Assembly: GCF_022458985.1 (NCBI RefSeq)
Contig: NC_061772.1
Location: 31,048,506 to 31,112,505, forward strand
Source: Mugil cephalus
Taxonomy: Eukaryota > Chordata > Actinopteri > Mugiliformes > Mugilidae
Length of the DNA: 64,000 nt
Direction of reading: 5' to 3'
Both the position numbers and the translations under genes were made by a program. The notes beneath the pieces are model-generated. The model worked only from the letters and a program-made list of their open reading frames with translations. It did not search any database and was not told the DNA's origin. Below are positions 1-64,000 of the stretch, in pieces. Each line of letters opens with the position of its first letter. Within the stretch, counting starts at the first letter, position 1.

Positions 1-164
1 ATAAAAAACTGGTTTAGCCCAGTACAAGATGGCGGCGCCCATCTCCAGCATCCAGCAGAAACCAAACAGATGAAACGGCCAAAATACAAAAATAAAAAAG
101 ATGTGAGAACTAATTCCAGTTGTTTCATTTCCATGAGCTCAGTGATGACGGATTCATTCATTCA

Positions 165-822
165 TTAATTCTTCTTGGAGCTGGAGGTGGTGGAGCTGGA
201 TGTGGTGGAGCTGGAGGTGGTGGAGCTGGATGTGGTGGAGCTGGAGGTGGTGGAGTTGGGTGGTGGAGTTGATTTCAGGAAGTCTTTCAGATGCTTCTGT
301 GCAAACTTTGATTCAGGATCAACGCAGATGACAACATTCCTCTTAGTTGTGACTCTGTAAGAAACACAAGAAGTCGACTGTGAGATCAGCGCCCTCAGAT
401 AAGACGTCCAGACAATGAACCTGAAGAAAGGGACCAACAGAGTCCAGCAGCACTTCCTGTTTCTACTCACATCATGGCTTTGGTTTTGCAGTGGTCTGGG
501 CTCATCTCTACACGCTGCACCATGTGCTTGGGGATGATTACTGGTTTGATATCCTCTGGACAGCAGCTGCTTTTACTCAATAAGTCCACAGCAACTGAAG
601 CTGAAAACACAAACATGCTCATTTAATATGAAGCATGGACATGCTGGAGACAAGAACTCAGAGAGGACACAGAGACATGAACTCAGAGAGGACACAGAGA
701 CATGAACTCATAGAGGACACAGAGACATGAACTCATAGAGGCAGGAGACATTACGGCAGCAACATGACGAAAAGCAGAAAGCAGTCAAGAGTCAGGAGTG
801 TGAGGATCAGTAGTGTCTTCAT
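165..822 (-). CDS. CC chemokine, tandem copy 1 (exon 1 frame in doubt)
   Basis: A secreted CC-family chemokine, expected to act on G-protein-coupled chemokine receptors of leukocytes. Three exons are read on the minus strand: 755-822 (signal peptide beginning MKTLLILTLLTL), 471-600 and 165-354. Exon 2 encodes the adjacent cysteines in KSSCCPEDIKP and the third cysteine in SPDHCKTKAM. Exon 3 encodes VVICVDPESKFAQ (fourth cysteine, CVDP like the usual CADP) and the C-terminal helix KHLKDFLKS. A tail of five TTSSS units ending KKN follows and is probably O-glycosylated. Exons 2 and 3 join cleanly (phase 2). Exon 1 is 68 bases here against 70 in copy 3, and its donor reads GTAATG instead of GTAAGT, so the assembled frame does not join exon 2. 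This is either decay or assembly error. The CC subfamily cannot be assigned by eye. Confidence 0.8.
178..257 (-). repeat. Coding 15-bp minisatellite, TTSSS tail (copy 1, five units)
   Basis: On the plus strand the unit is about GGAGCTGGAKGTGGT repeated. On the coding strand it encodes TTSSS five times after a proline-rich linker (STPPPNS). Copies 2 (8,299-8,350) and 3 (16,479-16,530) have three units. The array stays in frame, so unit loss or gain changes tail length by five residues without breaking the protein. Confidence 0.85.
650..745. repeat. Intron-1 minisatellite of chemokine copy 1
   Basis: About 26-bp units reading roughly GACACAGAGACATGAACTCA with a short spacer, lying just inside intron 1 next to the exon-1 donor. 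The homologous arrays are at 8,746-8,870 in copy 2 and, much longer, at 16,911-17,130 in copy 3. Confidence 0.8.
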
Positions 823-835
823 GCTTCAGGCTGGA

Positions 836-955
836 GTCTGGAGTGGAAGCTGGATGAAGCTGGATGAAGCTGGATGGAGCTGGATGAAGCTGGATGGGAT
901 GAAGCTGTGAAGGGATGAAGCTGGATGAAGCTGGATGAAGGATGAAGTGGTGAAG
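836..955. repeat. 5'UTR minisatellite of chemokine copy 1
   Basis: Units of about 10-12 bp (AGCTGGATGA/G) fill nearly all the space between the predicted transcription start (about 30 bases past the TATA at 1,003-1,008) and the start codon at 820-822. The array is therefore expected to be transcribed as 5'UTR. Equivalent arrays are at 8,960-9,050 and 17,226-17,372. Confidence 0.75.
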
Positions 956-1002
956 CTTCTAAGAGATGGAGTGAGGTGAGCTCTGAGAGGCTCCGTCCTC
1001 TC

Positions 1003-1008
1003 TTTATA
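1003..1008 (-). promoter_or_regulatory. TATA box, chemokine copy 1
   Basis: The minus strand reads CATATAAAGAG about 180 bases upstream of the ATG, in a stretch conserved in all three copies. It fits a TATA-driven inducible cytokine promoter. No NF-kB site was clear by eye. Confidence 0.6.
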
Positions 1009-1190
1009 TGCATGCCCAGCTTGTCTTTCTCGGAGAGAATTATTCTGAGAACAGTCTGCTTCCTCCTTCAGTTCTGCCACTGCTTCTCTTTTCTCTTTCT
1101 CTGGTCATTTTTTGCAGTACAGAGAAAACTCGTACACAGAAAACACATCTGGATACGTTCAGCCTTAAATCAGAAAACTCAACCTGGATC

Positions 1191-1520
1191 ATAGAATAGA
1201 ATTAGAATAGAATAGAATAGAATAGAAGAGACAATAGAATACAAATGCATTAAATGTCATTTCATGGGTAACACAACAAGTAAATACAATGGTATCAGTC
1301 AATTGAAACCATAGATTCAGGTCAGTTCTGTCTACGTCAGGTCATGCCTTGGTTCAGTAGGGTCATGCCTTGTCTATAGGGTCAGTCTGGCATAGGGTCG
1401 GGTCCTGGTTCGCAGGTCCTCTCTGGTTCTACGTCGGTCATGTCTTGGTTCTAGTCAGGGTTAGTCTCGGCTCTACGTCAGGGCAGTCCTCGTTTACTCA
1501 GGTCTAGGTTATCAGTAGTA
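1191..1520. repeat. Upstream AGAAT pentamer array and degraded 27-bp array (copy 1)
   Basis: An AGAAT pentamer run (about 1,191-1,240) is followed by a noisy version of the 27-bp GTCAGGGTCCAGGTCCTCTG-type array that is clean in copy 3 (17,756-18,045). Here the units carry many small deletions, which look more like consensus error in a tandem array than steady divergence, because flanking single-copy sequence matches copies 2 and 3 closely. Confidence 0.6.
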
Positions 1521-1529
1521 GTCAGAGAC

Positions 1530-2600
1530 TCAGTGAATAGAGGATAAAACACGTCCAGATTATGTCTGTCTAAATGTGAAGACGTCCAGCAGAGACATGA
1601 GCTCAGAACGACCCAGGTCCACCAGCTACTGTCTGGACCAGTCTGGACACAAGTGGTCTTCATGGAAGAGCTGCAGCCAAACATCCGTCCCTCTGACATG
1701 GAAACAAGACCAAGAGACTCCACCATGGACCAGAACCAGAACCAGAACCAGGACCTGGGCTCAGAACCATCTGGACTGATGAGTCAACACCAGTCACTTC
1801 ACTCTGAGCTTTGATTTAAACACTCGACTTATTTATATGACTTTACTCAGATGAAGAAAGAGTCACGTTGGAGTTTACACTCATTTAATTCATTCATTAG
1901 TTTCTTGTTCTTTGGTTCTGATATCCTGACGTCTGGAGTCGTGTTTTTAGTCCTGAGCTGAGCTCATGAAGTCATTTCTCAGTCAATGAATGAACTGAGG
2001 TGTTTCCTCTTTCACTTCCTCGTCTGTTCACGTGAATTAATCTGCTGAATGCTTTTTCTTCGAGGCTTAAACGTTGTGGTTTTTCAGATGAACGGATCTG
2101 AAGTTTGGATCCAACTTCTGCATCAAGTTCAATGAAAATGTTGAACTGTGCTTTTAGGTTTCAGGTCAATCTGCTCATTTCTAGTCGCTCATTAGCATTC
2201 CTCTCTGCTAATGTGCTACTTCTTAGCAGCTTGTTAGCACGCTACTCTCCTAATATGCTACTTCTTAGCAGCTTGTTAGCATCCTACTATGCTAATCACC
2301 AGGGAGGACATCAGTGTGATCACCACTGACAAGTCTTCTCTTGCATTTAAAAGGGTTTATTACAAGAAAGAACAATGTCAAAAACTCAGTTGTTGAATCC
2401 TCTCTGTCGTTCAGCTGCTACAGTCGCCTTATATGTGATTCTTATCCCCAAGAACCACCATTCATGAACAAGGAAAACTAGTTGGTTTTACGAGCTGACA
2501 TCTGGTAAATAACCTTTTAACCTTTAGATTTTGTACAGATTTCACCAACAGGAAAAACACACAACCAGCATATCCTGGATTAATCCCTTATCCTGGTTTC
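1530..2600. other. Chemokine-unit spacer, no gene recognised (copy 1)
   Basis: The stretch between the upstream array and the LINE fragment contains a short CAGAAC hexamer run (about 1,732-1,752) and TTAGC-type repeats (about 2,165-2,300, with CTACTTCTTAGCAGCTTGTT repeated). No supported coding exon is seen. The equivalents are 9,720-10,774 and 18,060-19,117. Confidence 0.6.
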
Positions 2601-3325
2601 ATGCCACAGCCCCAGACTTATTCATCCATGGCCGTGATCTGGAACTATCTCTGCAGCCGCTCCCCGAACTCTCTTCATTTGAATGCCTTGCATTTAAATG
2701 TAAGTTCCCTTCCCCTGTGCTGCTCCTCCTCATCTACCGACCATCCAAACCAAACTCGTCATTCATCTCTGAAAATCAAATCTTCTCACAACTGTACATC
2801 ATCGAAGGACACACCCTGGACTTGGTCATCACAAACTCTGCCCCTCTCACCAACCTGCAGGTACATGACCTTGGTGTGTCAGATCACACCAAACCCATCA
2901 TCATCCATAACCAGCATCACCTCCTCTGGCTCCAGTATCACTCTGTCATCAACAGTCACAAATCAAATCAACTCTGAATCCCACGTCTACCACCTGGTCC
3001 GTGCCTTTGTCTCCTCCAGACTAGATTACTGCAACTTCTCATCGGGATCCCCAGCAAGAGCCTGCAGAGGCTCCAGTACATCCAAACCTCTGCAGCCAGG
3101 ATCCTGGTGAGAGTGCGTAAACATGAGCACATCATCCCCATCCTCCGCTCACTCCCCTGGCTTCCTGTTTCCACCAGGATTCCACCACCACCTCAAAGAA
3201 CACATCACGCTCCCTTCCAGAACCAGACCTAAGACCACGGGAGATAGGCCCACAACCCACCGACTGTTTCCAAAAACATTTCTTTTTAGTACAATTTTTG
3301 ATTCTCCATCTAAGAAGTTTTAAAC
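2601..3325 (+). mobile_element. LINE fragment A (L2/Rex-like), copy 1
   Basis: A non-LTR retrotransposon remnant. An endonuclease-like piece (PVLLLLIYRPSKPNSSF, then HTLDLVITNSAPLTNLQ and VSDHTKP) is followed after an internal deletion by a reverse-transcriptase C-terminal piece (RAFVSSRLDYCN, then RVRKHEHIIPILRSL in another frame). It is frameshifted and inactive. It lies between two inverted ~35-bp arms (2,564-2,600 and 3,718-3,754). The equivalents are 10,774-11,500 and 19,117-19,803. The family assignment beyond L2/Rex-like is not secure. Confidence 0.75.
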
Positions 3326-3789
3326 TTTCTAAACCTTCTTATCTTGTTTTCTATTTGAAACATGATGATGGATAAAAGCTCTAATGTAAGAAACTCCACC
3401 ACTGAGACTGGAAATGAAAAGAAAGTTTGGGCCTGATGGGAAGACGTTTCTTGTCCTGAACGTGGCAGTGTTTCTTAGAACATCCTCCAACACATTTCAC
3501 TTTTAAAGACATCGGAAGAAAAACACTCTGCACTTCCTTATTCCACGAGAAACATGAAACCTCATCACATTCTACTTCCTGCTAACTCCTGGTTCACGTT
3601 CCTGTTTCCTTCATTAAATGTTTTTCTATGATTCAATATAAAGTAATTCAGTCATTTAAGAATAAATAAAGACATCAGCAGGAGGTAAAGCTCATAGAGA
3701 CCAGAGGGCTGCTGCACAAAACCAGGATAAGGGATTAATCCTGGATATGTTGGTTATCCTGGATGAACTTATCCATGATGACGACTCTT

Positions 3790-4365
3790 CCATAGTCAGA
3801 CGAGGAGGTGGTGGAGGACCACAGGAGGAACCGGAGGAGTCCTGTCCCAGTCACCATCCAGGGTGAGGAGGTGGAGGCTGTGGACTCGTACAAGAACCTT
3901 GGGGTCCACATCAACATAAACTGGTCACATGATGCAGACGCCCCCTACAGGAAAGGACAGAGCAGGACGATCTTCCTGAGGAGACTGACTCCTCTAGACC
4001 TTCTACCAGTCTATGGTGGCCAGTGGGCTCTCCTTCCCTGTGGTGTGATGGGGGGGAATAAACTAACTGGGGAGGAAAGCTGCTCGGTGCTGGGACTGAA
4101 CTTGGACTGGTTGGAAACAGTGGCTGAGAGGAGGACGAAGGACAAAATCTGTTTAATGTTGGACAATCGCTCTCATTCTCTGATGTTCATCTCCTGCATT
4201 CAGAGGATCATTCACCCCAGAGCAGAACTGAAGCTTCAGACGCTGCTTAGTGGCCACAGACATCAGCTCTGACCTCACTGAGCCCACATGTAGACGCACA
4301 ACTGCTGCCACTTTGTGTACTGTACTTGTAAATGCCATTGTATTTGCCTTTGATAATAATTCATA
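3790..4365 (+). mobile_element. LINE fragment B (RT C-terminal region), copy 1
   Basis: The translated remnant includes VEAVDSYKNLGVHI, YRKGQSR and a TVAERRTKDKICLMLDN stretch, typical of the end of the reverse transcriptase and C-terminal part of fish non-LTR elements. It is broken by frameshifts. The BEL/Pao LTR begins directly downstream. Copies are at 11,965-12,545 and 20,266-20,925, and the third keeps a 3' tail ending with AATTTCCCCAATGGGATCAA. Confidence 0.75.
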
Positions 4366-4372
4366 AATATGT

Positions 4373-6605
4373 TGTTGGACAGGATAAAATGTTAAAAATG
4401 TTAATTCATGTGTTTTAAGAAGAAGGGGTTAATTTAATTGTATTTACATAATTTGTTTAATGGCTGCAGTTGTAATCAGTTAATTGTGTTGCTACGCAGC
4501 TAAAGTGATAACGCTGCATGCAAAGCATGGCCTGAGATGTGTTAAGGACGTCTCTCATGACAAGCGGCCAACAAGGTATTTTTCGTTACATTCGTGATGT
4601 ATTTTGTTTATATTTACACAGCGCAATTTTTATGCTTTGTTATTTTCTGTGCAGTCATTATTGCAAACTGATATATTTTATTGTTTATGTCTTAGTTCTC
4701 ACGGCATGAAAGCAAGAGGGCGAGATGGATGGAGAAAAGCCTGATAAATGCCAGTTTCAAAGAACCCGATCCGTGTCTGCTCCACACGGGAGGAGAGGAA
4801 GAGACCGGTGTAACATTAAGTGAAGTCCATACATGTGCTGCTGCATTATGGTGATTAGACTGAGTCTGAAGCGTAACTTTTTAAAGTGAAGCCAGGAAAC
4901 TCTCCGCCTGCCTAAGTAAAGTGGAGAGAGACCCGAACTACACTAAGCAAAAGTTTTGGGATAAGGAAAGAGTGGATGTTGATAAGTGATTTTTGTTAGA
5001 GGTTAAGGGGAATCATTTTATATTGTGTACTTGATGCATCTGTAATTTAAACCCATTATCTTTTCAATGAATGTTCAGAGTATTTGTGTTTGTGATTTCA
5101 CTGGGTTTAAATTGACACTAGCTTTAAGTTTGATAAGTTGCTAATGCTAAAACAGTCATCTGATACGATTTGTGTTTACAAATCAAGTCAAGCATAATCA
5201 CTTTGTCTACATACAGTGATTAAAGAATCTCTCTTAAACCTACTGTAAGTCAGTTTAACACAGATAACAACATATACACACATAACAGAGGCGCTGAAGA
5301 TTTCTCAAAATGTCTGACACAAACACTGAGTCCTGCCATAAAGATGTAGGATCACCTGCTGAACCTGAAGCCACAAACACACAATCAGCAGAAGCACAAA
5401 TTCTGCGAAGAAGTCGAAGAAACCGAACTTGGACAGAAAAGGGACAGGAACTTAAAGAGAAAAGGCTGAAGACTTTGCAGCATAGATACAAAATCATCTA
5501 TGAGAAATGGAGGTACCATGCAAGGGTAGGCAAAGAAATACTGTCTGATACGGCCTCAGAAGATGATTTAAAGTCATTGATTGAAGATATTAAAGTTGCT
5601 TGCTCTAATGTTAAGACTATCTATGAAGAGTTACGTAGAGTTCAAGCACCAGACCCAGATGTGAGGCGTAGAGTCGACACATGTGTATCCCTCTCCGATC
5701 ATATTATACAAAGGGCAGTGAGAAATCTGACAGGACACCCAGAGCAGGAAAAGGCAGAACCCTGGCCTGACGTTGGATCAATCCTAGATTCCACAACTTC
5801 TTCATCAAAGTCTCACAAGTCAAGGTATGGTTCTGTCCACTCCAGCATCTTCTCTGTAAAAAGAAATGAGGCTCTCAAGAAGTGCTGGCGGTGTTGGATG
5901 AACAAGATAAGGAAGCAACAGAACTGCAAAGATTAGAAGCTGAAGATAAACATCAGCTGCCACAGTTCTAGTATGAGAAGCTAGCTAGACAACAAGCGAT
6001 CCAAGAAAGGCGCAGAAAGACTGAACGCCTAGAGGAAGTAAAGAAACTGAATGCTGCAATGGCTCGAACAAAGGTCTATGCCCAAGTTGAGAACTGCAGC
6101 ACGCTTCAACTGCTGAATGATGCAGAATCAGGAGCGGACTTTAAAGTTCCTTTAAAGTTCCTGACCCCAATGGTTCAACATTCATACCACAACCTCATCC
6201 AGTCATAACTCAGGCCCCTAGTCCCTCAAGTCTGCCACCTACACCCCTAGCTCCAGTGATTCCAACATTCCGACGACTCAAACTCAGAGAAATTCAGACA
6301 TTGCTTTGGTCAGTGTGCTAGCTGAAGCTATTAATGCTAATCGTCTTCCTACACCAGAACCTGCAGTGTTTACTGGAGACTCCTTGAAGTTTAATGATTG
6401 GCGATTGTCATTTGAAACATTAATTCACAGGAAAAACATTTCCAAGAATGAAAAATTGTTCTACCTAAGACAATATCGAGGTGACCCAGCAAAGAAGGCG
6501 GTGGAAGGTTTCTTCCTACTAGGGACAGAGACAGCTTATGACTCAGCCTGGCAGCTATTGGAAAAACGCTTTGGAGACCCTTTCATAGTAGGAAAGTCCT
6601 TCAGA
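4373..6605 (+). mobile_element. BEL/Pao LTR retrotransposon fossil, 5' part, copy 1
   Basis: A fossil of a BEL/Pao-family LTR retrotransposon. A probable 5' LTR of about 900 bases (4,373-5,272) begins TGTTG and ends CAACA. It is followed by the gag region, with an N-terminal coiled, charged part and a DUF1759-type segment around 6,330-6,600. Protease, reverse transcriptase, integrase and the 3' LTR are absent, because the element stops where a TAGC minisatellite begins. It is a broken remnant. It sits in a LINE tail and is shared with copy 2, so it inserted before that duplication. Confidence 0.8.
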
Positions 6606-6890
6606 GTAGCTCCCGGCTAATAGCAGCTCCTCCTAGCTTCCCAGCTAATAGTAGCTCCCAGCTAATAGCAGCTCCTCCTAGCTTCTCAGCTAATAGTAGC
6701 TCCCAGCTAATAGCAGCTCCTCCTAGCTTCTCAGCTAATAGTAGCTTCCAGCTAATAGTAGCTCCTCCTAGCCTCCCAACTTATAGTAGCTCCTCCTAGC
6801 CTCCCAGCTAATAGCAGCTCCTCCTAGCCTCCCAGCTAATAGCAGCTCCTCCTAGCCTCCCAGCTAATAGTAGCTCCTCCTAGCTAGCTT
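6606..6890. repeat. TAGC-rich 28-bp minisatellite, copy 1
   Basis: Tandem units reading about AGCTCCTCCTAGCCTCCCAG plus CTAATAG abut the truncated BEL/Pao remnant. The unit is the reverse complement of the large array at 53,090-54,135. The copy-2 equivalent is 14,786-15,065. Scattered relics of the same motif lie at 7,800-7,910 and 41,500-41,570. Confidence 0.85.
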
Positions 6891-8125
6891 TGTCGCTGTA
6901 AATTCTCCTGTGACATCAATTCAATCTTAAACAAAGCTTGAAACATTGAGACGTTTTAATATTTTTATTATTTCTCAGCTTGTGTTCAGTTGCTGTGACA
7001 TTTTCAAACCAGTATTTTTTCTATTTCTTCTATTTCCTGCTGAAGTGAACATTCATCTCTGTGTAATCGTCGGTGTCTGGAGACAGATGGAGTGTTTTCA
7101 AGAGTTTCTCTCGTCTCTGTAGAACTGGTGTTGGCACGACTACTTTACATCAAACAATGGAAGCATTGAAGAGTCCAACAGGCTTTTATTCTCGTCCTCC
7201 TCTATCACCTCTTATTTCCCTCCTCCCTGCACAGCCTCTCCATCTTACACAGAAACATCAAGTGAAGAATCCTGGTGGATGACGTTGTTCTTCAGAGCCT
7301 CATCAGGTCTGAAATGACTCTAATCAGCTGTGGTGCTTCATGCTGCTGATTATAAACACTAATCTGAGTCAGATGTTGATCTAGAAACCTAAATATCTGA
7401 TTTACTGCCTTACAGATGTCATTTCATTGGCAAACATTTATTTTAGCTGTAGACTGTATCTCCTTCTGGTTTTCTCTTTCTATTTCCTGTTAAAAACTGT
7501 TTCACCTTGTTCCAGTTAACCTGGTTTGGTTTCATTCTTTTCAGCTCAACCTCTCATGTGCGACTCTACACTTATTTTTTTCATTCTGTCAAACTGTATA
7601 AACACATTGACCTAAAACCAGACTAAATCCATCAAATCCCGGTGGGAAAAAGTTAGAAAACCACAAACGTGTAGAACCAACCATTTTAGAACTAAGAATG
7701 TAAATCTAACCATTGACACATCATGTCCTGATTGGTTGATGGATGCATGTTTCCACCAATAGGAAAGAGGCTGTCATGTTGTGTTTCTTTCTATCATGTG
7801 TAGCTGGCTAGCTCTCTTCCTACTACTCTGCTAATATGCTACTTCCCAGGAGCTTCCTAGCCTCCAAGCTAATAGCATCTCCTTCTAGCGTCCTAGCTAC
7901 CCACACTGCAGGGAGTTCAAAGAGAGCACGCTCATGATTCATTTATTCATTTATTTATTTTATTTAACAGGGACAAAACAAACGACATCACCAGAGACGA
8001 CTGGGAGGACGTCATGTCTTTAAGACTTGTTGCTTCTTTGTCCCTGGCCAGACTTTTAAATACAATGAGACAATCACACAACTACGGTGAATCTATTTAC
8101 ACACTCGGCACAAAAACAAAGATAA
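6891..8125. other. Unit 3' spacer without recognisable gene (copy 1)
   Basis: About 1.2 kb of AT-rich sequence with no coding exon I can support. It contains TAGC-motif relics (7,800-7,910) and an ATTT-rich run (7,930-7,975), then runs into the 3' flank of the next chemokine gene. The equivalent in copy 2 is 15,066-16,305. Confidence 0.5.
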
Positions 8126-8289
8126 ATAAAAAACTGGTTTAGCCCAGTACAAGATGGCGGCGCCCATCTCCAGCATCCAGCAGAAACCAAACAGATGAAA
8201 CGGCCAAAATACGAAAATAAAAAAGATGTGAGAACTAATTCCAGTTGTTTCATTTCCATGAGCTCAGTGATGATGGATTCATTCATTCA

Positions 8290-8945
8290 TTAATTCTTCT
8301 TGGAGCTGGATGTGGTGGAGCTGGATGTGGTGGAGCTGGATGTGGTGGAGTTGGGTGGTGGAGTTGATTTCAGGAAGTCTTTCAGATGCTTCTGTGCAAA
8401 CTTTGATTCAGGATCAACGCAGATGACAACATTCTTCTTAGTTGTGACTCTGTAAGAAACACAAGAAGTCGACTGTGAGATCAGCGCCCTCAGATAAGAC
8501 GTCCAGACAATGAACCTGAAGAAAGGGACCAACAGAGTCCAGCAGCACTTCCTGTTTCTACTCACATCATGGCTTTGGTTTTGCAGTGGTCTGGGCTCAT
8601 CTCTACACGCTGCACCATGTGCTTGGGGATGATTACTGGTTTGATATCCTCTGGACAGCAGCTGCTTTTACTCAATAAGTCCACAGCAACTGAAGCTGAA
8701 AACACAAACATGCTCATTTAATATGAAGCATGGACAGCTGGAGACACAGAACTCAGAGAGGACACAGAGACATGAACTCATGAGAGGTGAACCAGCAGAG
8801 ACATGAACTCATAGAGGACACAGAGACATGAACTCATAGAGGACACAGAGACATGACCGAGAACAGAGACACTTACGGCAGCAACATGACGAAGAAGCAG
8901 AAAGCAGTCAAGAGTCAGGAGTGTGAGGATCAGTAGTGTCTTCAT
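8290..8945 (-). CDS. CC chemokine, tandem copy 2 (exon 1 frame in doubt)
   Basis: Same architecture as copy 1: exons 8,877-8,945, 8,566-8,695 and 8,290-8,449 on the minus strand. The mature part has CC, C and C in the same positions, with one substitution relative to copy 1 (TTKKN for TTKRN), and the tail has three TTSSS units before KKN. The exon-1 donor is a good GTAAGT, but the exon is 69 bases, one shorter than in copy 3, so joining it to exon 2 gives an early stop. Exons 2 and 3 are intact. Whether this copy is expressed, or the missing base is an assembly error, cannot be settled here. Its TATA is at 9,109-9,114. Confidence 0.8.
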
Positions 8946-8959
8946 GCTTCAGGCTGGAG

Positions 8960-9050
8960 TCTGGTGAGCTGGATGGAGCTGGATGAAGCTGGATGAGCTG
9001 AGGCTGGTGAAGCTGGGATTGAAGCTGGATGGAGCTGGATGAAGCTTTCT
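8960..9050. repeat. 5'UTR minisatellite of chemokine copy 2
   Basis: A shorter, more irregular version of the AGCTGGATGA array, again between TATA and ATG. Its length differs from both other copies. Confidence 0.65.
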
Positions 9051-9108
9051 CTATGAAGGAGATGGAAGCCTTTGGATGGATATGAGCTCTGAGAGGCTCC
9101 GTCCTCTC

Positions 9109-9114
9109 TTTATA
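9109..9114 (-). promoter_or_regulatory. TATA box, chemokine copy 2
   Basis: The minus strand reads CATATAAAGAG, identical to copies 1 and 3, upstream of the 5'UTR array. Confidence 0.6.
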
Positions 9115-9297
9115 TGCATGCCCAGCTTGTCTTTCTCGGAGAGAATTATTCTGAGAACAGTCTGCTTCCTCCTTCAGTTCTGCCACTGCTTCTCTTTTCT
9201 CTTTCTCTGGTCATTTTTTGCAGTACAGAGAAAACTCGTACACAGAAAACACATCTGGATACGTTCAGCCTTAAATCAGAAAACTCAACCTGGATCA

Positions 9298-9700
9298 TAG
9301 AATAGAATAGAATAGAATAGAATAGAATAGAATAATAGAATAGAAGAGAACAGAATAGAATACAACATGCATTAAATGTCATTTCATGGGTAACACAACA
9401 AGTAAATACAATGGTATCCAGTTCAAATTGAAACCATAGAATGTCAGGGTCCAGGTCCTCTGGTTCTACGTCAGGGTCTAGATCCTCTGGTTCTACGTCA
9501 GGGTCCATGTCCTCTGGTTCTACGTCAGGGTCAGGTCTCTGGTTCTACGTCAGGGTCAGTCTCTGGTCTCGTCAGGGTCTAGATCCTCTGGTTCTACGTC
9601 AGGGTCCATGTCCTCTGGTTCTACTCAGGGTCCAGGTCTCTGGTCTACTCAGGGTCAGGTCCTCTGGTTCTAGTCGGTCAGGTCCGGTCTAGTCAGGTCC
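9298..9700. repeat. Upstream AGAAT array and 27-bp minisatellite, copy 2
   Basis: AGAAT pentamers (9,298-9,362) are followed by 27-bp units containing CTACGTCAGGGTC (about 9,440-9,700). The first units are regular and the later ones lose bases irregularly. This is the counterpart of the cleaner array of copy 3. Confidence 0.75.
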
Positions 9701-10773
9701 AGTAGATCAGAGACTCAGTGGAAACTCAGAGGATGAAAAGACGTCCAGATTATTTGTCTTCTAAATGTGAAGACGTCCAGCAGAGACATGAGCTCAGAAC
9801 TGACCCAGGTCCACCAGCTACTGTCTGGACCAGTCTGGACACAAGTGGTCTTCATGGAAGAGCTGCAGCCAAACATCCGTCCCTCTGACATGGAAACAAG
9901 ACCAAGAGACTCCACCATGGACCAGAACCAGAACCAGAACCAGGACCTGGGCTCAAAACCATCTGGACTGATGAGTCAACACCAGTCACTTCACTCTGAG
10001 CTTTGATTTAAACACTCGACTTATTTATTATGACTTTACTCAGATGAAGAAAGAGTCACGTTGGAGTTTACACTCATTTAATTCATTCATTAGTTTCTTG
10101 TTCTTTGGTTCTGATATCCTGACGTCTGGAGTCGTGTTTTTAGTCCTGAGCTGAGCTCATGAAGTCATTTCTCAGTCAATGAATGAACTGAGGTGTTTCC
10201 TCTTTCACTTCCTCGTCTGTTCACGTGAATTAATCTGCTGAATGCTTTTTCTTCGAGGCTTAAACGTTGTGGTTTTTCAGATGAACGGATCTGAAGTTTG
10301 GATCCAACTTTTGCATCAAGTTCAATGAAAATGTTGAACTGTGCTTTTAGGTTTCAGGTCAATCTGCTCATTTCTAGTCGCTCATTAGCATTCCTCTCTG
10401 CTAATGTGCTACTTCTTAGCAGCTTGTTAGCACGCTACTCTCCTAATATGCTACTTCTTAGCAGCTTGTTAGCATCCTACTATGCTAATCACCAGGGAGG
10501 ACATCAGTGTGATCACCACTGACAAGTCTTCTCTTGCATTTAAAAGGGTTTATTACAAGAAAGAACAATGTCAAAAACTGTACGCCTTTATATGTGATTC
10601 TTATCCCCAAGAACCACCATTCATGAACAAGGAAAACTTATCTCCTGACGTCCAGTTGGTTTTACGAGCTGACATCTGGTAAATAACCTTTTAACCTTTA
10701 GATTTTGTACACATTTCACCAACAGGAAAAACACACAACCAACATATCCTGGATTAATCCCTTATCCTGGTTT

Positions 10774-11500
10774 CATGCCACGGCCCCAGACTTATTCATC
10801 CATGGCCGTGATCTGGAACTATCTCTGCAGCCGCTCCCCGAACTCTCTTCATTTGAATGCCTTGCATTTAAATGTAAGTTCCCTTCCCCTGTGCTGCTCC
10901 TCCTCATCTACCGACCATCCAAACCAAACTCGTCATTCATCTCTGAGAAATCAAATCTTCTCACAACTGTACATCATCGAAGGACACACCCTGGACTTGG
11001 TCATCACAAACTCTGCCCCTCTCACCAACCTGCAGGTACATGACCTTGGTGTGTCAGATCACACCAAACCCTATCATCATCCATAACCAGCATCACCTCC
11101 TCTGGCTCCAGTATCACTCTGTCATCAACAGTCACAAATCAAATCAACTCTGAATCCCACGTCTACCACCTGGTCCGTGCCTTTGTCTCCTCCAGACTAG
11201 ATTACTGCAACTTCTCATCGGGATCCCCAGCAAGAGCCTGCAGAGGCTCCAGTACATCCAAACCTCTGCAGCCAGGATCCTGGTGAGAGTGCGTAAACAT
11301 GAGCACATCATCCCCATCCTCCGCTCACTCCCCTGGCTTCCTGTTTCCACCAGGATTCCACCACCACCTCAAAGAACACATCACGCTCCCTTCCAGAACC
11401 AGACCTAAGACCACGGGAGATAGGCCCACAACCCACCGACTGTTTCCAAAAACATTTCTTTTTAGTACAATTTTTGATTCTCCATCTAAGAAGTTTTAAA
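10774..11500 (+). mobile_element. LINE fragment A, copy 2
   Basis: Duplicate of the copy-1 fragment with the same internal deletion between the endonuclease-like and reverse-transcriptase-like pieces. It is flanked by inverted ~35-bp arms near 10,738-10,774 and 11,896-11,932. Confidence 0.75.
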
Positions 11501-11964
11501 CTTTCTAAACCTTCTTATCTTGTTTTCTATTTGAAACATGATGATGGATAAAAGCTCTAATGTAAGAAACTCCACCACTGAGACTGGAAATGAAAAGAAA
11601 GTTTGGGCCTGATGGGAAGACGTTTCTTGTCCTGAACGTGGCAGTGTTTCTTAGAACATCCTCCAACACATTTCACTTTTAAAGACATCGGAAGAAAAAC
11701 ACTCTGCACTTCCTTATTCCACGAGAAACATGAAACCTCATCACATTCTACTTCCTGCTAACTCCTGGTTCACGTTCCTGTTTCCTTCATTAAATGTTTT
11801 TCTATGATTCAATATAAAGTAATTCAGTCATTTAAGAATAAATACAGACATCAGCAGGAGGTAAAGCTCAATAGAGACCAGAGGGCTGCTGCACAAAACC
11901 AGGATAAGGGATTAATCCTGGATATGTTGGTTATCCTGGATGAACTTATCCATGATGACGACTC

Positions 11965-12545
11965 TTCCATAGTCAGACGAGGAGGTGGTGGAGGACCACA
12001 GGAGGAACCGGAGGAGTCCTGTCCCAGTCACCATCCAGGGTGAGGAGGTGGAGGCTGTGGACTCGTACAAGAACCTTGGGGTCCACATCAACTATAAACT
12101 GGTCACATGATGCAGACGCCCCCTACAGGAAAGGACAGAGCAGGACGATCTTCCTGAGGAGACTGACTCCTCTAGACCTTCTACCAGTCTATGGTGGCCA
12201 GTGGGCTCTCTTCCCTGTGGTGTGATGGGGGGGAATAAACTAACTGGGGAGGAAAGCTGCTCGGTGCTGGGACTGAACTTGGACTGGTTGGAAACAGTGG
12301 CTGAGAGGAGGACGAAGGACAAAATCTGTTTAATGTTGGACAATCGCTCTCATTCTCTGATGTTCATCTCCTGCATTCAGAGGATCATTCACCCCAGAGC
12401 AGAACTGAAGCTTCAGACGCTGCTTAGTGGCCACAGACATCAGCTCTGACCTCACTGAGCCCACATGTAGACGCACAACTGCTGCCACTTTGTGTACTGT
12501 ACTTGTAAATGCCATTGTATTTGCCTTTGATAATAATTCATAAAT
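11965..12545 (+). mobile_element. LINE fragment B, copy 2
   Basis: Duplicate of the copy-1 reverse-transcriptase C-terminal fragment, again ending at the left end of the BEL/Pao LTR. Confidence 0.75.
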
Positions 12546-12549
12546 ATGT

Positions 12550-14785
12550 TGTTGGACAGGATAAAATGTTAAAAATGTTAATTCATGTGTTTAAGAAGAA
12601 GGGGTTAATTTAATTGTATTTACATAATTTGTTTAATGGCTGCAGTTGTAATCAGTTAATTGTGTTGCTACAGCAGCTAAAGTGATAACGCTGCATGCAA
12701 AGCATGGCCTGAGATGTGTTAAGGACGTCTCTCATGACAAGCGGCCAACAAGGTATTTTTCGTTACATTCGTGATGTATTTTGTTTATATTTACACAGCG
12801 CAATTTTTATGCTTTGTTATTTTCTGTGCAGTCATTATTGCAAACTGATATATTTTATTGTTTATGTCTTAGTTCTCACGGCATGAAAGCAAGAGGGCGA
12901 GATGGATGGAGAAAAGCCTGATAAATGCCAGTTTCAAAGAACCCGATCCGTGTCTGCTCCACACGGGAGGAGAGGAAGAGACCGGTGTAACATTAAGTGA
13001 AGTCCATACATGTGCTGCTGCATTATGGTGATTAGACTGAGTCTGAAGCGTAACTTTTTAAAGTGAGGCCAGGAAACTCTCCCCGCCTGCCTAAGTAAAG
13101 TGAGAGAGAGACCCGAACTACACTAAGCAAAAGTTTTGGGATAAGGAAAGAGTGGATGTTGATAAGTGATTTTTGTTAGAGGTTAAGGGGAATCATTTTA
13201 TATTGTGTACTTGATGCATCTGTAATTTAAACCCATTATCTTTTCAATGAATGTTCAGAGTATTTGTGTTTGTGATTTCACTGGGTTTAAATTGACACTA
13301 GCTTTAAGTTTGATAAGTTGCTAATGCTAAAACAGTCATCTGATACGATTTGTGTTTACAAATCAAGTCAAGCATAATCACTTTGTCTACATACAGTGAT
13401 TAAAGAATCTCTCTTAAACCTACTGTAACTCAGTTTAACACAGATAACAACATATACACACATAACAGAGGCGCTGAAGATTTCTCAAAATGTCTGACAC
13501 AAACACTGAGTCCTGCCATAAAGATGTAGGATCACCTGCTGAACCTGAAGCCACAAACACACAATCAGCAGAAGCACAAATTCTGCGAAGAAGTCGAAGA
13601 AACCGAACTTGGACAGAAAAGGGACAGGAACTTAAAGAGAAAAGGCTGAAGACTTTGCAGCATAGATACAAAATCATCTATGAGAAATGGAGGGTACCAT
13701 GCAAGGGTAGGCAAAGAAATACTGTCTGATACGGCCTCAGAAGATGATTTAAAAGTCATTGATTGAAGATATTAAAGTTGCTTGCTCTAATGTTAAGACT
13801 ATCTATGAAGAGTTACGTAGAGTTCAAGCACCAGACCCAGATGTGAGGCGTAGAGTCGACACATGTGTATCCCTCTCCGATCATATTATACAAAGGGCAG
13901 TGAGAAATCTGACAGGACACCCAGAGCAGGAAAAGGCAGAACCCTGGCCTGACGTTGGATCAATCCTAGATTCCACAAGTTCTTCATCAAAGTCTCACAA
14001 GTCAAGGTATGGTTCTGTCCACTCCAGCATCTTCTCTGTAAAAAGAAATGAGGCTCTCAAGAAGTGCTGGCGGTGTTGGATGAACAAGATAAGGAAGCAA
14101 CAGAACTGCAAAGATTAGAAGCTGAAGATAAACATCAGCTGCCACAGTTCTAGTATGAGAAGCTAGCTAGACAACAAGCGATCCAAGAAAGGCGCAGAAA
14201 GATTGAACGCCTAGAGGAAGTAAAGAAACTGAATGCTGCAATGGCTCGAACAAAGGTCTATGCCCAAGTTGAGAACTGCAGCACGCTTCAACTGCTGAAT
14301 GATGCCGAATCAGGAGCAGACTTTAAAGTTCCTTTAAAGTTCCTGACCCCAATGGTTCAACATTCATACCACAACCTCATCCAGTCATAACTCAGGCCCC
14401 GAGTCCCTCAAGTCTGCCACCTACACCCCTAGCTCCAGTGATTCCAACATTCCCGACTCAAACTCAGAGAAATTCAGACATTGCTTTGGTCAGTGTGCTA
14501 GCTGAAGCTATTAATGCTAATCGTCTTCCTACACCAGAACCTGCAGTGTTTACTGGAGACTCCTTGAAGTTTAATGATTGGCGATTGTCATTTGAAACAT
14601 TAATTCACAGGAAAAACATTTCCAAGAATGAAAAATTGTTCTACCTAAGACAATATCTAGGTGACCCAGCAAAGAAGGCGGTGGAAGGTTTCTTCCTACT
14701 AGGGACAGAGACAGCTTATGACTCAGCCTGGCAGCTATTGGAAAAACGCCTTGGAGACCCTTTCATAGTAGGAAAGTCCTTCAGA
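12550..14785 (+). mobile_element. BEL/Pao LTR retrotransposon fossil, 5' part, copy 2
   Basis: Second copy of the same fossil: a probable LTR at 12,550-13,452 and then a gag remnant to about 14,785, truncated at the same point as copy 1 by the TAGC minisatellite. It is broken. Its presence at the same site in both units shows it was carried along by the segmental duplication and is not a new insertion. Confidence 0.8.
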
Positions 14786-15065
14786 GTAGCTCCCGGCTAA
14801 TAGCGGCTCCTCCTAGCTTCCCAGCTAATAGTAGCTCCCAGCTAATAGCAGCTCCTCCTAGCTTCTCAGCTAATAGTAGCTCCCAGCTAATAGCAGCTCC
14901 TCCTAGCTTCTCAGCTAATAGTAGCTTCCAGCTAATAGTAGCTCCTCCTAGCCTCCCAACTTATAGTAGCTCCTCCTAGCCTCCCAGCTAATAGCAGCTC
15001 CTCCTAGCCTCCCAGCTAATAGCAGCTCCTCCTAGCCTCCCAGCTAATAGTAGCTCCTCCTAGCT
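14786..15065. repeat. TAGC-rich 28-bp minisatellite, copy 2
   Basis: Same array as 6,606-6,890 with nearly the same unit order, which supports a recent duplication of the whole unit. Confidence 0.85.
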
Positions 15066-16305
15066 AGCTTTGTCGCTGTAAATTCTCCTGTGACATCAAT
15101 TCAATCTTAAACAAAGCTTGAAACATTGAGACGTTTTAATATTTTTATTATTTTCTCAGCTTGTGTTCAGTTGCTGTGACATTTTCAAACCAGTATTTTT
15201 TCTATTTCTTCTATTTCCTGCTGAAGTGAACATTCATCTCTGTGTAATCGTCGGTGTCTGGAGACAGATGGAGTGTTTTCAAGAGTTTCTCTCGTCTCTG
15301 TAGAACTGGTGTTGGCACGACTACTTTACATCAAACAATGGAAGCATTGAAGAGTCCAACAGGCTTTTATTCTCGTCCTCCTCTATCACCTCTTATTTCC
15401 CTCCTCCCTGCACAGCCTCTCCATCTTACACAGAAACATCAAGTGAAGAATCCTGGTGGATGACGTTGTTCTTCAGAGCCTCATCAGGTCTGAAATGACT
15501 CTAATCAGCTGTGGTGCTTCATGCTGCTGATTATAAACACTAATCTGAGTCAGATGTTGATCTAGAAACCTAAATATCTGATTTACTGCCTTACAGATGT
15601 CATTTCATTGGCAAACATTATATTTAGCTGTAGACTGTATCTCCTTCTGGTTTTCTCTTTCTATTTCCTGTTAAAAACTGTTTCACCTTGTTCCAGCTAC
15701 CCTGGTTTGGTTTCATTCTTTTCAGCTCAACCTCTCATGTGCGACTCTACACTTATTTTTTTCATTCTGTCAAACTGTATAAACACATTGACCTAAAACC
15801 AGACTAAATCCATCAAATCCCGGTGGGAAAAAGTTAGAAAACCACAAACGTGTAGAACCAACCATTTTAGAACTAAGAATGTAAATCTAACCATTGACAC
15901 ATCATGTCCTGATTGGTTGATGGATGCATGTTTCCACCAATAGGAAAGAGGCTGTCATGTTGTGTTTCTTTCTATCATGTGTAGCTGGCTAGCTCTCTCC
16001 TACTACTCTGCTAATATGCTACTTCCCAGGAGCTTCCTAGCCTCCAAGCTAATAGCATCTCCTTCTAGCGTCCTAGCTACCCACACTGCAGGGAGTTCAA
16101 AGAGAGCACGCTCATGATTCATTTATTCATTTATTTATTTCATTTAACAGGGACAAAACAAACGACATCACCAGAGACGACTGGGAGGACGTCATGTCTT
16201 TAAGACTTGTTGCTTCTTTGTCCCTGGCCAGACTTTTAAATACAATGAGACAATCACACAACTACGGTGAATCTATTTACACACTCGGCACAAAAACAAA
16301 GATAA
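15066..16305. other. Unit 3' spacer without recognisable gene (copy 2)
   Basis: Counterpart of 6,891-8,125. No supported coding exon is seen. Confidence 0.5.
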
Positions 16306-16469
16306 ATAAAAAACTGGTTTAGCCCAGTACAAGATGGCGGCGCCCATCTCCAGCATCCAGCAGAAACCAAACAGATGAAACGGCCAAAATACGAAAATAA
16401 AAAAGATGTGAGAACTAATTCCAGTTGTTTCATTTCCATGAGCTCAGTGATGATGGATTCATTCATTCA

Positions 16470-17213
16470 TTAATTCTTCTTGGAGCTGGATGTGGTGGAG
16501 CTGGATGTGGTGGAGCTGGATGTGGTGGAGTTGGGTGGTGGAGTTGATTTCAGGAAGTCTTTCAGATGCTTCTGTGCAAACTTTGATTCAGGATCAACGC
16601 AGATGACAACATTCTTCTTAGTTGTGACTCTGTAAGAAACACAAGAAGTCGACTGTGAGATCAGCGCCCTCAGATAAGACGTCCAGACAATGAACCTGAA
16701 GAAAGGGACCAACAGCACTTCCTGTTTCTACTCACATCATGGCTTTGGTTTTGCAGTGGTCTGGGCTCATCTCTACACGCTGCACCATGTGCTTGGGGAT
16801 GATTACTGGTTTGATATCCTCTGGACAGCAGCTGCTTTTACTCAATAAGTCCACAGCAACTGAAGCTGAAAACACAAACATGCTCATTTAATATGAAGCA
16901 TGGACAGGCTGGAGACATGAACTCAGAGAGGACACAGAGACATGAACTCAGAGAGGACACAGAGACATGAACTCATGGAGGACACAGAGACATGAACTCA
17001 TGGAGGACACAGAGACATGAACTCAGAGAGGACACAGAGACATGAACTCATAGAGGACAGAGACATGAACTCATAGAGGACAGAGACATGAACTCATAGA
17101 GGACACAGAGACATGAACTCAGAGAGGACAGAGAGACACTTACCGGCAGCAACATGACGAAGAAGCAGAAAGCAGTCAAGAGTCAGGAGTGTGAGGATCA
17201 GTAGTGTCTTCAT
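16470..17213 (-). CDS. CC chemokine, tandem copy 3 (intact frame)
   Basis: The only copy whose three exons join without conflict: 17,144-17,213 (70 bases, phase 1, donor GTAAGT), 16,736-16,865 (130 bases, phase 2) and 16,470-16,629. The product is about 119 residues. A signal peptide (MKTLLILTLLTLDCFLLL, cleavage likely near RHVAAAS) is followed by the chemokine fold with SSCCPEDIKPVIIP, the third cysteine about 24 residues on, and VVICVDPESK. The helix KHLKDFLKS leads to a PPPNS linker, three TTSSS units and KKN. Four cysteines give the two standard disulfides. The Ser/Thr tail resembles a mucin-like stalk, but no transmembrane segment follows, so a secreted product is expected. Intron 2 is 10 bases shorter than in copies 1 and 2. 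Confidence 0.9.
16911..17130. repeat. Intron-1 minisatellite of chemokine copy 3 (expanded)
   Basis: About nine units of a ~26-bp repeat (GACACAGAGACATGAACTCA core), roughly twice the length of the arrays in copies 1 and 2, placed just downstream of the exon-1 donor. Confidence 0.85.
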
Positions 17214-17225
17214 GCTTCAGGCTGG

Positions 17226-17372
17226 AGTCTGGGTGGAGCTGGATGGAGCTGGATGAAGCTGGATGGAGCTGGGTGAAGCTGGATGGAGCTGGGTGAAGCT
17301 GGATGGAGCTGGATGAAGCTGGATGAAGCTGGATGAAGCTGGATGAAGCTGGATGAAGCTGGGTGAAGCTCT
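17226..17372. repeat. 5'UTR minisatellite of chemokine copy 3 (longest)
   Basis: A regular run of AGCTGGATGA/AGCTGGGTGA units, fully between the TATA (17,421-17,426) and the ATG (17,211-17,213). It is the longest of the three 5'UTR arrays. Confidence 0.8.
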
Positions 17373-17420
17373 CTAATGAGATGGAGCTGGAGGATGAGCT
17401 CTGAGAGGCTCCGTCCTCTC

Positions 17421-17426
17421 TTTATA
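17421..17426 (-). promoter_or_regulatory. TATA box, chemokine copy 3
   Basis: The minus strand reads CATATAAAGAG. A start about 30 bases downstream would give a 5'UTR of about 180 bases dominated by the minisatellite. Confidence 0.6.
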
Positions 17427-17610
17427 TGCATGCCCAGCTTGTCTTTCTCGGAGAGAATTATTCTGAGAACAGTCTGCTTCCTCCTTCAGTTCTGCCACTG
17501 CTTCTCTTTTCTCTTTCTCTGGTCATTTTTTGCAGTACAGAGAAAACTCGTACACAGAAAACACATCTGGATACGTTCAGCCTTAAATCAGAAAACTCAA
17601 CCTGGATCAT

Positions 17611-17675
17611 AGAATAGAATAGAATAGAATAGAATAGAATAGAATAGAATAGAATAGAAGAGAACAGAATAGAAT
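17611..17675. repeat. AGAAT pentamer microsatellite, copy 3
   Basis: About ten AGAAT units about 190 bases upstream of the chemokine TATA. Shorter or interrupted equivalents lie in copies 1 and 2. Confidence 0.85.
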
Positions 17676-17755
17676 ACAACATGCATTAAATGTCATTTCA
17701 TGGGTAACACAACAAGTAAATACAATGGTATCCAGTTCAAAATTGAAACCATAGA

Positions 17756-18045
17756 ATGTCAGGGTCCAGGTCCTCTGGTTCTACGTCAGGGTCCATGTCC
17801 TCTGGTTCTACGTCAGGGTCCATGTCCTCTGGTTCTACGTCAGGGTCCATGTCCTCTGGTTCTACGTCAGGGTCCATGTTCTCTGGCTCTACGTCAGGGT
17901 CCAGGTCCTCTGGTTCTACGTCAGGGTCTAGGTTCTCTGGCTCTACGTCAGGGTCCAGGTCCTCTGGTTCTACGTCAGGGTCTAGGTCCTCTGGTTCTAT
18001 GTCAGGGTCCAGGTCCTCTGGCTCTACGTCAGGGTCCAGTAGGAT
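17756..18045. repeat. 27-bp minisatellite with CRE-like half sites, copy 3
   Basis: About ten clean 27-bp units, each with CTACGTCAGGGTC followed by CAGGTCCTCTGG-type sequence. On the minus (gene) strand each unit presents TGACGTAG, a CRE/ATF-like half site. The array lies about 330-620 bases upstream of the chemokine TATA. Confidence 0.85.
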
Positions 18046-19116
18046 CAGAGACTCAGTGGAAACTCAGAGGATGAAAAACACGTCCAGATTATTTGTCTTC
18101 TAAATGTGAAGACGTCCAGCAGAGACATGAGCTCAGAACTGACCCAGGTCCACCAGCTACTGTCTGGACCAGTCTGGACACAAGTGGTCTTCATGGAAGA
18201 GCTGCAGCCAAACATCCGTCCCTCTGACATGGAAACAAGACCAAGAGACTCCACCATGGACCAGAACCAGAACCAGAACCAGAACCAGGACCTGGGCTCA
18301 GAACCATCTGGACTGATGAGTCAACACCAGTCACTTCACTCTGAGCTTTGATTTAAACACTCGACTTATTTATTATGACTTTACTCAGATGAAGAAAGAG
18401 TCACGTTGGAGTTTACACTCATTTAATTCATTCATTAGTTTCTTGTTCTTTGGTTCTGATATCCTGACGTCTGGAGTCGTGTTTTTAGTCCTGAGCTGAG
18501 CTCATGAAGTCATTTCTCAGTCAATGAATGAACTGAGGTGTTTCCTCTTTCACTTCCTCGTCTGTTCACGTGAATTAATCTGCTGAATGCTTTTTCTTCG
18601 AGGCTTAAAACGTTGTGGTTTTTCAGATGAACGGATCTGAAGTTTGGATCCAACTTTTGCATCAAGTTCAATGAAAATGTTGAACTGTGCTTTTAGGTTT
18701 CAGGTCAATCTGCTCATTTCTAGTAGCTCATTAGCATTCCTCTCTGCTAATGTGCTACTTCTTTGCAGCTTGTTAGCACGCTACTCTCCTAATATGCTAC
18801 TTCTTAGCAGCTTGTTAGCATCCTACTATGCTAATCACCAGGGAGGACATCAGTGTGATCACCACTGACAAGTCTTCTCTTGCATTTAAAAGGGTTTATT
18901 ACAAGAAAGAACAATGTCAAAAACTGTCGCCTTATATGTGATTCTTATCCCCAAGAACCACCATTCATGAACAAGGAAAACTTATCTCCTGACGTCCAGT
19001 TGGTTTTACGAGCTGACATCTGGTAAATAACCTTTTAACCTTTAGATTTTGTACACATTTCACCAACAGGAAAAACACACAACCAACATATCCTGGATTA
19101 ATCCTTATCCTGGTTT

Positions 19117-19803
19117 CATGCCACGGCCCCAGACTTATTCATCCATGGCCGTGATCTGGAACTATCTCTGCAGCCGCTCCCCGAACTCTCTTCATTTGAA
19201 TGCCTTGCATTTAAATGTAAGTTCCCTTCCCCTGTGCTGCTCCTCCTCATCTACCGACCATCCAAACCAAACTCGTCATTCATCTCTGAGAAATCAAATC
19301 TTCTCACAACTGTACATCATCGAAGGACACACCCTGGACTTGGTCATCACAAACTCTGCCCCTCTCACCAACCTGCAGGTACATGACCTTGGTGTGTCAG
19401 ATCACACCAAACCCTATCATCATCCATAACCAGCATCACCTCCTCTGGCTCCAGTATCACTCTGTCATCAACAGTCACAAATCAAATCAACTCTGAATCC
19501 CACGTCTACCACCTGGTCCGTGCCTTTGTCTCCTCCAGACTAGATTACTGCAACTTCTCATCGGGATCCCCAGCAAGAGCCTGCAGAGGCTCCAGTACAT
19601 CCAAACCTCATCATCCCCATCCTCCGCTCACTCCCCTGGCTTCCTGTTTCCACCAGGATTCCACCACCACCTCAAAGAACACATCACGCTCCCTTCCAGA
19701 ACCAGACCTAAGACCACGGGAGATAGACCCACAACCCACCGACTATTTCCAAAAACATTTCTTTTTAGTACAATTTTTGATTCTCCATCTAAGAAGTTTT
19801 AAA
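19117..19803 (+). mobile_element. LINE fragment A, copy 3
   Basis: Third copy of the L2/Rex-like remnant, with a further short deletion (near 19,605) compared with copies 1 and 2. Inverted arms lie near 19,083-19,117 and 20,199-20,235. Confidence 0.75.
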
Positions 19804-20265
19804 CTTTCTAAACCTTCTTATCTTGTTTTCTATTTGAAACATGATGATGGATAAAAGCTCTAATGTAAGAAACTCCACCACTGAGACTGGAAATGAAAAG
19901 AAAGTTTGGGCCTGACGGGAAGACGTTTCTTGTCCTGAACGTGGCAGTGTTTCTTAGAACATCCTCCAACACATTTCACTTTTAAAGACATCGGAAGAAA
20001 AACACTCTACACTTCCTTATTCCACGAGAAACATGAAACCTCATCACATTCTACTTCCTGCTAACTCCTGGTTCACGTTCCTGTTTCCTTCATTAAATGT
20101 TTTTCTATGATTCAATATAAAGTAATTCAGTCATTTAAGAATAAATAAAGACATCAGCAGGAGGTAAAGCTCCATAGAGACCAGAGGGCTGCTGCACAAA
20201 ACCAGGATAAGGGATTAATCCTGGATATGTTGGTTATCCTGGATGAACTTATCCATGATGACGAC

Positions 20266-20925
20266 TCTTCCATAGTCAGACGAGGAGGTGGTGGAGGACC
20301 ACAGGAGGAACCGGAGGAGTCCTGTCCCAGTCACCATCCAGGGTGAGGAGGTGGAGGCTGTGGACTCGTACAAGAACCTTGGGGTCCACATCAACTATAA
20401 ACTGGTCACATGATGCAGACGCCCCCTACAGGAAAGGACAGAGCAGGACGATCTTCCTGAGGAGACTGACTCCTCTAGACCTTCTACCAGTCTATGGTGG
20501 CCAGTGGGCTCTCCTTCCCTGTGGTGTGATGGGGGGGAATAAACTAACTGGGGAGGAAAGCTGCTCGGTGCTGGGACTGAACTTGGACTGGTTGGAAACA
20601 GTGGCTGAGAGGAGGACGAAGGACAAAATCTGTTTAATGTTGGACAATCGCTCTCATTCTCTGATGTTCATCTCCTGCATTCAGAGGATCATTCACCCCA
20701 GAGCAGAAGTGAAGCTTCAGACGCTGCTTAGTGGCCACAGATATCAGCTCTGACCTCACTGAGCCCACATGTAGACGCACAACTACTACTACTACTACTG
20801 TACTTTTTGTTGCCTGTTGTCCTATTTAATTTATTTAATTGTTTCATTTCTTTCTGGTCGCTGTTGTGCTGCTGTAACATTTGAATTTCCCCAATGGGAT
20901 CAATAAAGTACTGATCTGATCTTAT
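20266..20925 (+). mobile_element. LINE fragment B with 3' tail, copy 3
   Basis: The same reverse-transcriptase C-terminal remnant as in copies 1 and 2, but here the tail continues past 20,784 into a different 3' sequence, with an ACT trinucleotide run and a terminal AATTTCCCCAATGGGATCAA motif followed by ATAAAGTA. The segmental duplication breakpoint coincides with this LINE tail. Confidence 0.7.
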
Positions 20926-21665
20926 TTTATGATCCGGTCGCACAAAAGTGGGATATGTTGTGACATAAGTTACCATGGAGATTTATCCTGTGGAGTTAAC
21001 CTGCTCCAGACCAGGATAACTTCCAGGATCTATTTAATCTCAGTCACCACAAATGGAACCAATATTTATTCCACTGCCCACTACACATCGTTATCACATT
21101 CAACTAGACGATTCAGAGATGATTTTTCAGTCAGTAGATGGTTTAGTTTCCATAGACTATATATAAAATACACACATATAAATACACATCAGAGAGTGAC
21201 ATGATGTTCCTTTATTGAATAAGAATAAATCAAAGCCAGTAAACTGAAGTCACACAGAGCTCACAGCATATTATACAACACACAAATAAATGCAGGACAA
21301 ATCCACCTTAAATGAACAGATAAATGTGAGGCCTGTACACAGTAAACAGCACAATGGGCCAAATAATATAAAATAATACACATTCCTTTACCATTGCAGA
21401 CCCATGTTAATTTAACTCTAAATCATGTGTCTCTGCCATTACAGGTTCTATTCAACAGAATGTATTTTACCTGAAATAACTTAAGACGTTTTGGTGTCTG
21501 ACCAGCCGACCACTGTCAGTGAATCTGTGATCTGTCTGTCTGAGGAGCCGTGTGCGCACTGAGCCAAGATTAGTTTAACCTGGTTTAATGAATCCATGTC
21601 TGCTGCTGATCCCAGGCTTAGTCACTTATCCTGGATATCTGAGTTCTACTTTATGCCACGGGCAT
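20926..21665. mobile_element. Possible non-autonomous DNA transposon (MITE-like)
   Basis: The edges (20,930-21,035 and 21,565-21,660) contain diverged, oppositely oriented ACCAGGATAAC/CTTATCCTGG motifs of the kind seen in the inverted arms around LINE fragment A. The core is AT-rich and non-coding. The family (a PIF/Harbinger-like MITE is one possibility) is inferred weakly. Confidence 0.35.
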
Positions 21666-22047
21666 AAACTTCATCTCCCAGAATCCCAGAGGGCCGAAGG
21701 GTTCATTCACTTTAAGGAAAGTAATTTCCCTGCAGCTTCTTCTTCTTCTTTGTCTGAATTTGAAGTCGTGGAACATAAAGTCGGTTCAGAGAAACGACAC
21801 GAGGAAGTGAAACAACGACCAGAAAAAGCTTCCATGTGAACATAAGCGTCCTTTCACTTTTAAACACAGCCCTGAGTTCTACTGCTGCTTTTCTTCCAAA
21901 CGTTTCTCCATCAATCAGGATTTATTTCTTCCTGGTAGACCATGGTTCTCCACTGTCCTTCCAGTCTTTAATAAAGGTCTTAACCCAGTAGTTTAGTAGT
22001 TTCTAGATGTTTTCTCTGCTTGATGCAGCCAATGATTTGACCCTTCT

Positions 22048-23072
22048 CCCCCAGACTAACATCTTCTCCTCCACCAGACTAACATCTCCTCCACCAGACT
22101 AACATCTCCTCCTTCACCAGACTAACACCTCCTCCTCCAGACTAACATCTCCTCCAGACTAACACCTCCTCCTCCACCAGACTAACATCTCCTCCTCCAC
22201 CAGACTAACATCTCCTCCACCAGACTAACATCTCCTCCAGACTAACATCTCTTCCACCAGACTAACATCTTCTCCTCCACCAGACTAACATCTTCTCCTC
22301 CACCAGAATAACATCTCCTCCTCCACCAGAATAACATCTCCTCCACCAGACTAACATCTTCTCCTCCACCAGACTAACATCTCCTCCACCAGACTAACAT
22401 CTTCTCCTCCACCAGAATAACATCTCCTCCACCAGACTAACATCTCCTCCAGACTAACATCTCCTCCACCAGACTAACATCTCCTCCACCAGACTAACAT
22501 CTTCTCCTCCACCAGACTAACACCTTCTCCACCAGACTAACATCTTCTCCACCAGACTAACATCTCCTCCACCAGACTAACATCTTCTCCTCCACCAGAA
22601 TAACATCTCCTCCTCCACCAGACTAACATCTCCTCCACCAGACTAACATCTCCTCCACCAGACTAACATCTTCTCCACCAGACTAACATCTCCTCCAGAC
22701 TAACATCTCCTCCACCAGACTAACATCTTCTCCTCCACCAGACTAACATCTCCTCCACCAGACTAACATCTTCTCCTCCACCAGACTAACATCTTCTCCT
22801 CCACCAGAATAACATCTCCTCCACCAGACTAACATCTTCTCCTCCACCAGACTAACATCTTCTCCACCAGACTAACATCTCCTCCTCCAGACTAACATCT
22901 CCTCCACCAGACTAACATCTTCTCCACCAGACTAACATCTCCTCCAGACTAACATCTCCTCCACCAGACTAACATCTTCTCCTCCACCAGAATAACATCT
23001 CCTCCACCAGACTAACATCTTCTCCTCCACCAGACTAACATCTCCTCCACCAGACTAACATCTTCTCCACCA
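22048..23072. repeat. ~21-bp minisatellite (CCACCAGACTAACATCTCCT)
   Basis: About 1 kb of tandem units of roughly 18-27 bp built from CCACCAGACTAACATCT with variable CCT/TCT spacers. The flanks (about 22,005-22,047 and 23,073-23,190) are shared, in reverse orientation, with the array at 40,640-41,455. The array is therefore internal to a larger dispersed repeat. Confidence 0.9.
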
Positions 23073-23234
23073 CCACGGGATGTAGAGGAAATGAGAAGCT
23101 CCTCATTGCATCAGTTGGTCTTAAAGAACTTGCTGAAGATAATCACCATGAACTAATGATCCACCAGGAGGCTCTGAACTATTGGATCAGTTACATCCAG
23201 GTGGAGACTTCATTCTTTGGCCAGGTAGTGAATG

Positions 23235-23540
23235 TATGTATAAACATGTTCAATAAATAGACTTTAATGATCCTTATCTGCACATGTAACACACACTTAA
23301 GAACCACAAGTAAAAAGAACGATGATATATGAAATACAATTCAAATAAAATATCAAGTAAATTAAAATAATAACAAAGAGTAGTATAGACCAGCAGCAAC
23401 ATCACGGCCCTGTTTGCAGACAGGAACTCTGCACCTTCTTCCTGACGTTAATAACATGTACTGTGAATGAACTGAGGTCATGTGATGTGTCAGTCGGGAT
23501 GTTGTTGGTCGGTCTGATAGCAGCCTGCTCAAACAGGAAA
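23235..23540 (-). mobile_element. LINE 3'-end remnant, antisense
   Basis: AGACTTTAATGATCC is the reverse of the usual fish LINE tail (GGATCATTAAAGTCT). An A-rich stretch and GTCTGATAGCAGCCTGCT, typical of the region upstream of such tails, follow. The rest of the element is missing. The sequence from 23,540 to 24,060 shows no recognisable gene or repeat. Confidence 0.5.
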
Positions 23541-24089
23541 GGGGGGTCAGTCGCTGATGGACCCTGACACAAACACTTTCCACCTGTGTGTGTCGACTAC
23601 GGTCACTGTCCAGATGTTTGGTGACTGACTGATGCTGTTGCCATGTACAGTCACAGTCACTGACCTGGGGTCCAACGTCATTAACCAGTCAACTAACGCA
23701 TCCACGGCAGCTTTAAGGCTGAGGTCATCTGAAAACCGAACCGCATAATGATTCACATGAGACCTGATTCAGTCATTAGTTTACAATGTGAAGAGAAACA
23801 GCTCACACTCAACTCAGCTAGCGTTGGAAGGAGGAGATGTGTCCGGATCAACAGAAAACAAAATGCCAGTGTGTTAGCTCTGAAGCTTTCCAGCCATGAG
23901 GCTGTATTGGCCCATCCATCGGCCCTGACTCTCCAACACCATCTAGTGGACGAACATTCTGGAATAACAGTCAACCAAAGGTTCGGTCCCAGCTTCTTAG
24001 TGATTAAATATTGTTCTAGATATTAGCTTTCAATCTTTGTGTTGTTTTAATTAGTCTAAAAAACTATTTTCATCATCATTCATGTTTCT

Positions 24090-25345
24090 GGTTAAGTGAG
24101 ATAGAGTTACAATGAATGTCATTAGCTGACATTAGCTGCTACATTAGCATAAACAAGGTAATTTTAGCTTTCACACTAGTTTCAACAGGATGTTAGCCTA
24201 ATCAGGCTCACTTTGCTACATTAGCCAAAATACTATTGAATTATAGAACATAGAATAAAGGTTTTCTAAGTCTAATCAGCTGCTATATTATCTTAGATAA
24301 ATGCTATTTATTTATTTTTTGCCTAAACAAGGGAAATTTAGAGCCGCTACTTAGCCTAAATGAGCTGGCGTTAGCTGTTGCAATACTCTTAACAAAATAA
24401 TATTAGCTGCTAAATTAGCATAAACAAGGTCATTTTGGCTTTCACATTAATTTCAACCAGATGTTAGCCTAATTGAGCTCACATTAGCTGCTAAATTAGA
24501 CAAAATGCTATAAAATCAACTGCTATATTAGCTTAAGTTAGATTAATCTAGCTATGGTATTAGACAAAACAAAAACAAGACAACCATAACCAAATCAAGA
24601 GATTAAACAAGGTTTATTTAACCTATTCAAGATAGATTCAACAAGATAGCATCAGCGGCTAATTAGCCTAAATGAGCTAATGTTAGCTGTTGCAATAGAC
24701 TAAATAAGATGAATGTTGATGTTGAAGTCTAATGTTAACTCATCAAGGTTAAGTAACAGCTAATGCTATCTTAAATAAATGTTCCTAAATTTACCTTATT
24801 TGGGGCAATGTAGCAGCTAACTTCATAGCAATTTCGCTAAGCGAAGGTGGGCTTTATTAGGTTAGCATCTTGTTGAGATTTGTTGAAGCTAAAATGGCCT
24901 TATTTAGCAGCTAATGTTATCTTCTTAAGACTATTGCAGCTAACGTTAGCTCATTTGGGTTAATTAGCGGCTAAACGTACCCTGTTTAGGTTAAAGGCTT
25001 GTTAAGTCACTGGATTTGGTTAAGGTTATCTTGTTGGGTTGAATAGCTAGCCTTATCTATTTCAAACAGCAGCTAGTTTCATAGCATTTTGGCTAATGTG
25101 AACTTGACTAGGCTGACATCTTGTTGAGAAAATAACATGAAAGCTAAAACGACTTAGATTAGGCCAACTTTATCTCATTAAGGCTAAATAGCAGCTAATG
25201 TTATCACAAATATTCCAAATTTAGCAGCTAATTTCATAGCATTTTGGCTAATGTTAGCTCGACATCTCCAAATTCTAAACTATTAATTGATGGCTTGTTT
25301 TCATTAAACATTTTATGATTAAACCTCCATGGTCCAGGAACCACA
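24090..25345. repeat. Degenerate TTAGC-rich array, 3' flank of gabarapl2
   Basis: Highly diverged units around GCTAATGTTAGCTGCTAAATT and GCATTTTGGCTAATG. The last ~600 bases (about 24,720-25,345) reappear in the same orientation at about 26,050-26,690, on the other side of the last gabarapl2 exon. Confidence 0.75.
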
Positions 25346-25512
25346 TGTGGTAAATTCATGTCACGTTTGCTAATAAAACAAATGTAATGAAACTTTTCAG
25401 CTGATCTTGTTGCTTCCTGTTGTTTTATGTGAACTTTTTGTTCAAGAAATAAGGAATTAAACTTATTTCAGGGAGTGTAAGAAAAAATAGGAGTCAGTTT
25501 TATTTGTATCTT

Positions 25513-25518
25513 TTTATT
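25513..25518 (-). terminator. gabarapl2: gabarapl2 poly(A) signal
   Basis: AATAAA on the minus strand, about 375 bases past the stop codon. It gives a modest 3'UTR of about 25,500-25,891. Confidence 0.6.
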
Positions 25519-25891
25519 GGTACGGTCATCCAGCTACCTTACCTTCAAATAATTAAATTAAAGTCCTTTAAATATAGAAAGAAAGCAGAAAATCTCATTC
25601 ACACAAACTTGGTTTTCAAGGTTTAAACAGAGAAAAATAATAAAATCAAGATTCCTTCTAAAACATTCAAACACTAAAACATCGAACAGAGGATGTAACG
25701 CGACAGATTCATCTGGTGCAACACGAGCCAGAATAAAAACTAAAAAACACACAGGTGCATTTGCTTTGTTTATCCAGTCAGCTGATCTGTCCTCCAGGTG
25801 TGTTCCCGTCTGAATCTCTCTGGGGTTTCCCTCGCTGTTTTCAGGGGCCAGGTGAGGACTGTGATTGGACGCTGTGGCTTCATGTCTTTTG

Positions 25892-28855
25892 CTAAAAACC
25901 AAAGGTGTTTTCGCCGCTGTACGCCACGTATAAAAAGCCGTCCTCGTCCTTCTCCTTCTCGTACAGCTGCCCCATCGTGATACTGAAACATGAAGACAAC
26001 AGCCAACTTTAGCTCATTTAAGCTAATTAGCAGCTAATGCCATCTTTAACAGGCTAAAATAACATTTGTTTAGGCTAATTTTAACTCATCATGGTTAAGT
26101 AGCAGCTAATGCAATCTTGAATAGGCGAAATTTACCTTATTTAGGTCATTGCAGCAGCTAATTTCATAGCATTTTGGCTAATGCAGAGGCTAGATGAGTT
26201 TAATTAGGTTAGCATCGTGATGAGATTTGTTGAAGCTAAAATTACCTTGTTTAGCAGTTAAAGTTATCTTCTTAAGACAATTGCAACAGCTAACTTTAGC
26301 TCATTTAGGCTAATTAGCGGCTAATGCCATCTTGAATAGGCTAAATTTACCTTGTTTAGGTTAAAGGCTTGTTAAGTGTAATATGATAGCTAGCCTTATC
26401 TAATTTAAGATAATATAGCAGCTAGGTTCATAGCATTTTGGCTAATGTACCAGCTAATGTGAGCTTGAATAAGCTAACATCTTCTTGAGAATAACACGAA
26501 AGCTAAAATGACTTAGTTTAGGCTAACTTTAGCTCATTAAGGCTAAATACCAGCTAATTTCATAGCATTTTGGCTAATGTAGCGGCTAATGTTAGCTCGA
26601 TATCTCCAAAATCCTAAATTATTTATTGATGGCTCATTTTAATTAAATATGTTATGGTTAAACCTCCATGGTCCAGGAACCATATGTGGTAACGTGGTTC
26701 CTGGTTCCTCTCAGTGAGGTTTAGTGTCATGTGGTTTTCATTGAGCCAATCAGAGAAGATCAAGGAAACTCTGTCAGGTCTAATCAGGGTCTAATGTGGT
26801 CTACAAGGTCGGAAAATTAGAAGTTTTGAAAAATTTCACAAAAGTAAATAAGTCTTCTTGTGGCCTGTATAATATCAGCCTGGAGTTGACACTGTGAATT
26901 TCCACATATTTCAATAAGAGGCCTATGAAGGGTTAAATTAAGGCTGATTTTGTTGAAGAGTCACATCTGACCTGGACTGAGGCACCGTCTTGTCCACAAA
27001 CAGGAAGATGGCCTTCTCTGATGGCAGCTGGATGCGTTTCCTGATGATCCACATGAACTGAGCCACTGTGATGTCCGAGGGCACCAGGTACTTCCTCTTA
27101 TCGATGTCGACTATCTGAGACCCGGACACCTTCTCCACGATCACCTGGAAGCAAACACACAGGCTCAACACGTCAGATTCATCCAAACCAGCTCTTTGGT
27201 TTTAGTTTAGTTATTTATTTACAGCATATTTAAAAAAGGAAACACAAACAATGAATAGTTTACAACAGAACGTCCTTAAAGAAGCCGTTCATGGAGAAAA
27301 ACAACAAGTCCACTGAGAAGCTACAACAGAGTTCAGAGACTCGTCCTGCAGCCAGAGGCAGAAGATTCTAGTGAGATGGAGGGAGAAATTAATCTAAAGA
27401 GTTTCTTCTGTACGAGGAGTAGTTAGAAAGAAAAGATGGATGGATAGATAGAGCCCCAGACAATATGACAATAATTGAGAAAAACTCAAACTGTAAGAGA
27501 CGTATTAACTTTTCACAAAATTCATCGACCTTCTGTATCCAAGATTTACATGTTGTTTCTGAGTTAAATTTTCATCAATAGTTACTCAAAGAAATTTCGT
27601 ATGTGGTACTTGACGGATTTTATACCCATTAATACATTTTCTGTCTAATTAGACTTTATTGCAGAAGACCATGAACATGTATTGACTGATATTGGAGCAG
27701 ATGATCCTTCCTATTCACTCACCGGGACCCTGTCAGGGTACTTGCTGCGGATCTTGGCGGATTCTATGCACCGATGTTCTGCAGAAAAACAAGAGAAATA
27801 CATTTAAAATGTTTGAATATATGAGAATACAATGATTGAAGGTCAGTGTTGGTGAGTTTAAAGCTCGAATGGTGCAGACAGGAACACGACAACAATCAAT
27901 TTCTGAAAGAGGCTCTGTGAGACTCTCAGGCTGATGCATCGATTAAGAAAAACCTGCAACTAGCTCCAGCTGAGTCCATCAGTCACTGAACAGGTTAATC
28001 AAAGACCAACAAAGAGACGAGCTACACCTTCTACAAGCTGAGAAGGTTTTAAAAAGAACCTGAACCTTGAAACCACAGATGATGAGTGGATCTTTGTGAC
28101 TATGAAGATCAGCTTATCAATAACTCCAGAATGAACCTGTTTAACCCTCCATGGTTCCTCTTTATGGGAAAGCAGCAGCTTCATGAACCAATCAGAGCTC
28201 TGGACACCAGTTGTGTTTGAGTAGATGCTGCATGATGCAACATGTCATTTTCTTCTGGTTTCATTGATAAAAGTCATTATAGGATTCAACAAACACACAA
28301 ACAAAAAAATAACAGAAACCAGTGCAAAATAATCCAGAAATGAATCAACTGGATATAAATAAATCGTTTGTTGCAGCCCTAAACTTTAAAGACAGATTTT
28401 ACAGCTTGTTCCTAAATACGTCACATGCCCCTACGTCATGACGCACAAACAACAAACAGCTGTTCGTGGTTTTCTGCTCTGTGTCAATATCCAACATCAA
28501 ACTGGAGAACACAAAGGAGGCCGATATGTTTTTAAAGCAGAGACAGAGTCTTTAATATCATTTAATATTAATGTTCGGTCTGAGCTAAACACAAAGCTAC
28601 AACAACAACAACAACAACAACAACAACAGCAGCAGCAGGAGCCTGAAGGACAGGGCCGAGCTGAGGCCACGACCCGTTTATTAGCGACACTTCTCACACT
28701 CTTAAACACCCAAATCGTTTGCTAGTGGCCTAAGTTAAAGGCTAAATTAAATCTGTGGTGATATTTTTTAATATATATATAAATCATCAAAACAACATGA
28801 GCAGCAGCTTCCGCCTCTCACCCAACGAGTGATCCTCTTTGAACATCCATTTCAT
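25892..28855 (-). CDS. gabarapl2: GABA receptor-associated protein-like 2 (GATE-16)
   Basis: An ubiquitin-like ATG8-family protein conjugated to phosphatidylethanolamine on autophagosomes and acting in intra-Golgi traffic. There are four exons on the minus strand: 28,822-28,855, 27,723-27,778, 26,972-27,144 and 25,892-25,982. They total 354 bases, so 117 residues, the usual family length. All junctions are GT-AG and in phase. Visible parts are [50 protein letters not shown] and the C-terminus [13 protein letters not shown]4 is expected to cut after Gly116, leaving one residue removed. The sequence is essentially the vertebrate consensus. Introns carry a CAA/CAG run, TTAGC arrays and two small dispersed repeats. 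GC-rich sequence lies upstream of the ATG. Confidence 0.97.
26000..26659. repeat. Second TTAGC-rich array, in gabarapl2 intron 3
   Basis: A degenerate array homologous to about 24,720-25,345. Matching landmarks in the same order include TCATAGCATTTTGGCTAATG, AACATCTTSTTGAGA and CTCGAYATCTCCAAA. This is a local direct duplication flanking exon 4. Confidence 0.7.
26660..26810. mobile_element. Small dispersed repeat (CCATGG-ended family), copy in gabarapl2 intron 3
   Basis: About 150 bases from AACCTCCATGGTCCAGGAAC to CTACAAGGTC match the reverse complement of 58,081-58,241 at roughly 90-95% by eye. A truncated relative is at 25,322-25,355. It is non-coding, with no long terminal inverted repeat visible, and may be a MITE or SINE-like element. 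Confidence 0.7.
28142..28296. mobile_element. Small dispersed repeat (CCATGG-ended family), copy in gabarapl2 intron 1
   Basis: Begins AACCCTCCATGGTTCC and runs to TTATAGGATTCAACAAACAC. It is the reverse complement of 30,922-31,055 in nqo1 intron 5, with an internal length difference. It shares the CCTCCATGG end with the 26,660 and 58,081 copies, but the body differs. Confidence 0.65.
28599..28639. repeat. (CAA)n/(CAG)n microsatellite
   Basis: About 13 trinucleotide units in gabarapl2 intron 1. A Q-run would be encoded on the plus strand, but nothing supports a gene there. Confidence 0.9.
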
Positions 28856-29029
28856 GTTTGCCGTTGCCGGGCTCTTTTCCCTCCACGGAGCAGATTATAA
28901 CCTCGAGCCGCGGATACTTTCAGGTTCCGGGAGTAAACCGCTCGCTTCTAACGCGTCCCTTCGGTTCGACCTCTTAAATTATCTGGTAAAAGTCAAGCGA
29001 AGCTTTTCAACGGTTCAACAAAACAACAA

Positions 29030-29560
29030 ACAACAAGCAGCCTCCTCTTCACGGTCAGCCCGGGAGCCCCGCCCCCGTCATCACGGCCTGTACCACCCAC
29101 AGGATGGGGGGGGGGGTCTGTACCGCTCTCAGATCCAACAGTAAATAGTTAAATTTAAATGAATAAACCGTTAATGACATTTAATCAAAATATATAAGAA
29201 TTTTAAGCTATTATGTGTATTAAAAACTTTAAACACACGGAATTTCTACAATTCAGAGAAAATGTCTTCCGATTATAAAATGTGCGCCCCCCCTTACAGT
29301 CTATGATACAGCTGAGCCCGCCCCCTCACGGTCAGCCCCGCCCATAAAGGACATACCATCTGTCGCACACTGGGGAGATCCGACGGTAAATATTTAAAGT
29401 TTAATAAACAATTAACGACATTCAACCAAAGTGTACGACTATAATTTATATGTATTAGTTACACACACGGAAATAACACACAGACTTTCTTTATTTCAGA
29501 GACAATGTTTTCCGATGAAGTAATGTGTTCCACCCCTTGTTCAGTCTATGGTGCGGCCCC
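29030..29560. repeat. Diverged local duplication upstream of gabarapl2
   Basis: Two ~250-base blocks (about 29,040-29,310 and 29,325-29,560) share, in order, CACGGTCAGCC, a GC-box-like CCCCGCCC, an AGATCCRACRGTAAAT block, an AATAAAC..TTAA..GACATT block, CACACGGAA and AGTCTATG. They lie 180-700 bases upstream of the gabarapl2 ATG, so the promoter side carries duplicated GC boxes. No gene is seen from 29,560 to 30,300. Confidence 0.65.
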
Positions 29561-30341
29561 CCTCTGGAATATAAACACAACCATGAAACCAAATGAGGAA
29601 AAAATAACATAAAATAAAATAAAATGAAATATAATGAAATAAAATGTATAGTTCTACGTATATTCACGTAGAATGTACAGTAAACATGTCTCGTATGCAC
29701 ATGTGCGTCATCCAGGCCTGGAGCATCCACGGTTAATGGGAATAATTCTAACTTTTATTACAGATTAATTACTTAAAATGTTCCTCCGTAATAGGGGAAG
29801 GGGAGAAAACAGACGTTGGACATTTAAATTCTAAATAATGGCAATGAATAGCTTTTATTTTGAGTCTCTTTATGTGCCTAGTTTTAGTTGCCTTGTGTCT
29901 CTTTGCAGGCAGTAGTTATTTTTAGTCTTCACCCCCGGTACCTTTACCTCTCTGCATGTTTCCTTTCTTTACTTTCCAACATGAAACAGTGAACACATGC
30001 AGACGTTAAGATTCGTTGTAGTTTTTTCTCCCCTTTACATACGGAGGCGTCAGGCAGGTTTGTGGCTGCTTCATTCACACACTGACAACACTCTGGTTGA
30101 AAGAACTTTATTTTTTACAGATGTTTTTCTTCATGACCACAAAGTGAAACATCCTTCCAGCTCCACTCAGAAACTATTCAGACCCTCTATGATTAAATAT
30201 TGTGGGCTATCGAGGGTAGATTTGATTTGGAGTTAACTTTAAAATCTGTAGGAAGTAGAAAACTACTAGTTTATTGTTTTCAGGAGGGTTTTATTTTTTT
30301 ATTTCAGCTTCAGTAAAAGAGGAACATGTGCGTCTCACATG

Positions 30342-31808
30342 TCAGAGGTTGGAGCTGCAGCCTGGCTCTTGGTCCTGCGAGGCTCTGGTCTGGTTGTCGG
30401 GCGGCAGCGGTTTCCCGAGGTGATGTCCCGTGGTGATGCCAAACGGCTGCAGCTCTTTCTCCTTCTTCACCTCGGGCCTCAGCAGGAACCCCCCGGCAAA
30501 GCTGAGGTCGAAGAGCTCGCAGGGGGCAAAGGTCAAAGGCTTCTCTTCCTGCAGGCCTTTGAGCCGAGCTCGCCAAGCCTCGAGCATCGCGGCTCGACCG
30601 GCGGCCGGACAGTGAGCCGGACTCCAGAAGATCTGAGGAGCCAGAACCTGGAAACCACAGAAATGCAGCGTGCCGTTCTGAAGGAAACAGAGAAGAAGAA
30701 GCATGTAAGAGGCAACCAAACATTTAACCTCTCATCATTCCAGCCTGTTTAGGACGTAGCCAAATAACTGAACGCTGCTCATGAACATGTTGGAGCTCAT
30801 TCATGGTCTCAGTCTCTGTTTAAAGACAAGACTCTGAAGTTTCCGTCACTACAGTCAGAATCTCTCTAAGTGGTTTAGTTCTGGACGAATCAAAGCTGGA
30901 ACACAGTGAAAAATAACAAGTTGTTGTGTTGGTTGAATCCTATAATGACTTTTATCAGTGGAACCAGAAGAAAATGACGTATTACATCATGCAGCATTTA
31001 CTCAAAGAGCTGCTGCCGTCCCATAAACCACCCGAGGAACCATGGAGGGTTCAGGCAAGTGGGAAATGAAACGATGTCCACAAGCCATGAAGTTACAGAC
31101 CATTCCCTTTACAATTTAAACAAAATCACCTTTTATTTTCACCTTTTACATTTTGAAAATAACAGAAAAATGAAAAAATAGTCACCTGCAGAGGCCACAG
31201 AGTGACGTTGATGTCTCCATTGATGCCGTCGGCCTGAAACATCGTCTGTGTTGCTCCAGTGGTGAAAGACAACATGGCTTTCTTATCCTACAACACAGGG
31301 AAGAAAGAGTCAAGCTCTAAAACTAGTCCTGGTACCGCTTTAACATGAGACTAGAACCACCTCCTTCCCTCCTTCCTTCCTTCCTCCCTTCCTTCCTCCC
31401 TTCCTTCCTTCCTTCCTTCCTTCCAGACCAGATCAAACTAACCTTGAAGATGCCGTTGTTGTACATCTTCTCCAGGGAGAAAGCGAAGCCTTGTGTGAGG
31501 ACTCGGTCCATCCAGCCCTTCATGACGGCAGGAACACTGAACCAGTACAAAGGAAACTAGAACAATATGGAGACAGAACATTTAGCTGGAAGAAGGAAGG
31601 AAGGAAGGAAGGAAGGAAGGAAGGAAGGAAGGAAGGGAGGGACGGAGGGTGGGTGGAGTCTGTCTGACCTGGAAGATGACTAGCTCCGCCTCCTCCACTT
31701 TCCTCTGCTCCTCCATGATGTCAGAGCTGAGGCGTCTCTCCTTCCAGGCCCACATGGTCTCCTCTCCATACTGGAACAGATCCGGGTTCCTCAGGTCCCC
31801 TGAACACC

Positions 31809-31845
<37 letters not shown>

Positions 31846-33195
31846 TCAGAGAGAGAGAAACTTCTGGAGGCTTTTAATGTGACCGTCCTTCCTTCTCGTT
31901 GATCTCTCAGTTATCTACAGTGAACTATGTGGGTTTGGAGGTTGGTGGCATCTCACCGATGATGTCGTCTCTGGTGGCGTTGGCTCTGAAGTTCGTGGCG
32001 TAAAGGTCGGACACGATGACCCTGTAGCCCTGCTGGGTCAACTCCTGAACAGACACGTCCAGGACGGCGGCGTTGAAAGAAGCTGGACTCTGGTGGGCGA
32101 ACACGATCAGAGCCGTCTTCTGAGCTGGACACAAGGACACAACACTTCATCTTCAATGAGTGAACATGGATTAATCCATCATCAGTGAAGCATCTGCAGC
32201 AGAACGACTGTGAACGTGTCTCAGTTTGTCCAAGTAGCGTTAGCGTTAGCACCAGCTGATCCGGTAGTGACAGGCAGCAGAACCAACCCATAAAGATGGA
32301 AGACGCTAAACAGCACGTTGGTCCTCTCCATGGGACATTTGAGGACAAAGACACCAAGAGGGACCAGTGGAGACACATAAAGTATCATCACACTCTGCAG
32401 GAAGGAGTTTTCTTTCCAGCTTCAAACAGCACATGAACCAAGCCAAGCATACGTTAGCCGGGGATTCTGCTAGCACTTGGGCTAACGCGGCTAACAGCTG
32501 GAGACAAACCAAGACAAACCAAGACAAAGACAAGCTGCCAATGCTGCTGCTAATATGTGTCCACTCCTGCAGCCACTGTTCACTGGGAGACACTGTTCTC
32601 AATAAGAAGCGTCAGCTCTCCTCTGGTTGGACAATGTCCACAAGTTAGTTTGTCTCCGTAGCAACAGGGACACATTGATGTGGACACAAAAAAGACACAA
32701 AAAGAAACTGTCGAAGGTGTTGAATCAACACGTTCAGTGCAGATTTATTCTCTTCTTCCTGGAGTCTGTTTGTTTATGAACAATGAAACGAATCAATAGA
32801 GATTAAACATGAAGGAGATTTAATCTGATTAATCAGAATTAATCTGATTAATGAGAATTAATTAAAATCGTTTGACAGCTCAAATAAAAACATAATGTTC
32901 CTGTTTCTTTGCTGTGGAACAGACTTTAACCTGTTTCCTTCTGAACCCTGAACCAGAGAGAATCAGGTCCTGTCACAACAATTAAATTAAATCTTTGGTT
33001 GAAGAGACAGAAAACTACCACAAAGAGACACCTGTCCATTATAAAGACAGCAAGAAAGAGCGAGACACAGAAACCAGTAGAACCGGAGAGTTGCAGTTTT
33101 CAGAAGAGTCAACATGTATTGTAATAATTAAAGTGAATGATCAGAGACGACCTGCAGACGTTTCTATGCGGAGGCTGAATGCGAGTCTTACCCAT
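30342..33195 (-). CDS. nqo1: NAD(P)H quinone dehydrogenase 1
   Basis: A cytosolic FAD flavoprotein that reduces quinones by two electrons using NAD(P)H. It is a detoxification enzyme normally induced by NRF2. There are six minus-strand exons: 33,192-33,195, 31,957-32,124, 31,669-31,799, 31,443-31,556, 31,186-31,287 and 30,342-30,677. They total 855 bases and 284 residues (human 274), all in phase. Visible parts are the flavodoxin-like start AQKTALIVFAHQSPASFN, DLVIFQ-type ELVIFQFPLYWFSVPA, GWMDRVLTQGFAF, HFCGFQVLAPQ and the NQO1-type C-terminal segment FDLSFAGGFLLRPEV, then GHHLGKPLPPDNQ. Residue 162 is Asn where human NQO1 has the charge-relay His161, and residue 156 is Phe where human has Tyr155. 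The C-terminal domain separates it from NQO2. Confidence 0.96.
30922..31055. mobile_element. Small dispersed repeat (CCATGG-ended family), copy in nqo1 intron 5
   Basis: Reverse complement of 28,142-28,296. It runs from TTGAATCCTATAATGAC to GAACCATGGAGGGTTCAGG and has lost an internal segment with CCAATCAGAGCTCTGG. Confidence 0.65.
31371..31424. repeat. (TTCC)n microsatellite, nqo1 intron 4
   Basis: TTCC units with two CTCCC interruptions. A complementary (GGAA)n run lies at 31,593-31,636 in intron 3, so the two flank exon 4 as inverted purine/pyrimidine tracts. Confidence 0.9.
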
Positions 33196-33241
33196 GGTGA
33201 GTCCTCCGGTCCGTCTGCAGCCGACCCGCCGCCTCACGCCT

Positions 33242-33247
33242 CTTATA
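33242..33247 (-). promoter_or_regulatory. nqo1: Candidate TATA box of nqo1
   Basis: The minus strand reads GTCTATAAGAGGCG about 50 bases upstream of the ATG. This implies a very short 5'UTR (about 20 bases) if used. No antioxidant response element with the full TGACNNNGC core was found nearby. Confidence 0.45.
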
Positions 33248-33600
33248 GACCTCAGAGAGCGTGAGAAACATGCTTCAGATACCAGGACCAACAGATACGT
33301 CTGGAAGTCACAAGTACACACCGGAGCAAAAAAAAAAGAAGAAGGGAAGAGGAAGGAGGCGTCGCAGGTCTGCAGGACCGGTCGAACCGAGTTCCTGGAG
33401 TGGGAGGAGTGAGTGTTTGCGTGGACTCAGTGGAGCAGGCGAATGAGATTTATTCACAAAGAATGTTTGGGTCCCTTTCAGGGGATTATCTGACCTGGTC
33501 ATGTGGCTCAATAAACGCTCTAATCCCAATTAAGATCACCTCATTAGGGGGAAAGTGGCGTCAGGTTAGTGAAGACTGAGCTGGTTCCATGAGAGACTGG

Positions 33601-34070
33601 CAAGGAAGGAAGGAAGGAAGGAAGGAAGGAAGGAAGGAGGGAGGAAGGAAGGAAGGAAGGAAGGAAGGAAGGAGGGAGGGAAGGAAGGAAGGAAGGAAGG
33701 AAGGAAGGAACGAGTCATGTTAGTGAAGCCTGAGCTGGTTTCATTTCACCAGTGGAGATAACATTTTTATCGACTGAAGTCAAAAGTTCACGGCTGCTCT
33801 TTGAATCTGAGAACTGACTCATCATCAGCTGCAACAAATCTGATGAAAGTGAAACGAAGCTCAACGAAGCTGCAGAGATTTGAATCACAGACGATGAACT
33901 GATGACAACCTGCAGCATTTAACTCCTCATCTCATGTCACCTGGTTCCAGATCAAAGATATGACAACAATTCCACGAAGGGGAGGAAGGAAAGGAGGGGA
34001 GGAAGGAAGGCAGGAAAGGGAGGAAGGAAGGAAGGAAGGAAGGGGGGGAGGAAGGGAGGGAGGAAGGGAG
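33601..34070. repeat. (GGAA)n/(GGGA)n purine tracts
   Basis: Two tracts (33,601-33,711 and 33,976-34,070) of GGAA units with GGGA variants. Unique-looking sequence between them has no coding exon. Confidence 0.9.
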
Positions 34071-34079
34071 AGATAACAT

Positions 34080-34640
34080 AAACAACATCCAGCATCAAAC
34101 CAAGTCTGAAACCACTTGTAAAACAGTGAGAAACCAAGTCCAGACCCATTCAAATACAGAAACTAAAACCAGTTCTAAACCAGGTCCAAACATCGGGCCA
34201 AAAACAGAACAAAACCTCGTCCAGGTCTAATTTAAAACCAGATTCAGATCCAGTGTGAAACCAAGTCCAAACCAGTTAAAATTCAAACTCTGTTCAAACC
34301 TGCAACCAGCTCCAAAATAGAAACAGTCCAAACTGTAGTCAAACCAGTTTCAACCTGTCCAGACTCAAATCTGAAACCAGTCTAAAATGAATCCAAATTC
34401 AGTCTAAAAACTGAACTGAACCTGATGAGTCTGTAACTGCTCCAAGTTCAAACCAGTTCAACAACTTGAACCAAGTCTGACACCAGGTCCAAACTAAATT
34501 CTAGCCCAGGTCTAATCTAAAACCAGTTCCAAATCACGCTGAAACCAGTTCAAATATAAAGTCTAAAATCTGTTAAAACCTGTGTGAAACCGTTCTGAAA
34601 CCACATCGGACCAAAACCAGACCGAACCTAAACCCAGTTA
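34080..34640. repeat. Degenerate AAACCAGTCCAA-type array
   Basis: About 560 bases in which AAACCAGTYCAAA, TCTAAAACCAG and similar 12-18-bp words recur without strict period. It is an old minisatellite. No coding potential is seen. Confidence 0.65.
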
Positions 34641-35114
34641 AAGTTCTGACTGTTCCACTGAAGCTGTTTTCATGGTGTCCACCTGGGTTCTGGTTCCCAT
34701 CCCTGCAGGTCCGGCCTTTATTTACTCATGTTGAAGCCGGAGCAGAACGTTCCTCTGAACCTCCGTCAGGTTTCTGCTCCACTGCACCATCAGGTCGAAG
34801 GGAGGAAAAACTCATCCGTCTGCTCGGGTCGACCCCCCAGGGCGGCTTCATGTCTGCTGGTTTAGGTAAAGTGAAAGAAAATTAAATTCAGTTTTCATGC
34901 TTTAAAGACAGAAAAGCTTCGCTCCACAGGGTTTAGTCTGTTTGTTTGTTTTTTTAGATGCGTCCTGACAAATAAACTGTAACTCTAACAAACAGCACCA
35001 CCTGCTGGACGCTGCCTGTCTTTGCATTTCTTTGATTTCATTTTCTTAAAAAGAGTCTAAACATGTTAATATCGCTTAATTAGACCAGAAAAGACTGAAC
35101 CAAAGACCGAGAGA

Positions 35115-35310
35115 AGAAGGGAGCTGTGGCGCAGTGGTGAGGGGGGTTCAGAGGGTCACAGGTTCAACTCCCGCCCCGTCCATGGCTGTGGCGCCCTGAG
35201 CAAACTCCCCGGGCGCAGCCACCAGACACATCACATCACTGTGTGTGAACACCTGGATGGATCTGCAGGATCTGCACCTGTCGGGGGGGGAAGGGGGACA
35301 GGAGCAGGAG
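35115..35310 (+). mobile_element. tRNA-derived SINE
   Basis: GAGCTGTGGCGCAGTGGTGA resembles a pol III A box and GGTTCAACTCCCG a B box. GCCCTGAGCAAACTCCC, the conserved segment found in fish V-SINE-like elements, follows, and then a TGTGTGTGAACACCTGGATGG tail region. It does not fold as a complete tRNA. Confidence 0.7.
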
Positions 35311-35319
35311 GAGCAGACC

Positions 35320-35640
35320 GGTTTCTGAAGGCTTCCACTCTGCTGATGAAAAACCTGGAGAACTTGTTTGCAGGAGGACAAATGATAGTTCACGGTGTTA
35401 AATAAAAGCTTTGGATTATTGGCACTATTGGAAATGAAACTGGAGAAGTATTTGGTTCTTGCTTCGTCACATTTGTGTGAGTGATGTGTTGGGATCTGGG
35501 ATCTGCCTTTCTGCACGGTTTCCTGAGAGTACGGATGCAGCCGGTGTTTCACCAGGGCACAGTTTGTTTTGGGGGGTTTTGAGTTTGAGACGAGCGATAG
35601 AGTCCAGGATGTTGGCACATGTTGAGTTTAACTGGGAAGT
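35320..35640 (-). mobile_element. LINE fragment (L2/CR1-like), antisense
   Basis: The minus-strand translation contains RTKYFSSFISNSANNPK and LLFNTVNYHL, a motif block found between endonuclease and reverse transcriptase in fish L2/CR1/Rex elements, preceded by THHSHKCDEA. It is a fragment only. Confidence 0.65.
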
Positions 35641-35647
35641 GATTCCT

Positions 35648-35748
35648 TGGTGAGGAGGGGGAGGAGGGGTGAGGAGGGGTGAGGAGGAGTGAGGAGGGGT
35701 GAGGAGGGTGAGGAGGGGTGAGGAGGGGTGAGGAGGGTGAGGAGGGGA
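35648..35748. repeat. GAGGAGGGGT minisatellite
   Basis: About ten copies of GAGGAGGGGTGAG-like units. Confidence 0.85.
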
Positions 35749-36319
35749 CCATGGTTACGTGTTTGGCCAGAGACTCATAAAAAGTTCAAAGACTCCATAA
35801 CACAGATAAAACCAGAGGCTTTGTTGTTAGATATAGATATTTCGGTGCCACATAGTTTCGTGATGATAAACCTGCCGTCATCTCCCATTTTTCACGCACA
35901 ACAACACAATGACAAACTCGGTCTTTTTCCTTCAGCGCTCTGAGTCATGTGAGGACCTTTGGGAAAGGAGAGAGAAACACGCCTCAAGTTTAGGATGAAC
36001 TCAGTAAAGTGACGTTAAAGCAACCTCCTCATTTCTCCTAGTTTATCGGATGAGTAATAAAAAGATGAGCTAACGTATCCTAGCAAAGCAAATATTACTG
36101 CATACACACTGCTCATGTGATTTACTTCACCTCTAGAAAGACGTGTGGTCCAGAAGCAGAACAGGTCACAGGTAAACCTGAGCGTTTCTTAGGCCGAGGT
36201 TTGATTTAGCACCGTCCTGATGTCGCTGTCTTTCCCCTCCAAGGAAAACAGATGCACCAGTTTCTTTATCTCCTCAGTCAAGCTGCTAAATGCTACTGTT
36301 AGCAGCAATTAGTCATTGA

Positions 36320-36560
36320 TTTATTCCAGTCACAATGTGGAAATGTATTTATTTTTAGTCCTGTGACTCTTTGCACTGTGGTGCATTGGGGACTGGATGT
36401 TGTTGCTACTGACAGAGGGAACTGTTGCTTTATGTGCTGCCCTGTTTGTTTGTTTGTTTGTTTGTTTGTTTGTTTGTTCGCGTGCTGTCTGACTGGAGAC
36501 TCAAACTGAATTTCCCTATTTGGGATAAATAAAGTAGTTTGAATTGAATTGAATATAGTT
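36320..36560 (+). mobile_element. LINE 3'-tail remnant with (TTTG)n
   Basis: GTGACTCTTTGCACTGTGGTGCATTGGGG leads to a (TTTG) run (36,444-36,478) and then GAATTTCCCTATTTGGGATAAATAAAGT, the typical 3' end of fish LINEs. From 36,560 to 37,250 no gene or clear repeat is seen beyond a short GACTTTAATGACCCACGAGG tail relic at 36,619. Confidence 0.6.
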
Positions 36561-37359
36561 CCTTGACTTTTTAATTTAAAGTTTATTTAGGAGCTGGTTG
36601 AGAGCATTTAGATTTAGACTTTAATGACCCACGAGGGAAACAAGGACTGATATTTATATGGTAAAAGCTCCACTGATAGTAAAGTGTGACCTTTAGCTTC
36701 TTTACACCACACAGCCTTTAATAGGAAAAGTGTTTCAGCCTCAGTTTCAGTTAGTTTCAGCTCTGATAAATGCAGCTAAATAAAAGATGCTAACGCTAAG
36801 AGCTTCACTGAGACGTAGCGTTAACAAACATTCACTGTATTATTTTATTGTTATTTATCGCTGAACTGAAATAGTTCCTGTAACTACGACAAAACAACAA
36901 CATCCAGAACCTGATGTGACTTCATCAGTAAAAACAGCATAAATTAATATCAGCTGACACTAAATGAACCACAGCACCAGGTTTCTGAGTCTGGATTCCA
37001 GTTGTTTCTTCTAAAGCAGTGAAACGTTTACTTCTCTGTTCTCTGGCTGATATCTGTGAAAATATAAAACATATCTCTGACTGTTTTTCAGACCTCTTGC
37101 TTCAGTCACACAACAGCTCTTCACCGTGTTTTTATTGAGTTTCCCAGTTTAGATGCTGTTAAAGCCGATGATTCAAACTAATGCTGCTGATCTGCATGTT
37201 CACCTGTCACTCAGGGGCCGTAACCATGGAGACCTCGGCTCCCTGTGACATCACAGACACACCCTCTGTGGGACGTTTGAAGTCCATGGGATAAATCTAT
37301 ATACATTTTTATTAAAAGTAAAAAGACTAATGTTTTTCATGTTCATTGTGATCATCAGG

Positions 37360-37655
37360 GGTGGGGGGGGGGGGGGGGGGGGGTTGCTGGAGTCCGTCCC
37401 ACCATCAGGCGAAGGCGGAGTCCACTCTGGACAGGTGTCCAGTCCATCACAGGACAAACACAGAGACAGACATTCACACTCACACCTGGGGTCAATGTAA
37501 ACCAGCCTAAGGAGCAGGTCTCTGGAGGGGGGAGGAACCCGGAGAACCCGGAGGGAACCCACACAGACACAGGGAGAACATGTGAGCTCCGCCCAGAAAG
37601 ACCCGAGCTGGACTCGAACCCGGACCTTCTGGCTGGGAAGCATCAGCGCAGTTAC
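37360..37655 (-). mobile_element. tRNA-derived SINE, antisense, next to poly(G)
   Basis: Read on the minus strand it has CTGGTAACTGCGCTGATGC (A-box region) and GGTCCGGGTTCGAGTCC (B box). The common fish SINE body with CCCTGTGTCTGTGTGGG, CACCTGTCCAGAGTGGA and related words follows. A run of about 22 G (37,361-37,383, one T) sits at its far end. Confidence 0.7.
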
Positions 37656-40185
37656 CAGGGAAAGTAACTATCGCGTTACTCTTCCTATTTTAAGTTTAAA
37701 TGTGTCTAATAATTAGAATTTTTTCTTAGCAGGTTTCAGCCAGTTGCATATATAATTATACAGAAACACACTGACACAGAACTGTTAATATTTACTGCCC
37801 CTCAGACTCTAGTAAGATGAGTCGCTTTCATCGGCTCAAAAAGTTGGACGTCCACCTGTTTTTTCCTCCCTCACACTTCATCATGTACTTTACAGAAAAA
37901 GTTTCAGTTTGTTGATGACCTGAAGAATGGAGCCGTCAAAGCCCCGCCCCTTTCTAAAGGCTGATATTAGAATGAATCACTGTGTCCTGTACAGAGCCTC
38001 ATATCTGCCTCCAAATCCCCCTTTTCTGCACAGCGCTGCCATGATGCTCAAAGTGTGAGACGTCGCTGTACGAGCTGGACAGAAACACAGTCACTGTTCA
38101 TCTATCAGCTTCATTAACCATCGTGTAACAACACATTTGATTAGTTTGATTGAAAGAAAAGGATCAACAGTCTGTGTCCTTCACAGATCAGTGTTTATGG
38201 GAGAAGATCACAGCTTGTTTTGGATGGAGCTTCTACACGGATCCAGTCTGAGTGTAACAGGCAGATATGAGTCAGAGAGAAAAACCCGGGTCGACCCGTG
38301 AACCGGGTTTATCTCCACTGCAGCTTTTCCTCCACATCCTGCTGCCGCTTCCCTCTGCTGGTGGGTGTGGTTTGTGTTTAAACTGAACTCTGCCTGTGAT
38401 TGGTTATCGTGAAAGTCTGCTGCACCTCAGCCAATCACCATCACCTGTGCGTTTGTTTGGCTCCTCCCTCCTCTCCTCAGTTTCGGTGTACTCAGTTGTA
38501 CAGATAGTATTTAGAAGAATCTGTAGAGAGACCATGTGGTTCTGGGCGGCCATGTTGATTTTATGAATGAAAACAGACAGAATGTGATCAACTATGACAA
38601 AGTCAAAAAGTCCCACAACTATATATTGGCCTGTTTCCTCTTCACATTCAGCTCGTGGACAGATGTCAAAATGTTTCATGTGTTTTTCTTCGTCTACTTT
38701 CAGGACGGGAGAAGAAATTCTGATGGGTTCAAATCCTGTCAATCAGCTCAGGATGGATGTTTTATAAAATCTAGAGCAGAAACATGACACAGGTCTGAGT
38801 TTAGATTCTTTCACAGTGATATTTACTCTTTAATCAACAATGAGAAAACTGAGGTTTGTTTCAGGAAGAAATCCCAAAGGAAGCAGCAGCGTCTTTACCA
38901 CAACGTTCACTTTCTACATCTTTGAGACGCCTGAGCTGTTTGTTTTGATGAGTGCTTATTGTTTCTAGGTAGATTTTCAACTCCACCATGAATATAAAGT
39001 TATTGTAAATCTGCAAACAGGTCCAATGATGCCACAAACAACCGCAAAACATTTCCAAATCCAACCTAAAACCAGCCCAAAAACTAGTCCAGAACCGTTT
39101 AGCTCAGCTCCCGGAGAGTCGAAACCAGGACGTCAGCATCTGAACCCAGGTGGAATTTCTCAGGGTGAAGTTGTCCACTTCACTTCCGTGTCTCTTTTAA
39201 CAAACAACAAAACTATGACAAGACAGTAAATGACTCCAGAGAGGGTTTTTTTGTTGTACAGCATCGAATCACAACAGAGCTGCAGGAAGTTCCTGCTGAA
39301 AGTGTTGCGGGAATGTTTTCCGCTCACTGAGTTGCATCAGGTCAGTGGCTCGTTGCAGCGTAATCTGGTCTAAATGCAGGACAGGAGGCTTTATAGCGAG
39401 GGGGAGGAGACGGCCGGGACGTTGCGTCACCCTACAGGTTTCACCACTTATGCAAATAAAACACCTGCAGGAATGTGTGCAATCGAAGTCCGTCAGACGA
39501 CTCCAGCGTTCCTCTCTACAACTGCCTGATACACATAGAAAACAATAAATAAAGACAATAAAAATGAATCAAACACCTGAGCTGATGTTCAAAGTGTGAA
39601 ACCTTAGTATTTCCAAGAACTGCTGTTAGCTTTGAGGGTAGAAAGAGCTACTGTTAGCAGGGAGGTGGGAGGTGTTGACCCCTTCTGAATCATCAGCATT
39701 GTGTTCTCTCTAGATCACTGGGAATGTCCCTGAAACTCAGCAGACAGGCCCAGCGCCCTGTTACATTTTTGTGTTGGCAGGAAAAAGGAGATTCCAAAAA
39801 CTATGTGTAGTCCAGCCAGCAGTGCTGCAGTTGAATCAACTTTTACCGACGAGAGGTTAACGTGACTCACAGTCTGAGGCAGTCAAATACAATACTTGGC
39901 TACGTTTCCTGTCCTGGACAAAGGAGGTGGGCGGCCCATCGAGGAGGAAGTGGTCCGAAACCGCCGTCCCAGCTGCAAACGCTGGAGCTGAGTTTGCGTC
40001 GTCCCTGATGTGTCACCACGCTGATAAGGAGAGGAGGAGTCACCATGACAACAAAAACCAAATGATGACAAGTTTTGTCCGTAGTGAAAAATACACAGAA
40101 AACCTTCCTGTAACTATTAAGGAGGAGTTTTCCTGCTCTCCTTCTTCCAACTCATGAGGAGAACAGTCCCCAATGAAGCTGGTGG
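37656..40185. other. Intergenic stretch without recognised gene
   Basis: About 2.5 kb between a SINE and a transposon remnant. I examined it for exons with splice sites and for known repeats and found nothing to name. A TATA-like GGCTTTATAGCG at 39,388-39,399 beside a GC-rich patch is unsupported by any downstream exon. Confidence 0.4.
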
Positions 40186-40335
40186 TTTGGGTTCACACAC
40201 CCATCAGCCATAACGTTATGACCACCGCCCTAATATTGTGCAGGATGGACGTGGGTTGTTTCCTCCTGTGTTTTTATACACAGCCTGGACACAAGAAGTC
40301 TGTCCTCCACCGGCATCTAACTGAGCTCATAGTTC
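40186..40335 (+). mobile_element. DNA transposon terminal fragment
   Basis: CATAACGTTATGACCACC followed by GCCCTAATATTGTGCAGG matches the end of a well-known fish DNA transposon (consensus CATAACATTATGACCACC...TAATATTGTG; Kolobok-like, recalled from memory). Only the terminus remains. Confidence 0.55.
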
Positions 40336-40625
40336 ACAATCAGAATCAGAAAAAACTTGATTTATCCCCGAAGAAAATAAGAGCAGGGACATAAAATAAC
40401 AAAAAGAATAAAACATTGCAAAAGTGGAAAAACTGCATATTATGTGCAGTGACAGGAGAGAGATGAATGTGGGAAATAATATCAAGGCCAATATGTAAAA
40501 ACTGTAAACAGCAGATACAGTATGAAAAAAAAATAAAATAAAAATTAAAATTGAAAGTCACATTGTAGTTAAAGTGACTATTGCACAAGAGGACGTGATA
40601 TTGCACTTGAGTGTAACACAGAACT
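40336..40625 (-). mobile_element. LINE-tail-like A-rich remnant
   Basis: AATCAGAATCAGAAAAAACTTGATTTATCC opens an A-rich stretch typical of antisense fish LINE 3' ends (usual form AATCAGAATCAGAA..CTTTATTG). It abuts the minisatellite repeat. Confidence 0.45.
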
Positions 40626-40634
40626 TAAGGTATT

Positions 40635-41460
40635 GTGGCCGTCGTAGAGTTCAGAGCCTCCTGGTTCATGGTGACTTTCTACAACAAGTTCTTTAAGACC
40701 AACTGATGCATGAGGAGCTTCTCGTTTCCTCCACATCCCGTGGTGGTGGAGGAAATGTTAGTCTGGTGGAGAAGATGTTAGTCTGGTGGAGGAGATGTTA
40801 TGTGGAGGAGAAGTTAGTCTGGTGGGAGATGTTAGTGATGGAGAATATGTTAGTCTGGTGGAGGAGATGTTAGTCTGGTGAGGGAAGTTAGTCTGGTGGA
40901 GAAGTGGAGGAGATGTTAGTCTGGTGGAGGAGATGTTAGTCTGGTGGAGGAAAGTTAGTCTGGTGGAAGTGGAGGAGATGTTAGTCTGGTGGAGGGAGAT
41001 GTTAGTCTGGTGGAGGAGATGTATCTGTGGAGGAGATGTTAGTCTGGTGGAGGAGAGTGTTAGTCTGGTGGAGAGAGGTGTAGTGTGGAGGAGATGTTAG
41101 TCTGGAGGAGGAGGAGATGTTAGTCTGGTGGAGGAGATGTTAGTCTGGTGGAGGGAGATGTTAGTCTGGTGGAGGAGAGTGTTAGTCTGGTGAGGAATGT
41201 TGTCTGGGAGAAGGGAGAGATGTTAGTCTGGTGGAGGAGGAGTGTTAGTCTGGTGGAGGAGGAGATGTTAGTCTGGTGGAGGAGGTGTTAGTCTGGTGGA
41301 GGAGATGTTAGTCTGGAGGAGGAGGAGATGTTAGTCTGGTGGAGGAGATGTTAGTCTGGTGGAGGAGGAGATGTTAGTCTGGTGGTGGAGGAGATGTTAG
41401 TCTGGTGGAGAAGGGTCAAATCAGTGGCTGCATCAAGCAGAGGAAACATCTAATGAGACT
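40635..41460. repeat. Inverted copy of the ~21-bp minisatellite repeat
   Basis: GGAGATGTTAGTCTGGTGG units (40,745-41,410) are the reverse complement of the array at 22,048-23,072. The left flank (CAGAGCCTCCTGGTTCATGG, GTTCTTTAAGACCAACTGAT) and right flank (GAAGGGTCAAATCAGTGGCT, GCATCAAGCAGAGGAAACAT) also match in reverse. Units here carry many irregular small deletions, which suggests consensus errors. Confidence 0.9.
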
Positions 41461-41494
41461 GAACTACAACCGTCCTGCAGTGCTGCAATGAGCC

Positions 41495-41760
41495 TTAAGA
41501 ATGCTAATAGTAGCTCTGGTTAGCTTCCTAGCCTCCCAGCTAGCAGTAGCTCCCCCTGCCGTCCCATCTTTGTGGTGTGTTCAAGTGCAACTTTTTGGTC
41601 CTAGACAATCACAAACTTAATTAAGTTGATTATTTTTTATTTCCTGTCCTGACTAAAGATGTAGCTGAACAAACAGTTGAGAAAATATTTGTTGTTTATT
41701 AAAATTCATCCTTATTGTCATTGTGAAAACATCACTTTGTGAAGACATTTAAAGGATTAA
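41495..41760. repeat. TAGC-motif relic and LINE-tail relic
   Basis: GCTAATAGTAGCTCTGGTTA with CTTCCTAGCCTCCCAGC (41,503-41,570) belongs to the 28-bp TAGC minisatellite family. CATCCTTATTGTCATTGTGAAA (about 41,707) resembles an antisense LINE tail. Confidence 0.5.
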
Positions 41761-42071
41761 AAGACACACATATAAATGGACATTTAAATCAGATAAAACA
41801 AACATGATCACACTAGAAAAATATGTACATAACTTGTACTAGAAACGTTTTTTCTGTTTGTCATACAGTTCCTGTCCAATCATTTCACCCTCCCAACGCC
41901 CCGCCCACTTCTGAAGTAAAAAAAAAAAAAAAACAACAAACAACAACAAAGAGAAAAAGCTGGAGCTATTTTAGAAAGCCTTTTAATCTTTGATAAATAT
42001 TACTCAGACCTGAATGTGTCTCGGGCGTGGCCAAGGAGGTAGTGGTTCTGCGGCTACATCCATTCAAGCTC

Positions 42072-42079
42072 TATTTAAA
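42072..42079 (+). promoter_or_regulatory. il17c: TATA-like box of il17c
   Basis: TATTTAAA about 60 bases upstream of the chosen ATG. A start near 42,102 would exclude the in-frame ATG at 42,089, which supports the start at 42,140. Confidence 0.5.
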
Positions 42080-42139
42080 GCGGCTCCAATGGAGGCTCCG
42101 GACACACTGCGCCCTCCGCTGCGCTCCGCTCCGCCCGAC

Positions 42140-43894
42140 ATGACTCCGACCGGCTTCCACATGGTAAACACGGGGGGAGACAGGGGAGGAGGGGGAGGCT
42201 CCAGGCTCCAGGCTCCGGGTTCTGACTCTGACTCTGACTCTGAATCTCCGCAGATCTTCCTGGGCTCGCTGCTCTGCTTCGGCCGCGCGTCCTCCGCCAG
42301 GTGCGTCGACAGTGACAACTGGCAGCGCCGCGAAAAAGCGTGGCAGCTCATCAAGAACCAGACAAGCGGCAACGCGACGCCGGATGCGAAACGGACGTGC
42401 GACCAGGCGGCTAGAGAGATGAGCGAGGACCCGAGCGACCGCGCCCTTTCCCCGTGGAGGCTCAGGTGAGCACAGGTGACAGGTGGTAGTAGAGCGCGGA
42501 TCGATACAATCATCCATCATGTCGATACCAACGTTGAAGCGTTTGAAAAAAATAATTTGTATTCACTTGTTCTGAAACGATAATTATGTTTTGTTTCTGA
42601 ACAGAAGTTTTCATTGTTATAGTAAAGTGTTTTCTATTTACTTGTTGGATTGTAAACCTTTAAGAGCTACTTTCATTATTTAAAGTAACTGTTTTTTTTT
42701 TTTAACGAAACAACAAAACATAAAATATAGATAATTTCCATAACACTAATGTTGGGACGTTGATTTTTAAAATCAGACCAAGATTATTTAAAATACTGAC
42801 TACTGCATTATTAGCTTTTGTGCAGCATCAGATTTAAAATTTATGTCCCATTGACCATTGAACTACATTTTTTTTATTTCTCAGCCAAAATCATTAATTC
42901 TCTGATGTTAGAGTTTAAATCATGACAAAAATGGTCAAATTTGTAATTTTTAGTGTTCAACACTAAATCAGCCATTTATACAACATATGTAATTTCATTT
43001 AGTTTAGTTTAGTTTAGTTTTTGTGCACTTTGTGCTTGTGAGAAAACTAAAACAACGGTTAATGAGTTTATGCACGTGGCCGGAGTCACAAACGTTCTGC
43101 TCGTTTTATTGCTTTGATAACCAAGTAACTCCCAGAGTGATGCAGGAAAGTAAAGCATCCTCAGAAGGAGAGTCTGCTGTGAACTTTGCTCCTCTCCTGA
43201 CCTGCGCTACTCGACGTAGACTCAGACAGACGTTAATGATCCACGAGGGAAATGACTTTGTCACATAAAAGTAAACACATTTAAACAATTATAACATTTA
43301 CAGAATTAGCATTATGGATAAATGTGCAAAAGTAGCTGGCAAAACAGTGTCCACGGTGATGTGGTTGTTTGGCCAGTTGCATAGCAACAGCGGCATTGAT
43401 CATGTCGCAGGAACACATCACCGGACACAATGGCCGCTCCACACAACTACACAACCAACCATACAGACAAACACAAAAAGTCCAGAAAAAACGAAATAAA
43501 AACAGCACAAAAAACCAAAAAACATTTTGACTGGTTGAATGCATAGAAAAAAAACCTTGAAAAGGTTAAACATCTTTGCGGCCACTATTTCAGGCTCAAC
43601 ATCTTAAGCTTTAAAGCCTTTAGTCTCATGTTGTCTTCTCTTCCCAGGACAGACCGAGATGACACCAGATTTCCACCAGAAATCTACGTGGCCGAGTGTC
43701 TTTGTCAAGGCTGCATCATCGGCCAGAGGGAGAACCTGAGCTACAACTCGGTGAAGGTTCACGCCTCCCTGCTGGTCCTGAGAAAGTCTCAGTGTCCACG
43801 CGATCCAAGCAAATACAAACTTACAAAGGAGTTAATCAAAGTCCCTGTGGCCTGCACATGTGTTCGGCCCGTGATTAGGAACCATCACCGCTAG
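42140..43894 (+). CDS. il17c: Interleukin-17C-like cytokine
   Basis: A secreted IL-17 family cytokine, in mammals an epithelial ligand of IL-17RE/RA. There are three exons: 42,140-42,163, 42,254-42,465 and 43,648-43,894, giving 160 residues, all in phase. The signal sequence spans the first junction (MTPTGFHM then IFLGSLLCFGRASSA). The IL-17 signature is ALSPWRLRTDRDDTRFPP, then VAECLCQGCI (Cys96, 98, 101), NSVKVHASLLVLRKSQC and VPVACTCVRP (Cys148, 150), the cystine-knot pattern. AECLCxGCI favours IL-17C over A/F. Sequons NQT and NAT lie in the pro-region. Intron 1 is 90 bases, stop-free and a multiple of three. An alternative start 17 codons upstream (42,089) is less likely because it lies before the TATA-predicted start. 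Confidence 0.9.
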
Positions 43895-44039
43895 CCTCCG
43901 TCTCACCACTTCACTTTCCATTTCATTCAGCATTTATTGCACCAGCATTCCTCACATTACCTGAATATTCAGGTAGATTTTCTATCGCAGGGTCAGAGTT
44001 TATCATTTGCCAACTATGAAAAATGATTTTAATAACATC

Positions 44040-44460
44040 ACTGGCTACGTTAGGCTAAACAAGCTAATGGTAGTGCAGGAAAGATGTGGCTAAACAACAT
44101 CAGCAACGTAATAATGTTAGCTGCTATGTTAGCCTAAACACGATAATGTTAAACAAGATAATGTTAGCTGCTATGTTAGGCTACACAAGATAATGTTAGC
44201 TGCTATGTTAGGCTACACAAGGTAATGTTAGCTACTATGTTAGCCTATACAAGATAATGTTAGCTACTATGTTAGCCGAGGCACGTTAATATTAGCTGCT
44301 ATGTTAGCCTAAACACGATAATGTTAAACAAGATAATGTTAGCAGCTATGTTAGGCTACACAAGGTAATGTTAAACAAGATAATGTTAGCAGCTATGTTA
44401 GGCTACACAAGGTAATGTTAAACAAGATAATGTTAGCCTGGGAAAGATCATTTAAGCAGC
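44040..44460. repeat. GATAATGTTAGCTGCTATGTT minisatellite
   Basis: About 12 irregular units of ~31-36 bp (GCTATGTTAGSCTACACAAG + ATAATGTTA) in the 3' region of il17c. It is the same word family as the TTAGC arrays near gabarapl2, but more regular. Confidence 0.85.
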
Positions 44461-45091
44461 TATATTAGCTCATTTCTGTGAAGATTATCAGGTCGTGAAT
44501 GTCCAAAAGGCCTTTAAATAAGGCAACTGGACTTGTAGAATTTCTTGAAGATATATGAGCTAAGGGAGACAGTTCTAGTTTTTATGTTAACCTAAATAAG
44601 CTAACAAGCTAAGTAGGAGGTTCCAGGCTAGTTCTGGTTTAGCTCCCGTTTTTCACATAATTTCTTAGGACCACGCTCCTGATGATTTTGAAATCTTGAA
44701 TCGTTTTATTGCTTCAGGGCTCAAACGGTTCATTCAGATAAACGCTGGATAAAAGGACAAGTTTCAAGTAAGATTTTAATGTGAATAATTATTATTTATT
44801 TTCTCTGAACCAAAATTTCTGAAGTTTGTTGTTCTTGCTCAGTCTATTCAAAATTTGTGTTTGCGTTTAATGTTTTCTTTTAAAACTGGACAGTATTATC
44901 TGCTGAGTGTTTCATCGATAATTTATTTATATATACATATATATTTATATTTGCAGTTGTTTTCTTATCGTGATCACATTTCATCACTGTACTGTAACTA
45001 ATTAAGCTGCTTCTTTAGATTTGCTTCAGCAATTCAGACCTGCTGCATTCATGTCCTTTCTCATTTATGCATCCAATGATTATTAAGAAAA

Positions 45092-45097
45092 AATAAA
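45092..45097 (+). terminator. il17c: Candidate il17c poly(A) signal
   Basis: AATAAA about 1.2 kb past the il17c stop. AU-rich ATTTATTTA-type words at 44,790-44,805 and 44,915-44,950 lie within the implied 3'UTR, as expected for an unstable cytokine mRNA. Earlier cleavage cannot be excluded. Confidence 0.4.
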
Positions 45098-45239
45098 AGA
45101 CTTTCCTTCAGTGTCCCTTGTCCTTATATGGACTTATATCCTTACACCTGTTCAAATGTTATTTATGTAAATGTTATATTTATATGAAGAATTAAATCCT
45201 TATACCAGGTAACATCTTATTTTACATCTATTTTGTACA

Positions 45240-45425
45240 ATGGAGGGATGGATGGATGGATGGATGGATGGATGGATGGATGGATGGATGGATGGATGGA
45301 TGGATGTTTTATTAATCCCAAACTGGCAAATTTCACCGTTGAAGCAGCAATGAACAGGCACTCAACACTATACACACTATATACAACAGGAAAAACTCAA
45401 TATACTATATACTGGTTAATTACAG
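45240..45425 (-). mobile_element. LINE 3'-end remnant with (GGAT)n tail
   Basis: A (GGAT)n run (45,244-45,305) is joined to GTTTTATTAATCCCAAACTGG, the reverse of a fish LINE tail (CCAGTTTGGGATTAATAAAAC). The microsatellite is the element's own tail repeat. Confidence 0.6.
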
Positions 45426-45620
45426 AATTATAAAAGTCAGACTGTTAGTTGTGTATTCGGTTAAAATGTATGTTATCATCATATTTATGTTAATGTGACG
45501 TAAACTCGTTGCTGCCCCCTGCTGGTCGGTTCTCGTCATAGACACGGGATCCCGTGCTACGCACACTGCGTTTTACGACAGTAAAAGGCTTGACGGCAGG
45601 TTGCCAAGACATCCAACAAC

Positions 45621-48600
45621 ATGGATGTCCCATCGCAGTGTCCCGGTACCGAGGCGGGTTTCACGGAGAACCGGGGGGGTTCAGCTGCGGGGGGGAGCGG
45701 CGGGGCTCCGGGGGCCGCTGCCCGGGACAAACCCGTGTGTCTGATCGTCCTGGGGATGGCGGGCTCCGGGAAAACCAGCCTGGTTCAGGTACGGCTAACA
45801 CAAGCTAAGCGAGTTAGCATGGTGAGGAAGGAGGCGAGACAGCAGCGAGTCGGGGGACAGGTGGACACCCGGACAAAAGAGAGACATGAGACATATGGGA
45901 CATCCTCATGGGATATTACTTTATAACGTGGCCACTTTATTAGGTACAGCAGCCCTGCGCTAACTCCAGTCAACATGTTGGTTCGGGTTAGTTTCTAATG
46001 ACTCAGAGATGTTGATTCAACTATGTTTTATAGAATAATTGACCTGAATCATGTTCCTAATATTTTGACATCGTGCTCAGTGGGCTACGTTATTAATTCC
46101 TCTAAAATGCTCATCCAGCCCGATGTCCTGGTTGGTATCAGGTTCAGTAGTTGTGTATTTTGGTTCTGCCATAAAGCGAAACCTCTTCCCTGTAGCAGCA
46201 AAACATGTGAAAAGAACCAGGACCATGTGTCCATTCATGTGTCCTGTGTAAACGCAGGGATCGAGGCGTTAGTCTCTAGTGTGTGTGTGTGGTAGGAGAT
46301 CATCTAAACACAATCCATGGAGTCACACAGACAAAGGCTGCAGACACACAACGACAACATTTAAAAGAAGAGAAACGTTTCCTGGAGGGTCACTGAGTTC
46401 ATGAACATTTCTGGAGTAGAGGACACCAGGTCCGAGCTCCTCCTCATTAACTCTGACTGGAGGGTTTATCGGACTGAATCCAGGAGAAGACGAGGACAGA
46501 CTTCAGGAAGCTACAGGGACCAGACCAGCCATCATTTCTGTTTCTGTCGACCTAAATAAAAATCTGATGTTTCCCTCTGGTCTGTTTGTTTCCTGCAGAG
46601 ACTCACAGCCCATCTTCACTCCCTGAAGTCTCCTCCCTACGTGATCAACCTGGACCCCGCGGTCCACGAGGTCCCCTTCCCTGCAAACATCGGTGAGAGA
46701 CCGGGGAACTGGACCAGGGAGTCCAGAGACCTGGATCCAGATCAGATTCACTCAGATACACGTTCAACTTTAAACAAAGGGAAACTCGTTCTTTAACTTC
46801 CACACTAATATATTCACCAACAAAGACTCTTCACTGAGCATCATTTCAGGTTTTATTTGACAGGAAACAGATGCAGTTTAGGTTCATTTCTGCAGCTAAA
46901 CTTTAACCAGTGAATATTTATATCTATAAACATACATATAATATCAAACAGTTCAGATTCAGAAAACTCAGTTATTTATTCATTTATTATTTAGTCATTT
47001 GCCTCTGTAGCTTTGAGAAGTCTGTGATGCTAAATGCTAAAGATTTCTAACTTCCCACTTAGAGCTGAACGTTACTTTTACGTGCTGGTCATGAGCGTCG
47101 CCATTAGTAAGTCTGTTAGCATTAGCATGAGCATCTCCATTAGGAGAGGAGAGAAATGAGACTAGGTCTTTCTTTAGCGTTAGCATCAGGTTTAGCGTTT
47201 ATCCTCTGGTGACCATCCAAAATGGCGTTGGGGGCGTGTCATTCATGCGCCTAGCCTATGGTTAGCCTCACAGTTAGCTTCAGCATTAGCATTAGCATTC
47301 ACTCCGTCCTCTCGTCCGCAGACATCCGGGACACCGTCAACTACAAGGAGGTGATGAAGCAGTACGGCCTCGGACCCAACGGCGGCATCGTGACGTCACT
47401 CAACCTGTTCGCAACTCGCTTTGATCAGGTGACCAGTGACGTCAGAGAGGAGGAGGCGTGGTTTAACGTTTAAATGGTTGGAGTAGAGACGCAGGAATCA
47501 AAAACTAAAAACTCAAACTATTTAGCCTTTTGAAAAACAAACAAAAAAACACACAATGCAGCTTTAATTTATTTACAACAAGAAATAAAAAGTAACAAAA
47601 ATCAATAAAATGAATCTTAGATAGAAACAAATATTGTTTGTGTTTTTGTAAAAAGCGTGTGTGTAATTCACAGTCTGACCTGAAGATGTCAGTGTTGTCT
47701 CATGCTGGAGCCGGAGCGTCTTTAGTCTGATGGAGGCTCTAAAAGTCTTGTAGTTTGTCCAGAACTAGAACCAGAACCAGAACCAGAACCAGAACCGTCC
47801 ACTCCAGCACAGACCAGATGAGCTGCAGCTGATCTCAGAACAGTGTGTTTGTGTTTGTTTGTTGTCTTCAGGTGATGCAGTTCATCGAGAAGAAGCAGCA
47901 GAATCACAGGTGAGCGTCGTCCTATGGAGACCAGTCCTCTCAGCTGTCCAGGTGTCCCTAATGAACCGTCCTATGTCCTGCAGGTATGTGCTGATGGACA
48001 CTCCGGGGCAGATTGAGGTCTTCACCTGGTCGGCGTCTGGAACCATCATCACAGAGGCTCTGGTTGGTTCTTCTTCTTCTTCTTGTCTCTTTGTCCTGGA
48101 GATAATGTCTCAGATTCAGGTTTAACGTCCGTCTTCGTGTCCCAGGCGTCGTCCTTCCCCTGCGTGGTTGTGTACGTGATGGACACGTCCCGCAGCGTCA
48201 ACCCCGTCACCTTCATGTCCAACATGTTGTACGCCTGCAGGTAAGGACGCGTTGTGCTGATGGTTCCTTCCTGCTTCCTCTGACTGGTCTGTGTCTCTTC
48301 CAGTATCCTCTATAAGACCAAGCTTCCTTTCATCGTGGTCATGAACAAGGTGAGGACTGTATCACGTTGTCCCCTCATGGTTGGACAGTTGTGTCTTTTG
48401 TCTGTCGTTCTGGTCTCCCCACTGAACACCCGTGTGTCAGGACTCAGGTTCCTGGACGGGAACCGGAACATCGTACAGCTTCGCGTTTGGAGCGGATGCA
48501 ATGACTGGGTCCAGGACGGTTACACCAGCCCAGGAGACACACGTCACACATTATCACACAATGAGCCTCCTGGACATCTACACCAGCCTCAGGGTACGAC

Positions 48601-51169
48601 ACACGCACACAATATCACACATTAACACACACAGACACACACACAGAGAGACACAGAGACACACACAGACACACATTAACACACACAGACACACATTAAC
48701 ACACATTAACACACACAGACACACACACAGAGACACACACAGACACACATTAACACACACACACACACACACACAGACACACAGAGACACACACAGACAC
48801 ACACACAGAGACACACAGAGACACACACAGACACACAGAGACACACGACACACACACACACACACAGACACACACAGAGACACACACAGACACACATTAA
48901 CACACACAGACACACATTAACACACACAGACACACACACAGACACACACAGACACACACACAGAGAGACACAGAGACACACAGAGACACACACAGACACA
49001 CATTAACACACAGAGACACACACACAGAGACACACAGAGACACACGCACACACACAGAGACACACAGAGACACACACAGACACACATTAACACACACAGA
49101 CACCACAAGAACACACACAGACACACATTAACACACACAGACACACACACAGACACACACAGACACACATTAACACACAGAGACACACGGACACACACAC
49201 ACACACAGAGAGACACAGAGACACACAGAGACACACACAGACACACATTAACACACACACACACACACAGAGACACACACACAGAGACACACAGAGACAC
49301 ACACAGACACACATTAACACACACAGACACACACACAGAGAGACACACAGAGACACACAGACACACACAGAGACACACACACACAGACACACATTAACAC
49401 ACACAGACACACATTAACACACAGAGACACACACAGACACACACATTAACACACACATTAACACATTAACACACACATTAACACAGACACACACAGACAC
49501 ACACATCCTGAAAGTTGACAGCGAGAACAGCGCTGCAGCCAATCAGAGCCTCTGATTGGTCGGTGTGTGTGTGCAGGTTGTGGGCGTGTCCGCAGTGACA
49601 GGAAGTGGCCTGGACGAGCTGTTCGTTCAGGTGGAGGACGCAGCCAAGGAGTACGAGACGTGAGTCAGAATATTAGTCCTAAAGTAAAATCCTTCCTTCC
49701 TTCCTTCCTTCCTTCCTTCCGTCCTTCCTTCCGTCCTTAATGAAGGATCCCTGAGCAGCGTTGTCGTGGTAACCAGTTGATAATCAGGATCCTCCTCCTT
49801 CTTCTTCTACAGAGACTATCGGCCTGAATATGAGCGACTCCGTCAGCAGCTGGTGAGTGTGTGTCAGTGTGTGTATCAGTGTGTGTCAGTGTGTGTATCA
49901 GTGTGTGTATCAGTGTGTGTATCAGTGTGTGTCAGTGTGTGTCAGTGTGTGTATCAGTGTGTGTCAGTGTGTGTATCAGTGTGTGTATCAGTGTGTGTAT
50001 CAGTGTGTGTCAGTGTGTGTGTCAGTGTGTGTCAGTGTGTGTATCAGTGTGTGTATCAGTGTGTGTTAGTGTGTGTATCAGTGTGTGTATCAGTGTGTGT
50101 ATCAGAGTGTGTATCAGTGTGTGTCAGTGTGTGTTATTGTGTGTATCAGTGTGTGTTATTGTGTGTATCAGTGTGTGTTAGTGTGTATCAGTGTGTGTAT
50201 CAGTGTGTATCAGTGTGTTAGTGTGTGTATCAGAGTGTGTATCAGAGTGTGTATCAGTGTGTTAGTGTGTGTGTTAGTGTGTGTATCAGAGTGTGTATCA
50301 GTGTGTGTATCAGAGTGTGTATCAGTGTGTGTTAGTGTGTGTGTTAGTGTGTGTGTTAGTGTGTGTTAGTGTGTGTATCAGAGTGTGTATCTCCTGTCCT
50401 CCAGGTCGACTCTCAGGCTAAGAAGCAGCAGCAGCAGCTGGAGCGTCTGAGGAAGGACCTCGGGGCCGTGGACATGTCCAACTCTCCGTCCTCAGGGGAC
50501 GCTGATGTCCCCGGACCCAGTGACCTCATCATGATGCGAGGTAACCATGACGACGAAGAAGAGGAGGAAGAGGAGAGCGACACGGACGACATCGACCACA
50601 GCGGTAAATGGAACACACTGTAAACAAACACACTGTAAACAAACACACTGTAAACAAACAAACACACACTGTAAACAAAAAAAACACACTGTAAACAAAC
50701 ACACACTGTAAACAAACAAAAACACACTGTAAACAAACTAAACAAAAACACACTGTAAACAAACAAACACACACTGTAAACAAACACACTGTAAACAAAC
50801 AAACACACACTGTAAACAAAAAAAACACACTGTAAACAAACACACACTGTAAACAAACAAAAACACACTGTAAACAAACACACACTGTAAACAAACACAG
50901 TAAAACAAAAACACACTGTCAATAAAAAACTGAAAAAACAAACACACTGTCAAACAACACTGTAACAAACAAACACCTGAAACACACACTGTAACCAAAC
51001 AAACCACTGTAACAATATTAATAAATTCTTTAAATTTTCATCTTCAGCGACAGAGGAGAGCAAAGAGACCGACGCCTTCGGTAACTTCCTGAAGGAAAGG
51101 AGGGAAGTAGTTCAGGTCCGAAACAGGAAGTGTGTTTTCCCAGAAGAGGCCCTGACCCCTGACCCCTGA
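45621..51169 (+). CDS. gpn1: GPN-loop GTPase 1
   Basis: A GTPase needed for assembly and nuclear import of RNA polymerase II. There are twelve exons: 45,621-45,788, 46,599-46,692, 47,322-47,428, 47,872-47,909, 47,984-48,062, 48,146-48,240, 48,304-48,349, 48,441-48,593, 49,577-49,659, 49,813-49,852, 50,405-50,603 and 51,048-51,169, in phase, giving about 407 residues (human 374). The P-loop GMAGSGKT is at 45-52, the GPN motif in [10 protein letters not shown] at 105-107, DTPGQ at 141-145 and NK of the G4 motif at 208-209. The acidic tail SDTDDIDHS is present. Exon 8 is poorly conserved: its first half lacks the expected TDIIDHSFA block, including the G4 aspartate, while [11 protein letters not shown] at its end fits. 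The start and 3' end are otherwise typical. Confidence 0.95.
47030..47315. repeat. Short TTAGC-word cluster, gpn1 intron 2
   Basis: Recurrent ATTAGCATTAGC words beside gpn1 exon 3. It is a small member of the TTAGC array family. Confidence 0.5.
48600..49505. repeat. ACACAGAC-type satellite filling gpn1 intron 8
   Basis: About 900 bases of CACACAGACACACATTAACA, CACAGAGACA and related units, taking up nearly the whole intron between exons 8 and 9. Long open frames of His/Thr or Val/Cys in it are artefacts. Confidence 0.95.
49690..49735. repeat. (TTCC)n microsatellite, gpn1 intron 9
   Basis: About ten CTTCC/TTCC units between exons 9 and 10. Confidence 0.9.
49853..50392. repeat. GTGTGTATCA satellite filling gpn1 intron 10
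   Basis: About 535 bases of GTGTGTATCAGTGTGTGTCA-type units that begin at the donor of exon 10 (GTGAGTGTGTGTCAG) and stop about 10 bases before the exon 11 acceptor. Donor and polypyrimidine tract are embedded in or next to the repeat. Confidence 0.95.
50620..51010. repeat. CACTGTAAACAAACA satellite filling gpn1 intron 11
   Basis: About 390 bases of ACACTGTAAACAAACA units. The repeat begins right after the donor of exon 11 and the last units are irregular. Confidence 0.95.
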
Positions 51170-51388
51170 CCCCTGACATCATGACATCATGACCCGGCCA
51201 TGAAGAAGCTCGTGACCCAGGCTATTAACTGGAGCACCGTCTGCGCCTGATGAGGACAGGTCAGGTGACCTCGCTCAGAGCAGCTGATTGGTTGGTCGTT
51301 CCCTAAAAAGAAAAAAGATATATTTTTATATCAGAAAAGACTTTTTCATTGCTGTCGACTTTTATTTGTGAAATGATTTGTGCTGCAA

Positions 51389-51394
51389 AATAAA
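51389..51394 (+). terminator. gpn1: gpn1 poly(A) signal
   Basis: AATAAA 220 bases past the gpn1 stop, followed by a T-rich stretch. Confidence 0.6.
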
Positions 51395-51419
51395 AGCGAA
51401 CTTTATGTTTCCATCTGTT

Positions 51420-53085
51420 TTCAGAATCTCATATTTTATGTTGCTGTTCAGGAAGCTGCAGCTCATTCAGGCCGTGGTTTAAATGAAAGAATAACACTGG
51501 ATGAAATGAGTTTGGGTTCTTACCAGGAACATCTGTGAGTTTAACACTAATTAACTTCTTCTAGAAGCAACAGCTTGAGTCAGGAATAAACCTCAGAAAC
51601 AGCTCATAGGAGGGAAAACGTAGAAATACATAAAATACATAAGAGGTCTGAATAAATGCTTCTATCCCAGACAGAAACATGAGAAAGATAAAGGATAAAA
51701 AGACTGAACATCATGTCATATTAAAGCAAGGAGGCACAGTTTGATCTCAGTAACCCAGTAACATAATGACCTTTAAGTTTATTTGTATTTGTGTTTATGT
51801 GGTGAGGACACTGCACATTAATGAACACTCGGTACGAGTCGGACCCCTGGCGGCCGCTTTTGGCCCACGGGTCATATGTTTGACACCTGTGCTTTAAAGG
51901 TTAGTGTCGCAGCAGCGTTGATAAAAATAAACACTTCAGCTGTTTGTCTTCCTTCGTCCTGGCGCTGCTCTGTTCTGTCGCCCACTCGCCCGCTGAGATC
52001 CGGCAGCGTGGTCGCACTGAAGACAAGCTGACTCACAAACACAACCACACAAAACATGTAGCGCTGCCTCCTCACATCCACACTGAAACAGAACAAAAGA
52101 TAAAAAACATTTGCATTTATTTATTTATATTAAATGACCTGGTTCCTCTGAGGATGGAAGAAGCTTCCAGAGTCTTTGTCTCTGAAATAAATTAGATCTC
52201 ATCATGTCAGAGTTTTTCCATCTGGTTCCTGAATCTGGATCATGTCTCCAAGTCTCCAACCATGTGTCCCTGGTTCTGGTCCAGTTTCAGGTACAGATCC
52301 ATCAGAGGCAGCAGCTGATACAGTATTATACTGACCACATGGTGGCGCTGCTGCTGATTCACACACAGACTGAGACCAGATCTCCAGTTCTGGCTGTAGG
52401 CGAATTAACGGGGACACGTTTTAATTCATTAACAGCAGGTGTGAACGAGGCCTCGGAGACGTCATCTGGTCTGGATTCTTCTGTAGAAGAAGAAGAACAT
52501 GCAGAAGAACTTGGAAGTTGAAGAATTTGCAGAAGAAGAAGTTGAAGAATTTGACTCGGGGTCACTTTGCTCAATGATACAAGACAAAGCACTTAAATAA
52601 ATATAAATATAAAAGTGTAAAAGAAGACTGTACAACATAAATTAGACTAACTATGTACAGACATTTAGAGAAAGAATAAAGGTCGGAGTCAGATATAGAA
52701 CAGGATACAATAAACAATTAATGAAGAGCTAGAAGAAGAAGAAGTTTTTATGTTTTTAAACTGATTATTAACATGTTTTAAAGAGCAGTGAACTCTGGCT
52801 AATGGCTCATTTCTCTGTCGTCCTCCTCCAGCATCACTGACTCATCTCCTCATATTCAGCCCACTCTCCCTCCCCCCCTCCCTCCCTCCCTCCCTCCCTC
52901 CCTCCCTCCCTCCGTGGGCTGCAGACACGAACACAACAAACAGAAATCAGTCACGACAGAAATCAGACACGAGCCCGTCTGTTCATTCATCAGATCACAT
53001 CTGAGTCTGGAACAATAAACGCTGAACACGACCACGTTAATGTCACTAAAGAACTAAAGGAAACCAAGACTGAGACATGTCCACA
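51420..53085. other. Intergenic stretch without recognised gene
   Basis: No coding exon is supported. The only clear feature is a CCCT run at 52,868-52,912. A GAAGAA-rich patch (52,485-52,552) precedes a probable AATAAATATAAA relic. Confidence 0.4.
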
Positions 53086-53089
53086 AAGA

Positions 53090-54135
53090 CAAGTTAGCTT
53101 CAAGGCTAGGAGGCTACAAACACCTACTGTTAGCAGGGAGGCTACTACAAACACCTACTGTTAGCAGGGAGGCTACAAACACCTACTGTTAGCAGGGAGG
53201 CTACTACAAACACCTACTGTTAGCAAGGAGGCTACAAACACCTACTGTTAGCAGGGAGGCTAGGAAGAGATATTGTTAGCTGGGAGGCCATAGAGCTACT
53301 CTTAGCCGAGAGGCTAGGAAGAGCTACTGTTAGCTGGAAGGCTAGGAAGAGCTACTGTTAGCTGGGAGGCTAGGAAGAGCTACCGTTAGCTGGAAGGATA
53401 GGAAGAGCTACCGTTAGCTGAGAGGCTAGGAAGAGCTACCGTTAGCTGGAAGGATAGGAAGAGCTACCGTTAGCTGAGAGGCTAGGAGGAGCTACTGTTA
53501 GCTGGGAGGCCATAGAGCTACTATTAGCCGAGAGGCTAGGAAGAGCTACTATTAGCTGGGAGGCTAAGAAGAACTATTGTTAGCTGGGAGGCCATAGAGC
53601 TACTATTAGCCGAGAGGCTGGGAAGAGCTACTGTTAGCTGGGAGGCTAGGAAGAGCTACTGTTAGCTGAGAGGCTAGGAAGAGCTACCGTTAGCTGGGAG
53701 GCTAGGAGGAGCTACTGTTAGCTGGGATGCTAGGAGGTGCTACTGTTAGCTGGGATGCTAGGAGGAGCTACTGTTAGCTGGGAGGCTAGGAGGAGCTACT
53801 GTTAGCTGGGATGTTAGGAGGAGCTACTGTTAGCTGGGAGGCTAGGAGGAGCTACGGTTAGCTGGGAGGCTATGGAGGAGCTACGGTTAGCTTGGAGGCT
53901 AGGAGGAGCTACTGTTAGCTGGGAGGCTAGGAGGAGCTACTGTTAGCTAGGAGGCTAGGAGAAGCTACTGTTAGCTGGGAGGCTAGGAGGAGCTACGGTT
54001 AGCTGGGAGGCTAGGAGGAGCTACTGTTAGCTGGGAGGCTAGGAGGAGCTACTGTTAGCTGGGAGGCTATGGAGGAGCTACGGTTAGCTGGGAGGCTAGG
54101 AGGAGCTACTGTTAGCTGGGAGGCTAGGAGGAGCT
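53090..54135. repeat. 28-bp TAGC-rich minisatellite, large array
   Basis: About 36 units of GAGCTACTGTTAGCTGGGAG + GCTAGGAG, with CTACAAACACCTACTGTTAG variants at the left edge. The unit is the reverse complement of the array beside the BEL/Pao fossil at 6,606-6,890 and 14,786-15,065. The array is higher in quality and longer here. Confidence 0.95.
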
Positions 54136-54613
54136 TGGTCCTGACGAGTTTGTATCTTCACGTTCACTGTTGGGTCTGACACGTCCAGGTTGTCCAATAA
54201 TTCAATAATAATCTAACTGTTGTTCATTTATTTTTCTCTTGAGATAAAACAGTGTTACACACACGTGTGTGTGTGTGTGTGTTTCTCTCTGTCTCTGTCA
54301 TGACATCACTCCTTGTTGACCTCAGTCTCTATGACATCATTGTTGGGATTCAGAGATGATGTCATCTCTTCCAGAAACTCTGCAGCAGGGACCAGAGCCC
54401 CGCCCCCCAGCATCACACCTATTTTAAGTTATTTTATTCCACTATATTTTGATCTATTCATTTTATTTTATTCTTATTCTTTGTATGTGTAATTTAGTTT
54501 CATTTCATTTAATTTAATACACATGTTGGTGTGTCCCTGGGAGCTCTGCTCTGATTGGCTGCGGGTGACATCATCAGTTGGAATGTGGAAGGTGTGTCTC
54601 CTTGTTGCTGCAG

Positions 54614-54614
54614 C

Positions 54615-54664
<50 letters not shown>
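54614..54664. repeat. (CA)n microsatellite
   Basis: About 24 CA dinucleotides. A second run of the same type is at 55,592-55,637, and a (TTC)n run at 55,444-55,482. Confidence 0.95.
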
Positions 54665-54667
<3 letters not shown>

Positions 54668-54959
54668 GCTGCATGACATCATCTGGTTCAGTTTGTCAGA
54701 ACACTGTGTTCTGCTGTGGTGCATGATGGGAGCTGTAGTCTTCTCTTCTTCACTGATCAGGTTGATTGACTCGTTGTTTCCAGATCAGGTTTAATGTGGA
54801 TTGAAGAGTTTTAATCCACATTATATCTGATTAGTCTGGATCAGTGTGAACAGTCTGTTTATGAGTCTGTGTTTGTGTCTCAGGATGAGTTCAGACCAGG
54901 TTCAGACCTGGTTCAGACCTGGTTCAGATCTGTCCCTCGAGGTCACAGCTGATCAGGTC

Positions 54960-55000
54960 TCCCCGGCCACTTTATTAGGTACACTAGTGAATGCATTCTA
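54960..55000 (+). mobile_element. Dispersed-repeat terminus (CCACTTTATTAGGTACA)
   Basis: GGCCACTTTATTAGGTACAC is a recognisable end of a common fish interspersed repeat. A second occurrence at 45,929-45,950 in gpn1 intron 1 lacks further homology. Only the end survives. Confidence 0.45.
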
Positions 55001-55249
55001 ATATAACAGAACGTCCTGCTGCTTTAAACACAGTGGAACAAACATAGAGACAAATGATTTGTTGGAATAAACAGGCTTTGTAAATTAAATTAAATTAAAT
55101 TATATTCTTTTCTCTCAGTTTGATTCTCTGTCATGTTTCCAGTAAAATCTGATGAAGAGTGTTCAGGAGGATTCCTCTGGAATAAACCTCCTCCTCTCCT
55201 CCCCTTGTACCCTCTCCTCACATTCCTCCTCCTCCTCCTCCCTCTGCTC

Positions 55250-55376
55250 TGCCGGACCAATCACAGTCCAGTATGGCTGCCGGCCAATCAGAGGGCTGCG
55301 TGGTGATGTCATGCTGCTGTGTGGTGCTGATGCTGAGCTGCAGATCTTCAGAGCGGAGCAGAACGTGGCAGCAGGT
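55250..55376 (+). promoter_or_regulatory. Probable stathmin promoter and non-coding first exon
   Basis: Two CCAAT boxes (CCAATCAC at 55,257 and CCAATCAG at 55,284) and a CRE-like TGATGTCATG lie just before GAACGTGGCAGCAG|GTGAGT, a strong donor at 55,377. The ATG exon of the stathmin begins after an acceptor at 56,513 (GTGCTCAG), as expected if the first exon is untranslated. The exact start is unknown. Confidence 0.5.
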
Positions 55377-55588
55377 GAGTTCATGCTTCAGCTTCTAGAT
55401 TCAGACGAGGCTGAAGAAAAGCAGCTCAGACTGATTCTCGTCATCTTCTTCTTCTTCTTCTTCTTCTTCTTCTTCTTCTTCTCTGCATCACGTTTCTGTT
55501 GTTGCTGCATCTTTTAGTTCTTTTGTTTTTCTCTTTGATTCTGCAGCAGCTGAAGCTTCTTTCTGGCAACAATGACATCATCTCTCAG

Positions 55589-55644
<56 letters not shown>

Positions 55645-56562
55645 GAAACTAGAGGCAGATAAAACCTTCAGCTCTTTGTCTTTATGCTTCATACGTGTTT
55701 GTCTCACCTGCTTTTAGATTGATCATGTTTTTGAGCCGGTGGGTTTAGTCCTGGAGCTGCTGCAGGTTTAGATTCTTTCTCCTCTTTCATGTTTTCAGTT
55801 CTTCTTTGTGCCGCAGTTAAACCAGATTATCTGCGTGTTTTTAAATGATTACCAGAACGTGGTCAGCGTCACTTTTCTTTTATTATATTCAGATGTTTTT
55901 AGCCTGAGAGCAGCTGCAGGTTTGAACGTTTCGGTCTTTTCTGTTTTTATTTAATGTTTTATTTCTTTTTTTATCTTTGAGCGTCTGCAACGCTACAACT
56001 GAGCTGTGTCTCATCACTGACTGATCAGTGACTGCAGATGTTAAACACAAATGTTCTGTTAGTCAGTGGTGATGAATTAGAACCAGAACGTGATCAGCTT
56101 CACTTTTCTTTCATTAAATTCATTCATTTTTTTATCTGAGAGCAGCTGCAGGTTTGAACGATTTGTCAGAGTTCTTTGCATTTATATTTAATGTTTTCAT
56201 CTGAGGAGACAGGTCTGTGTTTTCCTGCAGACCTTAAACATAACTGGTGGTTTGCAGATGTTCAGGGGACGAACAGTAGCAGAACGTGACCAGGAGCAGT
56301 TCAGCTTCACTTTTCCGTCTCATTTCATCGTTTAGTTTCTGAATCTTTCTCTTGTCTCTGGATCTGAACTCGTCGTGTCTGATTCTGTCTCTGGAGAGAT
56401 TATTTTAAACTCCTGAGGTGAAGCAGAGCGAGAACACAGTGACTCATACGAGCTGAGCAAACTGTCGTGGGATGAGCTGCCTCGTTACTGAGCGTTTGTG
56501 TGTTTGTGCTCAGGAACAGACTCTACCTCACCACAGTGTCTTTGACGGAGAGCAGCACCAGG

Positions 56563-59500
56563 ATGACTCTTCAAGGTAAAACCTCCTGGCTTCTCCTCGC
56601 TCCTTCTCTGGTTTGTGGCTCCGCTGCAGATTTTTCTTCACATGTTGTGTCTGGTTTTGTTGCAGCCTACAGGGAGAAGATGCGAGAGCTCCCCCTGGTT
56701 TCCCTCTTCTGCTCCTGCATCCTTCCTCAACCCAGGGAGACGCCGGCCGACACGAAGGAAGGTGAGAAGCTCCTGGAGGAGGAAACACGCTTCACTTCAC
56801 TTTAGTTGTTTTGGCTCAGATGAGCCAGAGCTTCTGTGTACGTAGGAGGATCAGGACAGAAATGACAGGAGGTAGATTCATTTTCATCGTGCACTTTGAG
56901 GAAAAAAGTTGAAATATAATGTAGAAGAAGTGACCTCATTCATGCAAGCTGAAATAAAGAGTAATAGTGTTAAATATAATAAATTAATAAAAAGCAGTGG
57001 CCCTAATACAGGGCAACCATACACTGTTATTTTAGAGCACAAGAAGACTTTCCCAAACCTAGATAATTCACTAAATAAATAGTTGGCTAACAAGTAATTT
57101 AACTAATGTTAGCTAGTAGTAACAGTTAGCTAAAACATGAATGGTTGTTTACTGGTTATATACAAATAGTTAACTAAATAATTAGTTACCTGGGTGATGA
57201 ACAAAATAATTAACTGAACTGATATAGTTGAAAGACTAGCTGGCTAGTGATGGACTAAATAAAAATAGCTAGCTAACAAGTAACTTTAGCTGGTTTGGTA
57301 GCTATGTTAGCTAGTGATAATTGTTAGCTAAAGTAATGGATGAATGGTTTAACTAATAATACCTTATAATTACCTAATTAATTAAATAATTGACTGAACT
57401 AATAAATACTTAAAAGCTATCTAGCTAGTAATGGACTAAATGTTAAATGCTAGTCAGATAAAGTGAGTTATGCTGTTAGCTAGCAGTAGCTAGCTAGCTA
57501 AACTGAATTATTAAGGGATGTTAATAGAGCAGAATAATAAAAAAATAATGTGAAAACTTTCTTGTTAGTGAAACTCATATTTCATCCTTTGAACGCACCT
57601 GAACTACATTTACCAACATTTAACCGTCCACAGGGCTCTCAGAGAAACACACGGAAATTCAGCCCCAGAGGTTTATTGTAGGACAGAAGAAAACTGTTTC
57701 ATTGTTTTTTCATTTTTAAATTTTTCCCGAGTTAAATCCAGATGAATGAATGTCTCATATCTGGTTCTGGTCTCATATCTGGTTCTGGTCTCATATCTGG
57801 TTCTTGGTCTCATGTCTGGTTCCTGGTCTCATATCTGGGTTCTGGTCTCATATCTGGTCCTGGTCATACTGGGTTCTGGGTCTCATTTGGTTCCTGGTTC
57901 ATTCTGGGTTTGTTCATATCTGTCTGGTCTCATATCTGGTTCCTGGTCTCATATCTGGTTTCTGGTCCTTAAACTAATGTAAACATGTATTTGTCACATT
58001 ACAACATCATCAACATCATCACATTAGAAACATTAGACAGTGTTCTTCTTCATGGTTCCTGATAAACCAGGTCAGAGGGGGACCTTGTAGACCACATTAG
58101 ACCCTGATTAGACCTGACGATGTTTCCTGGATCTTCTCTGATTGGCTCAATGAAAACCACATGACAATAAACCTCACTGAGAGGAACCAGGAACCAGGAA
58201 CCACGTTACCACATATGGTTCCTGGTCCATGGAGGGTTCAGGTTCCCGGGGTCCTCGTTCCTCATGGTGGTGTAGAAGGTTGAACCTGTTCTTATGTTGT
58301 GTCTTTGTAGGCGTCGTGGACCTGAACCTGTGCAGCATCCGGGACATGGAGGTGATCGAGCTGAGTAAGCGGGCGAGCGGCCAGGCCTTCGAGGTCATCC
58401 TGAAGCCGCCCACCTTCGACGGGGCCCCCGAGCTGAGGGCCACCACGCCACCTCGCCAGAAACCTTCGCTGGAGGAGATCCAGAAGAAACTGGACGCCGC
58501 TCAGGAGAGGAGGAAGGTGAGCGCGGCTGGAGTCAATTAAATGTTTGATTGATGCTTTTAACGTTTATAGTGAGGACCATAGTTGATTATGAGTCAGTTA
58601 ACTACATTTAACCACTTTAAAAGTGTCTTTAGAAATAACCTCATGTTATTAATATTGATACTCAGATTACAGCCATGTTAGCAAATTAGCAGTAAACACA
58701 GCTGAAGCTGAGTTTGTCCTTAAAGCTCTGTACTAAGAGACGAGACAAGAACATGAATATCAGTAGATTTTATGACGTTAGATCCAGTATTTGTTGTGAT
58801 AACTGAGTTTTGATGAAAACCGTCAGTAGATTCAAATATTTAATCGCAATTATTCGTCATTGATTTCAGAGGTGATGCAAATGAATTTCTTAAAGATGTA
58901 CCTCAAAGAGTTCTTTATCAGATCTTTAATCCTCTAATTACTGATAGTGATTGATTGTCAAATATGCAGAAATATTACTACAAGACATCTCTACAAGATA
59001 AAACTTTACCACAACAAAAACGTCTTCTTCAGGACAACATAGCCAGTGGCGATAAATAGAATTTGCTTCATAATCTCTGGCTTCAACCAAACCTTCCAAG
59101 AGGCTCGTGGCCCTGAAACAGATCCCTGAGGAACACCACCAGCTGCTTTACGTTTCTCTTGCAGCCAGATTTCTGACTGTAAACATCTTTAAATATCAGA
59201 TCGACCGAGGACGTAGCGACAGCACTAAAACAAAACGAGCCACGCTGAAAACAGTGTTGATGAGTTGTGTTTAAACACCCCCCTCTAGTGTCAGGAGGCG
59301 GAGCTGCTGAAGCACCTGGCTGAACGGAGGGAGCACGAGAGGGAGGTGGCTCAGAAAGCTTTGACCAAAGAACGTCAGGAGCACCGAGCCGACGCCGACA
59401 AGGAGCAGCGACGGATGCACCTGAACACATCACTGCAGGAGGAGGTGGGGAGGAGTTCTTCAGTAACATTCAGATTCAAAACCTGGTTCATGGGAGCGAA

Positions 59501-59616
59501 TCAATGACAGCGATGTTTCTGTTTGTGTCTTTCAGGAAAAGCACAGTGTGGAGGTGAGGAGGAGGAGGAGGAGGAGGAGGAGGAGGAGGAGGAGGAGGAG
59601 GAGGCTTCGGGTTTAA
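56563..59616 (+). CDS. stmn4: Stathmin-4-like microtubule regulator
   Basis: A neuronal stathmin of the RB3/STMN4 type, binding tubulin dimers and promoting microtubule disassembly from Golgi and vesicle membranes. There are five coding exons: 56,563-56,575, 56,666-56,761, 58,311-58,516, 59,289-59,444 and 59,536-59,616, in phase, giving 183 residues. The N-terminus [18 protein letters not shown] carries the palmitoylation cysteines Cys20 and Cys22. [18 protein letters not shown] followed by [12 protein letters not shown] begins the stathmin-like domain, and [17 protein letters not shown] and [18 protein letters not shown] form the first part of the helix. The rest of the helix is shortened and diverged (usual ENNNF and REAHLAA blocks missing). 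The last exon encodes EKHSVEV and then 16 arginines from an AGG microsatellite, ending LRV. It could be a teleost-specific paralog. Confidence 0.88.
57742..57970. repeat. CTCATATCTGGTTCTGGT minisatellite, stathmin intron 2
   Basis: About 12 units of TCTCATATCTGGTTCYTGG, regular at the left and irregular at 57,850-57,930. Confidence 0.9.
58081..58241. mobile_element. Small dispersed repeat (CCATGG-ended family), copy in stathmin intron 2
   Basis: Reverse complement of 26,660-26,810. It runs GACCTTGTAGACCACATTAG to CCATGGAGGGTTCAGG and has one extra GGAACCA unit. It ends about 70 bases before the acceptor of exon 3. Confidence 0.7.
59557..59604 (+). repeat. (AGG)16 coding microsatellite
   Basis: In the chosen reading frame of the last stathmin exon, each unit encodes arginine. 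Read-through ends at TAA 59,614-59,616. Confidence 0.85.
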
Positions 59617-62600
59617 GGACTAATTTGGTATTTTGGGGCTCGGCCTCTGTTTCAGAGGGAGTTATTCTCAGTCGTCCAGGTCATGGTTTCCAAGAAGAGA
59701 AACTGGACTTGTAGGGTTCAGAGAAGATGTTTCATGTGAGCAACTTCTTCACTTCTAAGAAACTGGAGAAAGTTTGAGGTTCTGTTAGGAAATGAACCAG
59801 TTTCTGGTTGTTTACAGAAACAAGTCCAGGTTTCTGGTGGTTTTTACCCACAGAGTTTCCTGTTTAAACTTCAAACTTCCTCCCGTCTCTTAGAGCTAAA
59901 GAACATACTCAGGAGAAACATCTTCAAGAAACTCTACAAGTGACTTTTTAAATGCTTTTTGAACAGATCCACATTCAGTTCATCAACACAGAACTAAAAT
60001 ATCTCTTGGGTAAACAAAATGGCCCATGTTTAAAGTCTTGAGACTAAGCTAAGCTAAGCTAAGTTAAGCTAAGCTAACTACAACTTATCCATAAACGCTA
60101 AACAAAGACAAATGTTCGTGTAGAGTTTATTGAAGATGTTTCACCACTGACCCAAGGAGCTTCTCCTACTCTACACATCCAGGGTTCTTTCTTTAGCATT
60201 TTTAGATTTAAACCAGGACCTGTACAGCAAAAACAGCATTACTAAAAGTAAGCAAAGTGTTCTTATATTCAATCAAATTATCTTGCATTAAGAAAAAAAA
60301 TTGCTTGATGAAAATTCTTAAAATAATCACACAGTTATTGTCTCTGAGCCAAATATAAGATGCATTTATTTGATTGTTTCCTTTTTGTTCTGTGTGGATG
60401 AGTGAGACCCTTCACACACTAACCACAACTGGACTTTACATCCGGTATTATCTCAACATTTCACCTTAAAAATTTAAAAATATTATATATGAGTGTGGTC
60501 TCCATGGACCCTGGTCTCCATGGACCCTGGTCTTCATGGATCCTGGTCTCTGTGGACCCTGGTCTCCATGGACCCTGGTCTCCATGGACCCTGGTCTTCA
60601 TGGATCCTGGTCTCTGTGGGTCAGACTTCAGTAACACTGTGTCTGATTAATTAGTGATGAACTAATAAATATCTTCTAGATCAGAGACTAGAAACCACCC
60701 TGATAGTAACAACATCATCCTGAACTCATCCATCCACCCCTGGTCTAGACCTGGACTAGACCTGGACCAGACCTGGACCCAGAGTTGCTAGAAACACCAC
60801 AGAGCTCACATGTTCTCCAAAGGTTCTGGTGAAACAGAACCAGGTCCACTCTCCATCTGGACATTAGGATCAAACCAAAGAACCCAAAGTTCCTCCACGT
60901 TGGGTTTTTACCTCTTAAAGTGAATCTGGCTTCCAAAATGCTACTGATTCACTACAGGAGGCAACGTTCACACAATTCAACCTTTGGACATTTTATTTCT
61001 CCTGGACGTCATCACATTCTACCATTGAGCTCATTATACGATCCAGAAGAAGATGGAGATTTACACATGGAACTCCCCAGGACCCCAGCCACCAAGGCTA
61101 CATGCTACATAGCAATGCTAAGCTACCAGCCACCAAGGCTACATGCTACATAGCAATGCTAAGGTACCAGCCACCAAGGCTACATGCTACATAGCAATGC
61201 TAAGCTAACTTTCACTACAGGTTGGCTGCACTCTGTTTATTATCTGTAGTAGCACCATTAGACCTCTAGATGGAGACTAAAGACCATGTGGTTCATAGTT
61301 GATGTAGAATCATGTGACAACAACCTGAATAGGTTCAAATATCCATGAGGCTGAATAAGTCCTGGTCAATGTGTCCAAAAATGTGGTTCTGAGAAAAGAA
61401 CTTGTGGAAGAAATCATTTAATGACAATAAGATGATGTGCTGTGATATGAAGTGGTTTTACAACAGACAAACAGACCAAAAGTATGTGGACAGGCCTGTA
61501 GGTGGCTGACGTGTTGAGGTGAGTGTGAATCCTTGTTAAACTCTCGCCCTCTGCTTCCAGGTGTCCTGATGGCCTGATCACAACACAAGCTGAACTTTAT
61601 TTGGAGCCATTGTGGAGGTCTGATGAGCTGATTGATGCGCTGGGAACTCGGCACTGCTCCGACTGGGAGACTGAAAGGAAGTGACTCTGAAAAGAGAGAA
61701 GAAGAAGAGGAGGAGGAGGAGGAGGAGGAGGAGGTGGGGGAGGACTTCCGTGGTGTCCGTCCTCTTCACCTGTCTGTACAACCAGGACTCTTTCATTGAG
61801 ACGAACTCTTTGTAATGAGGATGCAGCAGATTCGTCATCATTAGGTGGTTTGCAGGAGTTTTACTGTGCTTTGTTGCCATGCCAACAGTGCCAATGTGTT
61901 TGTGTGTGCGATTGTGTAAAACCACCCAAATCTGAACCCGACCCCCCGGAGGATGCAGCAGTATTCACCCGAGACCCTGAATGAGACGGTGACCTCTGGT
62001 TTAAACCACAAAGCTCTTTACTGACATCTGGTGGCAGGAGCAGGAACCGCTGGTTTAATTTATCCATTAAACTGAGAGCGACAAACCAAGTGCACGAAAA
62101 GTCTGTAAAAACTGGAGACGTCTCACTGGCAACAAGACGCCAATAAAACCACAACCAGAGTACGTCCAAATATTTCTGAAGACAAGTCTGAGTCAGGAAG
62201 TCAGAGACTGAATAAAATCAGCCAGAGACACAAGTTCAGATGAGTTCAGAGACCGACACCAGCCGGGGACATGTGAGACATGTGTCCACGTCAAAACCAA
62301 GAGACCCCAACAATAACCAACACAGAACACGTTCAGTGACGTCTGCGTCAAGTCTGTTTAGAATCAGATCCAGACCAAACCAGAACATTACTGCCCCAAA
62401 CACCAACCGACCAGATCTGGATCAATCAAAACCCCAACGAGACACGACAATGTGATTCAAATTATATGGAACCAAGTCTGGAAACTCCCCGAGCAGATAA
62501 AAAGAGATGAAACGGGAGCCGACTGAGTCCAGCTCATAGTGAACATGTGATTTTGTTTCCTGAATGAGGCACAACAAACAGCTAGCTCGCTCCCCAGGCT

Positions 62601-62790
62601 AACATTAGCTCGCAGGGTTAAGGTATGAATGGATGAATGAGCGAGTGAATGAATGAGTGCACAGTGTTTACAGCTGCTTCTCTCTGGCCGCCTCATAGTG
62701 AAGGGTCAGGACGTGACGATGATGACGATGTTGTACAGAAATCACATTATATTTTAAATTCACAAATAAAACATTCACAGTTTAGGTCTT
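59617..62790. other. Intergenic stretch, small repeats only
   Basis: No gene was recognised. It holds an AAGCTAAGCT run (60,050-60,077), a ~20-bp ATGGACCCTGGTCTCC minisatellite (60,500-60,615), a ~44-bp triplicate CCAGCCACCAAGGCTACATG (61,087-61,205) and a GGA run (61,705-61,735). Confidence 0.5.
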
Positions 62791-62803
62791 TGTTCGGTTT
62801 GTT

Positions 62804-62809
62804 TTTATT
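62804..62809 (-). terminator. il17a/f poly(A) signal
   Basis: AATAAA on the minus strand about 315 bases past the stop codon. Between them (62,877-62,920) the transcript is AU-rich with TTTATTTATG and TATTTAAAG words, consistent with rapid cytokine mRNA turnover. Confidence 0.55.
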
Positions 62810-63122
62810 GCGTTAACCTCTGGACTATAAATACGTTACAGTGACACCTCCAATAAATACCCGCGCATCAGAAAACACTTAAATAAAACCTCTTTAAATA
62901 ATATAAAAAACATAAATAAACCACAGTGTGAACAGTGTGCGTCCGGTAGCTTCTCCTGTTCTGTTTGGAGCTGAAAGGAAAACGACTCCGAAATATTCTA
63001 AAACATCTCACGGCCACAAGGGGGAGACAGACGCTCTGCGCGGCCCCTTTAAATTAAAACCACAAACAAAGAGTCAGTTTCAAAAATCAGAACATGAACT
63101 GGCCCCTGAAGCTGGTCCGGGT

Positions 63123-64000
63123 TCATTCCTGGACCTGGACCACGGGTCGGACGCAGGTGCAGCCCACGGCGATGAGGCGGAACTCCAGGCGGTAGTGGTA
63201 GCTGTGACCGCCCCCTGGTGACCGGACCCGGCGCAGCAGCATCATCTGGTGCATGATGGGTCTGGACTCCAGGCTCAGGTCCTCGCGGCCCTCCGAGTCC
63301 AGGCAGCCCCGCAACAGGCAGCGGGCCTCGTACAGCACGTGGGGGAAGAGGGTGTTGTCGGTGGAGTTGCTGAGGACGGGAAGAGACGAGGGACAAAACG
63401 AGTTAGCGCCACACGTGTCAAACTTAAGGCCTGTGGACCAAAAGTGGCCCCCAGAGGGTCCAATCTGGTCTGCAGCATGAACTTACAAAACAAGACTGAA
63501 ATTTATCAATGAAATAACTTTTATCCCTAATTCATCCACGGGTTTAGAAAGAAGACACAGCTGAGACCAGGACAGATTACACTGATTCATATTCACTTCT
63601 CTGAAGATTTAGATCAGATTTAACTTCACTGTCGTTCCACATGTTCAGGCCCAGATTTACATCATTTACACCAGAGGAAGTGGCCGTTAAATAAATGATA
63701 AGCAGCAGCCACCTAATGATGCTAAGCTAGTGTGGTTATGGCTCCGTGGCTGAAGCTGGTAAATGATATTTTATTAAATGTAAACATTCTCCTAATTTCC
63801 TTGTTCTTCTTTACGCTGAAACCAAAGGAAAGACTCTGGAGTTGTCGTCATTCTGTTGTGTTTCTGTTGAGATTAAACTGGTGTGAACGTGGCCCCTGAG
63901 TCCAGCTCCTCTGGTCCGACTCACTTGTAGATCCAGGGGGAGATGGATGCGTTCCCCAGGGGCCTCAGGTTCCTGCTGGGAACCACGGTGCTGGCGTCGA
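63123..64000 (-). CDS. Interleukin-17A/F-like cytokine, 3' two exons (partial)
   Basis: A secreted IL-17 ligand expected to signal through IL-17RA/RC. The last exon is 63,123-63,369 and the preceding one 63,925 to beyond 64,000, joined in phase 2 with good GT-AG. The visible protein runs DASTVVPSRNLRPLGNAS, then ISPWIYNNSTDNTLFP, VLYEARCLLRGCLDSEGRED, SRPIMHQMMLLRRVRS, YHYRLEFRLIAVGCTCVRP and VVQVQE. The four cysteines of the knot (ARC, RGC, GCTC) and the SPWxY block are in place. NAS and NST are glycosylation sequons. GCLDSEGRED-SL and GCTCVRP place it with teleost il17a/f genes rather than il17c. The signal peptide and 5' end lie outside the window, so the exact paralog number is left open. 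Confidence 0.92.

Follow-up and report, generated by a model that had tools for sequence, protein, structure and literature searches.

A six-copy tandem array of predicted CC-chemokine genes in the Mugil cephalus assembly

Results

The window, a stretch of 64,000 nucleotides from Mugil cephalus, was analysed together with 70 kb of upstream chromosome; negative positions lie upstream of window position 1. This span contains six head-to-tail copies of a chemokine gene, A to F, and a left stub of the array reaching to about position -22921. The copies start at window coordinates -21144 (A), -11772 (B), -7526 (C), 1 (D), 8126 (E), and 16306 (F), with their chemokine genes on the minus strand. The window holds only the right-hand end of the array, its last three copies, delimited by self-comparison and comparison with the upstream sequence:

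1..8125, gene on minus strand, array unit D, fourth of six
8126..16305, minus strand, array unit E, fifth of six
16306..20784, minus strand, array unit F, sixth and at the right edge, truncated at D unit position 4303, gene complete

Self-comparison revealed direct repeats offset by ∼8.13 to 8.18 kb (2425-8856 versus 10583-17020, 98.9%) and a further direct repeat (3130-4303 versus 19609-20784, 99.3%). The units D, E, and F are 8125, 8180, and 4479 nucleotides long, the last ending at 20784. All copies share one unit frame, and the 154 kb covering the array contain no N. Searched against the 635 Mb assembly, a probe of 381 bases from the gene matched at six places, each of which lies within the array on one chromosome. 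The tandem repeat is too long and too identical to have arisen by chance, and the long direct repeats bear out the original prediction of a tandem chemokine amplification within the window. The predicted span of 1-20784 gave the unit coordinates correctly but not the start of the array, as three further copies and the stub lie upstream; counted with the upstream contig, there are six copies, not three.

The gene models and promoter elements of the three units in the window are as follows:

165..354, minus strand, unit D exon 3, with the longest Ser/Thr-rich tail
176..268, minus strand, coding 15-bp minisatellite of the unit D tail, 6.3 copies (tandem-repeat finding)
471..600, minus strand, unit D exon 2, with the CC motif and the third cysteine
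754..822, minus strand, unit D exon 1 as assembled, lacking one base internally and one at the donor, in an indel burst
1001..1008, minus strand, TATA box TATAAAGA of unit D
8290..8449, minus strand, unit E exon 3
8566..8695, minus strand, unit E exon 2
8876..8945, minus strand, unit E exon 1, modelled span (ending at 8877 if a GT donor is used), donor short by one base, in an indel burst
9107..9114, minus strand, TATA box of unit E
16470..16629, minus strand, unit F exon 3
16736..16865, minus strand, unit F exon 2
17144..17213, minus strand, unit F exon 1, intact, donor GTAAGTG
17419..17426, minus strand, TATA box of unit F

Three exons with an open frame, GT donors, and AG acceptors are present in four of the six copies (A, B, C, and F), and the spliced protein of copy F has 119 amino acids in total. 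In the assembled sequence, the models of D and E break at exon 1, within probable error bursts. Hence, of the three units in the window, only F has, as assembled, the complete three-exon gene that had been proposed for each. D and E both lack a base at the exon 1 donor, with a second loss, inside exon 1, in D; it is the supposedly full units whose genes are not intact as assembled, and the partial one whose gene is. The TATA box is present upstream of the gene in B to F, and D, E, and F each have upstream tandem arrays, as predicted for the units in the window. Copy A no longer has the shared promoter core, and expression is therefore not required of every copy.

Several comparisons support the assignment of the array genes to the CC chemokine family, in agreement with the original prediction. 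Copy F, the only copy scanned, matched PF00048 with 33.5 bits (cut-off 21.3, E 4.9e-8), and all six copies have the cysteine pattern SSCC...DHC...VIC, in which the first two cysteines are adjacent and the third and fourth follow. Among the 60 of 99 matches listed, the nearest solved chain was CCL7 (E 7.2e-6), and the best sequence matches were CCL7, an XCL1 ancestor, and eotaxin-3. The N-terminus MKTLLILTLLTLDCFLLL looks like a putative cleaved signal peptide. A regular expression for CC chemokines, applied to stop-to-stop ORFs, picked up none of the true exons. A genome search with PF00048 did not list the array locus, probably because the scores of single exons are too weak, while DNA and protein searches did find it. 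A and B differ from each other and from the remaining copies by 6 to 8 nonsynonymous and 0 to 1 synonymous differences, too few sites for a formal test of selection.

The C-terminal tail is encoded by the 15-bp repeat. In each of the six copies all three frames of this repeat are open, and every predicted tail terminates at a stop. The predicted tails of B, D, E, and F are Ser/Thr-rich, with three repeats in B, E, and F and five in D, and are possibly O-glycosylated. That of A is rich in Pro, His, and Ala, and that of C is a His/Gln/Leu tail. By pairwise counts, length changes at the start of the minisatellite comprise one 2-nt change in A and two in C. We tentatively suggest a frame-tolerant tail whose reading frame may have switched between paralogues, so that one conserved core would carry three chemically different tails. 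This reading gains weight from the stretch between exon 3 and exon 2 of A and C, which is free of indel bursts. Literature searches for a tandem or frameshifted minisatellite in a fish chemokine and for a mucin-like C-terminal extension on a teleost CC chemokine found nothing relevant.

The units also contain dispersed repeats and possible remnants of mobile elements:

3130..4303, no strand assigned, segment common to D, E, F, and A, 0.1-0.85% substitutions
4400..5250, plus strand, dispersed-repeat probe in unit D, 4 of the 29 listed matches in the array
6222..6620, plus strand, gag-like ORF fragment in unit D (the unit tested), DUF1759, E 2.5e-10

Among the matches listed, the dispersed repeat is full-length in A, C, D, and E, has partial matches elsewhere in the genome, and is missing from the edge copy F. 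The DUF1759 match in the unit D ORF is presumably linked to a retroelement. By eye, the segment 3130..4303 is retroposon-like; the ORF pieces tested from it had no match in Pfam. A PDB search with a 503-aa upstream ORF returned no match at E 1e-30.

Substitutions per segment amount to 0-0.9% among D, E, and F, and to 0.3-3.2% between A-C and D-F when a noisy stretch following the minisatellite of C (about 21% substitutions) is left out. The older copies, A, B, and C, are 1.6-3.0% distant from the younger D, E, and F in the segments covering the gene and its upstream part. The units had been described as nearly identical and recently expanded; both descriptions fit D, E, and F, given their low segment distances, and near-identity fits A-C versus D-F less well. 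Along unit E the variant pattern is first F-like and then D-like (permutation p 0.007, 17 sites), a mosaic that could reflect conversion, unequal exchange, or chimeric assembly. The switch favors the suggested homogenization by exchange without proving it, as an assembly chimera could mimic it.

By pairwise counts, small indels in copies C, D, and E cluster in bursts; we used such counts since misalignment in noisy stretches made it unreliable to count private indels in a multiple alignment. The limits of the bursts were picked from the same data later tested. The exon 1 lesions of D and E sit within such bursts, made up of 1-3 nt indels. Where TRF found the 10-bp and 5-bp arrays in A, B, C, and F, they have 0-2% indels; the 10-bp array has 19% in D and 17% in E, and the 5-bp array 12% in D and 6% in E. 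In the intron of D, the 25-bp array is free of indels (0%), so not all repeats of D look damaged. From their pattern, the bursts look like consensus errors.

Discussion

Overall, the six CC-chemokine genes probably form a lineage-specific tandem array that arose as head-to-tail repeats underwent several rounds of unequal exchange. Very recent duplication alone, without gene conversion, would explain the low divergence of D, E, and F throughout, but it appears rather unlikely because the copy most closely related to E is not the same along the whole unit and because A and B differ by 0.88% upstream but by 2.27% in the gene. That the whole array is an assembly artefact is unlikely, because divergence between copies reaches ∼3%, their unit frame is the same throughout, and their sequence contains no N. 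A related concern is that the extra copies are false duplications, from haplotypes or mis-joined reads, of a true locus with one or two genes. The divergence per segment between D and E, 0-0.9%, lies in the range of ordinary heterozygosity; the local consensus in C, D, and E looks poor, and E resembles a D/F chimera. We nevertheless regard false duplication as improbable, since A, B, and C have their own insertions and deletions besides their distance from D-F, in a single unit frame and 154 kb of sequence without an N. For the precise count of D/E/F-type copies, however, we depend on an assembly with signs of local consensus error at this locus.

D and E may or may not be coding, as their lesions sit in error-like indel bursts. 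Both could be genuine pseudogenes that inherited one exon 1 donor deletion, shifting the frame into exon 2. The identical base is missing in both, and they are nearest relatives in the segment 3181-4355, with 1 substitution in 1173. The common loss is not decisive, however, because independent errors would be expected to produce ∼0.9 such coincidences in 400 nt. In both D and E, exons 2 and 3 are open; the core sequence of D is identical to that of C, and the core sequence of E to that of F. In the gene segment E groups with the intact F (0/565 substitutions). Together with the position of the lesions, this makes inherited pseudogenes somewhat unlikely; consensus errors appear more likely than true null mutations.

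Judged by its neighborhood, this locus might correspond in fish to the mammalian CCL17/CCL22 (CX3CL1) region, which in human lies on 16q. Nearby are IL-17 exons, a Flavodoxin_2 gene, which we take to be NQO-type, and an exon most similar to GABARAPL2; GABARAPL2, NQO1, and IL17C are located on human 16q. Other neighbors, a presumably GPN-type ATP_bind_1 gene and stathmin, have no obvious 16q fit. The best matches of the array protein are those named above, and CCL17 and CCL22 are absent among the 60 of 99 listed. We therefore hold this correspondence to be conceivable but doubtful. In its favor, a CCL17/22 group is described for fish (PMC4690017).

In the favored reading of a lineage-specific array, repeated unequal exchange between head-to-tail units would have produced the six copies, each intact copy would encode a secreted CC chemokine, and its own TATA promoter would drive each intact copy among B-F. 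The array may raise the ligand dose, and may let copies diverge in the segment preceding the CC motif and in the C-terminal tail.

Local multiplication of chemokine genes is a familiar kind of event. CCL3L and CCL4L are reportedly copy-number-variable genes in human and macaque. As here, they are extra, highly similar CC chemokine genes and provide a model for dose variation, but they are a different chemokine, and the likeness, drawn without regard to repeat layout, concerns an array known from one assembly. In human their copy number varies (PMC2416438). Lineage-specific CC chemokine clusters of zebrafish, and probably of catfish, are described as products of local tandem duplication that followed species divergence, with some copies nearly identical as here (PMC2416438, PMC4690017). 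Unlike those clusters as described, the array here has one gene in six copies, a regular ∼8-kb unit with a retroelement fragment, and a coding minisatellite tail.

A draft consensus is an unsafe basis for judging gene intactness in such arrays. If confirmed by reads, this locus would be a compact example of the multiplication and re-mixing of fish immune genes, would allow a link of ligand dose with copy number to be tested, and would provide a natural series of tail variants on a single chemokine core.

The chemokine array extends upstream of the window

The window covers positions 31,048,506-31,112,505 of chromosome C3 in an assembly of 634.8 Mb in 24 contigs, whose size and gene content point to a teleost. 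Self-comparison of the window showed long direct repeats at an offset of 8.13-8.18 kb, which bears out the original prediction of a tandemly repeated chemokine unit. We extended the sequence by 70 kb on the upstream side and 20 kb on the downstream side. The three units predicted within the window stood, but the array does not begin there, as three further copies and a stub lie upstream.

Array copies (window positions; negative positions lie upstream)
about -22921 to -21145: left stub of the array, holding a unit end only; match to unit E
from -21144: copy A; match to unit E
from -11772: copy B; match to unit E
from -7526: copy C; match to unit E
1-8125, gene on minus strand: unit D; self-comparison
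8126-16305, gene on minus strand: unit E; self-comparison
16306-20784, gene on minus strand: unit F; self-comparison

Copy B is shortened to 4.2 kb, with no long match in it to unit positions ~2322 to 7875, and the right end of unit F corresponds to position 4303 of D. A 381-base gene probe hit six places in the genome, all of them in the array and all scored. A protein search of the genome gave 19 matches, 17 in the array and two weak ones outside it (E 0.4 and 0.7). The window and the 90 kb of flank contain no N bases. On another chromosome, six chemokine-domain matches lie within 20 kb (G000:C7:18916391-18936318), probably a second chemokine cluster.

As assembled, the intact genes lie outside the two full-length units of the window

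The chemokine gene has three exons on the minus strand.

Gene features of unit F
17426-17419, minus: TATA box TATAAAGA
17213-17144, minus: exon 1, donor GTAAGTG
16865-16736, minus: exon 2
16629-16470, minus: exon 3

Residues 34-91 of its 119-aa protein match PF00048 (33.5 bits, cut-off 21.3). Among the 60 of 99 matches listed, it also matches, weakly, CCL7 (E 7.2e-6), an ancestral XCL1 and eotaxin-3. The CC motif and two further cysteines are kept in all six copies. The TATA box is present upstream of the gene in B-F; in copy A, where the TATA search reached ~285 nt upstream of the start codon, the shared promoter core is absent and ~1.0 kb of unrelated sequence (~-20,020 to -19,010) takes its place.

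Exon 1 and its donor are intact in A, B, C and F. As assembled, D and E each lack one base at the exon-1 donor, so that use of a GT donor puts exon 2 out of frame, and D lacks a second base inside exon 1. Hence the claim of a complete chemokine in every unit failed in both units described as full, and the good gene sits in F, the unit described as partial.

We suspect that these exon-1 defects are sequencing errors. Differences between copies are unevenly spread along the units. Between D and E, the 800 nt at D 601-1000 and 1201-1600 hold 12 substitutions and 76 indels of 1-3 nt, and the remaining 7287 nt hold 23 and 19; the corresponding counts are 11 and 43 in 600 nt against 15 and 7 in 3752 nt for E-F, and 98 and 197 in 2400 nt against 20 and 8 in 2991 nt for C-E. 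Fisher p values (1.8e-6, 1.3e-4 and 1.2e-4) are descriptive only, because the burst limits were picked from the data tested. The bursts of D and E fall mostly on minisatellites. Indels in the 10-bp array amount to 0-2% in A, B, C and F versus 19% in D and 17% in E, and those in the 5-bp array to 0% in A, B and F versus 12% in D and 6% in E. The 27-bp array has 0% in A, B and F and 7% in E, and was not recognised as such in D; the 25-bp intron array, with 13% in E and 0% in D, does not follow this pattern. The donor defect could instead be inherited, since the same base is missing in both units, but chance alone would give about 0.9 such coincidences for 16 and 23 small indels in 400 nt, so the shared loss decides nothing. 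The burst of copy C extends beyond the minisatellite. A 2.2 kb stretch of C (-2390 to -190) is dense in 1-3 nt indels and is likely unpolished consensus.

Coding changes and the C-terminal tail

In the exon 2 and 3 core, 6-8 nonsynonymous and 0-1 synonymous differences separate A and B from one another and from the other copies, counts too small to claim selection. Several of these changes immediately precede the CC motif, in the part of chemokines that signals.

The tail is encoded by a 15-bp repeat at the end of exon 3 that is open in all three frames in all six copies. This openness alone is unsurprising, because stops are often absent from repeats with little T and G; the notable part is the frame change between copies. 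B, D, E and F read the repeat in a Ser/Thr-rich frame (with two extra repeats in D), A reads it in a Pro/His/Ala-rich frame and C in a His/Gln/Leu frame. Compared with F over the stretch between the unit start and exon 2, A has 11 substitutions and four indels and C has 7 substitutions and four indels, neither with a burst. One 2-nt indel in the tail alters the frame of A; two of the four indels of C are of 2 nt and lie in the tail. Error is possible behind the change in C, because its tail array, at 7%, scores higher for indels than that of any other copy and the two changes are 9 nt apart.

History of the copies

Counting substitutions only, E and F are identical in the gene (0/565) and in segment 2458-3140 (0/681), where D and E differ at 5/575 and 3/665 positions; in segment 3181-4355 the counts are 1/1173 for D-E and 8/1175 for E-F. 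The A-B distance is 0.88% upstream versus 2.27% in the gene. D, E and F vary at 73 sites, of which we dropped 53 in the noisy stretch and excluded three of the remaining 20 that pair D with F. The 17 tested sites group E with F mainly near the gene and D with E further away (permutation p 0.007), with two exceptions to one clean switch. This pattern fits conversion, unequal exchange or chimeric assembly.

A dispersed repeat is present in A, C, D and E. Of its 29 listed matches, four lie in the array and 25 outside it, and these 25 reach no further than the first 380 of the 851 bases. In D, the one unit tested, a DUF1759 fragment follows the repeat. The repeat is missing from F, which ends close to the repeat's start point and therefore probably keeps the original right edge of the array. 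A GCTA-rich ~28-bp minisatellite occurs both in the array unit (6605-6884) and at several sites beyond the array (53105-54135, ~-44,600 and ~+80,000). It may have helped the duplication, because the left stub begins within it.

Neighbouring genes

To the right, 145 of 226 ORFs of at least 60 aa overlapping 20785-64000 were scanned and matched ATP_bind_1, IL17, stathmin, Flavodoxin_2 and ATG8, the ATG8 exon being closest to GABARAPL2. An IL-17-like exon at 43547-43894 is nearest to IL-17A; by eye we recognised two others near the array at 63126-63482 and 75168-75494, the latter outside the window. To the left, 111 of 153 filtered ORFs were scanned and matched cyclin, BTB and ion channel, ribosomal L11 N-terminal and reverse transcriptase. 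Two large minisatellites with the same 20/43-bp unit (22046-23075 and 40744-41410) lie ~18 kb apart in opposite orientation.

Relation to known chemokine expansions

In primates, chemokine genes that vary in copy number are known. The genes of the array resemble zebrafish CC chemokines in having expanded in tandem. Expansion of this sort has been described in zebrafish and suggested in catfish (PMC2416438, PMC4690017), and lineage-specific tandem chemokines also appear in PMC3568907. The array on C3 is a further case of an already known tandem chemokine expansion.
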